NCBI GenBank assembly: GCA_000245075.1
Contig: JH599964.1
Location: 1 to 45,256, forward strand
Direction of reading: 5' to 3'
Length of the DNA: 45,256 nt
Source: Acetobacteraceae bacterium AT-5844
GTDB lineage: Bacteria > Pseudomonadota > Alphaproteobacteria > Acetobacterales > Acetobacteraceae
Shown here: positions 1-45,256 of the stretch, in pieces
Position numbering within the stretch: the first letter of the stretch is position 1
How the letters are laid out: each line of letters opens with the position of its first letter
Made by a program: the position numbers and the translations under genes
The notes under the pieces: generated by a model
What the model saw: the letters and a program-made list of their open reading frames with translations, nothing else
Told to the model about the DNA's origin: nothing
Database searches by the model: none

Positions 1-226
1 CTGCGCGGGCGGGGCGGGCAGGGGCGGCGGTGTCGGCGGCGCCCGGCGGATTGGCCCAGCTCTGGGCGGCCGGCACGTCCAGCCGGGGAGGAGGGGCGGA
101 GAGACGGTCCAGCGGTGCTTCGGAGAGCGCTTCATCCACGCCCCAGTCCAGTTGCAGCCGCAGCGCCGCAAGCAGGGCGGCGGCCTCCGGATCGGGATGT
201 GAGGAGGTGGCGTTCATCCTGCGCAT
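1..226 (-). CDS. Probable uracil-DNA glycosylase, N-terminal fragment (cut by window edge)
   Basis: This reading frame runs off the left edge with no stop. From the first ATG it begins MRRMNATSSHPD and continues with LLAALRLQLDWGVDEAL and then a proline/alanine-rich linker. A leucine-rich 'LQLDWGVDEAL' segment followed by a Pro/Ala linker is how alphaproteobacterial family-4-type uracil-DNA glycosylases commonly start, before the catalytic Fe-S domain that would lie outside the window. These genes are often found divergent from the ETF-QO gene, as here. Two in-frame ATGs (226 and 217) are possible; GGGAA about 9 nt upstream favours 226. The catalytic domain cannot be seen, so the assignment rests on the N-terminus and the neighbour. 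Confidence 0.55.
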   Translation of the reverse strand, partial: MRRMNATSSHPDPEAAALLAALRLQLDWGVDEALSEAPLDRLSAPPPRLDVPAAQSWANPPGAADTAAPARPARA

Positions 227-312
227 ATCGGCGGTTCCCAGGGTTCCGCGCAACCCGGGATCGGGCTAAGGCGATCAGGCGGGATCTGTGAATCAGGGAA
301 GAGAACGAGAGA

Positions 313-1935
313 ATGACCGAACGGGAGAGCATGGAGTTCGACGTGCTGATCGTCGGCGCGGGGCCTGCCGGGCTCGCGGCGGCAATTCGGCTGAAGCAGG
401 TGTCTCCCGACCTGTCCGTCTGCGTGGTGGAAAAGGGTTCGGAGGTCGGCGCGCATACTCTCTCGGGGGCGGTGCTGGAGCCGCGCGCCCTGGATGAACT
501 CCTCCCCGACTGGCGGGACGCGCCGCCCGCGCTGGCCACCCCGGTGGTGGAAGACAGCTTCGTGTTCCTGACGGAAGGCAAGTCGGTGAAGCTGCCGACG
601 CCGCCGCAGATGCACAACGAGGGCAACTACGTCGTCAGCCTGGGCAATGTCTGCCGCTGGCTGGGCGAGAAGGCCGAGGGGCTCGGCATCGAGATCTATC
701 CCGGCTTCGCGGCATCCGAGACGATCATCGAGGATGGGCGGGTGAAGGGCGTCGTCGCGGGCGTGATGGGCATCACCCGGGAGGGCGAGGAAGGCCCGAA
801 CTACCAGCCCGGCATGGAGTTGCGAGCCAGCTACACGCTGTTTGCCGAGGGCTGCCGTGGCTCACTGACCAAGAAGCTGGAGCAGCAATTCGGGTTGCGG
901 GAGGGCGTGCAGCCACAGACCTATGCCATCGGCATCAAGGAACTGTGGGAAGTCCCCAAGGAGATGCACAAGCCGGGCAAGGTCTGGCACTCGCTCGGTT
1001 GGCCGCTGAAGTCCGATACCTATGGCGGCGCCTTCCTTTACATGTTCGGCGAGAATCTGGTCTCCATCGGCTTCGTCATCGGGCTGGATTATCCGAACAC
1101 CTGGCTCTCGCCCTTCGATGAATTCCAGCGCTTCAAGACGCACCCCGCGGTGCGGGTGATGCTGGAAGGCGGCAAGCGCATTTCCTATGGCGCGCGCGCG
1201 CTGAATGAGGGCGGCTTCCAGTCCATTCCGAAGCTCGTCTTCCCGGGCGGTGCGCTGATCGGCGATGGCGCGGGCTTCCTGAACCTGCCGAAGATCAAGG
1301 GCACCCACACTTCCATGAAGTCCGGCATGCTGGCGGCGGAAGCCGTGGCTGCCGCGCTGGCGGCGGAGGAGCCGCCGGCGGTGCTGGAGAGCTACCCCGA
1401 GGCGCTGAAGGCGAGCTGGGTGTGGAGCGAGTTGCACAAGGTGCGCAACATGCGCCCGGGCTTCGCGAAATGGGGCCTGTGGGGCGGGCTGGTGAACGCG
1501 GCGCTGGAGACGGTGACGGCCGGCAAGCTGCCCTGGACCCTGCCGCATCATGCGGACCACTCGGCGACGAAGCCGGCAGACCAATGCCCGCGAATCGAAT
1601 ATCCGAAGCCGGATGGCAAGCTGACCTTCGATCGCCTTTCCTCTGTCTTCCTCTCCAATACCAATCATGAGGAAGATCAGCCGGCGCATCTGAAGCTGCG
1701 GGACCCCGATGCCTGGAAGCCGGTGAACTGGGACCGCTTCCGTTCGCCGGAGAGCCGCTATTGCCCGGCGGCTGTGTATGAGGCTGTAGGGGTAGAAGAA
1801 GGCGAGCCGCGGCTGGTGATCAACGCGCAGAACTGCGTGCACTGCAAGACCTGCGACATCAAGGACCCCAGCCAGAACATCGACTGGTGCACGCCCGAAG
1901 GGGGCGGTGGGCCGAATTATATCGGCGGCATGTAG
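313..1935 (+). CDS. Electron transfer flavoprotein-ubiquinone oxidoreductase
   Basis: This enzyme passes electrons from reduced electron transfer flavoprotein, which collects them from acyl-CoA and other dehydrogenases, to ubiquinone in the inner membrane. The 540-residue length is normal for the family. A dinucleotide-binding motif VGAGPAGLAAAIRL lies near residues 14-27. The C-terminal [4Fe-4S] ligands are visible as Cys484 (YCPAAVYE) and the CVHCKTC cluster (Cys508, 511, 514). The start at 313 places the FAD motif close to the N-terminus, and an in-frame ATG six codons later (MEFDVL) is an alternative. It is the natural electron outlet for the two acyl-CoA dehydrogenases encoded further along this window, although it is not part of their operon. 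Confidence 0.96.
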   Translation: MTERESMEFDVLIVGAGPAGLAAAIRLKQVSPDLSVCVVEKGSEVGAHTLSGAVLEPRALDELLPDWRDAPPALATPVVEDSFVFLTEGKSVKLPTPPQMHNEGNYVVSLGNVCRWLGEKAEGLGIEIYPGFAASETIIEDGRVKGVVAGVMGITREGEEGPNYQPGMELRASYTLFAEGCRGSLTKKLEQQFGLREGVQPQTYAIGIKELWEVPKEMHKPGKVWHSLGWPLKSDTYGGAFLYMFGENLVSIGFVIGLDYPNTWLSPFDEFQRFKTHPAVRVMLEGGKRISYGARALNEGGFQSIPKLVFPGGALIGDGAGFLNLPKIKGTHTSMKSGMLAAEAVAAALAAEEPPAVLESYPEALKASWVWSELHKVRNMRPGFAKWGLWGGLVNAALETVTAGKLPWTLPHHADHSATKPADQCPRIEYPKPDGKLTFDRLSSVFLSNTNHEEDQPAHLKLRDPDAWKPVNWDRFRSPESRYCPAAVYEAVGVEEGEPRLVINAQNCVHCKTCDIKDPSQNIDWCTPEGGGGPNYIGGM

Positions 1936-1950
1936 CTGTTGGTGGTTCCG

Positions 1951-1979
1951 GCAGGCGTTTCCGCCGGGATGGCGCCTGC
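1951..1979. terminator. Possible terminator hairpin after ETF-QO
   Basis: The 7-bp arms GCAGGCG and CGCCTGC are separated by a 15-nt loop, 15 nt after the ETF-QO stop and ahead of a convergent gene. There is no T-tract, so intrinsic termination is uncertain. Confidence 0.3.
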
Positions 1980-2089
1980 TTGGAGCCGGAGCCGAGGATG
2001 GTCAGGCCATCAAGGCAGATGGGCGGGCTGGCTGACCGGGAGGCGGCTGGCGCGGGGCAGGGCCGCGCGCCGCGCTTCTGCGTCCGGCC

Positions 2090-2794
2090 TCAGGGCCAGG
2101 AAACATCCATGCTGTCGCAGGTGGGAACGTTGCGCCGCTCCTGAGAGCGGCCGCCATTGAACACCACGCGGATATCGACGGAGCAGCCCTGGCCGGATGG
2201 CAGGCTGACCCAGATCTCCCGGCCAGCGGGCAGCGTGCGGTCGCCCAGATGATCGCGACCCCAGCTGTCCTGTTGGGTGGAGGAGACGTAGAGCTCCTGG
2301 ATCGTCTCCCCGCTGCGGTTCACGAAGTTGAAGGAGGGATCACCCTGGTCCCGGTTGCGGCCGGCGACGCTGCCGCCGCTGACGGAGCCGCCCGCGCCGC
2401 CCGAGGGGCGTTCGATCGAGCCGCCGGCACCGCCATCGCGCTGCGCGCGGTTGGACGGGTTGGTGAAGACGATGCGGGTGAGGTTGCAGGCGTTGACGTT
2501 CCGCTTCTCCTCCTCCTGGCCACCTTCATACTGGACGCGGATGTCCAGCACGCAGTCGCGCGCGGAAGGGGTGACACGGACCTGCTCGCCGGCGGGCAGG
2601 ATGGAATTGCCCAGGATATCCGGCCCCCAGTTGGAGAGGCGGGTGGGCGAGACATAGGCCCGCTCGATGGTCAGGCCGGAATTATTGACCAGCCAGAAGC
2701 GGTTTTGTGCCATGGCCGGAGAGGCCATGAGGGTCGTGGCGACGACGAGGGTCAGCGCCAGGGCAGTCAAGAACGAACGCACGAAATCCTCCAT
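2090..2794 (-). CDS. Secreted protein with two tandem copies of one domain
   Basis: This 234-residue protein has no recognised function. It starts with a clear Sec signal peptide: a hydrophobic stretch ALALTLVVATTLMA, then SPAMAQ, with likely cleavage near residue 30. The mature part contains two related units. The first runs about residues 33-105 (FWLVNNSGLTIERAYVS ... LPAGEQVRV ... DCVLDIRV ... ACNLTRIVF). The second runs about 150-234 (FNFVNRSGETIQELYVS ... LPAGREIWV ... GCSVDIRV ... TCDSMDV). Each unit carries two cysteines in the same places, which could form one disulfide in the periplasm. A Gly/Ser-rich linker joins them. The same frame stays open far upstream across the opposite gene, but the signal peptide fixes the start at 2794. 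It converges with ETF-QO. Confidence 0.85.
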   Translation of the reverse strand: MEDFVRSFLTALALTLVVATTLMASPAMAQNRFWLVNNSGLTIERAYVSPTRLSNWGPDILGNSILPAGEQVRVTPSARDCVLDIRVQYEGGQEEEKRNVNACNLTRIVFTNPSNRAQRDGGAGGSIERPSGGAGGSVSGGSVAGRNRDQGDPSFNFVNRSGETIQELYVSSTQQDSWGRDHLGDRTLPAGREIWVSLPSGQGCSVDIRVVFNGGRSQERRNVPTCDSMDVSWP

Positions 2795-3244
2795 GCGGTA
2801 GGCGAAAAGGGAGAGCACGGCCGCAGTGCGGATGCGCCGGTAGGATGCGGAAAGCCGGGGCCGGATGGTTCTCCGGGGTTTTCTTGCCTCCGGCGCATCG
2901 GCCTCCTCCTGGCCGGTTCTGCCCTGTCGGGCGGTTGGGGGGAACAACACCACGGCAAGCGTGGCCGTGGCGGCATTATGGCATAAAGTTTCGCTTCCCG
3001 CAGGATCGGCCGTGCCGCACTTTGCCTCGCTCGCGAATAGTTGGTCGTTTCTTGCGAGGTGCGTGACGGGGCGGGTGCCGGCGATGCGGCGTGCTTCGCC
3101 CTTGAGCGGGTTGGGGCGCCGGTTTTGCGGTCCGGCCGGGCCCGGTGCCGGGGCCGTGGCATGGCGCTTCATCGGCGCCGGGCCGAATGTCACCGGGCGT
3201 GACAATGCAGGCGTTTCCAGCTTGCCCCAAATGGCTCTAACCTT
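2795..3244. other. 450-bp divergent intergenic region
   Basis: This gap separates the divergent secreted-protein and TPR-lipoprotein genes and must hold both promoters. Short open frames here have no recognisable protein features. An AT-richer patch around 2970-2995 (CATAAT-like on the minus strand) is a candidate -10 for the secreted protein. I see no strong -35/-10 pair and no perfect operator. Confidence 0.35.
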
Positions 3245-4939
3245 ATGGGCATGGCCGTAGTCGCTTCCCCTCGCCGTATTGCCCTCCTGGCCGCCGCCAT
3301 GCTCGCGGGTTGTGCCGCCAGCGGTGGTGCCCCCGATGCGGGGACGCCCAATCCCATTCCGCCGGGGCGCCTGACGGCATCCGGCACCTATCTGGCCGGC
3401 AGTTATGCCGCGGCGGAGACCGATACCCGCGCGGCCGCCGACTTCCTGCTGGAAGCCCTGCGCCTGGCGCCGGACCAGCCGGAGGTACTGAACCGCGCCT
3501 TCCTGGCCACCGTGCTGGACGGACGGCCGGAGGCGGTGCGGATTGCCCGCCGCCTGCCGGAGAACGAGCTGGCCGCGATGCTGCAGGCGGGTGCCGACGC
3601 CATGGCCGGGCGGTGGGATCGTGCGGAGACGCGGGTGCGCAGCCTGCCGCGCCAGGGTGCCAGCCAGATCCTGCAACCTTTGCTGCTGGCCTGGGTGCAG
3701 TTCGGGCGCGGCAATACGGATGCCGCCATGGCCACCCTGCGGCCCATGCTGGAAGGCAACCGCCCGAGCGGCATCGCCGCCCTGCATGGGGCGATGATCG
3801 CTGATCTCGCCAACCGGCCGCTGGAGGCGGAGCGGTTGATCCGCCTGGCGCTGGCGCATTCGCCGGAGCCCAATCTGCGGCTGGTGCAGATTTCCGCCGG
3901 CATCCTTGGCCGCGCGGGCAAGGAAGCGGAGGCGATGAAGCTGGTCGAGAGCATCTCGACCGGCGGGGATGACCTCGCGATGCTGGGCACGCCCGATGTG
4001 CGGCGGCGCATGTTGCGCGACCGCGCGGTGAATTCGGCCGTCGAGGGCATGGCGGAGGCGGAACTGGCGCTGGCCGGTGCGCTGCGGGGGCAGAATGCGC
4101 CGGAGCTGGCGCTGCTGCTGGCGCGGCTTTCCCTGCGGTTGCGCCCGGATTTCGTGCCGGCCTTGCTGGTGGCCGCCGAATCCCTCATGGCGGAAAACCA
4201 TTATGAGAGCGTGCTCTCCCTGCTGCGCAACGTGCCGCAGGACGACCCGCTCTACCCCGTCGTCATCGTGCGCCGGGCCGTCGCGCTGGACCGGCTGGAC
4301 CGCCCAGACGAGGCCATCGCGGCACTGCAGGCGCTGTCCGCGGCGCGGCCTGACTCCCCGCAGCCGCCGGCGCGCATCGGCGACCTGCTGCGGTCCCGGG
4401 AGCGGTATGCGGAGGCCGTTCCGGCCTATGACACCGCCGTGGCGCGGGCCGGGGATGCAGCCAATACCTGGCCGCTGCTCTATGCCCGTGGCATCGCGCT
4501 GGAGCGGTCCGGCCAGTGGCCGCGCGCGGAGGCGGATTTCAAGAAGGCGCTGCAGCTCTCTCCAGAGCAGCCCTATGTGCTGAATTATCTTGGCTATACC
4601 TGGGTGGAGCGGGGCGAGAACCTGGCGGAAGCCCGCCGGATGCTGGAGCGGGCAGCCGCATTGCGGCCGCAGGACGGCAATATCGCGGACAGCCTCGGCT
4701 GGGCGCTGTTCAAGCTGGGTGACGTGCCCGGCGCGGTGAAATGGCTGGAGCGCGCGGTGGAGCTGGAATCGCGCAACGCCGTCATCAACGACCATTTGGG
4801 GGATGCCTACTGGGCGGCCGGACGGCGGCGGGAGGCCATCTTCCAATGGCGGCGCGCCCTGGCGGTGGACCCGGAGCCGAAGGAGACGCCGCGCATCGCC
4901 GCCAAGCTGCGGGAGCACGAGGCCACCTCCCGGCCGTGA
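3245..4939 (+). CDS. TPR-repeat lipoprotein
   Basis: A 564-residue protein with a lipoprotein signal: basic N-terminus, hydrophobic core, then the lipobox LAGC with the acylated cysteine at about residue 23. The rest is alpha-helical TPR-like sequence. Clear repeats lie in the C-terminal half, for example LLYARGIALERSGQWPRAEA, then VLNYLGYTWVERGENLAEAR, IADSLGWALFKLGDVPGAVK and INDHLGDAYWAAGRRREAIF. TPR lipoproteins of this kind act as envelope scaffolds; no specific partner can be inferred. The gene ends in a GTGA overlap with ispE, so the two are translationally coupled. An alternative ATG lies two codons downstream. Confidence 0.88.
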   Translation: MGMAVVASPRRIALLAAAMLAGCAASGGAPDAGTPNPIPPGRLTASGTYLAGSYAAAETDTRAAADFLLEALRLAPDQPEVLNRAFLATVLDGRPEAVRIARRLPENELAAMLQAGADAMAGRWDRAETRVRSLPRQGASQILQPLLLAWVQFGRGNTDAAMATLRPMLEGNRPSGIAALHGAMIADLANRPLEAERLIRLALAHSPEPNLRLVQISAGILGRAGKEAEAMKLVESISTGGDDLAMLGTPDVRRRMLRDRAVNSAVEGMAEAELALAGALRGQNAPELALLLARLSLRLRPDFVPALLVAAESLMAENHYESVLSLLRNVPQDDPLYPVVIVRRAVALDRLDRPDEAIAALQALSAARPDSPQPPARIGDLLRSRERYAEAVPAYDTAVARAGDAANTWPLLYARGIALERSGQWPRAEADFKKALQLSPEQPYVLNYLGYTWVERGENLAEARRMLERAAALRPQDGNIADSLGWALFKLGDVPGAVKWLERAVELESRNAVINDHLGDAYWAAGRRREAIFQWRRALAVDPEPKETPRIAAKLREHEATSRP

Positions 4940-5817
4940 CGGTGTTGGCGGCCAGAGCGGGAGGGGCGGCCGAGCCCGCGCCCGCCAAGGTGAACCTGTA
5001 CCTGCATGTCACCGGCAGGCGGGCGGATGGCTATCATCTGCTCGACTCGCTGGTCGTCTTCGCGGGCGCGGCGGATGTGGTGGGCATGGCGCCGGCGGAA
5101 GGGCTCTCCCTGCATCTCGCCGGGGCCGAAGGGGCGGCACTGGCCGCCGAGCCGGACAATCTGGTGCTGCGGGCCGCGCGGCTGCTGGTGGATGAGACGG
5201 GCTGTACTCCCGCCGGGCAACTGACGCTGGAGAAGAACCTGCCTGTGGCCTCGGGCATCGGCGGGGGGTCCGCCGATGCGGCGGCGGCGCTGCGGCTGCT
5301 GAACCGCTCCTGGATGCTTGGCCTGCAGGAAGGGCGCTTGCTCGACATGGCGGCGCGGCTGGGCGCGGATGTGCCTGTTTGCGTCTCCGCCCGTGCTGCG
5401 CGGATGGAAGGGGTAGGGGAGGTGCTCTCCGCCGCCCCGCGCCTGCCGGCCTGCGGCATGGTGCTGGCCAATCCGCGGGTACCGCTGCCGACGCCTTCCG
5501 TATTCCGCGCGCGCCAGGGTGGGTTCACGCCGCGCGCCAACCTGCCGGAGGCATGGGCCGACGCGGCCGCCATGGCGCGGGACCTCGCGGCTTGCCGCAA
5601 TGACTTGCAGGAGGCAGCCATCAGCCTGTGCCCGCCTGTTTCCACGGTGCTGGAGGCGCTGGCCGCGCTGCCCGGCTGCCTGCTGGCACGCATGAGTGGT
5701 TCCGGCGCGACCTGCTTCGCCCTGTTCGCCGATGCCGAGACGGCGCGGAAAGGGGCAGGAATGTTGCCGGAAGCGTGGTGGCGATGGGGTGGGGGTCTTT
5801 ACGACGCCCCCCTTTGA
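4936..5817 (+). CDS. ispE: 4-diphosphocytidyl-2-C-methyl-D-erythritol kinase
   Basis: IspE phosphorylates CDP-methylerythritol with ATP in the MEP route to isoprenoids, in the cytoplasm. The GHMP-kinase signatures are present: the N-terminal AKVNLYLHVTGRRADGYH with the catalytic lysine at about residue 18, the ATP-binding LPVASGIGGGSADAAAALR at about 102-120, the catalytic aspartate in LGADVPV at about 145, and a C-terminal MSGSGATCFALF glycine loop. The 293-residue length is typical. I chose the GTG at 4936 because it overlaps the upstream stop as GTGA and leaves a normal-length N-terminus; the frame also stays open upstream inside the TPR gene, but that part has no kinase sequence. Confidence 0.95.
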   Translation: MTVLAARAGGAAEPAPAKVNLYLHVTGRRADGYHLLDSLVVFAGAADVVGMAPAEGLSLHLAGAEGAALAAEPDNLVLRAARLLVDETGCTPAGQLTLEKNLPVASGIGGGSADAAAALRLLNRSWMLGLQEGRLLDMAARLGADVPVCVSARAARMEGVGEVLSAAPRLPACGMVLANPRVPLPTPSVFRARQGGFTPRANLPEAWADAAAMARDLAACRNDLQEAAISLCPPVSTVLEALAALPGCLLARMSGSGATCFALFADAETARKGAGMLPEAWWRWGGGLYDAPL

Positions 5818-5840
5818 CGCTTATTCAGGCGTCCCACCGG

Positions 5841-5915
5841 TGGGGCGTAGCCAAGCGGTAAGGCAGCGGTTTTTGGTACCGCCATTCCCAGGTTCGAATC
5901 CTGGCGCCCCAACCA
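5841..5915 (+). tRNA. tRNA-Gln (anticodon TTG)
   Basis: All four arms fold. The acceptor pairs TGGGGCG with CGCCCCA. The D arm contains GCCAAGCGGTAAGGC. The anticodon stem GCGGT/ACCGC encloses the loop TTTTGGT with TTG at positions 34-36. The T arm is CCAGG-TTCGAAT-CCTGG. Discriminator A and an encoded CCA follow. It starts 24 bp after the ispE stop and may be cotranscribed with it. Confidence 0.97.
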
Positions 5916-5974
5916 GCCGGATCTCCATTCCAGAGCACGACGCGCGAACCGCAGGGCCTTTGCCAGCGCTGGGC

Positions 5975-6772
5975 TCAGCCTTGTTTATAGGTGTGGGAAA
6001 GCGCCCGTGCCGCCTCCATCACCAGGGGGCTGACGCGGCGGCGGAAGGTCTCCTCCGTCCATTCGGAGAGGGAGCCGGCGGCATGGATGGCCGCGACCGG
6101 GCGGCCATGGATGTCCAGCACCGCTGCGGACAGCACGATCTCGCCGAGAGCCGATTCCTCCAGCGCCAGGGCATAGCCGTCCCGCCGCGCCTCCTCGATC
6201 TTCGCGACGAGGGCGGACATGTCCGTGATGGTCTTCGGCGTGAGGGGGCGGCGGTCCGACTGTTCCAGGATGGCCATCGCCTCCGCCTCGGGCAGTGCGG
6301 CGAGCATGGCGCGCCCGCCGGAGGCGCAGAAGGCGGGGATGCGCCGGCCGACCAGCGTGGCGGAGAAGGTCTCCCGCTTGCTCTGCAACCGCACGACATA
6401 GACGATGTCCGTACCGTCGAGCAGGCTGAGGTCGATTCGTTCCTTTACCGATTTGCGCAGCTCGTGCAGCACCGGCGTCGCGCTTTCGACCAGCGCGTTC
6501 ATGCGCAGGAAATCGAAGGCCCGGTAAAGTACCTTCTTGCCCGGCACGAGGCCGGCGCTGGAGCGCTCCAGATAGCCTAGCGCTTGCAGCGTGTGCGCGA
6601 TGCGCTGGCCCGCGCTTTTGTCCAGCCCCGCGGCGGCGGAGAGCTCCGCGATGGAGAGAGGGCGGGGCTGCTGGCTGAAGGCTTCGAGAACGCGGAGCGT
6701 GCGGGCCACCGACTGTAGGAACAGCCGGTTGTTCTTGCCGCTGGGCGGGCTTGGCTGCTCGGCCGTTGACAT
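5975..6772 (-). CDS. IclR-family transcriptional regulator
   Basis: A 265-residue regulator with an N-terminal winged helix-turn-helix (LSIAELSAAAGLDKSAGQRI at about residues 39-58, then LQALGYLER) and a C-terminal IclR effector-binding domain (ATLVGRRIPAFCASGGRAML, ALEESALGEIVLSAAVLD, VAAIHAAGS). IclR proteins bind small metabolites and usually control adjacent catabolic genes. It faces the SDR gene at 6888 across 115 bp, so it probably controls that cluster and itself. GGGAAAGGG lies upstream of the start. The ligand is unknown. Confidence 0.93.
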   Translation of the reverse strand: MSTAEQPSPPSGKNNRLFLQSVARTLRVLEAFSQQPRPLSIAELSAAAGLDKSAGQRIAHTLQALGYLERSSAGLVPGKKVLYRAFDFLRMNALVESATPVLHELRKSVKERIDLSLLDGTDIVYVVRLQSKRETFSATLVGRRIPAFCASGGRAMLAALPEAEAMAILEQSDRRPLTPKTITDMSALVAKIEEARRDGYALALEESALGEIVLSAAVLDIHGRPVAAIHAAGSLSEWTEETFRRRVSPLVMEAARALSHTYKQG

Positions 6773-6887
6773 AGCAAAAACCCTTTCCCTAACATCGATC
6801 TACGATCCGGCCGTATCGTTATGAAATACGACGGGAGCGGGGCTTTGGCAAGTTTCGCCTGAGCCGGCCACCGTGATGGGGAGCTCT
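6773..6887. promoter_or_regulatory. Divergent promoter and operator region, IclR/SDR
   Basis: The gap contains two interrupted inverted repeats: ATCG-N5-CGAT at 6794-6806, and CGTAT-N9-ATACG at 6812-6830. They are plausible binding sites for the adjacent IclR protein, but the arms are only 4-5 bp. GGGGAGC just before 6888 is the ribosome-binding site of the SDR gene. Confidence 0.4.
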
Positions 6888-7649
6888 ATGGAACGTTTTC
6901 AGGGACAGGTTGGCGCGGTGACCGGCGCCGCCTCCGGCCTCGGCCGCGCGGTCGCGATCGCACTAGCGGAGGAAGGGGCGAAGCTCCTGCTGATGGACCG
7001 CGATGCCGCCGCGCTGGAAGGCGTCGCGGCGCTGTGCCCAGGTTCCATCACCGCCCGTGTCGATGTTTCCAGCGCCGCCGATGTCGAGGGCGCGGCGGCG
7101 GAGGGATTGTCCAGGCTGGGGCCTGCGAACTTCCTTGTCACGGCTGCTGGTATTCTGGGGCCCACAGTACCGGCCGTGGAGGCCGATGAAGCGGATTGGG
7201 ACCGGGTCTTCGACGTCAATGTCAAAGGCACCTGGCTGGCGGTGAAGGCCTTCCTGCCGCAGATGCGGACCCATGGCCGGGGTGCGATCGTGACGATGGC
7301 CTCTACGGCCGGGTTGACGGGCTCCGCGCAGTTGCAGGCCTATTCCGCTACCAAAGGCGCGGTGGTCATGCTCAGCCGCAGCCTGGCCCTGACGCATGGG
7401 CCAGAGGGAATTCGGGTGAACTGCGTCTGCCCCGGCTCGATCGAGACGCCAATGCTTGCCGCCACCTTCGATGCCGCTGGCGGTGCCGAGGAGCGGGCAG
7501 CGCGTGTGGCGCAATTCGCCGCGCGTTATCCGCTGCGCCGCTTCGGCAAGGCGGATGAGGTGGCGGATGCCACGTTGTTCCTGTTGAGTGAGCAGGCGGC
7601 GTTCCTGACGGGTGTGTCCCTGCCAGTGGATGGCGGGCGCCTCGCCTGA
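6888..7649 (+). CDS. SDR-family NAD(P)-dependent oxidoreductase
   Basis: A classical short-chain dehydrogenase/reductase of 253 residues. The cofactor motif is TGAASGLGRAVA, the structural segment is NFLVTAAGILG (replacing the usual NNAG with TAAG), and the catalytic residues are Ser in MASTAG and the YSATKGAV motif (Tyr-x3-Lys). The C-terminus ends FLTGVSLPVDGG. It oxidises or reduces a hydroxyl/keto group; the substrate is not evident. I start at ATG 6888 because GGGGAGC precedes it; GTG 6873 and ATG 6876 are upstream options. It is the first gene of the cluster facing the IclR regulator. Confidence 0.9.
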   Translation: MERFQGQVGAVTGAASGLGRAVAIALAEEGAKLLLMDRDAAALEGVAALCPGSITARVDVSSAADVEGAAAEGLSRLGPANFLVTAAGILGPTVPAVEADEADWDRVFDVNVKGTWLAVKAFLPQMRTHGRGAIVTMASTAGLTGSAQLQAYSATKGAVVMLSRSLALTHGPEGIRVNCVCPGSIETPMLAATFDAAGGAEERAARVAQFAARYPLRRFGKADEVADATLFLLSEQAAFLTGVSLPVDGGRLA

Positions 7650-7663
7650 GGTAACGTCGATCA

Positions 7664-7704
7664 GCCGCCTCGGCGCAGGGCGAGAGGCCTGCGCCGGAGG
7701 CGGC
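7664..7704. terminator. Long GC hairpin after the first SDR gene
   Basis: GCCGCCTC-GGCGCAGG pairs with CCTGCGCC-GGAGGCGGC, leaving one bulged G and a 7-nt loop. It starts 15 nt after the stop codon and has no T-tract. Confidence 0.4.
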
Positions 7705-7738
7705 CATGCCGCGGGCCGACCGCCGCGCGCCAATGGCC

Positions 7739-7776
7739 GCGCCACGAGCTTCCAGGAAGGCCCGTGGCGCCTTTTT
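7739..7776 (+). terminator. Hairpin plus T-tract ahead of the deacetylase gene
   Basis: GCGCCACG pairs with CGTGGCGC, with a further inner pairing CTTCC/GGAAG, and is followed by CTTTTT. This has the form of a rho-independent terminator, 26 bp upstream of the next start codon, so it could separate the two genes or act as an attenuator. Confidence 0.5.
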
Positions 7777-7801
7777 CCATTTTGCGACCAAGGATGTTCC
7801 C

Positions 7802-8635
7802 ATGCCCCGTCACATTGCCTGCCTGTCCTATGATTTCGATACCTGGTCCGGCTTCGCCTCCCGCGGGATGATGACGCCGACGCCGGTTTCGCGCGGCGAG
7901 TTCGGCGTGATCGGCGCCGGGCGGATCATGGATCTGCTGCGCAGCCGGGGCATCAAGGGCAGCTGGTACATTCCCGGCGTCGTCATCGAGACTTATCCGG
8001 AAGCCTGCGCCCGCGTGGTGGCGGAGGGGCATGAGGTCGGCCATCATGGCTGGAGCCACGTGCCGCCGGCCGAGCTTTCCCCGCAGCAGGAGGCGGATGA
8101 GTTCGCCCGCGCCGTGGAATCGATCCGCCGGCTGACCGGGCAATCGCCCTCCGGCTACCGCTCCCCGGCCTGGGACCTCAGTGACCACAGCATCGACCTG
8201 ATGGTGCAGCATGGTCTGCGCTACGACAGCAGCATGATGGGCCATGATTGCGAGCCCTATTTCGCCCGGCGCGGGGACAAGGTGGCGGTGGATGCGCCGC
8301 TGGTGTTTGGCGAGACGACGGATCTGGTGGAAGTGCCGATCAGCTGGTCGCTCGACGACCACCCGCATTTCGAATTCTTCCGCACCAAGGCAGGCGTGAT
8401 GCCGGGCCTCGCCAATGCGAATGCGGTGCTGGAGAACTGGCTGGCGGATTTCGAATATATGTGCCGCACCACGGAATGGGGCGTGATGGTCTACACCTTC
8501 CACCCCTATGTCAGCGGCCGTGGCCACCGCATGATGATGATGGAGAAGCTGATCGACGGCCTCGGCCGCATGGGCGCCGAGTTCCTGACGCTCGATCAGG
8601 TGCAGCAGGAATACCGCGCGCGGCAGGCGGGCTGA
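7802..8635 (+). CDS. Polysaccharide deacetylase / PuuE-like NodB-fold hydrolase
   Basis: A 277-residue carbohydrate-esterase-4 fold protein. The metal/catalytic motifs are SYDFDTW (Asp11 and Asp13), EVGHHGWSH (metal His near 82 and 86) and GYRSPAWDLS. This combination is typical of the HpPgdA/PuuE branch, whose members are described as acting on small cyclic or acylated compounds (PuuE is an allantoinase) as well as on peptidoglycan. Surrounding dehydrogenases, a binding protein and an aminotransferase favour a small-molecule role, which is inference. ATG 7802 is preceded by AAGGA; a frame open from 7706 crosses a terminator-like hairpin and is unlikely to be translated. Confidence 0.85.
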   Translation: MPRHIACLSYDFDTWSGFASRGMMTPTPVSRGEFGVIGAGRIMDLLRSRGIKGSWYIPGVVIETYPEACARVVAEGHEVGHHGWSHVPPAELSPQQEADEFARAVESIRRLTGQSPSGYRSPAWDLSDHSIDLMVQHGLRYDSSMMGHDCEPYFARRGDKVAVDAPLVFGETTDLVEVPISWSLDDHPHFEFFRTKAGVMPGLANANAVLENWLADFEYMCRTTEWGVMVYTFHPYVSGRGHRMMMMEKLIDGLGRMGAEFLTLDQVQQEYRARQAG

Positions 8636-8660
8636 AGCGCCCTCGGCCCAGAGCCATGAT

Positions 8661-8680
8661 GGCCGGCGGCTGCGCCGGCC
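8661..8680. terminator. GC hairpin between deacetylase and second SDR
   Basis: GGCCGGCG and CGCCGGCC form an 8-bp stem with a 4-nt loop, 26 nt after the stop. No T-tract follows. It could be an intercistronic stability element. Confidence 0.35.
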
Positions 8681-8705
8681 TCCTCCACTTTGAAGGATGT
8701 TTGCC

Positions 8706-9458
8706 GTGAGTCAGGACAACCGTTTTGCCGGCCGCGTGGCCATCGTTACCGGCGCCGCTGGTGGCATCGGGGCCGCGACGGCCATCCGCCTCGCGCGGGA
8801 AGGCGCCAAGGTGTTGGTGGCCGACCGCTCGGCGGAGGTGGAGGCCGTGGCACGCGAGATCGGCGGTGCCGCGCTGGCGCTGGATGTCAATGAGAAGGGC
8901 GCGGGAACGAAGCTGGCCCAGGCGGCGCTCGACAGGTTCGGGCGGCTGGACATTCTGGTGAACAATGCCGGCATCGGCGGCAGCAAGACGCTGGCGGAAT
9001 CCGATGACGACCTCATCGACCGCTTCGTGGACATCAACCTGAAGGCGGTGCTGCGCGTGACGCGGGATTGCCTGCCGCACATGACGCGCCCGGGCGGGCG
9101 GATCGTGAATATCTCTTCCATCTTCGGGCTGGTTGGGTATCCGGGCACGGCGGCCTATGCGGTGGCCAAGGCGGGCGTGGCGCAGCTCACCCGGCAGCTG
9201 GCCTGCGACCTGGGGCCGGAAGGCATTCTGGTGAATGCCATCGCGCCGGGCGTCATCGAGACGCCGATGACGGTGAACCATCTGCAGAATCCGCGCTACT
9301 TGGCGAACATGCTGGCGCCGACGCCGCTGCGCCGTGCCGGTAAGCCGGAGGAGATCGCCTCCGCCGCCGCCTTCCTGGCATCGGAGGATGCATCCTTCAT
9401 CACCGGCCAGGTGCTCATCGTCGATGGCGGCTGGCTGACCTCCCGTGCCGCGCCCTGA
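8706..9458 (+). CDS. SDR-family oxidoreductase
   Basis: A second classical short-chain dehydrogenase (250 residues): cofactor loop TGAAGGIGAATA, NNAG in ILVNNAGIGG, catalytic Ser in NISSIFG, and YAVAK (Tyr-x3-Lys). The end ITGQVLIVDGGW is the usual family C-terminus. I prefer GTG 8706 because GAAGGA lies 8 nt upstream; ATG 8697 overlaps that Shine-Dalgarno sequence. It is similar in type to the SDR at 6888 but is not a recent duplicate. Substrate unknown. Confidence 0.9.
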   Translation: MSQDNRFAGRVAIVTGAAGGIGAATAIRLAREGAKVLVADRSAEVEAVAREIGGAALALDVNEKGAGTKLAQAALDRFGRLDILVNNAGIGGSKTLAESDDDLIDRFVDINLKAVLRVTRDCLPHMTRPGGRIVNISSIFGLVGYPGTAAYAVAKAGVAQLTRQLACDLGPEGILVNAIAPGVIETPMTVNHLQNPRYLANMLAPTPLRRAGKPEEIASAAAFLASEDASFITGQVLIVDGGWLTSRAAP

Positions 9459-9489
9459 ACCCGTTTCCTGAAGCCGAAAGACCCAACCC

Positions 9490-11067
9490 ATGAAGCGCCG
9501 TACATTCCTGGCCGCCAGCGCCGCGACGCTCGCCGCGCCCTCCATTGGCTTCGCGCAGCAGAGCAAGGTGCTGCGGTTCATCCCGCAGACCGATCTCAGC
9601 TTCCTCGACCCGATCTTCAGCCTGGCCTACGCCACCCGGAACCATGGCTACATGGTCTTCGACATGCTGTACGGCACGGACAGCAACTACCGCACCTCGC
9701 CGCAGATGGTGGAAGGGCACGTCACGGAGCAGGATGGCCGCCTCTGGCGCCTGACGCTGCGTGACGGGCTGAAGTGGCATGATGGCGAGCGCGTGCTGGC
9801 GCGGGACTGCGTGGCCAGCATCCGCCGCTGGGGCGCGCGGGACCCGTTCGGCCAGGCGCTGCTGGCGGCGACGGATGAGCTCTCGGCGCCGGATGACAAG
9901 ACCATCCAGTTCCGCATGAAGCAGCCCTTCCCGCTGCTGCCGGATGCGCTGGGCAAGCTGCCGCCCCTGCTGCCGGTGATGATGCCGGAGCGGCTGGCGA
10001 AGACCGATGCCTTCACCCAGGTGACGGAGATGGTGGGCTCCGGCCCCTTCCGCTTCGTGGCGGGCGAGCGCGTTTCCGGGGCCCGCGCGGTCTATGAGAA
10101 GTTCCAGGATTATGTGCCGCGCAGCTCCGGCACGGCCGATGGCACCGCCGGGCCCAAGGTGGTGCATGTGGACCGCGTGGAGTGGACCACCATCCCCGAC
10201 GCCTCCACCGCCGCCGCCGCGATGCAGGCAGGCGAGCAGGATTGGTGGGAATTTGCCGCCAACGACATGATCCCGCTGCTGAAGCGCATGCGGAACGTGA
10301 AGGTCACGGTGCAGGAGCAGGCGGGCATGATGTGCTTCATGCGCCTGAACCACCTTCACGCACCCTTCAACAACCCGGGCATCCGCCGCGCGCTGCTGGG
10401 CGCCTTCGAGCAGTCCGATTTCATGATGGCCGTGGCTGGTGAGGACAAGGCGATGTGGAACGCGCCGGTGGGCTTCTTCACCCCCGGCTCGCCCATGGCC
10501 AATGACGAGGGCATGGGCGTGTTCCGCGGCCCACGTGATTACGCCAAGGTGAAGCGTGAGCTGGAGGCCGCCGGCTACAAGGGCGAGAAGGTGGTGCTGC
10601 TGGGCGCCACGGACCCGACCTTCATCCACGGCCTGAGCGAGGTGGCGGCGGATATGCTGCGCAAATGCGGCATGAATGTCGATTACCAGCTCTCCGACTG
10701 GGGCACGCTGACGGCGCGCCGTTCCAGCAAGGAGCCGACGGAGAAGGGCGGCTGGAGCTGCTACATGACCGCGCTGACCGGCGTGGACATGACCAACCCC
10801 GCCCTCAGCGCCCCGCTGCGCGGCAATGGCGCCAATGCCATGGCCGGCTGGCCGGACCTGCCGGAGGTGGAGAAGCTGATCGGTGAATGGTTCTCGGCGC
10901 CGGGGCTTGAGGCGCAGCAGCGCATTGCCGTACGGTTGCAGGCGCAGGCTTTCCGGGACGTTCCCTACATCCCGGCCGGGCAGTTCCTCCAGGCGGCGGC
11001 ATACCGCTCCAACCTGGAAGGGGTGCTGCGCGGCTTCCCGTTGTTCTGGAACGTGCGGAAGGGCTGA
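9490..11067 (+). CDS. ABC transporter substrate-binding protein, family 5
   Basis: A 525-residue periplasmic binding protein of the dipeptide/oligopeptide/nickel class. The N-terminus MKRRTFLAASAATLAAPSIG is a twin-arginine-like signal ending SIGFAQQ. Family hallmarks include a 'YGTDSNYRTSPQMVEG' region, LTLRDGLKWHDGERV (family consensus 'F.LR.GvkFHDG') and NNPGIRRALLGAFEQ. No permease or ATPase lies beside it; the only ABC importer genes in the window are 9 kb downstream and have their own binding protein. It could use those or an unlinked transporter. Its ligand probably belongs to the aminotransferase/SDR pathway around it. Confidence 0.92.
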   Translation: MKRRTFLAASAATLAAPSIGFAQQSKVLRFIPQTDLSFLDPIFSLAYATRNHGYMVFDMLYGTDSNYRTSPQMVEGHVTEQDGRLWRLTLRDGLKWHDGERVLARDCVASIRRWGARDPFGQALLAATDELSAPDDKTIQFRMKQPFPLLPDALGKLPPLLPVMMPERLAKTDAFTQVTEMVGSGPFRFVAGERVSGARAVYEKFQDYVPRSSGTADGTAGPKVVHVDRVEWTTIPDASTAAAAMQAGEQDWWEFAANDMIPLLKRMRNVKVTVQEQAGMMCFMRLNHLHAPFNNPGIRRALLGAFEQSDFMMAVAGEDKAMWNAPVGFFTPGSPMANDEGMGVFRGPRDYAKVKRELEAAGYKGEKVVLLGATDPTFIHGLSEVAADMLRKCGMNVDYQLSDWGTLTARRSSKEPTEKGGWSCYMTALTGVDMTNPALSAPLRGNGANAMAGWPDLPEVEKLIGEWFSAPGLEAQQRIAVRLQAQAFRDVPYIPAGQFLQAAAYRSNLEGVLRGFPLFWNVRKG

Positions 11068-11076
11068 ACGGCGATC

Positions 11077-11099
11077 GGGCGGGGCCATGCTCCCCGCCC
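11077..11099. terminator. Hairpin after the substrate-binding protein gene
   Basis: GGGCGGGG and CCCCGCCC form a perfect 8-bp stem with a 7-nt loop, 9 nt after the stop. A short TTTTA occurs about 15 nt further on. Likely terminator or mRNA-stabilising hairpin. Confidence 0.5.
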
Positions 11100-11173
11100 A
11101 CACCGGTTGGTAGTTTTAGGCGTTCGATCGTACGGCGGATGTCCGGTTTGCACGATCCAGCGAAGGGCTGATC

Positions 11174-12556
11174 ATGAACTACGTTCCGAAGACCAACGAC
11201 ATCGCCGGGCTGATCGAAGCCGACCGCGCGCATGTCTGGCACCACCTCTCCCAGCACAAGCAGTACGAGACCGTCGACCCTCAGCTGATGGTCGAAGGCA
11301 AGGGCATGCGCGTGTGGGATGCCAAGGGTAAGGAATATCTGGACGCCACTTCCGGCGGCGTCTGGACGGTGAATGTCGGCTATGGCCGTGAATCCATCGC
11401 CGATGTGGTGCGCGACCAGCTGGTGAAGCTGAACTACTTCGCTGGTGCGAAGGGCAGCGCGCCGGGCGCCGCCTTCGCCAAGAAGCTGATCGAGAAGATG
11501 CCGGGCCTGACCCGCGTCTATTATTCGAACTCGGGTTCCGAGGCGAATGAGAAGGTCTTCAAGATGGTGCGGCAGATTGCCGCGCGCCATCATGGCGGCA
11601 AGAAGTGGAAGATCCTCTACCGTGAGCGCGACTACCACGGCACGACCTTCGGTGCGCTCGCCGCCTGCGGCCAGCCACAGCGCAATGCGGATTACGGGCC
11701 GTACCCCGAAGGCTTCGTGGAAGTTCCGCACTGCCTCGAATACCGCAACCAGTACCCGGACGCGGCGGATTACGGCATCGCCGCCGCCAACGCGATCGAG
11801 GAGGTGATCCTCCGCGAGGGCGCGGACACGGTGGGCGCCATCTGCCTGGAGCCGATCACCGCCGGTGGCGGCGTGATCGTGCCGCCGGCGAGCTACTGGC
11901 CGCGCGTGCAGGAGATCTGCAAGAAGTACGACGTGCTGCTGCACATCGACGAGGTGGTGTGCGGCATCGGCCGGACCGGCAAGTGGTTCGGCTACCAGCA
12001 GTACGGCGTGCAGCCGGACTTCGTGACGATGGCGAAGGGCCTGGCTTCCGGTTACGCGGCCATTTCCTGCACGGTGACGACCGAGGCGGTCTTCAACCTG
12101 TTCAAGGACAATGCCGCGGACCCGATGAGCTACTTCCGCGACATCTCCACCTTCGGTGGCTGCCTGGCCGGCCCGGCGGCGGCGCTGGAGAATATGCGGA
12201 TCATCGAGGAGGAAGGCCTGCTCGAGAACACCGAGAAGATGGGTGCCCGCCTGCGCGACAACCTGCTGGCACTGATGGAGAAGCACCCCGTCATCGGTGA
12301 CGTGCGTGGCTGCGGCCTGTTCTACGGTGCCGAACTGGTGGCCGACCGCGCGACCAAGGAGCCGCTGGCCGAGGCGAAGGTTCAGGCCGTGGTGGCGAAG
12401 TGCATGGAGCTGGGCGTGATCATCGGCGCCACCAACCGCTCCCTGCCCGGGCTGAACAACACGCTGACGCTGAGCCCGGCGCTGATCGCGACCGAGGCGG
12501 ATATCGACCGTATCACCGATGCGATCGACCAGGCGCTGACGGCTGTGGCCGGTTGA
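11174..12556 (+). CDS. tpa: Class III aminotransferase, taurine:pyruvate aminotransferase-like
   Basis: A 460-residue PLP-dependent fold-type I aminotransferase. Visible signatures are YYSNSGSEANEKVFKM (phosphate-binding region), YHGTTFGALAA, LLHIDEVVCGIGRTGKWFG (Asp holding the PLP nitrogen) and MAKGLASGYAAIS with the PLP lysine at about residue 288. The C-terminal half (STFGGCLAGPAAALENMRII, GDVRGCGLFYGAELV, VIIGATNRSLPGLNNTL) matches my recollection of taurine:pyruvate aminotransferases, which turn taurine into sulfoacetaldehyde and alanine. No sulfoacetaldehyde acetyltransferase is present, so another omega-amine may be the real substrate. AAGGG precedes the start. Confidence 0.8.
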   Translation: MNYVPKTNDIAGLIEADRAHVWHHLSQHKQYETVDPQLMVEGKGMRVWDAKGKEYLDATSGGVWTVNVGYGRESIADVVRDQLVKLNYFAGAKGSAPGAAFAKKLIEKMPGLTRVYYSNSGSEANEKVFKMVRQIAARHHGGKKWKILYRERDYHGTTFGALAACGQPQRNADYGPYPEGFVEVPHCLEYRNQYPDAADYGIAAANAIEEVILREGADTVGAICLEPITAGGGVIVPPASYWPRVQEICKKYDVLLHIDEVVCGIGRTGKWFGYQQYGVQPDFVTMAKGLASGYAAISCTVTTEAVFNLFKDNAADPMSYFRDISTFGGCLAGPAAALENMRIIEEEGLLENTEKMGARLRDNLLALMEKHPVIGDVRGCGLFYGAELVADRATKEPLAEAKVQAVVAKCMELGVIIGATNRSLPGLNNTLTLSPALIATEADIDRITDAIDQALTAVAG

Positions 12557-12565
12557 GGGGTGGGA

Positions 12566-12617
12566 TCGAGGGGCTCTGCCCCCTCGAGCTCCCCCGGCAG
12601 GGGATGCGATCCCCTGC
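12566..12617 (+). repeat. Double-hairpin 3' element, copy 1
   Basis: Hairpin A: TCGAGGGG/CCCCTCGA with loop CTCTGC. Linker GCTCCCCCG. Hairpin B: GCAGGGGAT/ATCCCCTGC with loop GCG. It begins 10 nt after the aminotransferase stop. The architecture recurs inverted at 12751-12806. Confidence 0.75.
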
Positions 12618-12650
12618 ACCCGCGATTTTATTGGGGATCGCGCTTTGGAT

Positions 12651-12672
12651 TGAAGGCGAATATACGCCTTCA
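12651..12672. repeat. Hairpin in AT-rich spacer between the two elements
   Basis: TGAAGGCG and CGCCTTCA form an 8-bp stem with loop AATATA. It lies in an unusually AT-rich patch (about 12625-12715) inside very GC-rich DNA. No gene is visible there. Confidence 0.45.
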
Positions 12673-12750
12673 AGTCGAGAATTTTATTATAGATCAATAA
12701 ATTACTGATCCCTTGCCTTCCCTCCGGCGGGAGGCACAACAAATGGGTTT

Positions 12751-12806
12751 CCAAAGGCCTCAGGCCTTTGGCGGGGAGAGTTTGAGAGGGGTAGAGCCCC
12801 TCTCAA
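12751..12806 (-). repeat. Double-hairpin 3' element, copy 2 (inverted)
   Basis: Read on the minus strand, downstream of the CobW stop: hairpin A TTGAGAGGGG/CCCCTCTCAA with loop CTCTA, linker ACTCTCCCCG, then hairpin B, a 21-nt near-perfect palindrome built on CCAAAGGC/GCCTTTGG. Hairpin A and the linker resemble copy 1; hairpin B keeps the fold with different bases. Confidence 0.75.
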
Positions 12807-12839
12807 GGACCCGGCCCGCTAGCAGGCGGGGTTTCGTGG

Positions 12840-13837
<998 letters not shown>

Positions 13838-13841
<4 letters not shown>

Positions 13842-15217
13842 ATCGCCCGGGCCCGCCGCACCAGGAAGCGGCCCTGGCCGGGCTTGCCGAGGAAAGTATC
13901 GTTCTCCACGGCGATCTCGCCGCGCCGGATGGTCATGCTGGGCCAGCCGGTGAGGTCCATGCCGTCATAGGGATTGTAGCCGATGGCGCCATAGTGGCTT
14001 TCCACCCCCATGCGGCGGCGCGTGTGCGGGTCGATCAGCACGAGGTCCGCGTCGGCGCCCACGGTGATGCTGCCCTTTTCCGGCGCCAGGCCGAAGAGGC
14101 GGGCGGGGCCGGTGCTCCAGGCTTCCACCAGTTGCGGCAGGGTGATGCGGCCTGCTTCCACGCCCAGCGTGTAGAGCAGGGGCAGGCGGGCCTCGACGCC
14201 GGGCACGCCATTGGCGATGCGGTCGAAGGAATCCTTGCCCAGCGCTTTGGCTTCCGCGCTGTAGGAAGCATCGTCCGAGGTGACGGCGCCGAGCGAGCCG
14301 CTGGCGACGCCCTGCCATATACGGTCCTGCGTGGCGGCATCGCGCAGGGGCGGGCTCATGACGTAGAGATGGCCGTCGACGCGGTCATACCTCTCGGCGG
14401 TGAGGGCGAGGTAGTGGGTGCAGGTCTCGGCCGAGGCCGCCTGGCCGCGTGCCTGCGCGGCCTCGATGAGGTCGAGCGCCGGGCCGGAATTCAGGTGGAA
14501 GATGTGCAGGGGGCAGCCGGCGTCCTCTGCCAGCAGCAGGCCGCGTTGCACGGCCTCGGTTTCCGCGAGTGCGGGGCGAGAGAGGGCGTGGAAGCGCGGC
14601 GCCACCTCGCCCGCCGCAAGATGCTTCGCGATGGCGTGGTCGATGAGCGAGGCGTTCTCCGCATGCAGGCCGAGCATGCCACCAGCGACGCCCAGCGCGC
14701 CCATGAGGTCGTGGAGCGGGCCGTCCTCGACCTTCAGCTGCTCCTTCTCATAGACGGTGTAGACCTTCATCGAGGATGCGCCGGCGGCGACGATGGCGGG
14801 CACCTCCGCCAGCGTGGCGGCGTTGATGTCGGTGGCGATGAGGTGCAGGCCGTAATCGCAGGCGACATGCCGGTCCGCCTGCACGCGGCGGTGCTTCAGC
14901 CCGTCCATCATGGTACGGCCGCGCCGTTGCAGGGCGAAATCGATGACCGTGGTGTTGCCGCCGCGCAGGGCGGCAACGGTGCCGGAATAGAAATCGTAGA
15001 CGCTGCGCTGCCCCATGAAGCCGATGAGAAAGTGCACATGCGGATCGATGCCGCCGGGCAGCACGATGCGGTCCGTGGCATCGACCACCCGCGCGCCGCG
15101 CCCGGTGCCGGGCTCCGCCAGGCCGAGGATGCGGCCATCGGCCACCAGGATATCCGCCTTCTCCACGCCCGCGGCATGGGCAACGGTACCGTTGGCGATG
15201 ACCAGATCGACGGTCAT
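13838..15217 (-). CDS. Dihydropyrimidinase/hydantoinase-type amidohydrolase
   Basis: A 459-residue cyclic-amidohydrolase that would hydrolyse a cyclic amide or imide such as a hydantoin or dihydropyrimidine. The metal site is readable: GGIDPHVHF (His60, His62), carboxylated lysine Lys151 in SSMKVYTVYEK, His185 in LGLHAEN, the second-metal His near 238-241 in LHIFHLNS, and the catalytic Asp in VTSDDASYS. Length and order of motifs match D-hydantoinases. It overlaps the upstream acyl-CoA dehydrogenase stop and the downstream CobW start by 4 bp each, so it belongs to the fatty-acid-like operon even though its chemistry differs. True substrate unknown. Confidence 0.88.
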
Positions 15218-16356
15218 TTCAGCATCTCGCGTGAGATGACGATGCGGAGGATTTCCGAGGTGCCGCCGCCAATTTCCGCGAGCTTCGAATCGCGGTAGTG
15301 GCGCTGCATGTCGTACTCCATCAGATAGCCCCAGCCGCCCATCATGCGCATGCCGTTCAGCGCGGCGCGGACATAGGTTTCCGAGGAGGCGAGGTTGGCG
15401 ACGGCGGATTCCTTGTTGTTGGGAATGCCGCGATCGACCAGCGTGGCGCTGCGGTAGAGCAGCAGCCGCGCGGCATCGATTTCCATTTCCATATCCGCGA
15501 GCTTGGCGCGGGTGAGCTGGAACTGGCTGATGGCCTGCCCGAACTGCTGCCGTTCCTTGGTGTAGGTCAGCGCCTTGTCCAGGCAGGACTGCGCGGCGCC
15601 GACATTCACCGCCGAGAGGCAGCAGCGCTCGTAATCCAGCGTCTTGAGAACGTTGCGCCAGCCCTTGTTGACCTGGCCGATGACATTGCCCTTGGGGATG
15701 CGGACATCGGTGAGGAAGATCTCGTTCAGATCCATGGGCTTCAGGCCCAGCTTCTTCAGCTTGCGGATCTCGACGCCCGGGGTGTCCTTCGGCAGCAGGA
15801 ACATGGTGATGCCGTCATGCTTGGGCGCGTCGATATCCGTGCGGGCCATCAGCAGGATGTAGTCCGCGACCTGGGCGCAGGAACAGAACATCTTCTGGCC
15901 GTTGATCACCCATTCATCGCCATCCAGCACCGCGCGGGTGCGGAGCGCGGCGGCGTCCGAGCCGGAATTGGGCTCGGAGAGGGAGAAGGCGAAGCGGATG
16001 TCGCCGCGCGCCAGCTTGGGCAGCAGGTCGCGCTTCTGCTCCTCGCTGCCGAAATGGCTAATGGCGTCGGTGGCGATGACGATTGTGGTATAGAAGATAT
16101 TCGCACCAGCCTCGAAATGCGCCGCGAATTCCTCGAGGAAGGCGGCGAGATCGGTGCAGCTGCCGCCGGAGCCGCCATACTCTTCCGGGATCGGCAGGCC
16201 GAGCCAGCCCTGTTCCGCCAGCTTGGCGTACAGCTCATGGGGGAAGCGCTCGGCCTCGTCGCATTCGCGGACGTATTCGATCGGGCATTCCCGCTTCAGG
16301 AAGTTCCGCAGCGCGTCGCGGGTGGCGAGTTGCTGTTCGCTCAGGTCGAAATCCAT
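15214..16356 (-). CDS. Acyl-CoA dehydrogenase
   Basis: A 380-residue FAD-dependent dehydrogenase introducing a 2,3-double bond into an acyl-CoA. Visible features: N-terminal helical domain, FAD/substrate segment FSLSEPNSGSDAAALRT, middle-domain GQKMFCSC, and C-terminal RQQFGQAISQFQL and MMGGWGYLMEYDMQRHYRD. At the usual catalytic-base position (EGT in many family members) this protein has GGGT (about 363-366). A glutamate in TLDYER (Glu243) sits where isovaleryl-CoA and long-chain types carry their base, so it probably uses that. The start at 16356 (MDFDLSEQQLATRD) is the standard family N-terminus. Ten bp separate it from the crotonase. Confidence 0.93.
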   Translation of the reverse strand: MDFDLSEQQLATRDALRNFLKRECPIEYVRECDEAERFPHELYAKLAEQGWLGLPIPEEYGGSGGSCTDLAAFLEEFAAHFEAGANIFYTTIVIATDAISHFGSEEQKRDLLPKLARGDIRFAFSLSEPNSGSDAAALRTRAVLDGDEWVINGQKMFCSCAQVADYILLMARTDIDAPKHDGITMFLLPKDTPGVEIRKLKKLGLKPMDLNEIFLTDVRIPKGNVIGQVNKGWRNVLKTLDYERCCLSAVNVGAAQSCLDKALTYTKERQQFGQAISQFQLTRAKLADMEMEIDAARLLLYRSATLVDRGIPNNKESAVANLASSETYVRAALNGMRMMGGWGYLMEYDMQRHYRDSKLAEIGGGTSEILRIVISREMLK

Positions 16357-16366
16357 GGTCGGCCTC

Positions 16367-17152
16367 TCAGCGTCCGGTCCAGCGCGGGGCGCGCTTCTCG
16401 GCGAAGGCGCGTGGGCCTTCATGGAAATCATCGGATTCGCGCATGCGGCGATGGGCGGGCAGGCCGGAGCGCATTTTTGCGAAGGCCTCCCGGTCCGGCA
16501 GCGTCTCGGTGGCGTGGGCGATCTCGAGGAAGGCCTCGACGGCCAGGGGGGCGCTGGCGGTGATCCGCGTCGCCATCTCCCGCGCTGCATCCATCAGCTG
16601 ATCGCGCGGCACGATGCGGTTGACGAAGCCAAGGCGCAGCCCTTCTTCCGCCGACATGCGGCGGCCGGTGAGCAGAAGCTCATAGGCGATGTTCTGGGGC
16701 AGGCGGCGCAGGGCCCGCCAGAGCCCGCCGGCCTCCGGGATGAAGCCGCGCTGCAACTCGGGCAGGGCGAATTCGACATGTGGAGCGCAGATGATCATAT
16801 GCGCCATCAGCGACAATTCGAAGCCACCGCCCACCGCGAGGCCGTTGATGGCGACGATCAGCGGCTTGGTGAGGTTGGAGCGCTCCAGCCCCATGAAGCC
16901 ATATTCGCCGAAATCCTCGCCGACATCGCCCGCGGCCACGGCCTTCAGGTCCCATCCTGCGGAGAAGATGCGGTCGCCGGTGGCGGTGATGATGGCACAG
17001 CGTAGATGCGGCGTGTCCTGCAACCGCGCGAAGGCGGCGTTCAGGTCGCGGCTGGCGCGCTGGTCGAAGGCATGGGCGGGCGGGTGGTCGAAGGTAATCT
17101 CGAGAATCGGCCCGTTCTCGACGAGTTTGATGCGGGAAGGCGCATCGCTCAC
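16367..17152 (-). CDS. Enoyl-CoA hydratase/isomerase, CaiD-like
   Basis: A 261-residue crotonase-fold enzyme. The oxyanion-hole segments are FSAGWDLKAV and NGLAVGGGFEL, and both crotonase glutamates are kept, in GGGFEL and in ALPELQRG. The C-terminal GPRAFAEKRAPRWTGR is characteristic of the carnitinyl-CoA dehydratase (CaiD) branch. It probably hydrates or dehydrates an enoyl-CoA produced by the two flanking dehydrogenases. Its start overlaps the upstream acyl-CoA dehydrogenase stop by 4 bp. A paralogue of the same branch is encoded at 24488. Confidence 0.92.
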   Translation of the reverse strand: MSDAPSRIKLVENGPILEITFDHPPAHAFDQRASRDLNAAFARLQDTPHLRCAIITATGDRIFSAGWDLKAVAAGDVGEDFGEYGFMGLERSNLTKPLIVAINGLAVGGGFELSLMAHMIICAPHVEFALPELQRGFIPEAGGLWRALRRLPQNIAYELLLTGRRMSAEEGLRLGFVNRIVPRDQLMDAAREMATRITASAPLAVEAFLEIAHATETLPDREAFAKMRSGLPAHRRMRESDDFHEGPRAFAEKRAPRWTGR

Positions 17153-18306
17153 GAGCGGAACTCCCGCAGCACGTCCTTCGAGATGATGTCGCGGTGGATT
17201 TCCGAGGTGCCTTCCCAGATCCGCTCCACGCGCGCGTCACGCCAGAAGCGCTCCAGCGGCAGCTCCTTCGTCACGCCCATGCCGCCCAGGATTTGCAGGG
17301 CGTTATCGGTGACGCGGCCGACCATCTCCGAGCCGAAGAGGTTGACCTGGGACGCTTCGCGCTGGGTGATGGTGCCGGCATCCATCTTCGCCGCGGCATC
17401 CTTCACCATCAGCTTGGTGGCGTGGATTTCCATGGCCATGTCGGCCAGCTTGAAGGCGGTGCCCTGGAACTGCCCGATCGGCTTGCCGAAGGCCACCCGC
17501 TCATTCGCGTATTTGGCGGCCATGCCCATGGCGCGCTCGGCCAGGCCCACGCAATTCGCCGCCAGCATGACGCGACCCGAGAAAATCCAGTTCTTGGCAA
17601 TGGCGAAGCCGCCGCCTTCTTCCCCCAGGATGTTGCGCGCGGGCACGCGCACATCGTCGAAGGAGATCATGCAGGACTTCATCCCACGATTCGACAGCAC
17701 GGCGATGGGCGAGACCTCGATCCCCGGCGTGGCCTTGTCCACCAGGAAGGCGGTGATGCGCTTTTGCGGGCCGCGTGGCGTCTCGTCCGTGCCGGTCACG
17801 GCGAAGACGATGATGAAATCTGCCCGCAGCGCCATGGTGATGAACTGCTTGGTGCCGGTGATCCGGTAGTCATCCCCGTCCTTCACGGCCCGGGTGCTGA
17901 TGGCACGGGCGTCGGAGCCGGCGCCGGGCTCGGTCAAGGCAAAGCATTCCCAACGCTCGCCACGGATGGTCGGCTTCAGATAGGCTTCGATCTGGTCGCC
18001 GGTACAGGCTTTCAGAATGGGGGCAGGGCGGTTGCAGATGACACCCAGGGCGCGGCTGACACGGCCGAATTCGATCTCGCAGACCGAGCGTTCGCGGGCG
18101 CCGAGCCCGCCGCCGCCATGCTCCTCCGGCATGTTCAGGGCGTAGAAGCCGGCGGCCAGCGCCTTCTGTTGGATCTGGCGGAACAGGTCGTCCGGCACGG
18201 CGTCCAGCCGCTCGACCAGCTCTTCATGGGGCACAAGCTCCGTCTCGACGAAGGCGCGGACGCCTTCCGCGAGCAGGCTGAGATCGTCCTCGACCGCCAG
18301 ATCCAT
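17149..18306 (-). CDS. Acyl-CoA dehydrogenase
   Basis: First gene of the minus-strand operon; 385 residues. Family marks: CFALTEPGAGSDARAISTRA (FAD contact), GTKQFITMA, RVAFGKPIGQFQGTAFKLADM, QILGGMGVTKELPLERFWRDARV and IWEGTSEI with the canonical catalytic glutamate at about residue 365. Together with the second dehydrogenase downstream, which uses a different base position, it suggests two distinct oxidation steps. A GGAG ribosome-binding site lies about 8 nt before the ATG, and the 25-bp operator-like element lies 15 bp upstream of the ATG. Electrons would go through ETF to ETF-QO. Confidence 0.94.
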   Translation of the reverse strand: MDLAVEDDLSLLAEGVRAFVETELVPHEELVERLDAVPDDLFRQIQQKALAAGFYALNMPEEHGGGGLGARERSVCEIEFGRVSRALGVICNRPAPILKACTGDQIEAYLKPTIRGERWECFALTEPGAGSDARAISTRAVKDGDDYRITGTKQFITMALRADFIIVFAVTGTDETPRGPQKRITAFLVDKATPGIEVSPIAVLSNRGMKSCMISFDDVRVPARNILGEEGGGFAIAKNWIFSGRVMLAANCVGLAERAMGMAAKYANERVAFGKPIGQFQGTAFKLADMAMEIHATKLMVKDAAAKMDAGTITQREASQVNLFGSEMVGRVTDNALQILGGMGVTKELPLERFWRDARVERIWEGTSEIHRDIISKDVLREFRS

Positions 18307-18321
18307 GTGGGATCTCCGCTT

Positions 18322-18346
18322 GTTTCAATTCTAAAAACGCTGTTTC
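18322..18346 (-). promoter_or_regulatory. Operator-like 25-bp element, copy A
   Basis: On the minus strand this reads GAAAC-AGC-GTTTT-TAGAATT-GAAAC. It matches copies B (25292) and C (33493) at 19 and 18 of 25 positions. It sits between the divergent acyl-CoA dehydrogenase operon and the binding-protein operon, 15 bp from the former's ATG. Confidence 0.75.
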
Positions 18347-18434
18347 ATATTTTCCGAGGGCTTCCGGCCCTGTCAATGGTGGGGCATAAGCCGCGTATCA
18401 AACATTTTCCATTCGCTGAAATGGAGTATTAACG

Positions 18435-20033
18435 ATGCGTCGTCGTGATTTCGGAAGGCTGGCTGCGGCGGCGGGGATGACCGGCCTGATGCCGATGCGA
18501 TGGGCGCAGGCGCAAACACGCGCCGAAAGCCTGCGGGTGCTCAGCGAGGCGGGGCCCAACAGCTTCGATTCCATCGGCCTCGGCGTGAATCGCAACGCCA
18601 TCCAGCTGCACTGGAACACTTACGACCGCCTGCTGCGCTTCGGCACGCAGACCCGGCCGGACGGCACGCTCTATTACGACTACTATACCATCGAGGGCGA
18701 GCTGGCCGAACGCTTCGAGGTCTCCGAGGACAAGAAGACCATCACGCTGCATCTGCGCCGGGATGCCACCTTCCATGATGGCTCGCCCGTGACGGCCGAG
18801 GATGTGAAGTGGTCGCTGGACCGGGTACTCGCCATTCCCGTCGGCAAGTCGCAGTTCAGCACCGGTTCGCTGACGAGCCCGGACCAGTTCGTGGTGGTGG
18901 ACCAGCACACGGTGCGTGTCACCACGCCGCAGCCGGACCGCTTCACCCTGCCGAACCTGGCGGGCACCTATCCCACCATCTTCAATTCCAGGCTGGCGAA
19001 ATCCCATGCCACGGCGTCCGACCCCTGGGCGACGGAATGGCTGAAGACCAATGTGGCGGGCGGTGGTGCCTTCCGGCTTGAGAACCATGTGCCCGGCCAG
19101 AGCCTGACGCTCTCCCGCTTCGACAATTGGAAAAGTGGCACGCTGCCTGGCTTCCGCCGCGTGCTGTGGCAGATGGTGCCCAATGCCCAGTCCCGCCGCA
19201 GCTCGCTGGAGCGGGGGGACGCGGATATCGTCCAGGACCTGCCGCCGCAGGATGCCGTTTCCATCGCGCAGGCGGGCAAGGTGAAGGTGGTGGGCGTGCC
19301 GATGGCGGGCGCCTTCCAGTTCATCGGCATGAACAGCGCCAAGCCGCCCTTCGACAATGTGAAGGTGCGCCAGGCCATCGCCTACGCGCTACCTTACCAG
19401 CAGATGTTCGAGGCTGCCCTGTTCAAGCGCGGCCAGCCCCTGTTCGGTGGCACGCCGAACGAGGCGGATGGCACGGCGTTTCCGCAACCGCTGGGCTACA
19501 GCACGGATCTCGAAAAGGCGCGCGCCCTGCTCGCCGAAGCCGGGCACGCCAATGGCTTCGACACGACCTTCAGCTTTGAGCTTTCCCTTGCCACGGTGGC
19601 GGAGCCGGTCTCCCTGCTGGTGCAGGAGGCGCTGGGCAAGATCGGCATCCGAGTGACGATCGAGAAGGTGCCGGGGGGGCAGCTCGGCACGCGGCTGCAG
19701 AACAAGGAGGTGCCGTTCTTCTTCGAGGCCTCGGCATCCTATTTCTCGGACCCGGACTACTTCTTCCGCATCTTCTACCATGGCCCGACGCGTTGGAATT
19801 TCGGCAGCTACAACAACCCGGAGTTCCAGGCGCTGGTGGACAAGACCCGCTACGAGACGGACAAGGCCGTCTATGATGCAGATGTAAAGCGGATGATCGC
19901 CCTGGCGAAGCAGGACATTCCGATCATCCTGCTGTGGCAGCCGGCGCTGGATACGGGAATGCAGCAATCCGTCAGCGGATATAAGTACCTCTTCCATCGC
20001 CAGCTTGAGCTGCGCACCCTGAAGCGCGGCTGA
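18435..20033 (+). CDS. ABC transporter substrate-binding protein, family 5
   Basis: A 532-residue periplasmic binding protein heading a complete ABC importer operon. The N-terminus MRRRDFGRLAAAAG carries a twin-arginine motif, followed by a hydrophobic stretch ending WAQAQ. Family marks include LHLRRDATFHDGSPVTAEDVKWSLDR (written here in part: RRDATFHDGSPVTAEDV), FDNVKVRQAIAYALPYQQM and a DPDYFFRIFYHG region. Family 5 proteins take up di/oligopeptides, opines, nickel and other amine-containing solutes. GGAG precedes the start. Operon position next to CoA-pathway genes suggests it captures the substrate of that pathway. Confidence 0.93.
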   Translation: MRRRDFGRLAAAAGMTGLMPMRWAQAQTRAESLRVLSEAGPNSFDSIGLGVNRNAIQLHWNTYDRLLRFGTQTRPDGTLYYDYYTIEGELAERFEVSEDKKTITLHLRRDATFHDGSPVTAEDVKWSLDRVLAIPVGKSQFSTGSLTSPDQFVVVDQHTVRVTTPQPDRFTLPNLAGTYPTIFNSRLAKSHATASDPWATEWLKTNVAGGGAFRLENHVPGQSLTLSRFDNWKSGTLPGFRRVLWQMVPNAQSRRSSLERGDADIVQDLPPQDAVSIAQAGKVKVVGVPMAGAFQFIGMNSAKPPFDNVKVRQAIAYALPYQQMFEAALFKRGQPLFGGTPNEADGTAFPQPLGYSTDLEKARALLAEAGHANGFDTTFSFELSLATVAEPVSLLVQEALGKIGIRVTIEKVPGGQLGTRLQNKEVPFFFEASASYFSDPDYFFRIFYHGPTRWNFGSYNNPEFQALVDKTRYETDKAVYDADVKRMIALAKQDIPIILLWQPALDTGMQQSVSGYKYLFHRQLELRTLKRG

Positions 20034-20041
20034 GCCCCGGC

Positions 20042-21061
20042 ATGGCGTTCCTGCTCCGGCGCCTGCTGGGTGTTGTGCCGACCTTGTTCGGGGTCGTCGT
20101 CGCGGCCTTCGTGCTGACGCGGCTGTTGCCTGGCGATCCGGCAGTGTTCTTCGCCAATAGCGTGACGGCCGATGCCGCCACCATCGAGGCGGTGCGGCAG
20201 AAGCTGGGGCTGGACCTGCCGCTCTGGCAGCAATTCCTGATCTATACGGGGCAGTTGCTGAGAGGCGACCTTGGCAACTCCATCGGCAGCGGGCAGCCCG
20301 TGGCGGTGGACCTGCTGCGGCTTCTACCGGCCTCCGCCGAGTTGACGCTGGTGGCTTTCGCGCTGGCGGTGCTGGTTGCGGTGCCGCTCGGCATCGCCGC
20401 CGCGTTGCGCCCGGGCTCGATCATCGACCATGCATGCCGCCTTCTCAGCACGGCGGGGGTTTCCTTGCCCACCTTCGTCACGGGCCTGCTGCTGATCTAT
20501 ATCTTCTACTACCAGCTGGGCACGGCGCCGGAGCCGATCGGCCGGATCGACCCTTTCGCCATTCCGCCGCCCGCCGTCACCGGCTTCCTGCTGATCGACA
20601 CGCTGCTGGCCGGAGACAGTGAGGGCTTCGTTGCAGCCGCCCGGCAGATCGTGCTGCCGGCGGTGACGATGGCGCTGTTCGCCCTCGCGCCGCTGGCGCG
20701 AATGACCCGCGCCTCCATGCTCGGCGTACTGGGCAGCGAGTTCATTCGCACCGCGCGCGCGAACGGACTGCGGCGGCGGAAGATCATCTTTTCCTATGCG
20801 CTGCGAAATGCCCTTCTGCCGATCGTGACCACGCTGGGCATGGTCTTCTCCAACATGCTCGGGGCCAATGTCCTGGTGGAGCGTGTGTTTGCCTGGCCGG
20901 GCGTGGGGTCCTATGCGCTCGACTCTCTCATCGCGCTGGATTACGCGCCGGTCCAGGGCTTCATGCTGCTGATGGCGACGATCTTCGTGCTGGTGAACCT
21001 CGTCATCGACCTTGCCTATGCGGTGATCGACCCGCGCACGGGGCTGTTCCAGCATGCGTGA
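20042..21061 (+). CDS. ABC permease, DppB/OppB type
   Basis: A 339-residue inner-membrane permease with about six hydrophobic segments, starting LLRRLLGVVPTLFGVVVAAF. The cytoplasmic EAA loop that contacts the ATPase is visible as RTARANGLRRRKIIFSYALR. The C-terminus DLAYAVIDPRTGL is standard for DppB-type proteins. It lies 8 bp after the binding protein and overlaps the next permease by 8 bp. It forms the translocation channel with that partner. Confidence 0.94.
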   Translation: MAFLLRRLLGVVPTLFGVVVAAFVLTRLLPGDPAVFFANSVTADAATIEAVRQKLGLDLPLWQQFLIYTGQLLRGDLGNSIGSGQPVAVDLLRLLPASAELTLVAFALAVLVAVPLGIAAALRPGSIIDHACRLLSTAGVSLPTFVTGLLLIYIFYYQLGTAPEPIGRIDPFAIPPPAVTGFLLIDTLLAGDSEGFVAAARQIVLPAVTMALFALAPLARMTRASMLGVLGSEFIRTARANGLRRRKIIFSYALRNALLPIVTTLGMVFSNMLGANVLVERVFAWPGVGSYALDSLIALDYAPVQGFMLLMATIFVLVNLVIDLAYAVIDPRTGLFQHA

Positions 21062-21899
21062 GAAGCTCTCTCTGCTGCGCTACGTCCTGGCCGGGAATCC
21101 GGTGACGCTGCTCGCGCTGGTGATGCTGGCGGTGCTGCTTGGCTGTGCCGTGCTGGGCCCGTCCCTGGTGCCGTATGATCCCATCGCCACCAATACATCG
21201 GTGGCCTTGCAGGCGCCCTCCGCCGCGCATTGGTTTGGCACGGACCAACTGGGACGGGACGTGTTCTCCCGCGTCGTCGTCGCGGCGCGGCTGGATCTGT
21301 CCATCGCCTTTGCGGCCGTGCTGCTGTCCATGGCGATTGGGTCGGTGCTCGGTGCCGCCATGGGATATTTTCGGGGCTGGCTGGACACGGCGGCAAGCCG
21401 CGCGACCGACGTGCTGATGGCCTTCCCGCTTTTCGTGCTGGCCATGGCCATGGTGGCGGCGCTGGGCAATTCCGTCTCCTCCGTCGTCTATGCGACGGCG
21501 GTGATCAACCTGCCTTTCTACATCCGCCTCGCGCGTGCCGAGACCAGTATCCGGCGGGACATGGGCTATATCGAGGCCGCCCGCGTCGGCGGCTCCGGCC
21601 ATGCGCGCATCCTGCGGGTGTTCCTGCTGCCCAATATCCTGCCGTCACTGGTCGTGCAGGCCTCGGTCAATCTCGGCTGGGCGGTGCTGAACACGGCGGG
21701 CCTGTCCTTTATCGGCCTGGGCGTGCGGGCGCCGACGCCTGAATGGGGAATCATGGTGGCGGAGGGCGCGCAGTTCATCGTCTCCGGCCGCTGGTGGATC
21801 GCGGCCTTTCCTGGTGCCGCGCTGATGCTGGCTGTCTTCTGCTTCAACCTGCTGGGCGATGGGCTGCGGGACATCGTCGATCCCCGGAGCCGCACGTGA
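21054..21899 (+). CDS. ABC permease, DppC/OppC type
   Basis: A 281-residue partner permease. It shows the DppC-type N-terminal segment before the first periplasmic region, HWFGTDQLGRDVFSRVV, the EAA loop GYIEAARVGGSGHARILRVF and the family ending NLLGDGLRDIVDPRSRT. About six membrane segments. Its stop overlaps the ATPase start as GTGA. Confidence 0.94.
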   Translation: MREKLSLLRYVLAGNPVTLLALVMLAVLLGCAVLGPSLVPYDPIATNTSVALQAPSAAHWFGTDQLGRDVFSRVVVAARLDLSIAFAAVLLSMAIGSVLGAAMGYFRGWLDTAASRATDVLMAFPLFVLAMAMVAALGNSVSSVVYATAVINLPFYIRLARAETSIRRDMGYIEAARVGGSGHARILRVFLLPNILPSLVVQASVNLGWAVLNTAGLSFIGLGVRAPTPEWGIMVAEGAQFIVSGRWWIAAFPGAALMLAVFCFNLLGDGLRDIVDPRSRT

Positions 21900-23584
21900 G
21901 CGACGCCTTGCTGTCGGTGCGCGACCTCTCGGTCGAGTTCCGCACCCGTTCGGGCATCGTGCCTGCTTTGCGCGGTGTTTCTTTCGAGGTTGCGCCGGGC
22001 GAGATGCTGGGCATCGTGGGGGAGAGTGGCTCCGGCAAGTCGGTGACGGCCTATTCCGTGCTGGGGCTGCTGGAGGCTTCCGCACGCGTCACAGGCGGGC
22101 AGGCGATCTTCGGCGGGCGGGATGTGCTGCGGCTGGGGCAGGCGGCGCTGAACGAGCTGCGCGGGGCGGAGATGTCCATCGTCTTCCAGAACCCGCGCAC
22201 CGCCCTGAATCCCATCCGCCCGGTGGGCGCGCAGATCGCCGACGTCATCGCGCGGCACGACCCGGCGCCGCCCGCCGTTATTCGCGAGCGGGTGCTGGAG
22301 GCGTTGCGGCAGATGCGCATCGCGGAGCCGGAGCGGCGGGCCTCGGCCTATCCCTTCGAGCTCTCGGGCGGCATGTGCCAGCGCATCGGCATCGCCATGG
22401 CACTGGCCTGCGCGCCGCGCCTGCTGATTGCCGATGAGCCGACCACGGGGCTGGATGTCACCACCCAGGCGGCGGTGATGGACCTGTTCCGGGATGCGGT
22501 GCGCGCGCGTGGCGTGGGCTCCATCCTCATCACCCACGATCTCGCCCTGGCATCGCAGTACTGCGACCGCATCGTGGTGATGCAGACGGGTAAGGTGGTT
22601 GAAGATGCCCCGGTCAGTGAGATCTTCGCGCGGCCGCGCCATCCCTATACCCAGCGCCTGCTGCGCAGCACGCCGTCCTCGGTGGACCGGATCGAAGATC
22701 TGGTGCCGGAGGAGGAGCCGGTTGCGCCGGCGCCGCCCCGTGCGCCCACCAGCGGCCCGCCGGTGCTGGAAGTGCGCGGGCTGCGCAAGAGTTATGCGCT
22801 CTCCCGCCCCGGCCTGTTTTGGTGGCGGCGGAATACGGAGCGGTTGCAGGCTGTTGGTGGTGTGGGGCTGGCCATCCAGCCTGGTGAAGCCGTGGGGCTG
22901 GTGGGGGAGTCGGGCTGCGGCAAGTCCACGCTGTCGCGCATGATCTGCCGCCTGATCCAGCCGGATGAGGGCGAGGTACTGCTGGATGGCGAGCCGATTC
23001 ACCGCATCGCGCCCGGGCGTTTTGCGCGCATGCCGCAGCGACGGCAGATCCAGATGGTGTTCCAGGACCCGACGGAAAGCCTGAACCCGCGCTTCAGCGT
23101 GTTCGATGCCATTGCCGATCCGGTGAAGCAGCTTATGCCGCGCGAGGGCACCGCCTTGCTGCGCCAGCGGGTAGAGCGGGCGGCGGCGCAGGTGGGGTTG
23201 CCGCTGGCATTGCTGCCGCGCTACCCGCACCAGCTTTCCGGCGGCCAGAAGGCGCGCGTGGGCATCGCCCGCGCCATGGCGGTGGAACCTCGCCTGCTGG
23301 TACTGGACGAGCCGACCAGCGCGCTCGATGTCTCCGTCCAGGCCGTGGTGCTGAAGCTGCTGACGCGGCTGCGGCGGCAGGAGGGAGTGGCGCAGTTGTT
23401 CGTCAGCCACGACCTGAACGTCGTGCGGCTGCTCTGCGACCGCATTCTGGTGATGCATAAGGGCCAGGTGGTGGAAAGCGGTCCGGCCGAGCAGGTGTTC
23501 AACAACCCGGCGCATGATTACACGCGCAGCCTGCTGGCCGCCATTCCGCGCCTTCCCATGCCGCAGGAGGCGGGCACCCTATGA
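21896..23584 (+). CDS. Fused dipeptide-type ABC ATPase (DppD-DppF in one chain)
   Basis: A 562-residue protein holding two complete nucleotide-binding domains. Domain 1: Walker A GESGSGKS, Q-loop in MSIVFQNPRTALNP, signature LSGGMCQR, Walker B LLIADEPTTGLDV. Domain 2: Walker A GESGCGKST, Q-loop MVFQDPTESLNPRF, signature LSGGQKAR, Walker B LLVLDEPTSALDV. A proline-rich linker (EEEPVAPAPPRAP) joins them, and each domain ends with the oligopeptide-type extension (HPYTQRLL; HDYTRSLLAAIP). In many relatives the two are separate genes. The GTG start gives a GTGA overlap with the permease; a frame open further upstream lies inside that gene. Confidence 0.93.
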   Translation: MSDALLSVRDLSVEFRTRSGIVPALRGVSFEVAPGEMLGIVGESGSGKSVTAYSVLGLLEASARVTGGQAIFGGRDVLRLGQAALNELRGAEMSIVFQNPRTALNPIRPVGAQIADVIARHDPAPPAVIRERVLEALRQMRIAEPERRASAYPFELSGGMCQRIGIAMALACAPRLLIADEPTTGLDVTTQAAVMDLFRDAVRARGVGSILITHDLALASQYCDRIVVMQTGKVVEDAPVSEIFARPRHPYTQRLLRSTPSSVDRIEDLVPEEEPVAPAPPRAPTSGPPVLEVRGLRKSYALSRPGLFWWRRNTERLQAVGGVGLAIQPGEAVGLVGESGCGKSTLSRMICRLIQPDEGEVLLDGEPIHRIAPGRFARMPQRRQIQMVFQDPTESLNPRFSVFDAIADPVKQLMPREGTALLRQRVERAAAQVGLPLALLPRYPHQLSGGQKARVGIARAMAVEPRLLVLDEPTSALDVSVQAVVLKLLTRLRRQEGVAQLFVSHDLNVVRLLCDRILVMHKGQVVESGPAEQVFNNPAHDYTRSLLAAIPRLPMPQEAGTL

Positions 23585-24033
23585 GCGAACAGATCTGGTT
23601 CGAGGATTTCGAGCCCGGGAGGGTGCTGGAAAGCCCGCCGCGCCGCATCACGGTGGAGGATATCGACCGGTACGCGGCGCTGACGGGCGAGGATCACCCC
23701 GTCCATATGGATGAGGAATTTGCCCGGGCTGCCGGCTTCCGGGGGCGGATCGCGCATGGGTTGTTCGCCCTCGCGCTGGTGGAGGGGCTGAAGGCGCGGA
23801 TGGGCGGGTTCGACCGTAGCGTCATCGCTTCCCTCGGTTGGGACAAGGTGCGCTTCCTGGCACCGCTGGAGCCGGGGGATGAAGTGCGGCTGCGGCTGGA
23901 ACTGGTGGAGAAGCGGCCGAGCTCCAAGCCCGGGCGCGGCGTGGCCACGGAGCGCGGCTCTCTGGTGAAGGCGGATGGCACCGTGGTGGTGACGGGGGAC
24001 CACGCCATCATCCTGTTGAACCGGCCAGGCTGA
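23581..24033 (+). CDS. MaoC-like (R)-specific enoyl-CoA hydratase
   Basis: A 150-residue single hotdog-fold protein. The hydratase motif TGEDHPVHMDEEFARAAGF supplies the Asp/His pair of this family, followed by GRIAHGLFALAL. It lacks the exact GDxNPxH form seen in the paralogue at 32592, but D-H-P-x-H variants are common in MaoC dehydratases. The start overlaps the ATPase stop by 4 bp, so an enzyme is built directly into the transport operon. It probably hydrates an unsaturated acyl-CoA of the pathway. Confidence 0.88.
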   Translation: MSEQIWFEDFEPGRVLESPPRRITVEDIDRYAALTGEDHPVHMDEEFARAAGFRGRIAHGLFALALVEGLKARMGGFDRSVIASLGWDKVRFLAPLEPGDEVRLRLELVEKRPSSKPGRGVATERGSLVKADGTVVVTGDHAIILLNRPG

Positions 24034-24110
24034 TGCTGTCCTGCTGGACATCGCGGCTGGCAGGCTCGACCTTGCCCATCGTGGACACATGACGGAAGGC
24101 GGGAACGGGA

Positions 24111-24491
24111 ATGACCGAGCGTGAACAGGTGCTGGCCGTGGTGCAGGGTTACTTCGACGCGCTGTACAATGGCAGCGTGGAGGGGTTCCGCGCCATCTTC
24201 CACCCCCAGGCACAGCTTTTCACGGCCGAGGGTGGCAACGAGGCGGCGCTGGATTTCGAGAGCTATATGCAGCGCGTGGCGGGCCGTGTCGCTCCCGCTT
24301 CCCGCAATGACCAGCGCTTCGATGAGGTGGTGAGCGCCACCATCGCCAGCCCGACCACGGCGCATGTGCGGGTGAAGGATGCCCTGGCGCCCAACCATTT
24401 CGTGGATGAGTTGCTGCTGGTGAAGTTCGCCGATGGCTGGAAGATCGTCTGCAAGGCCTATGCCTACAACAATGCGGCGCGTGCGGGATGA
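24111..24491 (+). CDS. NTF2-like protein (SnoaL/lumazine-binding-type)
   Basis: A 126-residue alpha+beta cone protein: helix EQVLAVVQGYFDALYNGSVEGF, then FHPQAQLF, and a closing sheet with DELLLVKFADGWKIVCKAY. Such proteins are small isomerases, hydrolases or simple ligand-binding proteins; no catalytic set can be named here. GGAAGG and GGGA lie before the start. It overlaps the following crotonase by 4 bp, so it is made together with the pathway enzymes. Confidence 0.75.
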   Translation: MTEREQVLAVVQGYFDALYNGSVEGFRAIFHPQAQLFTAEGGNEAALDFESYMQRVAGRVAPASRNDQRFDEVVSATIASPTTAHVRVKDALAPNHFVDELLLVKFADGWKIVCKAYAYNNAARAG

Positions 24492-25264
24492 TCCGCACCA
24501 AGGTCGTCGAGGAGAGGATTTTCGTCATCACGATGGATCGCCCGCCGGCGAATGCCATCGACCAGGTGATGAGCGACGGCCTCGATGCGGCCTTCACCCG
24601 GTTCGAGACGGATCCCTCGCTGCTGGTGTGCATTATCACCGGCGGTGGGGAGCGATTCTTCTCGGCGGGGTGGGATCTGAAGGAGGTCGCTGCCGGACGG
24701 GATGACGAAAACGGCTTCGGCAGCGGTGGCTATATGGGCCTCACCGAACGGTGGGGGTTGGTGAAGCCCGTGATCGCGGCGGTGAATGGCACCGCTGGCG
24801 GCGGCGGCTTTGAGCTGGCCTTGGCTTGCGATCTGGTCGTGGCGGCGGAAGGCGCGCGCTTCGTGCTGCCGGAAGTGCGCCATGGGCTGGTGGCGGAAGG
24901 CGGAGGGGCAATCCGCGCCCCGCGTCGCCTGCCGCCGATGCTGGCCATGGAATTGCTGCTCACGGGCCGCCCTGCCACCAGCGATGAACTGCACCGCCAC
25001 GGCTTCGTCAATCGTGTCGTGCCTGCCGGGCAGGTGTTGGAGGCGGCGCTGGAACTGGCGCGCGCCATCTGCGCCGCGGCGCCGACATCCGTGGCGGCAA
25101 CGAAGGAAATCGTGCAGCGCACATCGCACCTCCCGGTGCGGGAGGCCTATGCCGAGATGCGCCATGGCGACCTTCCGGCGTATCGGCGCATGAGGGCCTC
25201 TCCCAACCGCGTGGAGGGGCCGCGCGCCTTCATCGAGAAGCGGCCTCCACGCTGGACAGGCTGA
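24488..25264 (+). CDS. Enoyl-CoA hydratase/isomerase, CaiD-like
   Basis: A 258-residue crotonase. The oxyanion-hole regions are FSAGWDLKEV and NGTAGGGGFELAL; both conserved glutamates are present (GGGGFEL and VLPEVRHG). The end GPRAFIEKRPPRWTG parallels the crotonase at 16367, so the two are probably paralogues working on related intermediates. It is the last gene of the plus-strand transport operon; 70 bp follow before the ligase, containing the operator-like element. Confidence 0.92.
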   Translation: MIRTKVVEERIFVITMDRPPANAIDQVMSDGLDAAFTRFETDPSLLVCIITGGGERFFSAGWDLKEVAAGRDDENGFGSGGYMGLTERWGLVKPVIAAVNGTAGGGGFELALACDLVVAAEGARFVLPEVRHGLVAEGGGAIRAPRRLPPMLAMELLLTGRPATSDELHRHGFVNRVVPAGQVLEAALELARAICAAAPTSVAATKEIVQRTSHLPVREAYAEMRHGDLPAYRRMRASPNRVEGPRAFIEKRPPRWTG

Positions 25265-25291
25265 GGCCGGGCCGCGATACTGGCTCAATCT

Positions 25292-25316
25292 GAAACCGCG
25301 TTTCTATATCAGAAAC
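25292..25316 (+). promoter_or_regulatory. Operator-like 25-bp element, copy B
   Basis: Reads GAAAC-CGC-GTTTC-TATATCA-GAAAC and is the most symmetrical of the three copies (GTTTCT-N5-AGAAAC). It ends 18 bp before the ligase ATG. TATATC inside it resembles a -10 box, so binding there could block RNA polymerase. Confidence 0.75.
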
Positions 25317-25334
25317 ACGTAAGAGGGCCTTCGC

Positions 25335-27002
25335 ATGACGCAGCAGTCGGAACCGCCCTTCTGGCCGGCCGGCGTGCCGCAGCATGTCGGGGCCATGCCG
25401 CGTAATCTGGGTGAGGCCTTGCGGCTGTCGGCAGCGCGGCGGCCGCACCATACGGCGCTGGTTTTTTATGGCGCCGAGCTGAGCTTCGCGGAACTGCTGG
25501 CGCGGGTGGAGCGGCTGGCGGGCTTCCTGCAGCATCGCTGTGGCCTGCGGAAGGGTGACCGGGTACTGCTGGACATGCAGAACTCGCCGCATTTCGTCAC
25601 CGCCTTCCAGGCGATCGTCCGGGCCGGCGGCGTGGTGGTCCCGGTAAATCCCATGAACATGGCTGCCGAGCTGGCCTATCTCTGCCAGGACAGCGGTGCA
25701 CGCATTGCCCTGGTGGGTGCGGAACTGCTGGACCGGTTCGCGGGATTGATGCCGGCGCCGCTGGAGCATGTCGTCATTGCCAGCTACGCCGATGAGCTGC
25801 CGCAGCCGCCGCTCTTCCGGCTGCCGCCCGTGATGGCGGAGAGCGTGCTGCCGCCTGTTCTGCCGCCGGGTGGCATTGCCTGGGCCGAGGCGCTGGCGGA
25901 GACGCGGGCGCCGCGCCCGGATGACGCCACGCAGGATGACCTCTGCGTCATGCCCTACACGTCCGGCACTACGGGCAAGCCGAAGGCCTGTGCGCATACT
26001 CATGCCAGTACGCTGTTCACCGCCATCGCGCAGGCCGCCTGGTACCGTTATGACGATGATACGGTGGTGACCGGCTTCATGCCGATGTTTCATGTCGCCG
26101 GCATGCAGGTTTCCATGAATGGGTGTGTCGTATCCGGCGCCACGGTCGTCATCATGGCGCGTTGGGACAGGGATCTGATCTCGCCGCTGTTCACGCGTTA
26201 TGGCGTGACAATCTGGAGCGCGGCGCCGACCATGGTCGTCGATGTGCTCGCCTCGCCGAATTTCGACGAACGTGCCTTCTCGAAGCTGCGCGTGCTGACG
26301 GGAGGCGGCTCCACCATGCCTACAGCGGTGGCCGAAAAGCTGGAACGCCGCTGGGGACTGAAATTTGTGGAAGGCTATGGTCTCAGCGAGACCATTGCTG
26401 CGACACACCTGAACCCGCCGGAGCGGCCAAAGCCGCAATGCATGGGCATCACCATCCAGAATACCGTCTCACGCATCATCGACCCGGAGACCCTGGAAGA
26501 GTTGCCGGCAGGGGAGGTGGGTGAGATCATCATCGCCGGACCGCAGGTCATGCGTGGATACTGGAACCGCCCGGAAACCGATAGCGAGGCATTTATCCAT
26601 CGCGATGGTCTTCGCTTCCTTCGCACCGGCGATCTCGGACGCGTGGACGAGGAAGGGTATTTCTACACCGTCGACCGGCTGAAGCGAATGATCAGTGTCA
26701 GCGGCTACAAGGTCTGGCCCGCCGAGTGCGAGGCGACGCTCTATCATCATCCGGCCATTCAGGAATGCTGCGTCATCTCCGCACCGGATTCCTACAGGGG
26801 CGAGACGGTGAAGGCCTTCGTCGTGCTGCGGCCCGGAGAGAAGCTGGATGCAGCCGGGCTCATGGAATGGGCGCGTGGCGTGATGGCCGCGTACAAGGTG
26901 CCACGGCTGGTGGAATTCGTGGAAAGCCTGCCGCGCTCCGGCAGCAACAAGATCGACTGGCGCTCGTTGCAGGTGGCGGAGTGGGGGAAGGCCGGGGTCT
27001 GA
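25335..27002 (+). CDS. Acyl-CoA synthetase (AMP-forming ligase)
   Basis: A 555-residue ANL-superfamily enzyme that activates a carboxylic acid to its CoA ester via an acyl-adenylate. Motifs: YTSGTTGKPKACAHTH (ATP loop, about residues 207-222), VEGYGLSETIAATH, RTGDLGRVDEEGYFYTVDRL with the hinge, and the catalytic lysine region SGSNKIDWRS near the C-terminus. It resembles CaiC and long/medium-chain ligases. AGAGGG precedes the ATG. It is monocistronic by position, with its own operator-like element and a bidirectional terminator at its end. It would make the first intermediate for the acyl-CoA dehydrogenases. Confidence 0.93.
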   Translation: MTQQSEPPFWPAGVPQHVGAMPRNLGEALRLSAARRPHHTALVFYGAELSFAELLARVERLAGFLQHRCGLRKGDRVLLDMQNSPHFVTAFQAIVRAGGVVVPVNPMNMAAELAYLCQDSGARIALVGAELLDRFAGLMPAPLEHVVIASYADELPQPPLFRLPPVMAESVLPPVLPPGGIAWAEALAETRAPRPDDATQDDLCVMPYTSGTTGKPKACAHTHASTLFTAIAQAAWYRYDDDTVVTGFMPMFHVAGMQVSMNGCVVSGATVVIMARWDRDLISPLFTRYGVTIWSAAPTMVVDVLASPNFDERAFSKLRVLTGGGSTMPTAVAEKLERRWGLKFVEGYGLSETIAATHLNPPERPKPQCMGITIQNTVSRIIDPETLEELPAGEVGEIIIAGPQVMRGYWNRPETDSEAFIHRDGLRFLRTGDLGRVDEEGYFYTVDRLKRMISVSGYKVWPAECEATLYHHPAIQECCVISAPDSYRGETVKAFVVLRPGEKLDAAGLMEWARGVMAAYKVPRLVEFVESLPRSGSNKIDWRSLQVAEWGKAGV

Positions 27003-27014
27003 GTACCCCGGCCT
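26989..27014. terminator. Bidirectional terminator hairpin
   Basis: AGGCCGGGGT and ACCCCGGCCT form a perfect 10-bp stem with a 6-nt loop, covering the ligase stop codon, between convergent genes. Confidence 0.65.
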
Positions 27015-27023
27015 CACGCCGCC

Positions 27024-27962
27024 TCAGAAAGCGGTCTGGTCGCCGCCCTTCAAGCCCAGGATCTCACGTGCCTCATCCGGCGTCGCGATCTCCATGGACA
27101 GGCTCTCCAGGATGCCGCGGATGATGCGCACCTGCTCGGCGTTGCTGGTGGCCAGCTTGCCCTTGCCGGCATAGAGGCTGTCCTCCATGCCCACGCGCAC
27201 ATTGCCGCCCATGGTCGCCGCCATGGTGGCCATGTTCAGCTGGTGACGGCCGCCGGCGAGGACGGACCAGCGGTAATTGTCGCCGAACAGCTTGTCGGCG
27301 GTCTTCTTCATGAAGACGAGATTCTCCGGATCCGCGCCGATGCCGCCGAGCGTACCGACAATGAGCTGCACGAACATCGGCAGCTTGACGAGCCCACGAT
27401 CCAGCATGTGCGCGAGATTGTAGAGGTGGCCGACATCATAGCACTCGAACTCGAAGCGCGTGCCGTTTGCGCCGAGCTTGTCCAGAATGGTCTCGATATC
27501 CGCGAAGGTGTTGCGGAAGATCGCGCCGCGGCTGGCCTCCAGGTAATCCTCTTCCCAGTCGTGCTTCCACTTGCCCTTGTATTTCGGGATCATGGGATAG
27601 GAGCCGAAATTCATCGAGCCCATGTTGCAGGAGCACAGCTCCGGCTTGGCGGCGAGCGGCGCGGCCAGGCGGTCCTCGATGCTCATGAAAGTGCTGCCGC
27701 CGGTTGTCATGTTCAGCACGGCATTGGTGCGCTGCTTCAGGCCACGCAGGATGTGGAACCAGGTATCGAGGTCGCCCGTCGGCTTCTCGGTCTTCTCGTC
27801 CCGCGCATGCAGATGGAGAATGGCGGCACCGGCCTCCGCTGCCTCGGCCGCCTGCTCGATGATGGCGCTCGGCGTCACCGGCAGGTAGGGCGACATGGTG
27901 GGGGTGTGGGAGGCGCCGGTGATGGCGCAGGTGATGATAACCTTCTGGGACTTCGCCATCAT
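27024..27962 (-). CDS. Beta-keto acid cleavage enzyme (BKACE, formerly DUF849)
   Basis: A 312-residue TIM-barrel zinc enzyme. BKACE proteins condense a beta-keto acid with acetyl-CoA and release acetoacetate plus a new acyl-CoA. The N-terminal ITCAITGASHTPTMSPYLP, the zinc pair HLHARD (His50, His52) and the later zinc glutamate in VRVGMEDSLY identify the family; LVGTLGGIG-type sequence (here QLIVGTLGGIGADPEN) is also characteristic. The keto-acid specificity cannot be read by eye. Last gene of the minus-strand operon, starting 2 bp after the SDR stop, which would supply its beta-keto acid. Confidence 0.92.
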   Translation of the reverse strand: MMAKSQKVIITCAITGASHTPTMSPYLPVTPSAIIEQAAEAAEAGAAILHLHARDEKTEKPTGDLDTWFHILRGLKQRTNAVLNMTTGGSTFMSIEDRLAAPLAAKPELCSCNMGSMNFGSYPMIPKYKGKWKHDWEEDYLEASRGAIFRNTFADIETILDKLGANGTRFEFECYDVGHLYNLAHMLDRGLVKLPMFVQLIVGTLGGIGADPENLVFMKKTADKLFGDNYRWSVLAGGRHQLNMATMAATMGGNVRVGMEDSLYAGKGKLATSNAEQVRIIRGILESLSMEIATPDEAREILGLKGGDQTAF

Positions 27963-27964
27963 TC

Positions 27965-28747
27965 TTACTCCGTATATTCCAGGCCACCGCAGATGCTCAT
28001 CACCTGCCCGGTGATGGCGCGCGCCGCGGGCGAGCAGAGATAGAGCGCCAGTTCCGCGATTTCCTCGGGCTCTACAGCGGTTTTCAGGGAGACGGCGCGC
28101 AGCGCGATCTGCTCCATCTCCTCATAGGTGATGCCCTTGGTGGCGGCGCGGTCGGTGAAGACGCGGCGGATACGCTCGCCATTCACCACGCCGGGCGTGA
28201 TCGCGTTGACGCGGATCTTGTGGGGGCCAAGCTCGACGGAGAGGCCGCGCGCGAAGGAGATCACCGCCGCCTTGCTGCTGGCATAGGGCGAGCGCAGCGG
28301 GAAAGCGAACTTCCCCGCCACGGACGCCATGCAGACCATGGAGCCCCAGCCATTCTTCTTCAGATGCGGCACCGTGGCGCGGGCGACGAAGAACTGGCCA
28401 TTGACGTTGATGGCATGGGTGCGAACCCAATCCTCGGTCGAGATATCCTCGACGGGCGCGGCAGGCCCGGCGATGCCGGCATTGTTGATGACGAAATCCA
28501 GCCCGCCCATGGCCTCGACAGCGGCGGCAACGAAGGCATCCACCTGCGCAGGGTCGGAAACATCGCAATGCATGGTGCCAAGGCCCGGCAGGCTGGCGGC
28601 GGCCTCGGCCAGCTTGTCGTCAGCGACGTCGCAGATCCAGACCTGGGCGCCCTTGTCGAGAAAAGCCTTCGCCATGGCAAGGCCGATGCCGGCAGCGCCG
28701 GCCGTGATGAGGACGCGCTTCCGCGCCCAGTAGTCCTGCTCGGTCAT
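27965..28747 (-). CDS. SDR-family oxidoreductase
   Basis: A 260-residue short-chain dehydrogenase. The cofactor loop is ITAGAAGIGLA (TAG instead of the usual TG), NNAG in FVINNAGIAG, catalytic Ser in CMASVAG and Tyr-x3-Lys in YASSKAAV. The most likely job, given the following BKACE gene, is oxidising a 3-hydroxy acid or 3-hydroxyacyl-CoA to the keto form; this is inference. I use ATG 28747 (MTEQDYWARKRVLIT), since upstream sequence in the frame overlaps the CoA-transferase gene and looks non-coding. A 37-bp gap precedes it. Confidence 0.9.
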   Translation of the reverse strand: MTEQDYWARKRVLITAGAAGIGLAMAKAFLDKGAQVWICDVADDKLAEAAASLPGLGTMHCDVSDPAQVDAFVAAAVEAMGGLDFVINNAGIAGPAAPVEDISTEDWVRTHAINVNGQFFVARATVPHLKKNGWGSMVCMASVAGKFAFPLRSPYASSKAAVISFARGLSVELGPHKIRVNAITPGVVNGERIRRVFTDRAATKGITYEEMEQIALRAVSLKTAVEPEEIAELALYLCSPAARAITGQVMSICGGLEYTE

Positions 28748-28784
28748 GGTGGACCTTGTGTTGGAAGAGACCGTGAGGAACGCG

Positions 28785-29501
28785 TCAGATGGCGAATTCC
28801 TCGGCGAAACGGGGGTAGACCTCGGCGACTTCGCCGCGGACGAGATCGCGGATCTCGGCGCGCAGCGTGGCGTCCGGCTGCGGCGTGGTGGGAACCTTGT
28901 CGGGCTCCGCGTAATCGAAGCCGGTAGCCGCGCGGATGCTCTCCGCGCTCTCGCCGGGATGCACACTGCGCAGCGCGAAGCGGCGTTCATCCTTGCGCCA
29001 GTCGAACAGGCATTTTCCCGTCACCAGCGCCTGCGGGCCGCCGGGGCGATAGACTTCCGGCTCGCTCCAGCCGGGCGCACTGATGAAATCCACCTTCGGT
29101 ACCAGCGCGCGCGGGTCGTGCTCTGGACGGAACAGGATGACGCGCGGCACCAGCATGTAGAGATAGGGCGAGCCGAAGGAGCCGGAGAAGCGAACCTTGG
29201 GCCGTTCGTAATCGCCGATGCTCAGCAGGTTGATATTCGCCTCGCCGTCGATCTGCGCACCGGAGAGGAAGAAGACATCGATGCGGCCCTGTGCCGCGCT
29301 GTCGAACAGCTCTTTCGCGCCGTTGGTGAAGCGGCTGTTGCGGCGGGAGCCCAGCACCGTCACGCGCATCTTTCCGCCCGAGCGCCGGCGCGCCAGCATG
29401 GCGGCTGCCATCGGGATCGGCGAGAGCGCGCCTGTCGCGACATGCCGCGCATCACCAATGAGCCCGGCAATGGCGTTGATGAGCAGGGCGGCGTCCATCA
29501 C
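28785..29501 (-). CDS. CoA-transferase-fold protein, subunit B (IpdB/GctB-like)
   Basis: A 238-residue family I CoA-transferase-fold subunit, paired with the gene upstream. Recognisable parts are GDARHVATGALSPIPMAAAML near residues 16-35, GRIDVFFLSGAQIDGEANIN and the RFALRSVHPGESAESI-type C-terminal segment. True transferases carry a covalent glutamate in an 'ESG/ENG' strand of the B subunit; here the equivalent strand reads VTVLGSRRNS (about 47-56) without glutamate. That pattern recalls IpdB of actinobacterial sterol-ring degradation, where the pair acts as a ring-opening hydrolase. So it may be a hydrolase rather than a transferase. Confidence 0.82.
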   Translation of the reverse strand: MMDAALLINAIAGLIGDARHVATGALSPIPMAAAMLARRRSGGKMRVTVLGSRRNSRFTNGAKELFDSAAQGRIDVFFLSGAQIDGEANINLLSIGDYERPKVRFSGSFGSPYLYMLVPRVILFRPEHDPRALVPKVDFISAPGWSEPEVYRPGGPQALVTGKCLFDWRKDERRFALRSVHPGESAESIRAATGFDYAEPDKVPTTPQPDATLRAEIRDLVRGEVAEVYPRFAEEFAI

Positions 29502-30268
29502 ACGGTCTCCATGAACAGCGCACCCTTGGCGTAGCGGGCCTGCGCCTCGGCATCCGGCGCATATTCCTCATCGACACCCAGCGGCCAGGCGCCGCGTTCC
29601 GCGACGGCGATGGCGGTGACGTAGAGAGAGGGCAATACCCCGGCCACGATCTCCTCCCGGTCGAAGAAGCAGGTGTCGAGCACGCGCTCCACCGTCACCA
29701 GTGTTTGGCGAGAGGCGTGCGCCATCACCGTCAGCTCCTGCCGGCGGCCGACCCAGATATTGCCTTCCCGGTCTGCGGCGGCGGCGTGGAACAGGGCGAA
29801 ATCCGGGTTGATCGCGGGCAGCAGCACGATGGGATCCGGCTGCTCGGAGAAGGGGTTCTGGATGGTCTTCCAATCCGTGCGGTGCCGTAGCACGTCGCTG
29901 CCGATCAGCCCGCGCAGGGGAATGAAGGGCAGGCCCTTCTCGGCGGCATTCAACTGGGCATGCAGCGCAGGGCAGGTGGAATCCAGCATGCGAATGGTGC
30001 CGTTGCGCACGGCGGCGTTGAAGGCGGGCGCGGTGCCGAACTCGCCCAGGGTGACGGCGGCGGCCTCCATGGTGCACACGCAGCCAGCGGCGATCAGCAG
30101 ATCCGCCTGGATTCCAGAGGAAGGGGCGGCGACGAGATGCAAATCCTTCACCCCGCGCTCCGCCAGGGCGCGCGTGGCGGCCACGGCCACGCCGCTATAG
30201 TCCGGCGGCACCACCAGCTTGGCACCATTGAAAATGCGGGCGACCAGCTCTTGCAGGCTTTCGATCAT
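29498..30268 (-). CDS. CoA-transferase-fold protein, subunit A (IpdA/GctA-like)
   Basis: A 256-residue partner subunit. Family marks are ALAERGVKDLHLVAAPSSG, ADLLIAAGCV, the LGEFGTAPAFNAAVRNGTI segment (Glu76) and NPDFALFHAAAADREGNIW. The glutamate in GEFG is a candidate for the active-site acid that IpdA is reported to provide; this assignment is my alignment by eye. It overlaps both neighbours by 4 bp (molybdoenzyme stop upstream, subunit B start downstream), so the two subunits are made together. Confidence 0.82.
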   Translation of the reverse strand: MIESLQELVARIFNGAKLVVPPDYSGVAVAATRALAERGVKDLHLVAAPSSGIQADLLIAAGCVCTMEAAAVTLGEFGTAPAFNAAVRNGTIRMLDSTCPALHAQLNAAEKGLPFIPLRGLIGSDVLRHRTDWKTIQNPFSEQPDPIVLLPAINPDFALFHAAAADREGNIWVGRRQELTVMAHASRQTLVTVERVLDTCFFDREEIVAGVLPSLYVTAIAVAERGAWPLGVDEEYAPDAEAQARYAKGALFMETV

Positions 30269-32586
30269 GCGCGCGGCTCCAGGATCTTCGGCGGCGTGAA
30301 GGCGTGAAGCGGTGGTGGCGGGGCCGTGAAGGGCTCCACCTGCACCAGGGCCGTGTGGGCCACCGGTGCCTGGGAAAGGGCGGAGGTGCCGATATCCAGG
30401 GTCAGCGTATTGGCGTTGCCGTGGCGGTCCAGCCCATCCTCATCCGGGTCCCACCAGGCGCCGGTGGCCAGTTGCACGACGCCAGGCATCACCGCCTCGC
30501 TGAGCACGGCGCCAGCCAGACAGGAACCCCGGTCGTTGAACAGCCGCACCAGCATACCGTCGGTAATGCCACGCTCCGCGGCATCCTGGGGGTGCAGCAG
30601 CACCGGCTCGCGGTCCGCCACCTTGGAGCCGCGGCTGACACTGCCATGGTCGTACTGGCTGTGGAGCCGCGTGCGAGGCTGATTGGAGATGAGATGCAGC
30701 GGAAAGCGCGGGGCGCCGAGCCATTCCGCCGGCTCCAGCCAAACGGGGTGGCCGGGACAGTCCGCATAGCCGAAGCCGGCGATGGCTTCGGAAAAGATCT
30801 CGATGCGACCTGAGGGGGTTTCGAGCGGTGCGGCAACGGGGTCTTCGCGGAAGGCCTGCAACAGGCTGATGTTCTGCGGCGCCTGCGGCAGGCGGATGTG
30901 GCCATCCCGCCAGAAGCTCTCGAAGTCCGGCAGGTCCAGCTCATGCGCGGCGGCACGCTGGCGGGCCAGGGCGTAGAGATGCCGCACCCAGCCCATCTCA
31001 TCCCGGCCATCGGTGAAGGCCTCGCCCTTGCCAAGAGCCTCGGCAATGCCTGCCAGAATGTCGAAATCGCTGCGGGCCTCGCCCACCGGCTCGACGATCT
31101 GACGCATGGCGAAGAGATGCGCCTCTCCCGTGGCGATGCCGAGGTCGTTGCGCTCTGCCGAGGTGGTGCAAGGAAGAACGATGTCCGCATGCTTGGCCAG
31201 GGCGTTCCACCAGGGCTCATGCACCACTACCGTCTCCGGCTTCTTCCAGGCAGCGGCAAGCTTGTTCAGGTCCTGCTGATGGTGGAAAGGGTTGCCACCG
31301 GTCCAGTAGACGAGGCGGATATCGGGATAGTTCCGCCTTTGCCCGTCATAGTCGAAAGGCTCGCCGGGATGCAGCAGCATATCCGCCACCCGCGCGACGG
31401 GGATGAAATCCCGTACCGGGTTGCGCCCTTGCGGCAGCGCGGGCCAGGAGAAGCCATGCGGCGCGTGGCCGATGCGGTTGCTGCCACCATAGCCAAAGCC
31501 GAAGCCGCCGCCCGGCAGGCCGATCTGTCCCAGCATGGCGGCCAGCGCGATGGCTGCCCAAAGCGGCTGCTCTCCATGATCCGCGCGCTGCAGGGACCAG
31601 GCGACGGCGATCATCGTCCGGGTGGCCGCCATGCGCCGCGCCAGGGCGCGGATGTTCTCTGGCTCCACGGCGCAAATGCGCGCGGCCCAGTCGGCATCCT
31701 TGGGCTGGCCGTCGGACTCGCCCGTCAGGAAGGGCAGGAAGCGCTCGAAGCCGGTGGTGTAGCGGTCGAGGAAGGCGCGGTCATGCAGCCCTTCCGCCCA
31801 GAGCGTATGGGCCAGGGCCAGCATCATCGCCGTGTCGGTATTGGGGCGGGGGGCGATCCACTCCGCATTCAGCTCGGCCATGGCATCGTCGCGCAGCGGG
31901 CCGATATTGACGAAATCCATGCCCGCCGCACGGCAACGGCGCAGATGGGCGCCGACATCATGGTGGCCGACACCGCCTGCCGAGACCTGGGTGTTCTTGA
32001 TCGGCATGCCGCCGAACATCACCATCAGCTTCGTGTGGCGCTCCAGCACGGGCCAGGGCGTGTGGCGGCCAATCAGCCCGTCCTGGCTGCCGATGATGTG
32101 CGGCAGCAGCACTTCCGCCGCCGCGTAGCTGTGGGTGTTCACCGAGTAGGTGTAGCCGCCGCAGGTGTTCAGGAAGCGGTGCAGCTGGCTCTGCGCATGG
32201 TGGAAGCGCCCGGCACTGGCCCAGCCATAGGAGCCGCCGAAGATGGCGCTGTTGCCATGCTGCGCCACAACGCGGCTGATTTCGCCGGCGACCAGCGCCG
32301 TAGCCGTCTCCCAGGAGACCGGCACGAAGGCGTCCCGCCCGCGCTGGTCACGGCTTGTTGGGCCATGCTCCAGCCAGCCCGCGCGCACCATGGGTTGGCG
32401 GATACGCATGGCATCGTCCAGCACGCCGGGGATGGACTGGCCGATCGGAGAGGGGGAGGGGTCGCCCTCAAGGCCTTCCAGAGCCTGCAGCCGTCCATTC
32501 TCCACCGTGGCGCGGTAGGCGCCCCAGTGGGTGAACAGGAGGGGCGCCGCCGGCCCTGACTCTATGGTCCCTGTCTCCGCGGGCAT
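30265..32586 (-). CDS. Molybdopterin oxidoreductase, BisC/TorA/DMSO-reductase type
   Basis: A 773-residue bis-MGD molybdoenzyme. The type is set by SYGWASAGRFHHAQSQLHRFL followed by VNTHSYAAAEVLLPHIIG, where Ser153 matches the serine ligand of molybdenum in TorA/DorA/BisC. No CxxC iron-sulfur motif is present at the N-terminus, also as in that group. There is no Tat signal, so it is probably cytoplasmic like BisC (biotin/methionine sulfoxide reductase). Later marks include GGLPGGGFGFGYGGSN-like and ISNQPRTRLHSQYDHGSVS. It would reduce an S-oxide or N-oxide, or run in reverse. It sits inside a CoA-pathway operon, overlapping subunit A by 4 bp; no dedicated redox partner is nearby. Confidence 0.9.
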   Translation of the reverse strand: MPAETGTIESGPAAPLLFTHWGAYRATVENGRLQALEGLEGDPSPSPIGQSIPGVLDDAMRIRQPMVRAGWLEHGPTSRDQRGRDAFVPVSWETATALVAGEISRVVAQHGNSAIFGGSYGWASAGRFHHAQSQLHRFLNTCGGYTYSVNTHSYAAAEVLLPHIIGSQDGLIGRHTPWPVLERHTKLMVMFGGMPIKNTQVSAGGVGHHDVGAHLRRCRAAGMDFVNIGPLRDDAMAELNAEWIAPRPNTDTAMMLALAHTLWAEGLHDRAFLDRYTTGFERFLPFLTGESDGQPKDADWAARICAVEPENIRALARRMAATRTMIAVAWSLQRADHGEQPLWAAIALAAMLGQIGLPGGGFGFGYGGSNRIGHAPHGFSWPALPQGRNPVRDFIPVARVADMLLHPGEPFDYDGQRRNYPDIRLVYWTGGNPFHHQQDLNKLAAAWKKPETVVVHEPWWNALAKHADIVLPCTTSAERNDLGIATGEAHLFAMRQIVEPVGEARSDFDILAGIAEALGKGEAFTDGRDEMGWVRHLYALARQRAAAHELDLPDFESFWRDGHIRLPQAPQNISLLQAFREDPVAAPLETPSGRIEIFSEAIAGFGYADCPGHPVWLEPAEWLGAPRFPLHLISNQPRTRLHSQYDHGSVSRGSKVADREPVLLHPQDAAERGITDGMLVRLFNDRGSCLAGAVLSEAVMPGVVQLATGAWWDPDEDGLDRHGNANTLTLDIGTSALSQAPVAHTALVQVEPFTAPPPPLHAFTPPKILEPRA

Positions 32587-32591
32587 GGTGT

Positions 32592-33440
32592 TCAGCCTGC
32601 CAGTTCGGCCAGGCCATTATCCAGCACGATGGCCTCGCGCTCGGCGGCATGGGCGCGGAAGCAGATGGAACCGTCCCTGCGCCAAAAGGAGAAGGCCAGC
32701 GTCTCGCCTGGATAAAGCGGTCCCGCGAAGCGCGCCGCGAAGCGGCGCAGGCGCGTGGGGTCCTGCTCGCAGAACAGCCGCAGCACTTCAGCGCAGGCAA
32801 TGCCGAAGGTGCAGGCGCCATGCAGGATGGGACGGTCGAAACCCACCTGCCGCGCCAACTCCGGGTCCACATGCAGCGGGTTGCGGTCCCCCAACAGGCG
32901 GAACAGCAGCGCCTGGTTAGGGGCGGTGGGGGTGCTGGAGGTGGTCTGTGGTGGACCCTCCGGCATTTTCTGGGCCTTGACCTGTTCGCCGGCCGGTCCG
33001 CCGAAGCCCCCGGCCCCCCGCACGAAGATGGTGGAGAGAAGCGTGCAGGCCGGCCGGCCACCCTGGCTCAGCACGGTTTCCACGAACACCAGCCCGGCCT
33101 TGCCGGCACCCTTGTCATCCAGCCCGGTGATGCGAGCTTCGGTGAGCGCTTCGCCTTCCGGGGCCAGGGGGGCGTGGAAGTGCAGGTCCAGCGCCCCATG
33201 CACCACCTGCTTCAGGTCAATGCCTGCTGCATCCAGCCAGGAATCGTCGAAGGCCAGCATGGTCGCCATGCTGGGAACGATGCGCTGTGCCTTCTCCCAC
33301 ACGAAGGGCAGGTCGTCGGCCTCTCCTCCCGCAGCCATGCCGACCGTCAGCGCATAGAGCAGGCTGTCACGGCCGGCGTAAACGACGTTGCGCGGCGGTA
33401 TGGAGAGGGCCATGAGCCCCGTGGGATCAAGCGGCATCAT
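32592..33440 (-). CDS. Double-hotdog MaoC-family enoyl-CoA hydratase
   Basis: A 282-residue protein with an N-terminal MaoC-like half that binds but does not catalyse, and a C-terminal half with the full motif LLGDRNPLHVDPELARQVGF (GDxNPxH, about residues 182-201) followed by RPILHGACTFG. Such two-domain proteins hydrate 2-enoyl-CoAs, typically bulky ones. First gene of the minus-strand operon, 5 bp ahead of the molybdoenzyme gene; 146 bp separate it from the divergent IclR gene, including operator-like copy C. ATG 33440 and 33437 are adjacent alternatives. Confidence 0.9.
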   Translation of the reverse strand: MMPLDPTGLMALSIPPRNVVYAGRDSLLYALTVGMAAGGEADDLPFVWEKAQRIVPSMATMLAFDDSWLDAAGIDLKQVVHGALDLHFHAPLAPEGEALTEARITGLDDKGAGKAGLVFVETVLSQGGRPACTLLSTIFVRGAGGFGGPAGEQVKAQKMPEGPPQTTSSTPTAPNQALLFRLLGDRNPLHVDPELARQVGFDRPILHGACTFGIACAEVLRLFCEQDPTRLRRFAARFAGPLYPGETLAFSFWRRDGSICFRAHAAEREAIVLDNGLAELAG

Positions 33441-33492
33441 GCGGCCTTATGCGGTGACAGCAGGGGGAGCATGCAGCGATCCCATTCCATTT

Positions 33493-33517
33493 GCAACGCC
33501 GTTCCTATATTTGAAAC
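33493..33517 (+). promoter_or_regulatory. Operator-like 25-bp element, copy C
   Basis: Reads GCAAC-GCC-GTTCC-TATATTT-GAAAC, matching copy B at 19 of 25 positions and copy A at 18. It lies in the 146-bp region between the divergent maoC operon and iclR gene, suitable for autoregulation and joint control. Confidence 0.75.
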
Positions 33518-33548
33518 ATCAATGCCCATGCTCGCCAGGAATGATCCG

Positions 33549-33581
33549 ATGAACCGCCTTCTCTCCGCGCAGGCTGCCTGA
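33549..33581 (+). CDS. Possible 10-codon leader peptide ahead of iclR
   Basis: ATG-initiated frame MNRLLSAQAA with AGGA 8 nt upstream, ending TGA 5 nt before the iclR ATG. The iclR start itself has no clear Shine-Dalgarno (GCCTGACCCCG before it), so translation of this short frame could deliver ribosomes to it. No peptide function is implied. The frames differ, so it is not an N-terminal extension. Confidence 0.3.
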   Translation: MNRLLSAQAA

Positions 33582-33586
33582 CCCCG

Positions 33587-34333
33587 ATGTCCGTCACGGT
33601 GGAGAAGGCTTTGCAGCTTATCGAGGCGCTGGCCGGGGCCAATGGGCCGGTCGGGGTCAGCCAGCTTGGGCGCGAATTGCAGATCAACAAGAGCACTGTG
33701 TATCGCCTGCTGGATACGCTGGTGCGTCACGGCTACGCGAAGCAGGAGGAAGACGGCGTCCGCTACGCGCTGACGGTGAAGCTGTGGGAGATGGGCATCG
33801 GCGTGGTACGCGGGCTCAGCCTGCCGCGTGCGGCGCGCCCGATGCTGGAGCAGGCGGCGGAGGAAACCGGCGAGACCACCATGCTGGCAGTCGTCGAGGG
33901 GCGGGATGCGTTGATTATCGACAAGGTGGATTCCCGCCACCCGCTGCAGATCTTCTCCCCCCTGGGCGCAAGGCTGCCAATCTCCAACTCGGCCATGGGG
34001 CGGGTGCTGCTGGCCTACCAGTCGGCGGAGTTCATCGAGGCGGCCGTGGAAGCCTTCGTGCCCCGCACCGAATTCGGCATCCAGACGCCGGAACAGCTGC
34101 GCAAGGATCTGGAGCGGATCCGGCTGGAGGAGGCCTCCCATTCCTGCGACGAGTGGCAGATCGGCATCGCAGGTGCCGCCGCCCCGGTGCGGGATGCGAC
34201 GGGTATGGTAGCGGGGGCCTTCTGCATTACCGGCCCGACGGCGCGGCTGTGCGAGGACAAGCTGAAGGAACTGCGCATGCGCTGCCAGATGGCCAGCCGG
34301 ACGATTTCCCAGATGCTCGGCTATTCAGGCTGA
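33587..34333 (+). CDS. IclR-family transcriptional regulator
   Basis: A 248-residue regulator: helix-turn-helix VGVSQLGRELQINKSTVYRLLDTL at residues about 22-45 (split here as VGVSQLGRELQ and INKSTVYRLLD), RHGYAKQEEDGVRYALT wing, and the IclR ligand domain with SPLGARLPISNSAMGRVLLA and GIAGAAAPVRDATG. It is divergent from the maoC-molybdoenzyme operon with operator-like copy C between them. The same element precedes the other two transcription blocks, making this the likely regulator of the whole 12.8-33.4 kb region. The effector is presumably a pathway intermediate. The 3' end overlaps the convergent hypothetical gene by 9 bp. Confidence 0.93.
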   Translation: MSVTVEKALQLIEALAGANGPVGVSQLGRELQINKSTVYRLLDTLVRHGYAKQEEDGVRYALTVKLWEMGIGVVRGLSLPRAARPMLEQAAEETGETTMLAVVEGRDALIIDKVDSRHPLQIFSPLGARLPISNSAMGRVLLAYQSAEFIEAAVEAFVPRTEFGIQTPEQLRKDLERIRLEEASHSCDEWQIGIAGAAAPVRDATGMVAGAFCITGPTARLCEDKLKELRMRCQMASRTISQMLGYSG

Positions 34334-34678
34334 GGATTTGCCCTGGCCGCGGAGCACGGATGCCCCCGCCGCCAGATGTGGCAGCGGATGCCCGTGGCGC
34401 CGGTGATACTCGGCGGAGAAGGCCTGCCGTTCCAGCGCCTCGCATTCGTCCAGATGACGCAGCAGCCGGCGTTCGGCGCGGGCTGACGAGGCATATTTCC
34501 GCCTCAGATGGCGCCAGAGCAGCAAGGCATTGACGGCCCAGCCATCATAGCTGTGCTGGCTCAGCCGGTGGCGGATAGCGGCCGGCAAGGCCTCGAACGC
34601 TGCCCATTCCTCGCCCGGGTAGCGCTGCCAGAGACGCTCGCGGAGGCCGGTGTCGTTGTCGGAGCGCATGCGTGTCAT
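34325..34678 (-). CDS. Small hypothetical protein
   Basis: I do not recognise this 117-residue protein. It is rich in Arg, Leu and Trp and predicted helical: LRERLWQRYPGEEWAAFEAL, AIRHRLSQHSYDGWAVNALL, HLRRKYASSARAERRLLRHL, ending in a basic tail. The pattern 'YPGEEWAAFEALPAAIRHRL ... W' recalls small uncharacterised alphaproteobacterial families, with no safe assignment. I start at ATG 34678 rather than 34702, because the upstream ATG lies in a perfect palindrome that looks like a promoter/operator; ATG 34669 is also possible. The coding signal (GC-rich third positions) supports a real gene. Confidence 0.6.
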   Translation of the reverse strand: MTRMRSDNDTGLRERLWQRYPGEEWAAFEALPAAIRHRLSQHSYDGWAVNALLLWRHLRRKYASSARAERRLLRHLDECEALERQAFSAEYHRRHGHPLPHLAAGASVLRGQGKSSA

Positions 34679-34682
34679 GATA

Positions 34683-34695
34683 GTTATAGTATAAC
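34683..34695. promoter_or_regulatory. 13-bp perfect palindrome, candidate operator/promoter
   Basis: GTTATA-G-TATAAC, flanked by imperfectly spaced outer arms ATGATA (34677) and TATCAT (34697). It is strikingly AT-rich in this genome and overlaps a TATACT-like -10 on the minus strand just ahead of the hypothetical gene. Confidence 0.5.
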
Positions 34696-34754
34696 GTATC
34701 ATCCACGCGGCGCAAACCGTGACCGGCGCTCTTTCCCTGCCGGAAGGCGCCTGG

Positions 34755-35207
34755 TTACTCCGGACGGCCGAGATGGCTGTCGAGCGCGGCGTTCAGCGCC
34801 TGAAGCCGCTGGTTCAACTCTTCCAGCTTCGCCAGGCTCATCTCGGAGTGCTCGATCAGCGCGGCGCCCAGGCAATGGCTCTTCGACAGAAGCGCCCGCC
34901 CCGCCTCCGTCAGCCAGACCTGAACCTGCCGGTCATCCTCCGGGCTGCGCTGGCGCGTGACGAGCCTCGCCTGCTCCATCCGCTTCACGGGCGGGGTGAT
35001 GGTGCTCGACTCCAGGGCCAGCCGTGTGGCGATGGCACCGATGGTCCGGCCATCCTCCTCACCGAGAACGTTGAGCACCAGGTATTGCGGATAGGTCAGG
35101 CCCATCTCGTCCAGCATCGGCTTGTAGGTGCGGTTGATGGCGAGGTTCGTCCGGTAGAGCGTGAAACAAATTTGTTCGTCGAGCGGCAAGGGTTTTGGTG
35201 CGACCAT
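34755..35207 (-). CDS. MarR-family regulator, OhrR-like
   Basis: A 150-residue MarR protein. The N-terminal DEQICFTLYRTNLAINRTYK resembles OhrR, in which this cysteine (here Cys14) senses organic hydroperoxides; LTYPQYLVLNVLGEEDGRTI and the winged helix IATRLALESSTITPPVKRME complete the family pattern. OhrR repressors leave DNA when the cysteine is oxidised. Here the divergent target is a chloroperoxidase-type hydrolase rather than ohr itself, with operator palindromes between. ATG 35207 gives the usual length; the longer open frame upstream is spurious. Cys-based sensing is inferred from family knowledge. Confidence 0.88.
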   Translation of the reverse strand: MVAPKPLPLDEQICFTLYRTNLAINRTYKPMLDEMGLTYPQYLVLNVLGEEDGRTIGAIATRLALESSTITPPVKRMEQARLVTRQRSPEDDRQVQVWLTEAGRALLSKSHCLGAALIEHSEMSLAKLEELNQRLQALNAALDSHLGRPE

Positions 35208-35260
35208 GGTCGAGGCTCCGTTGGCTGGCGGCGTCGCGCTTCTGTTATCACCATAAATGA

Positions 35261-35347
35261 TATCGCGATAAATTTCTCCTGGACAACGCCGGCGAGGGAG
35301 TTTAGCAGTTCGATATCGCGATAAATGATTTCGCGATATCGAACTGC
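35261..35347. promoter_or_regulatory. MarR/OhrR-type operator array
   Basis: The core palindrome TATCGCGATA occurs exactly at 35261 and 35314, with a one-mismatch copy TTTCGCGATA at 35329. The latter two form part of a large inverted repeat with 17-bp perfect arms, 35305-35321 and 35331-35347, around a 9-nt centre. It lies between the MarR gene and the hydrolase gene and probably controls both. Confidence 0.75.
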
Positions 35348-35492
35348 CTTTCTGACGGCCTTCATCTCGAGAAAGCAGCGCCAGGCGCTGCGACACGCTG
35401 AGTACTTCCACCAGGGCAGTCATGCCGGCGGCCCTGTCGATCAACCGACTGCGCGGGCCGAGCCCGCGTGCCACCTGAACGGAAAACGGACC

Positions 35493-36323
35493 ATGAGCAG
35501 CAATTTCGTCACCACCGCCGATGGCACCCGCATTTTCTACAAGGATTGGGGCACGGGCCAGCCGCTGGTCTTCCATCACGGCTGGCCGCTGAGCGCCGAT
35601 GACTGGGACGCCCAGATGCTGTTCTTCCTGCACAAGGGCTATCGCGTCATCGCCCATGACCGCCGGGGCCATGGCCGCTCCGACCAGACGGAAAACGGCA
35701 ATGAGATGGACACCTACGCGGCTGATGTCGCCGCCCTGGCCGCGCATCTCGATCTGCGGGACGCTATCCATATCGGCCACTCCACCGGCGGTGGCGAGGT
35801 CGCCCGCTATGTCGCGAAGCACGGCAAGGGGCGCGTGGCCAAGGCGGTGCTGATCGGTGCCGTGCCGCCGATCATGGTGAAGAGCGAGAAGAACCCTGGC
35901 GGTTTGCCGCTCGAGGTGTTCGATGGCTTCCGCGCCGCCCTGGCCGCCAACCGCGCCCAGTTCTTCCGCGACGTACCGGCGGGCCCCTTCTATGGCTTTA
36001 ACCGCCAGGGTGCGCAGGTGTCGGAAGGCGTCATCGACAATTGGTGGCGGCAGGGGATGATGGGCGGCACCAAGGCCCATTACGACTGCATCAAGGCCTT
36101 CTCGGAGACCGACTTCACGGAAGACCTGAAGCAGATCGAGGTGCCGACGCTGGTGATGCATGGCGATGACGACCAGATCGTCCCCATCGCGGACTCCGCG
36201 CTGCTCTCCGTGAAGCTTTTGAAGAACGGCACGCTGAAGGTCTATCCCGGCCTCCCGCACGGCATGGCCACCACCCATGCGGATACCATCAATGCGGACC
36301 TGCTGAGCTTCATCCAGTCCTGA
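35493..36323 (+). CDS. Alpha/beta hydrolase, non-haem chloroperoxidase/esterase type
   Basis: A 276-residue alpha/beta hydrolase. Residues near the oxyanion hole are [13 protein letters not shown]; the nucleophile elbow is GHSTGGGE (Ser97), the acid is in [10 protein letters not shown] and the histidine in [10 protein letters not shown]. This pattern is that of cofactor-free haloperoxidases/arylesterases, which with carboxylic acids and peroxide can form peracids. That would fit control by a peroxide-sensing MarR protein. ATG 35493 ([11 protein letters not shown]) is the standard start; the frame stays open upstream through the operator region but is not coding-like there. Confidence 0.92.
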
Positions 36324-36330
36324 CCGAGGC

Positions 36331-36353
36331 AGGGGGAGGCGACGTCTCCCCCT
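36331..36353. terminator. Bidirectional terminator hairpin
   Basis: AGGGGGAG and CTCCCCCT form an 8-bp perfect stem with a 7-nt loop between convergent hydrolase and acetyltransferase genes. Confidence 0.55.
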
Positions 36354-36365
36354 ACACCGCCGCCT

Positions 36366-36818
36366 TCAGCGCGTGCCGAGCGGTGCGCGCATATAGACGC
36401 GGCGCAGGCCCTTTTCCTCGCGCCGCTCATATTCGGAAAATCCGAGCTTCTGATAGATGCCGATATTGCGGACCATTTTCTCATTGGTCAGCAAACGCAC
36501 CTCGCCCACGCCCCGCCGCTCGGCCTCCGAGAAGACGAAGTCCATCAGGAACCGGCCCAGCCCCTGGCGACCCAGCGCGGGGTCAACCGCGATGTTATCG
36601 AGCCAGAGGTGGTCCTCGGCATCCTCCAGCACCACCAGGCCGATGATGGCACCATCCCGCTCCAGCACCCAGGCCTGCTGGTTGGCGACGCGGCGTTCGT
36701 AATCGTCATCCATCGGCGCCGGACGGCGGCCGATGACCGGGACGTAATGGGCATAGGCGCGCTCCACCAGCGCGGCCAGCAGGGGCGCCTCGCCAGGCCG
36801 CGCAAGGCGCAGGCTCAT
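36366..36818 (-). CDS. GNAT-family N-acetyltransferase
   Basis: A 150-residue acetyl-CoA-dependent acetyltransferase. Motif A is visible as DNIAVDPALGRQGLGRFLM (about residues 74-92), followed by EVRLLTNEKMVRNIGIYQKLGF, the usual C-terminal GNAT pattern. The acceptor is unknown. Its start overlaps the tldD stop by 4 bp, making it the last gene of the ctaA operon. Confidence 0.9.
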   Translation of the reverse strand: MSLRLARPGEAPLLAALVERAYAHYVPVIGRRPAPMDDDYERRVANQQAWVLERDGAIIGLVVLEDAEDHLWLDNIAVDPALGRQGLGRFLMDFVFSEAERRGVGEVRLLTNEKMVRNIGIYQKLGFSEYERREEKGLRRVYMRAPLGTR

Positions 36819-38242
36819 ACGGCGGTGCCCCCGACGGTCAGGCCCGTCATCTTGAGCGTCGGCTGCCCCACGCCCACGGGCACGCCCTGGCCCTGCTTGC
36901 CGCAGGTGCCGATGCCGGGGTCCAGCGCCATGTCATTGCCGATCATGGAGATTTTCGTCAGTGCATCCGCGCCGGAACCAATGAGCGTGGCGCCCTTCAC
37001 CGGCGCGCCGATCCTGCCATTCTCGACGAGATAGGCCTCGCTGGCAGCGAAGACGAACTTGCCGCTGGTGATATCCACCTGCCCGCCACCGAAATTCACG
37101 GCATAGAGCCCGCGCTTCACGGTGGAGAGGATTTCCTCCGGCGTGTGCTCGCCGGCCATCATCACCGTGTTGGTCATGCGGGGCATGGGGGCATGCGCAT
37201 AGCTCTGCCGCCGGCCATTGCCGGTGGGGGAGACACCCATCAGCCGCGCATTCTGCCGGTCCTGGATGAAGCCCTTCAGGATGCCGTCCTCGATCATCAC
37301 GGTGCGGCCACTCGGCGTGCCCTCGTCATCGATGGTCAGGCTGCCGCGCCGGTCGGGGATGGTGCCGTCATCCACCACCGTCACCCCCGGCGCCGCGATC
37401 CGCTGGCCCAGCAGGCCGGAGAAGGCGGAGGTCTTCTTGCGGTTGAAATCGCCTTCCAGCCCGTGGCCGATGGCCTCATGCAGCAGGATGCCCGGCCAGC
37501 CGGGGCCGAGCACGACCTCCATCTCCCCCGCTGGCGCCGGAATGGCATCGAGGTTCAGCAGCGCCTGGCGCAGCGCCTGCTCCACGGCGTTCCTCCAGCT
37601 CGCCTCGCTGGTGATCTGCTCATAGGTGAAGCGGCCGCCGAGGCCGTGGCTGCCGGTCTCACGGCGCCCATCGGCCTCCACCACCACGGCGACGCTCAGG
37701 CGTACCAGCGGGCGTAGATCGGCGGCGCGGCTACCATCGGCGCGCAGGATCTGCACCGCCTGCCACTCGCCGGTCAGGCTGGCCATCACCTGCGTCACAC
37801 GTGGGTCGCGCGCCCGGGCATGGGCGTCGATGGCGGCGAGCAATTCGGTCTTGGCCGCGAAATCCATGGCGGGGAGAGGGTTCTCCGGCACATAGAGGCG
37901 GGCATTGGTGGCGCGGGGGGCCACCGCCAGGCTGCCGGAGGCGCCGGTTGAGATGGCGCGCACCGTCTCCGCCGCCCGCTTCAGCGCGGGCTCCGAAATC
38001 TCGCCGCCATGGGCGTAGCCGGCGGCCTCGCCCTGCACCGCGCGCAGGCCGAAGCCACGGGTGGTATCGAAGCTCGCGGTGCGGATGCGGCCGTCATCCA
38101 GGCTGATGGCCTCGCTTTCCCGGTATTCCAGGAACAGCTCGCCGTCATCGGCGCCCGCCAGGGCGGTGGAGAGGATGCGGGTCGCCGCCTCCGGCTCCAG
38201 CTCGCGGAAGAACAGGCGGTCGGTGGTGTCGAGTGCGGTCAT
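36815..38242 (-). CDS. tldD: Metalloprotease TldD
   Basis: A 475-residue TldD/PmbA-family zinc protease. The HExxxH motif is HEAIGH (near residues 255-262), and the distal zinc cysteine is in GTCGKQGQG near the C-terminus. The family also shows DDEGTPSGRTVMIEDGILKG and NGRRQSYAHAPMPRMTNT, all present. TldD, usually with TldE/PmbA, degrades unfolded peptides and processes microcin and antitoxin proteins; tldE is not in this window. It overlaps the histidine kinase stop and the GNAT start by 4 bp each. Confidence 0.96.
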   Translation of the reverse strand: MTALDTTDRLFFRELEPEAATRILSTALAGADDGELFLEYRESEAISLDDGRIRTASFDTTRGFGLRAVQGEAAGYAHGGEISEPALKRAAETVRAISTGASGSLAVAPRATNARLYVPENPLPAMDFAAKTELLAAIDAHARARDPRVTQVMASLTGEWQAVQILRADGSRAADLRPLVRLSVAVVVEADGRRETGSHGLGGRFTYEQITSEASWRNAVEQALRQALLNLDAIPAPAGEMEVVLGPGWPGILLHEAIGHGLEGDFNRKKTSAFSGLLGQRIAAPGVTVVDDGTIPDRRGSLTIDDEGTPSGRTVMIEDGILKGFIQDRQNARLMGVSPTGNGRRQSYAHAPMPRMTNTVMMAGEHTPEEILSTVKRGLYAVNFGGGQVDITSGKFVFAASEAYLVENGRIGAPVKGATLIGSGADALTKISMIGNDMALDPGIGTCGKQGQGVPVGVGQPTLKMTGLTVGGTAV

Positions 38243-40497
38243 GCCGTCTGCTCCTGTGCGGGGGTGTGGGCACCGGCGAGGCGCAGGAGGGCGGTGGTGC
38301 CCCGGCCCGGCGCGCTCTCCAGCGTCAGTTCTCCACCCATCACATGGGCAAAGGCACGGGCCAGGTACAAGCCCAGGCCGGAGCCGCCATAGCGGCGGTT
38401 ATGGGTGGTATCGAGCTGGACGAAAGGTTCGAAGGCGCGGGGGATATCCTGGGGCTCCATTCCGATGCCGGTGTCACGCACCGCGATCTCGATGCAGCCA
38501 TCGGATGTGGATGCCACCGAGATCCGGATGCTGCCGCCCGCCGGGGTGAACTTCACCGCATTGGAGAGAAGGTTGAGCAGGATCTGCCGCAGCCGGCGCT
38601 CATCCGCCTGGGCACGGGGCAGGCTCTCCGGCAGCGTCTCCATGACGAGTGAAATGCCAGCCTCCTCCGCCGTGCCACGGATGAGGCGCAGCGCGCTTTC
38701 CATCACGCTGGGCAGAAACAGGGCGCGGGTCCCGGCGGAATTCTCCCCGCTGCCGAGCTGCGCCACCTGCAGGATGTCGTCGATCAAGGACAGCAGATGC
38801 CGCCCCGCATCGAGGATGGCGGCGGAGAATTCCATGCCCTGGGGCGGCATGTCCCGCTCGGCCAGAAGGGCCTCGGAGAAGCCGATGATGGCATTGAGCG
38901 GCGTGCGCAGCTCGTGGCTCATCGTGGAAAGGAAACGCGTCTTGGCCGAGCTGGCGTCCTCGGCGGTGCGGCGTGCTTCCTCCAGCGCGCGGCGGATGCG
39001 GCGCTCTTCCGTGACATCGGCATAGGTGCGGACGAAGCCGCCATCCGGCGTCGGGTCGGTGCTGACCTCGATGACCCGTCCGTCGACGCGTGTGTGGATG
39101 TAGCTGCCGCGCGCGTCGGGCGGCGCCATGCAGGCCTGGTAGGCGTGCCGATTCAGCTCCCCGTCGTAATCGCCCCGGGCGCGCTGTATTTCCCGCAGAT
39201 CGGCAAGGGCAGCGCCGGGCTGGAGCTGTTCCTCGGTCAGCCCGCTCATCTGGCGGGCCAGATCGTTCAGCGCCACCACGCGGGCATCTTTGTCGAACAG
39301 GCAGACGCCGTGCCGCATATGGTCCAGCATGGCCCGCAGCAGCCCCGCCCGGTGCTGGGCCTTGGCCTCGGCCTCGTGCAGCGCCGTGACGTCAGCCACC
39401 ACATTGATGTGGCCGCCATCCGGCAACCGGGCGTTGCGCACCTCCAGCATGGTGCCATCCTGCCGCTGGCGCAGGCGGGGCGACATGTCGCTGCGGAACT
39501 GGCGGCTATAGACTTCCTCGGCCGTCACGCCCGGGCCGTATTCCCCGGCTTCCTCGCGGCGGCGGCAGATGTCGGCCAGGAACTCGCCCTCGCGCAGCTC
39601 GGCACCCTGCAGGATCTGCTGATAGGCGTCATTCACCATGGTGAGGCGCTGGGAAGCGTCATAGACGCAAACGCCGTAAGGCAGGGTGGCCAGCACGCCG
39701 CGCAGGGTGGCGGCACGGTGCTGCGCTTCCTCCTCCGCCTGGCGGAGGGCTGTCACATCCTCCACCGTGACGAGGAAGCCGCCATCGGCAAGCGGCCTGC
39801 TGAGGGTGCGGATGGTGCGCCCGTCGGGCAGGGTCCGCACTTCGTCATGCGGCTTGCTGCGGTCGATACGCACGCGTTCTTCGTTGGCCTCCTGGATCGT
39901 CGGGTCCAGCCCGTACTGTCCGAGGACGCTGGCCTGCACTTCGGCGAGGGAAATGCCGCGCTGCAGGGAGCCGGGGATCATGCCCAGCACGCGCTCATAG
40001 GCATCATTGTGCAGCATCAGCCGGGAATCGGCGTCGAAGACACCAACGCCGCCCGGCTGCCGCTGCAGCGCCGTCTCCAGGCGCCGCATCTCCTCCGCGA
40101 GATCCGCCCGCGCCTGGTGATGATGCGTGATGTCGATGGCGTAGCTGGCGAAGCCGCCTTCCGGCAGCGGATTCGACGTCATCTCCAGCCACCGGCCATC
40201 CGTCGCGCGGACGACGCGCCGGTGCGGCTTGCCGCGGTCGATCTCCATCACCTGCCGCGCCAGGGTCTCCGGGTCTCCCCGTCCCAGCGTGCCGCGATAG
40301 GCGCAGAGACGGATGACCTCCTGTACGGAGCGGCCTGTCAGGTCCGTACCCTTCGGCAGGCCGAGCTGGCGGATCGACTCGGCGCTGATGAACCTTGCCC
40401 GGCCCTCGGCATCGAAGACCATGACGTTGAAGGGGGCAGCCGCCAATGCCGCGGCCTCTGGAGATAGATGGGGCGAGGCGGCTGGCGCGTCGTTCAT
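38239..40497 (-). CDS. PAS-domain sensor histidine kinase
   Basis: A 752-residue kinase without predicted membrane segments. Four PAS-like modules in a row occupy about residues 15-500. Each has a 'VFDA/VYDA/LFDK' strand followed by a 'G...V.DVT' closing strand (YAIDITHH, VTVEDVTAL, NVVADVTAL, RTYADVTEE). Then comes HisKA with FLSTMSHELRTPLNAIIGF (phospho-acceptor near His528) and HATPase with NLLSNAVKFTPAGG, DTGIGMEPQDI and GGSGLGLYLA. It is therefore soluble and senses a cytoplasmic signal such as redox or a ligand. No receiver domain or response regulator is adjacent. The ATG overlaps the ctaA stop (ATGA), which fixes the start. Confidence 0.92.
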   Translation of the reverse strand: MNDAPAASPHLSPEAAALAAAPFNVMVFDAEGRARFISAESIRQLGLPKGTDLTGRSVQEVIRLCAYRGTLGRGDPETLARQVMEIDRGKPHRRVVRATDGRWLEMTSNPLPEGGFASYAIDITHHHQARADLAEEMRRLETALQRQPGGVGVFDADSRLMLHNDAYERVLGMIPGSLQRGISLAEVQASVLGQYGLDPTIQEANEERVRIDRSKPHDEVRTLPDGRTIRTLSRPLADGGFLVTVEDVTALRQAEEEAQHRAATLRGVLATLPYGVCVYDASQRLTMVNDAYQQILQGAELREGEFLADICRRREEAGEYGPGVTAEEVYSRQFRSDMSPRLRQRQDGTMLEVRNARLPDGGHINVVADVTALHEAEAKAQHRAGLLRAMLDHMRHGVCLFDKDARVVALNDLARQMSGLTEEQLQPGAALADLREIQRARGDYDGELNRHAYQACMAPPDARGSYIHTRVDGRVIEVSTDPTPDGGFVRTYADVTEERRIRRALEEARRTAEDASSAKTRFLSTMSHELRTPLNAIIGFSEALLAERDMPPQGMEFSAAILDAGRHLLSLIDDILQVAQLGSGENSAGTRALFLPSVMESALRLIRGTAEEAGISLVMETLPESLPRAQADERRLRQILLNLLSNAVKFTPAGGSIRISVASTSDGCIEIAVRDTGIGMEPQDIPRAFEPFVQLDTTHNRRYGGSGLGLYLARAFAHVMGGELTLESAPGRGTTALLRLAGAHTPAQEQTA

Positions 40498-41567
40498 AGG
40501 GGCTTTGGACGCCGTAACGCGTGAAGGGTTGCGAGGGTGGCGGTGAGCACGGCGACGGCGACGGCCTGATGCAGCGTGCCGAGCCAGACGGGCACCACCA
40601 GCAGCAGCGTGGCGACACCCAGGGCATATTGCACGCAAACGGTGGCGCCCAGGGCCAGCACTGCCATGCGGGCACGCCCGGCCGGCAGAGTCGCGGCGCC
40701 CCAGGCGGCGAGTGCCAGAGCGGCGATGCCGGCCAGGGTGGCCAGCAGCCGGTGGTTGAACTGCACGGCGGCGATATTGGCCGTGAAATTATGCCAGAAG
40801 GGCGAGAGCATGCCGTAGCCCGAGGGCACCAGCCGGCCGTCCATCAGCGGGAAGGTGTTGTAGTCCAGCCCGGCCTTGATGCCGGCGACGAAGCCGCCCG
40901 CCAGCATCGCCAGTACCACGAGCCCCGCCGTCGGATGCGCCAGCCTGCGCAGACCGGCGGCGGTGGCCGGCGCGTCGCGTTCCGGGTGGCGCAGCGTCAT
41001 CGCCGTCCAGACCAGCATGGCGTAGAGCACGAGTGCCAGGCCCAGATGCACGACGAGACGGTAGGGGGAGACAGCGGTGCGGTCCGCCTCGAAGCCGGAG
41101 GCCACCATGAACCAGCCCACCGCGCCTTGCGCCCCGCCCAGCAGGAAGAGCACCACCAGCCGCGGCTTCAACCCCCCCGGAATGCGCCCACGGACCCAGA
41201 ACCAGATGAGCGGCAGCAGGAAGGCGAGGCCGATGAGCCGCCCCCACAGCCGGTGTGTCCATTCCAGCCAGAAGATCTGCTTGAAGCCTTCCAGCCCGAA
41301 GCCCTGGTTCACCAACTCGTATTGCGGAATGGTGCGGTAGAGGTCGTACAGCCTCTGCCATTCCGCCTGCGACAAGGGCGGCAGCGTGCCGGAGAGCGGT
41401 GCCCATTCCATGATGGACAGGCCGGAACCGGTGAGGCGAGTCGCGCCCCCCAGTGCCACCATGATCCAGACCATGGCAGCCACCAGCAGCAGCCATCGGG
41501 CGATGGCATGGCGGTTGGCGGTCTCTTGGGAGCGGTCGGGCAGCGGGGAAGGGGCGTCGAAAGGCAT
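40494..41567 (-). CDS. ctaA: Heme A synthase
   Basis: CtaA/COX15 oxidises the C8 methyl of heme O to make heme A for cytochrome aa3 oxidase in the inner membrane. The 357-residue protein has about eight hydrophobic segments and the family sequence GGATRLTGSGLSIMEWAPLS. Heme-binding histidines are visible in EWTHRLWGRLIG, VVHLGLALV, FNHRLLATLAG and LHQAVAV. MDGRLVPSGYGM-type loop sequence is also typical. ATG 41567 (MPFDAPSPLPDRSQ) is used; an upstream in-frame ATG at 41594 is possible. It heads a four-gene overlapping operon. Confidence 0.95.
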   Translation of the reverse strand: MPFDAPSPLPDRSQETANRHAIARWLLLVAAMVWIMVALGGATRLTGSGLSIMEWAPLSGTLPPLSQAEWQRLYDLYRTIPQYELVNQGFGLEGFKQIFWLEWTHRLWGRLIGLAFLLPLIWFWVRGRIPGGLKPRLVVLFLLGGAQGAVGWFMVASGFEADRTAVSPYRLVVHLGLALVLYAMLVWTAMTLRHPERDAPATAAGLRRLAHPTAGLVVLAMLAGGFVAGIKAGLDYNTFPLMDGRLVPSGYGMLSPFWHNFTANIAAVQFNHRLLATLAGIAALALAAWGAATLPAGRARMAVLALGATVCVQYALGVATLLLVVPVWLGTLHQAVAVAVLTATLATLHALRRPKPL

Positions 41568-41690
41568 AATGGGGCCGTATCCTAGCACAATCATGGCCTG
41601 CTGGCGCCCCTCGCTGCGGTGCAGCCCACGCAAGGCTGCATGGCGTGCCGCTTGTTCGCTCAAGCCGTGCCTGCTACGCCGCGCCTCCAC

Positions 41691-42452
41691 ATGTCTGACG
41701 CAATTTCCTCGGCGCCTGTGCCGGTTTCCCCCTTGCTGGCGGTTGTCGTGCCCGTGCGCAACGAGGCGGAGAACATCGCCCCCCTCGTGGCCGAGATCTC
41801 GGCCGCGCTGGCGGATGTGGCGCATGAGATCATCTATGTCGATGACGGCTCGACCGACGGCACCGCGCAGGCGCTGAAGGCCACCGCCGCCACCACGCCG
41901 GCGCTGCGCGTGCTGCGCCATGCCACCTCCTGCGGGCAGTCCGCCGCCATCGTCAGTGGCGTGCGGGCGGCGCGGGCGCCATGGATCGCCACGCTGGATG
42001 GCGATGGGCAGAACGACCCGGCGGACATCCCCGGTATGTGGGCCTTCGTGCAGGGCGAGCCGGAGAACGACCGGCTGCTGGCCGCCGGCTGGCGCACCAC
42101 GCGGAAGGACACGCAGGTGAAGCGGCTTTCCAGCCGCTGGGCCAACCGCATCCGCGCCGGGCTGCTGGGCGATGCGACGCCGGATACCGGCTGCGGGCTG
42201 AAGCTCTTCCCCCGCGCCTTGTTCCTGGAACTGCCAGCCTTCGACCATATGCACCGCTACCTGCCGGCACTGGTGCTGCGGGCGGGCGGGCGCGTCGTCA
42301 GCCGCCCGGTGAACCACCGCCCCCGCCTGCGTGGGCAGTCCAATTACGGCACGCTGGACCGGCTGCTGGTCGGCATCAGCGATCTTATGGGCGTGATGTG
42401 GCTGCAGCGCCGGTGGAAGCGGCCGCGCCTGCTGCCGCCCGGCCAGGAATGA
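41691..42452 (+). CDS. Family 2 glycosyltransferase, dolichol-phosphate-mannosyltransferase-like
   Basis: A 253-residue GT-A enzyme that transfers a sugar from a nucleotide donor, commonly to polyprenyl phosphate. Motifs: VVVPVRNEAENIAPLV, IIYVDDGSTDGT (nucleotide site, about residues 47-58) and TLDGDGQNDP with the metal-binding DxD (Asp103, Asp105). GCGLKLFPRALF and HRPRLRGQSNYG belong to the same subfamily. No C-terminal membrane anchor is present. ATG 41691 begins MSDAISSAP; the open frame upstream is not protein-like. It overlaps the next gene by 4 bp. Confidence 0.9.
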   Translation: MSDAISSAPVPVSPLLAVVVPVRNEAENIAPLVAEISAALADVAHEIIYVDDGSTDGTAQALKATAATTPALRVLRHATSCGQSAAIVSGVRAARAPWIATLDGDGQNDPADIPGMWAFVQGEPENDRLLAAGWRTTRKDTQVKRLSSRWANRIRAGLLGDATPDTGCGLKLFPRALFLELPAFDHMHRYLPALVLRAGGRVVSRPVNHRPRLRGQSNYGTLDRLLVGISDLMGVMWLQRRWKRPRLLPPGQE

Positions 42453-43150
42453 GCGCTTCCGTCCCGCCCCGCCTGGCATCGCTGGGCAAAATGGTGCTGC
42501 TGGCGGCCGGGCTCGCGCTCGGCGGCTGGCTGCTGCGCGAGCTGGGGGGTGGGCGGCCCGAGGCCTGGGTGGAACGCTTCGGCCTGCAACAGACGCTGTG
42601 GGGCGAGACGGCCTTCGTGCTGCTCGGCACCGTGGCCTGCGCTGTGGGCGTGCCCCGGCAGGCGGTGGCCTTTCTCGGCGGATACGCCTTCGGGGCCTGG
42701 ATCGGCGGCGCGCTGAGCCTGCTGGCGCAGCTTCTGGGCTGCGCGGCCGCCTTCATCTGGGCGCGGCTGGTGGGGCGGGGCTGGGCGGAACGCCGGCTCG
42801 CCGGGCGCTTCGGCCGCCGGCTGCGCGCGGTGCGGGACGTGCTGGCCGGCAGCCCGTTCAACGCCACCCTGGCGCTGCGCCTGCTGCCCATCGGCAACAA
42901 CCTGGCGCTGAACCTGCTGGCGGGCCTGTCCGGCCTGCCATTGCTGGCTTTCCTGGCCGGCTCGGCCGTCGGCTACCTGCCGCAGACGGTGATCTTCGCC
43001 CTGGCCGGCAGCGGCGTGGCTGTGGATGGGCCGGAGCAGATCATCCTCGCCGTCGTGCTCTTCGTCGTCTCGGCCACGCTGGGGCTGTGGATGCTCCGGC
43101 GGCACCGTGCCGGGCGCGCCATGGACGAGGCGGAGCCGCAAGGCGAATGA
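42449..43150 (+). CDS. TVP38/TMEM64 (VTT/DedA-type) membrane protein
   Basis: A 233-residue integral membrane protein with the VTT-domain pattern: AVAFLGGYAFGAWIGGALSL, then a basic cytoplasmic stretch, then ALRLLPIGNNLALNLLAGLS and AFLAGSAVGYLPQTVIFALA. Proteins of this group are now linked to lipid or undecaprenyl-phosphate flipping. Translational coupling (ATGA) to a polyprenyl-type glycosyltransferase fits a lipid-carrier role, which is inference. Confidence 0.87.
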   Translation: MSASVPPRLASLGKMVLLAAGLALGGWLLRELGGGRPEAWVERFGLQQTLWGETAFVLLGTVACAVGVPRQAVAFLGGYAFGAWIGGALSLLAQLLGCAAAFIWARLVGRGWAERRLAGRFGRRLRAVRDVLAGSPFNATLALRLLPIGNNLALNLLAGLSGLPLLAFLAGSAVGYLPQTVIFALAGSGVAVDGPEQIILAVVLFVVSATLGLWMLRRHRAGRAMDEAEPQGE

Positions 43151-43226
43151 CGGGGTGGAAGTGGCGGGGGCGGAAGTGAAGGGGGCGGTTTATCCCGCTG
43201 CCCGCCGACTGTAAGACAGCATCATT

Positions 43227-43769
43227 ATGGCCCGCCGCGCCCGCACATTGTCCGAGGAGGAACGCGCCCTTTGGCGTGCCTTCGCCGCGCATGTGACGCC
43301 CTTGCCCGGCCATGGCCTGCCTCCCGCACCGCCTGCCCCGGCCCCGCCGCCCCAAGCGGCAGCTTCAGCGCCCGCATCCCTGCAGCCTGCCACCGCCAGG
43401 CCGGCCAAGCCGGCCCACGCGCCGGTGCGTGTCGGCACGCCGCCCCCGGGGATCGACAGCCATCGCTGGCGCGACCTGCGGCGCGGCCGCACTCGCCCCG
43501 AGCGCACCCTGGACCTGCACGGCCGCCGGGCACAGGACGCCTATCACGCCGTGCGCGCCTTCCTGCTCTCCGCGCATGCGGATGGCATACGCTGCGTGGC
43601 GGTGGTGACGGGGAAAGGGCCGATGCCGGAAGGGGGCGTGCTGCGGCGGGAATTCCCGCACTGGCTGAACGCGCCGGATCTGCGCCACCTCGTGCTGGGC
43701 GCGGCCTATCCGCATGTGGCCAACCAAGGGGCGGTGCATCTGCTGCTGCGCCGGCGCCGCGATATATGA
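43227..43769 (+). CDS. Smr-domain protein
   Basis: A 180-residue protein with a Pro/Ala-rich disordered N-terminal half (about residues 28-75) and a C-terminal Smr domain, a nicking-endonuclease/RNA-binding fold. The LDLHG motif (LDLHGRR, 95-101) and the VVTGKG motif are intact. The third conserved segment, usually HGGxGA, reads ANQGAVHLLLRR here. Family members are linked to MutS2-like recombination and ribosome-rescue functions. It overlaps the regulator gene downstream by 4 bp. Confidence 0.88.
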   Translation: MARRARTLSEEERALWRAFAAHVTPLPGHGLPPAPPAPAPPPQAAASAPASLQPATARPAKPAHAPVRVGTPPPGIDSHRWRDLRRGRTRPERTLDLHGRRAQDAYHAVRAFLLSAHADGIRCVAVVTGKGPMPEGGVLRREFPHWLNAPDLRHLVLGAAYPHVANQGAVHLLLRRRRDI

Positions 43770-44119
43770 CGCCCTTCGGCGCCCGGCTCCGCATGCTGCG
43801 GGAGGAGAAGGGGGTCACCCTCTCCGGGCTGGCGGCGGCGTTGCAGGTGTCGCCGGCCTATCTCTCGGCACTGGAGCATGGGCGGCGCGGCCGGCCATCG
43901 GCGGGGCTGATCCAGCAGGTCAACGAGTATTTCGGCCTCTGGGACAATGTGGAGGAGCTGGAGCGGCTCGCCCGGCTGTCTCATCCCCGCGTGGTGTTGG
44001 ACACTTCGGGCCTCTCTCCTGAAGCCACGGAGCTGGCGAACCGGCTCGCACTGAGAATTCGTACCCTCTCCCCAGCCCGGATCGCGGCCTTGCGGGAGGT
44101 TCTGGAGCGCGAAGAATAG
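43766..44119 (+). CDS. XRE-family helix-turn-helix protein
   Basis: A 117-residue DNA-binding protein with one Cro/C1-type helix-turn-helix at about residues 5-60: RLRMLREEKGVTLSGLAAAL, VSPAYLSALEHGRRGRPSAG. The C-terminal half is helical (LARLSHPRVVLDTSGLSPEA) and may dimerise. It is translationally coupled to the Smr gene and so may autoregulate that pair; no operator was identified. Confidence 0.87.
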   Translation: MTPFGARLRMLREEKGVTLSGLAAALQVSPAYLSALEHGRRGRPSAGLIQQVNEYFGLWDNVEELERLARLSHPRVVLDTSGLSPEATELANRLALRIRTLSPARIAALREVLEREE

Positions 44120-44290
44120 GCGCAGGCCTGGCCTTCCGGGAGACGTGGAGCGGGTGGCGGATATGCTGGCCCTTCCGCTCACGCCTGCTCAAAGCCTCGC
44201 GAAGCCACCCCGCCACCGACACGAAATCACTTGGCGAAAGCGGCCCCCTTGAGGAGGCTGGCGGCGTGCAGGGAACGGAGGAAACAGGCA

Positions 44291-44731
44291 ATGCGTGTCA
44301 TGGTCCTCGTGAAGGCCACAGCGGAGAGCGAGCGGGGGGAGATGCCTCCCACCGAGCTGCTGGAGGCCATGGGCCGGTACAATGAGGAACTGGCCAATGC
44401 CGGCATCATGCTGGCGGGGGAAGGGCTGAAGCCATCCTCGCAAGGCAAGCGCGTGGCCTTCGATGGCACGGGCCGCACCGTCATCGACGGTCCCTTCGCC
44501 GCCACCAGCGAGTTGGTGGCCGGCTTCTGGCTTTGGCAGGTGAAGGACATGGCCGAGGCGGTGGAGTGGGTGAAGCGCTGCCCCAACCCCATGCCCGGCC
44601 CCAGTGAGATCGAGATCCGCCCGATCTACGAGGCCGCCGATTTCGGCGAGGCGCTGACGCCGGAGATAGCGGCGGCGGAAGACAGGCTGCGCGAGAGGCT
44701 GGCCGGGCGGCAGGTGCCACCCGGCGGCTGA
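44291..44731 (+). CDS. YCII-related (DGPF-type) protein
   Basis: A 146-residue protein of the YCII/DGPF family, with a ferredoxin-like fold. It shows MRVMVLVKATAESERGEMP, LLEAMGRYNEELANAGIM, VIDGPFAATSELVAGFWLWQV and CPNPMPGPSEIEIRPI, all typical. Relatives sit next to ECF sigma factors or act as small decarboxylase/isomerase-like proteins; no function is established and no sigma gene is nearby. AGGAAA lies 7 nt before ATG 44291, which is preferred over a TTG 20 codons upstream. Confidence 0.88.
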   Translation: MRVMVLVKATAESERGEMPPTELLEAMGRYNEELANAGIMLAGEGLKPSSQGKRVAFDGTGRTVIDGPFAATSELVAGFWLWQVKDMAEAVEWVKRCPNPMPGPSEIEIRPIYEAADFGEALTPEIAAAEDRLRERLAGRQVPPGG

Positions 44732-44732
44732 G

Positions 44733-44761
44733 AGGCAAGGCCGGGCTGGCCCGGCCTGCCT
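44733..44761. terminator. Bidirectional terminator hairpin
   Basis: AGGCA-A-GGCCGGG pairs with CCCGGCC-TGCCT: a 12-bp stem with one bulged A and a 4-nt loop, starting just after the YCII stop and ending 5 nt before the convergent gene's stop. Confidence 0.6.
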
Positions 44762-44765
44762 GCCC

Positions 44766-45256
44766 TCAGTTGATTTCCTCGCCCGGCTTGATGCCCCACA
44801 TATCCGCCCGGCGCAGGAAGCCGCGATGGTCCGCCACCTGCACCTCGCACCAGGTGCTGTCGGCGCCGCAGCGGCGGATGCGCCCGACCACGCCCGGCTG
44901 AAGGCGGGCGACGACGCCGCTGCTGTCGCTGTCAGACGAATGCAGGTTCCGCTCCTGGCCACGCACCAGGAAGGTACGCCGGGCGGAAAGCGTGGACTGG
45001 TGCACCCAGCCCTCGGTGCCGTCCATGTCCCGGATACGGCGCCACTGGTTGTACTCGCGCACCACCTCCACCGGCAGGTCGCGCCGCTGATAGGTCCATT
45101 CGATCGGGAAGCGTGTATCCGGGCCGACGCGCAGATTCACCTCATCCGAGCGCAGCGCCACGAAGCGGGGCGTGGGCAGGCCGGTGACGCTGCCGACATC
45201 GGGCAGGGCCTCCGGCGGTGGCTGCACGGGGGCCGGTGGCCGCGCCGCCGCGCTGG
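44766..45256 (-). CDS. Bacterial SH3-domain protein (N-terminus beyond window)
   Basis: The frame is open to the right edge, so the true start, and probably a signal peptide, lies outside. Visible sequence begins with a Pro/Ala linker and holds two SH3-like modules. The first is VNLRVGPDTRFPIEWTYQRR with WRRIRDMDGTEGWVHQSTLS, and the second is SGVVARLQPGVVGRIRRCG with WCEVQVADHRGFLRRADMWG. This pairing is the SH3_4-type envelope domain, expected to bind cell-wall peptides in the periplasm. A GTG at 45227 is in frame but sits inside the linker and is unlikely to be the start. Confidence 0.85.
   Translation of the reverse strand, partial: SAAARPPAPVQPPPEALPDVGSVTGLPTPRFVALRSDEVNLRVGPDTRFPIEWTYQRRDLPVEVVREYNQWRRIRDMDGTEGWVHQSTLSARRTFLVRGQERNLHSSDSDSSGVVARLQPGVVGRIRRCGADSTWCEVQVADHRGFLRRADMWGIKPGEEIN

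Follow-up and report, generated by a model that had tools for sequence, protein, structure and literature searches.

Three-box operators that very probably place a catabolic gene cluster of an Acetobacteraceae bacterium under one IclR-family regulator

Introduction

Operators made of three half-sites have been published for the IclR family (PcaU, PobR and HmgR; 32 predicted orthologous groups), and their three boxes are read as possible alternative dimerisation (Suvorova and Gelfand 2021, PMC8222616). For PcaU, as cited in that paper, the extra box is needed for binding. PheR of Sphingobium sp. SHPJ-2 is an IclR-family repressor whose footprint runs from +23 to -21 across the start site, with GCAACG as the minimal motif (PMC13273656). 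The words Roseomonas and Acetobacter are absent from the main text of PMC8222616, and literature searches among open-licence papers found none on the regulon described below, on a Roseomonas IclR regulon or on an IclR protein associated with BKACE.

Results

Three 25-bp elements in a catabolic region

We analysed a window of 45,256 nucleotides, the whole stretch of DNA studied here, in which a sequence-only reading had noticed three 25-bp elements of the form GAAAC-N3-GTTTC-N7-GAAAC. The sequences were found exactly at the positions and on the strands that it had assigned to them:

18322..18346, minus strand: operator 1, GAAACAGCGTTTTTAGAATTGAAAC, between ACAD1 (minus) and SBP5 (plus), oriented toward ACAD1; the ACAD1 start codon is 15 bp away, the SBP5 start codon 88 bp away
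25292..25316, plus strand: operator 2, GAAACCGCGTTTCTATATCAGAAAC, 18 bp 5' of the ligase start codon
33493..33517, plus strand: operator 3, GCAACGCCGTTCCTATATTTGAAAC, between maoC (minus) and iclR (plus), oriented toward iclR; 69 bp to iclR, 52 bp to maoC

Recomputing the pairwise identities gave the same values as before (18, 19 and 19 of 25, with 16 positions common to all three). The proposed form is exact in the 25292 copy, with no mismatch in the 15-base core, and holds less strictly in the other two, which carry 1 and 2 core mismatches. The intergenic placing also stands: one element lies between the divergent ACAD1/SBP5 pair, one 5' of the ligase and one between the divergent maoC/iclR pair. 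The gene blocks concerned are the following:

12840..18306, minus strand: presumed operon of ACAD1, enoyl-CoA hydratase, ACAD2, D-hydantoinase/dihydropyrimidinase and CobW, on the same strand with overlapping or close frames
18435..24033, plus strand: presumed operon of an SBP_bac_5/DppBCDF-type ABC transporter, its last gene encoding a small MaoC-domain protein
24488..25264, plus strand: second enoyl-CoA hydratase, a possible member of the regulon, directly 5' of operator 2 and in the same pre-ligase place in G239, G005 and G011
25335..27002, plus strand: AMP-forming acyl-CoA ligase
27024..33440, minus strand: presumed operon of MaoC, BisC-family molybdoenzyme, two CoA-transferase-like subunits, SDR and beta-keto acid cleavage enzyme
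33587..34333, plus strand: IclR-family regulator, the proposed binder (Pfam HTH_IclR, PF09339, 2.6e-16; IclR_C, PF01614, 6.5e-34)

In a G+C-rich genome, A/T-rich stretches could resemble each other by chance, which would be one explanation for a motif that is itself A/T-rich and was spotted by eye. Within the window, the core with up to 3 mismatches was matched four times against 0.17 expected, a number reached in none of 100 shuffles; the fourth match (25280-25304) is on the other strand and overlaps the 25292 site. In 10 Mb of simulated sequence, core matches with up to 2 mismatches came to 0.009 per window. Over the whole genome (5,190,553 bases) matches with up to 3 mismatches are common, 47 against 30 for a reversed control pattern; the bare core is therefore not specific at 3 mismatches, a point in favour of chance. 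Ranked genome-wide by the bare core, the 25292 and 18322 copies are the two best, while three further places equal the 33493 copy in having 2 mismatches.

The genome was also scanned with a held-out model (R1), which uses sequence only and was trained on 8 sites from four other genera, selected via the core motif of the earlier reader. With 150 of the 186 first-look candidates scored, R1 returned three matches in the 5.19-Mb genome at E<=10, and these are the three window sites (E values of 1.6e-5, 9.3e-4 and 2.0e-3). Equally good matches elsewhere, one of three refuting cases named in advance, exist for one copy by the bare core and were not seen among the candidates scored by R1; neither this check nor that of conservation in orthologous promoters (below) went against the proposal. 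The model gave three matches in G239 as well, and it found the ACAD1/SBP5 sites of G005, G011 and G050 at previously unseen positions outside its training set. Unseen hits of a held-out genome-wide model at the expected place in three genera, together with conservation across two families (see below), speak against chance likeness, to which we give next to no weight.

Likeness to published IclR-family operators

The elements resemble the three-box motifs of PMC8222616 in their alternating half-sites, with one GTTYC-N7-GRAAC pair (group 1) and one GRAAC-N3/4-GTTYC pair (group 2). Our three boxes alternate in direction with the spacings of both groups, which is the three-box IclR layout, and over 17 sites (the window and its relatives, below) they are about equally conserved (8.3, 7.2 and 8.9 bits). 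As in the motifs treated there, where site centres lie mostly 20-80 bp 5' of start codons, self-regulation would be combined with control of adjacent operons. The full group 1 spacer RYW3RY, a secondary feature that the three-box layout does not require, is lacking: boxes 2 and 3 are separated by a TATATTT-like spacer, unlike that of group 1 in PMC8222616, with T for R at the first base in 15 of the 17 sites, while the central A/T-rich part agrees. Since the architecture is that of a published three-box IclR-family motif, the type of element is already known from PMC8222616, and the proposed regulon is a further case.

Among individual systems, the palindrome with an external direct half-site recalls PcaU and PobR of Acinetobacter baylyi and HmgR of Pseudomonas putida as presented in PMC8222616; the box sequence differs from that of PcaU, which is of the GTTCG type. 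The GAAAC-N3-GTTTC pair, preceded at GTTTC by a C in 16/17 sites, is like the KdgR motif RWWGAAACGNCGTTTCAKKA tabulated there; the published KdgR motif, in contrast, has two boxes. GCAACG, the minimal motif given for PheR in PMC13273656, begins 4/6 of the iclR-side sites, whereas the whole PheR footprint scores no better than shuffles on the 17-site 25-bp matrix (413/2000 reach its score).

Conservation across two families

Six genomes carry this IclR (the window's own, G239, G005, G011, G050 and G522), and they belong to two families. The sequence-only reading had proposed looking for the motif upstream of orthologous clusters, and it is present there at 17 of 18 promoter positions, one of them weak; the 18th belongs to a ligase whose gene overlaps the preceding ABC gene and could share that gene's site. 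The orthologous sites are:

Operator 1: G239, G005, G011, G050 and G522
Operator 2: G239, G005 and G011, and weakly G522
Operator 3: G239, G005, G011 and G050; in G522, a site adjoining iclR

The 17 sites agree in pointing toward ACAD1, the ligase or iclR. In G522, from another family, the cluster is rearranged and each of three intergenic regions has one site; its ligase site is the weak one, scoring 3.2 with a matrix that excludes G522 itself, whereas the scores of the other 16 sites are 24.5-39.7. When the intergenic regions were aligned independently of the motif, no stretch of 25 bases turned out more invariant than the 25-bp block, which shares the first rank. Invariant positions inside and outside the block number 20/25 vs 25/121, 19/25 vs 41/103 (an alignment limited to G522, the window and the closely related G239) and 12/25 vs 3/45.

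A search for related loci brought up a single close relative, L021 (P. aerophila, 88%), whose contig is that of G239, along with L022 and L023, whose IclR proteins are remote. Allowing 4 mismatches, the core had no match in L022 and two in L023, at 3 and 4 mismatches.

The IclR protein and genomes that lack it

The 33587 protein, of 248 aa, fits the IclR-family domain layout (N-terminal HTH, C-terminal effector domain, about 250 aa), and its orthologs in the five other genomes are 48-88% identical. The segment NKSTV[YH]RL[LV]DTL is common to the six motif-bearing IclRs and altered in two distant IclRs. Against TIGR02431 (PcaR/PcaU/PobR) the protein scores 126.9 bits, below the cut-off of 284.75 and hence outside that subfamily; its best NCBIfam match, KdgR (NF011671), reaches 135.7 bits, far below the cut-off of 275, with BhcR level at 135.5.

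In 15 genomes without an ortholog of this IclR, no comparable site was found. Three of these, G374, G269 and G348, are of the window's genus and retain the orthologous ABC operon (SBP5 77, 74 and 64% identical). They have no IclR at E<=1e-30, no R1 match at E<=0.5 and, in the stretches retrieved, nothing that matches the core within 4 mismatches; ACAD1 is not next to their ABC operon, so that the intergenic regions are not strictly equivalent. Most of the other site-less genomes also lack the IclR. Six weak R1 matches in 4 of the 15 genomes (E 0.07-0.28) are at chance level, and the three in G293 have no relative of the window genes within the 3 kb retrieved. G143 and G078 (molybdoenzyme 76% and 59%) gave no model match at E<=0.5, with 150/256 and 150/177 candidates scored, and 39 kb of G143 held no further cluster gene except distant ABC and ligase matches; as the molybdoenzyme family occurs in 171/395 genomes of the order (E<=1e-150), it was not taken as a marker. 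In G006 the SBP5 ortholog (74%) has no other cluster gene around it in 19.9 kb, a distant IclR (34%) is on a different contig, and there was no model match at E<=5 (150/321 candidates scored).

Two further IclR proteins were set aside as paralogs. That of G108 (36%) has no cluster in 5.5 kb and a best core match of 3 mismatches; that of G1080 (38%) has no cluster in the stretch retrieved and a best model match of E 3.56.

The 33587 IclR is the likely binder, as first suggested, and the suggestion has gained from three sides: a site adjoins iclR in 6/6 genomes, even after rearrangement, the ABC operons of IclR-less genomes are site-free, and the layout is an IclR-family operator type as described in PMC8222616. 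A different regulator acting on genuine sites is conceivable, in that the comparison covered the 26 window proteins. Besides the position next to iclR and the site-free ABC operons, it has against it that, of these 26 proteins searched in relatives, the IclR is the sole regulator in all six genomes, and we judge it very improbable. The three operators thus very probably put the nearby breakdown pathway under one IclR-family regulator, as judged from sequence comparison.

Promoters and the direction of control

Two candidate promoters lie beside the operators:

18349..18376, minus strand: predicted sigma-70-like promoter of the ACAD1 operon, TTGACA-16-GAAAAT, from the window scan, ending 2 bp before operator 1
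25253..25281, plus strand: possible ligase promoter, TGGACA-17-GATACT, upstream of operator 2

TTGACA is found upstream of the ACAD1 operator in 6/6 genomes (by scan in the window; by eye in the other five, with an A/T-rich hexamer before box 1), and the operator begins 0-2 bases past the -10-like hexamer in all six (five by eye). The ligase candidate has its first hexamer inside the coding end of the gene before it, and its second hexamer is not conserved in G005; the operator ends 18 bases before the ligase start codon in the window and 6 bases before it in G005. A promoter scan of the iclR/maoC region found none. With no scan promoter there and the ligase promoter not kept in G005, repression is best supported at ACAD1.

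We consider it likely that the 33587 IclR binds the three boxes of all three operators and keeps transcription repressed as long as no pathway compound releases it. Boxes 1-2 (GAAAC-N3-GTTTC) correspond to the palindrome of group 2 and boxes 2-3 (GTTTC-N7-GAAAC) to that of group 1, and the protein may occupy them as two dimers or one tetramer; a tetramer-forming regulator is plausible. Ligand-free IclR would stand in the way of RNA polymerase at two targets, the ACAD1 operon and the ligase, whose operators sit on the expected transcription start or shortly past it, and a pathway acid or CoA ester would release the regulator. It may also govern its own gene, the divergent maoC-molybdoenzyme operon and the ABC transporter.

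PcaU and PobR are activators. Since both are named as three-box regulators in PMC8222616, the same IclR might act on the same sites in the PcaU-like manner, with the pathway compound as co-activator. Toward maoC, box 1 overlaps TTGCAA, and a spacing of 17 bases separates this hexamer from CATGCT in the window, G239 and G005 (by eye); G011 has TTGCAA/CATGGT and G050 TTGCAG/CATCCT at the same place, where activators can sit. This maoC promoter was, however, not found by the scan, and the operator positions at ACAD1 and at the ligase given above would suit repression; activation throughout therefore appears rather unlikely.

Discussion

The genes of the cluster invite speculation on the substrate of the pathway. 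From the hydantoinase and the BisC family we considered a biotin-like compound, which is a guess. A bolder proposal, which we hold to be quite doubtful, is that one IclR works in both directions via alternative box pairs at different promoters, as a repressor of the ligase and ACAD1 operons and as an activator of the maoC-molybdoenzyme operon. It would thereby coordinate an undescribed route: import of a cyclic ureide-like or imide-like carboxylic acid, S-/N-oxide reduction, formation of the CoA ester, beta-oxidation, ring opening by the hydantoinase and a final BKACE reaction on a 3,5-dioxohexanoate-like acid.

With these operators, loosely related catabolic genes spanning about 21 kb become a single regulon that is open to testing, has both its regulator and its operator named, and has survived rearrangement between two families. 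As natural operators with uneven boxes, they also offer material for the question of alternative dimerisation at three-box IclR sites raised in PMC8222616.

Three probable operator elements in a catabolic region

The three 25-bp elements that a sequence-only reading had proposed as operators are present in the window, together with the gene of their candidate binder, predicted as such from sequence:

18322-18346, minus strand: element between the genes for acyl-CoA dehydrogenase 1 (ACAD1) and SBP_bac_5 (SBP5)
25292-25316, plus strand: element of the ligase promoter
33493-33517, plus strand: element between maoC and iclR
33587-34333, plus strand: gene of the IclR-family regulator

We recomputed their pairwise identity (18-19 of 25) and the positions common to all three (16), and both agree. 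The core attributed to them, GAAAC-N3-GTTTC-N7-GAAAC (boxes 1 to 3), is exact at 25292 only, with one mismatch at 18322 and two at 33493. At up to three mismatches, the core matches the window four times versus 0.17 expected, a count that 0 of 100 shuffles reach; the fourth match overlaps the 25292 site on the opposite strand. Across the whole genome (5.19 Mb), the same threshold gives 47 matches versus 30 for a reversed control pattern. The best two are two of the three sites; the third, at two mismatches, ties with three other places where simulated sequence predicts about one. The bare core is therefore by itself a weak test.

Gene families around the sites were assigned by Pfam and NCBIfam:

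Presumed operon of two acyl-CoA dehydrogenases, enoyl-CoA hydratase, D-hydantoinase/dihydropyrimidinase and CobW, divergent from the ABC operon
SBP_bac_5/Dpp-type ABC operon, divergent from the acyl-CoA dehydrogenase operon
AMP-forming acyl-CoA ligase, with a second enoyl-CoA hydratase upstream
Presumed operon of MaoC, BisC-family molybdoenzyme, CoA-transferase-like pair, SDR and beta-keto acid cleavage enzyme (BKACE), divergent from iclR

The hydantoinase scores 449.2 bits (cut-off 393.25) and the molybdoenzyme 992.2 bits, below its own cut-off of 1017.55. The nearest PDB chains of the CoA-transferase-like pair (28785-30268, minus strand) belong to the glutaconate CoA-transferase family (5mzw, 1poi) and also include 6co6/6con; these neighbours include AibAB and the ring-opening IpdAB, and the pair may act on a C-C bond instead of transferring CoA. 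It was not found in the cluster DNA fetched from one relative, G005. BKACE passes, at 523.8 bits, the cut-off (430) of the 3,5-dioxohexanoate:acetyl-CoA acetone transferase model, and by analogy recalls phloroglucinol degradation, in which, according to the part of the source consulted, a BKACE-family enzyme cleaves 3,5-dioxohexanoate (PMC10470551).

Conservation of the regulator and its proposed sites

Few of the genomes sampled carry a close relative of the IclR protein. Matches, the window genome included, occur in at least 5 of 150 genomes of the family at E 1e-40 (one being a 36% protein of G108), at least 5 of 397 at E 1e-60, at least 2 of 385 of the class at E 1e-55 and at least 2 of 299 of the phylum at E 1e-45 (the second being G1080, 38%); these samples overlap and many genomes were only partly scored, so the counts are lower bounds. 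Orthologs are found in five genomes: G239 (88%; counted as one with L021, Pseudoroseomonas aerophila), G005 (76%), G011 (70%), G050 (61%) and G522 (48%), the last from a different family. Their DNA holds most cluster genes of the window, split over two contigs in G050. Gene order is altered in G522, where molybdoenzyme/ligase, SBP5/iclR and ACAD1/DppBCDF are divergent, and each of these three regions contains one site. In G239, G005 and G011 the ABC operon is separated from the ligase part of the cluster by extra SBP5- or Dpp-type genes (L030 17904-19000; L032 1-4785; L097 1-1984 with L034 18435-19901); none were seen in the window at 24033-24488. The six motif-bearing IclR proteins share NKSTV[YH]RL[LV]DTL, which, judging by the fold, we take to be the recognition helix; G108 and G1080 have TKSNVHRLL. 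The IclR protein falls under the KdgR, BhcR and PcaR/PcaU model cut-offs and is therefore classed as an IclR-family member only.

Conservation in orthologous promoters, predicted from the window, was borne out: 17 of 18 promoter positions (three each in six genomes) have a site. The exception is the G050 ligase. Its ATG shares bases with the stop codon of the ABC gene upstream (ATGA), and the ligase can thus be expressed as part of the ABC operon, which has a site of its own. A weak site is that of the G522 ligase (3.2 with its genome left out; the other 16 score 24.5-39.7). In intergenic alignments made without the motif, invariant columns number 20/25 in the site versus 25/121 outside for maoC/iclR (five genomes), 19/25 versus 41/103 for ACAD1/SBP5 (three genomes, of which two are closely related) and 12/25 versus 3/45 for the ligase (five genomes). 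The site ties as the most invariant 25-base window in each, the first tied window starting 1, 9 and 2 bases upstream of it, in the order maoC/iclR, ACAD1/SBP5, ligase.

R1, an operator model using sequence alone, was trained on eight aligned sites from G005, G011, G050 and G522, with none from the window's genus; five are from within the family (two at the ligase, three at iclR) and three from G522. In the window genome it finds exactly the three sites at E<=10 and no other place (150 of 186 first-look candidates scored), the training sites having been picked with the earlier core motif, a limit of this test and of the matrix below. At E<=0.5 in 20 other genomes, R1 gives 3 matches in G239, 3 in G005, 3 in G011, 2 in G050 and 4 in G522, the eight training sites being matched by construction; on later inspection of the DNA, the new matches in G005, G011 and G050 were located between ACAD1 and SBP5. 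A matrix of the same eight sites scores the window sites at 30.8-37.6, the next window place at 13.5 and 3 Mb of simulated sequence at 16.9 at most. The fourth G522 match is weak (E 0.08; L100 4607-4633, that is G522:C20:27606-27632, minus strand) and lies upstream of a further SBP5/Dpp-type ABC operon, ending at least 7 bases before its start codon (earliest possible start 4641 in L100); it could be an additional regulon member or chance.

Genomes without the regulator

In the remaining 15 of the 20 genomes searched with R1 (13 of the window's genus, G143 and G078), every candidate was scored and no IclR match reached E<=1e-30. R1 has no match at E<=0.5 in 11 of them and weak ones in four (best E 0.07), as expected by chance. 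Three IclR-less genomes, G374, G269 and G348, retain the orthologous ABC operon (SBP5 77, 74 and 64%), with DppB, DppC and DppDF adjoining SBP5; G374 also has BKACE (91%). The core at up to four mismatches is absent from the DNA fetched (19.9, 12.2 and 19.9 kb, respectively). In these sequences the ABC operon without IclR has no site, and the site thus accompanies the regulator rather than the ABC operon, the promoters compared being not strictly alike since ACAD1 was not found adjoining SBP5 in the three genomes.

Promoter arrangement and known three-box operators

Information per box is about equal (8.3, 7.2 and 8.9 bits for boxes 1-3, hand-summed over 17 sites); box 1 is therefore no accessory element. 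At ACAD1, the scan of the window gives TTGACA-16-GAAAAT, which stops 2 bases short of the operator; by eye, all six genomes have TTGACA at a nearly equal distance and an A/T-rich hexamer against box 1. ACAD1 transcription would then start inside the operator, the arrangement expected for a repressor. The ligase operator ends 18 bases before the start codon in the window and 6 in G005. On the maoC side, TTGCAA-N17-CATGCT, seen by eye and not reported by the promoter scan, overlaps box 1; activation is possible there. Between the third operator and iclR, a short open frame of 19 codons (33522-33581, plus strand; MPMLARNDPMNRLLSAQAA) is possibly a leader peptide. Similar frames in G239, G005 and G011 show in-frame length changes and a QA(A)-stop end just before iclR; none precedes iclR in G050 or G522.

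For one IclR repressor, the part of the source consulted gives a minimal motif GCAACG and a footprint spanning the start site (PMC13273656). GCAACG starts four of the six iclR-side sites here, GCAACA and GCAACT the others; that footprint, taken whole, does not fit the matrix of our sites. The consulted sections of PMC8222616 give the IclR-family motifs GKTYCRYW3-4RYGRAMC (group 1) and TGRAACAN1-2TGTTYCA (group 2), 32 orthologous groups whose three-box sites combine both, and PcaU, PobR and HmgR as experimental three-box cases. Compared with the three-box motifs described there, the window elements have the same layout and differ in the first spacer base. The three operators and the IclR protein make a sound regulon prediction, of a kind already known, three-box IclR-family operators being established as a type in those sections (PMC8222616).
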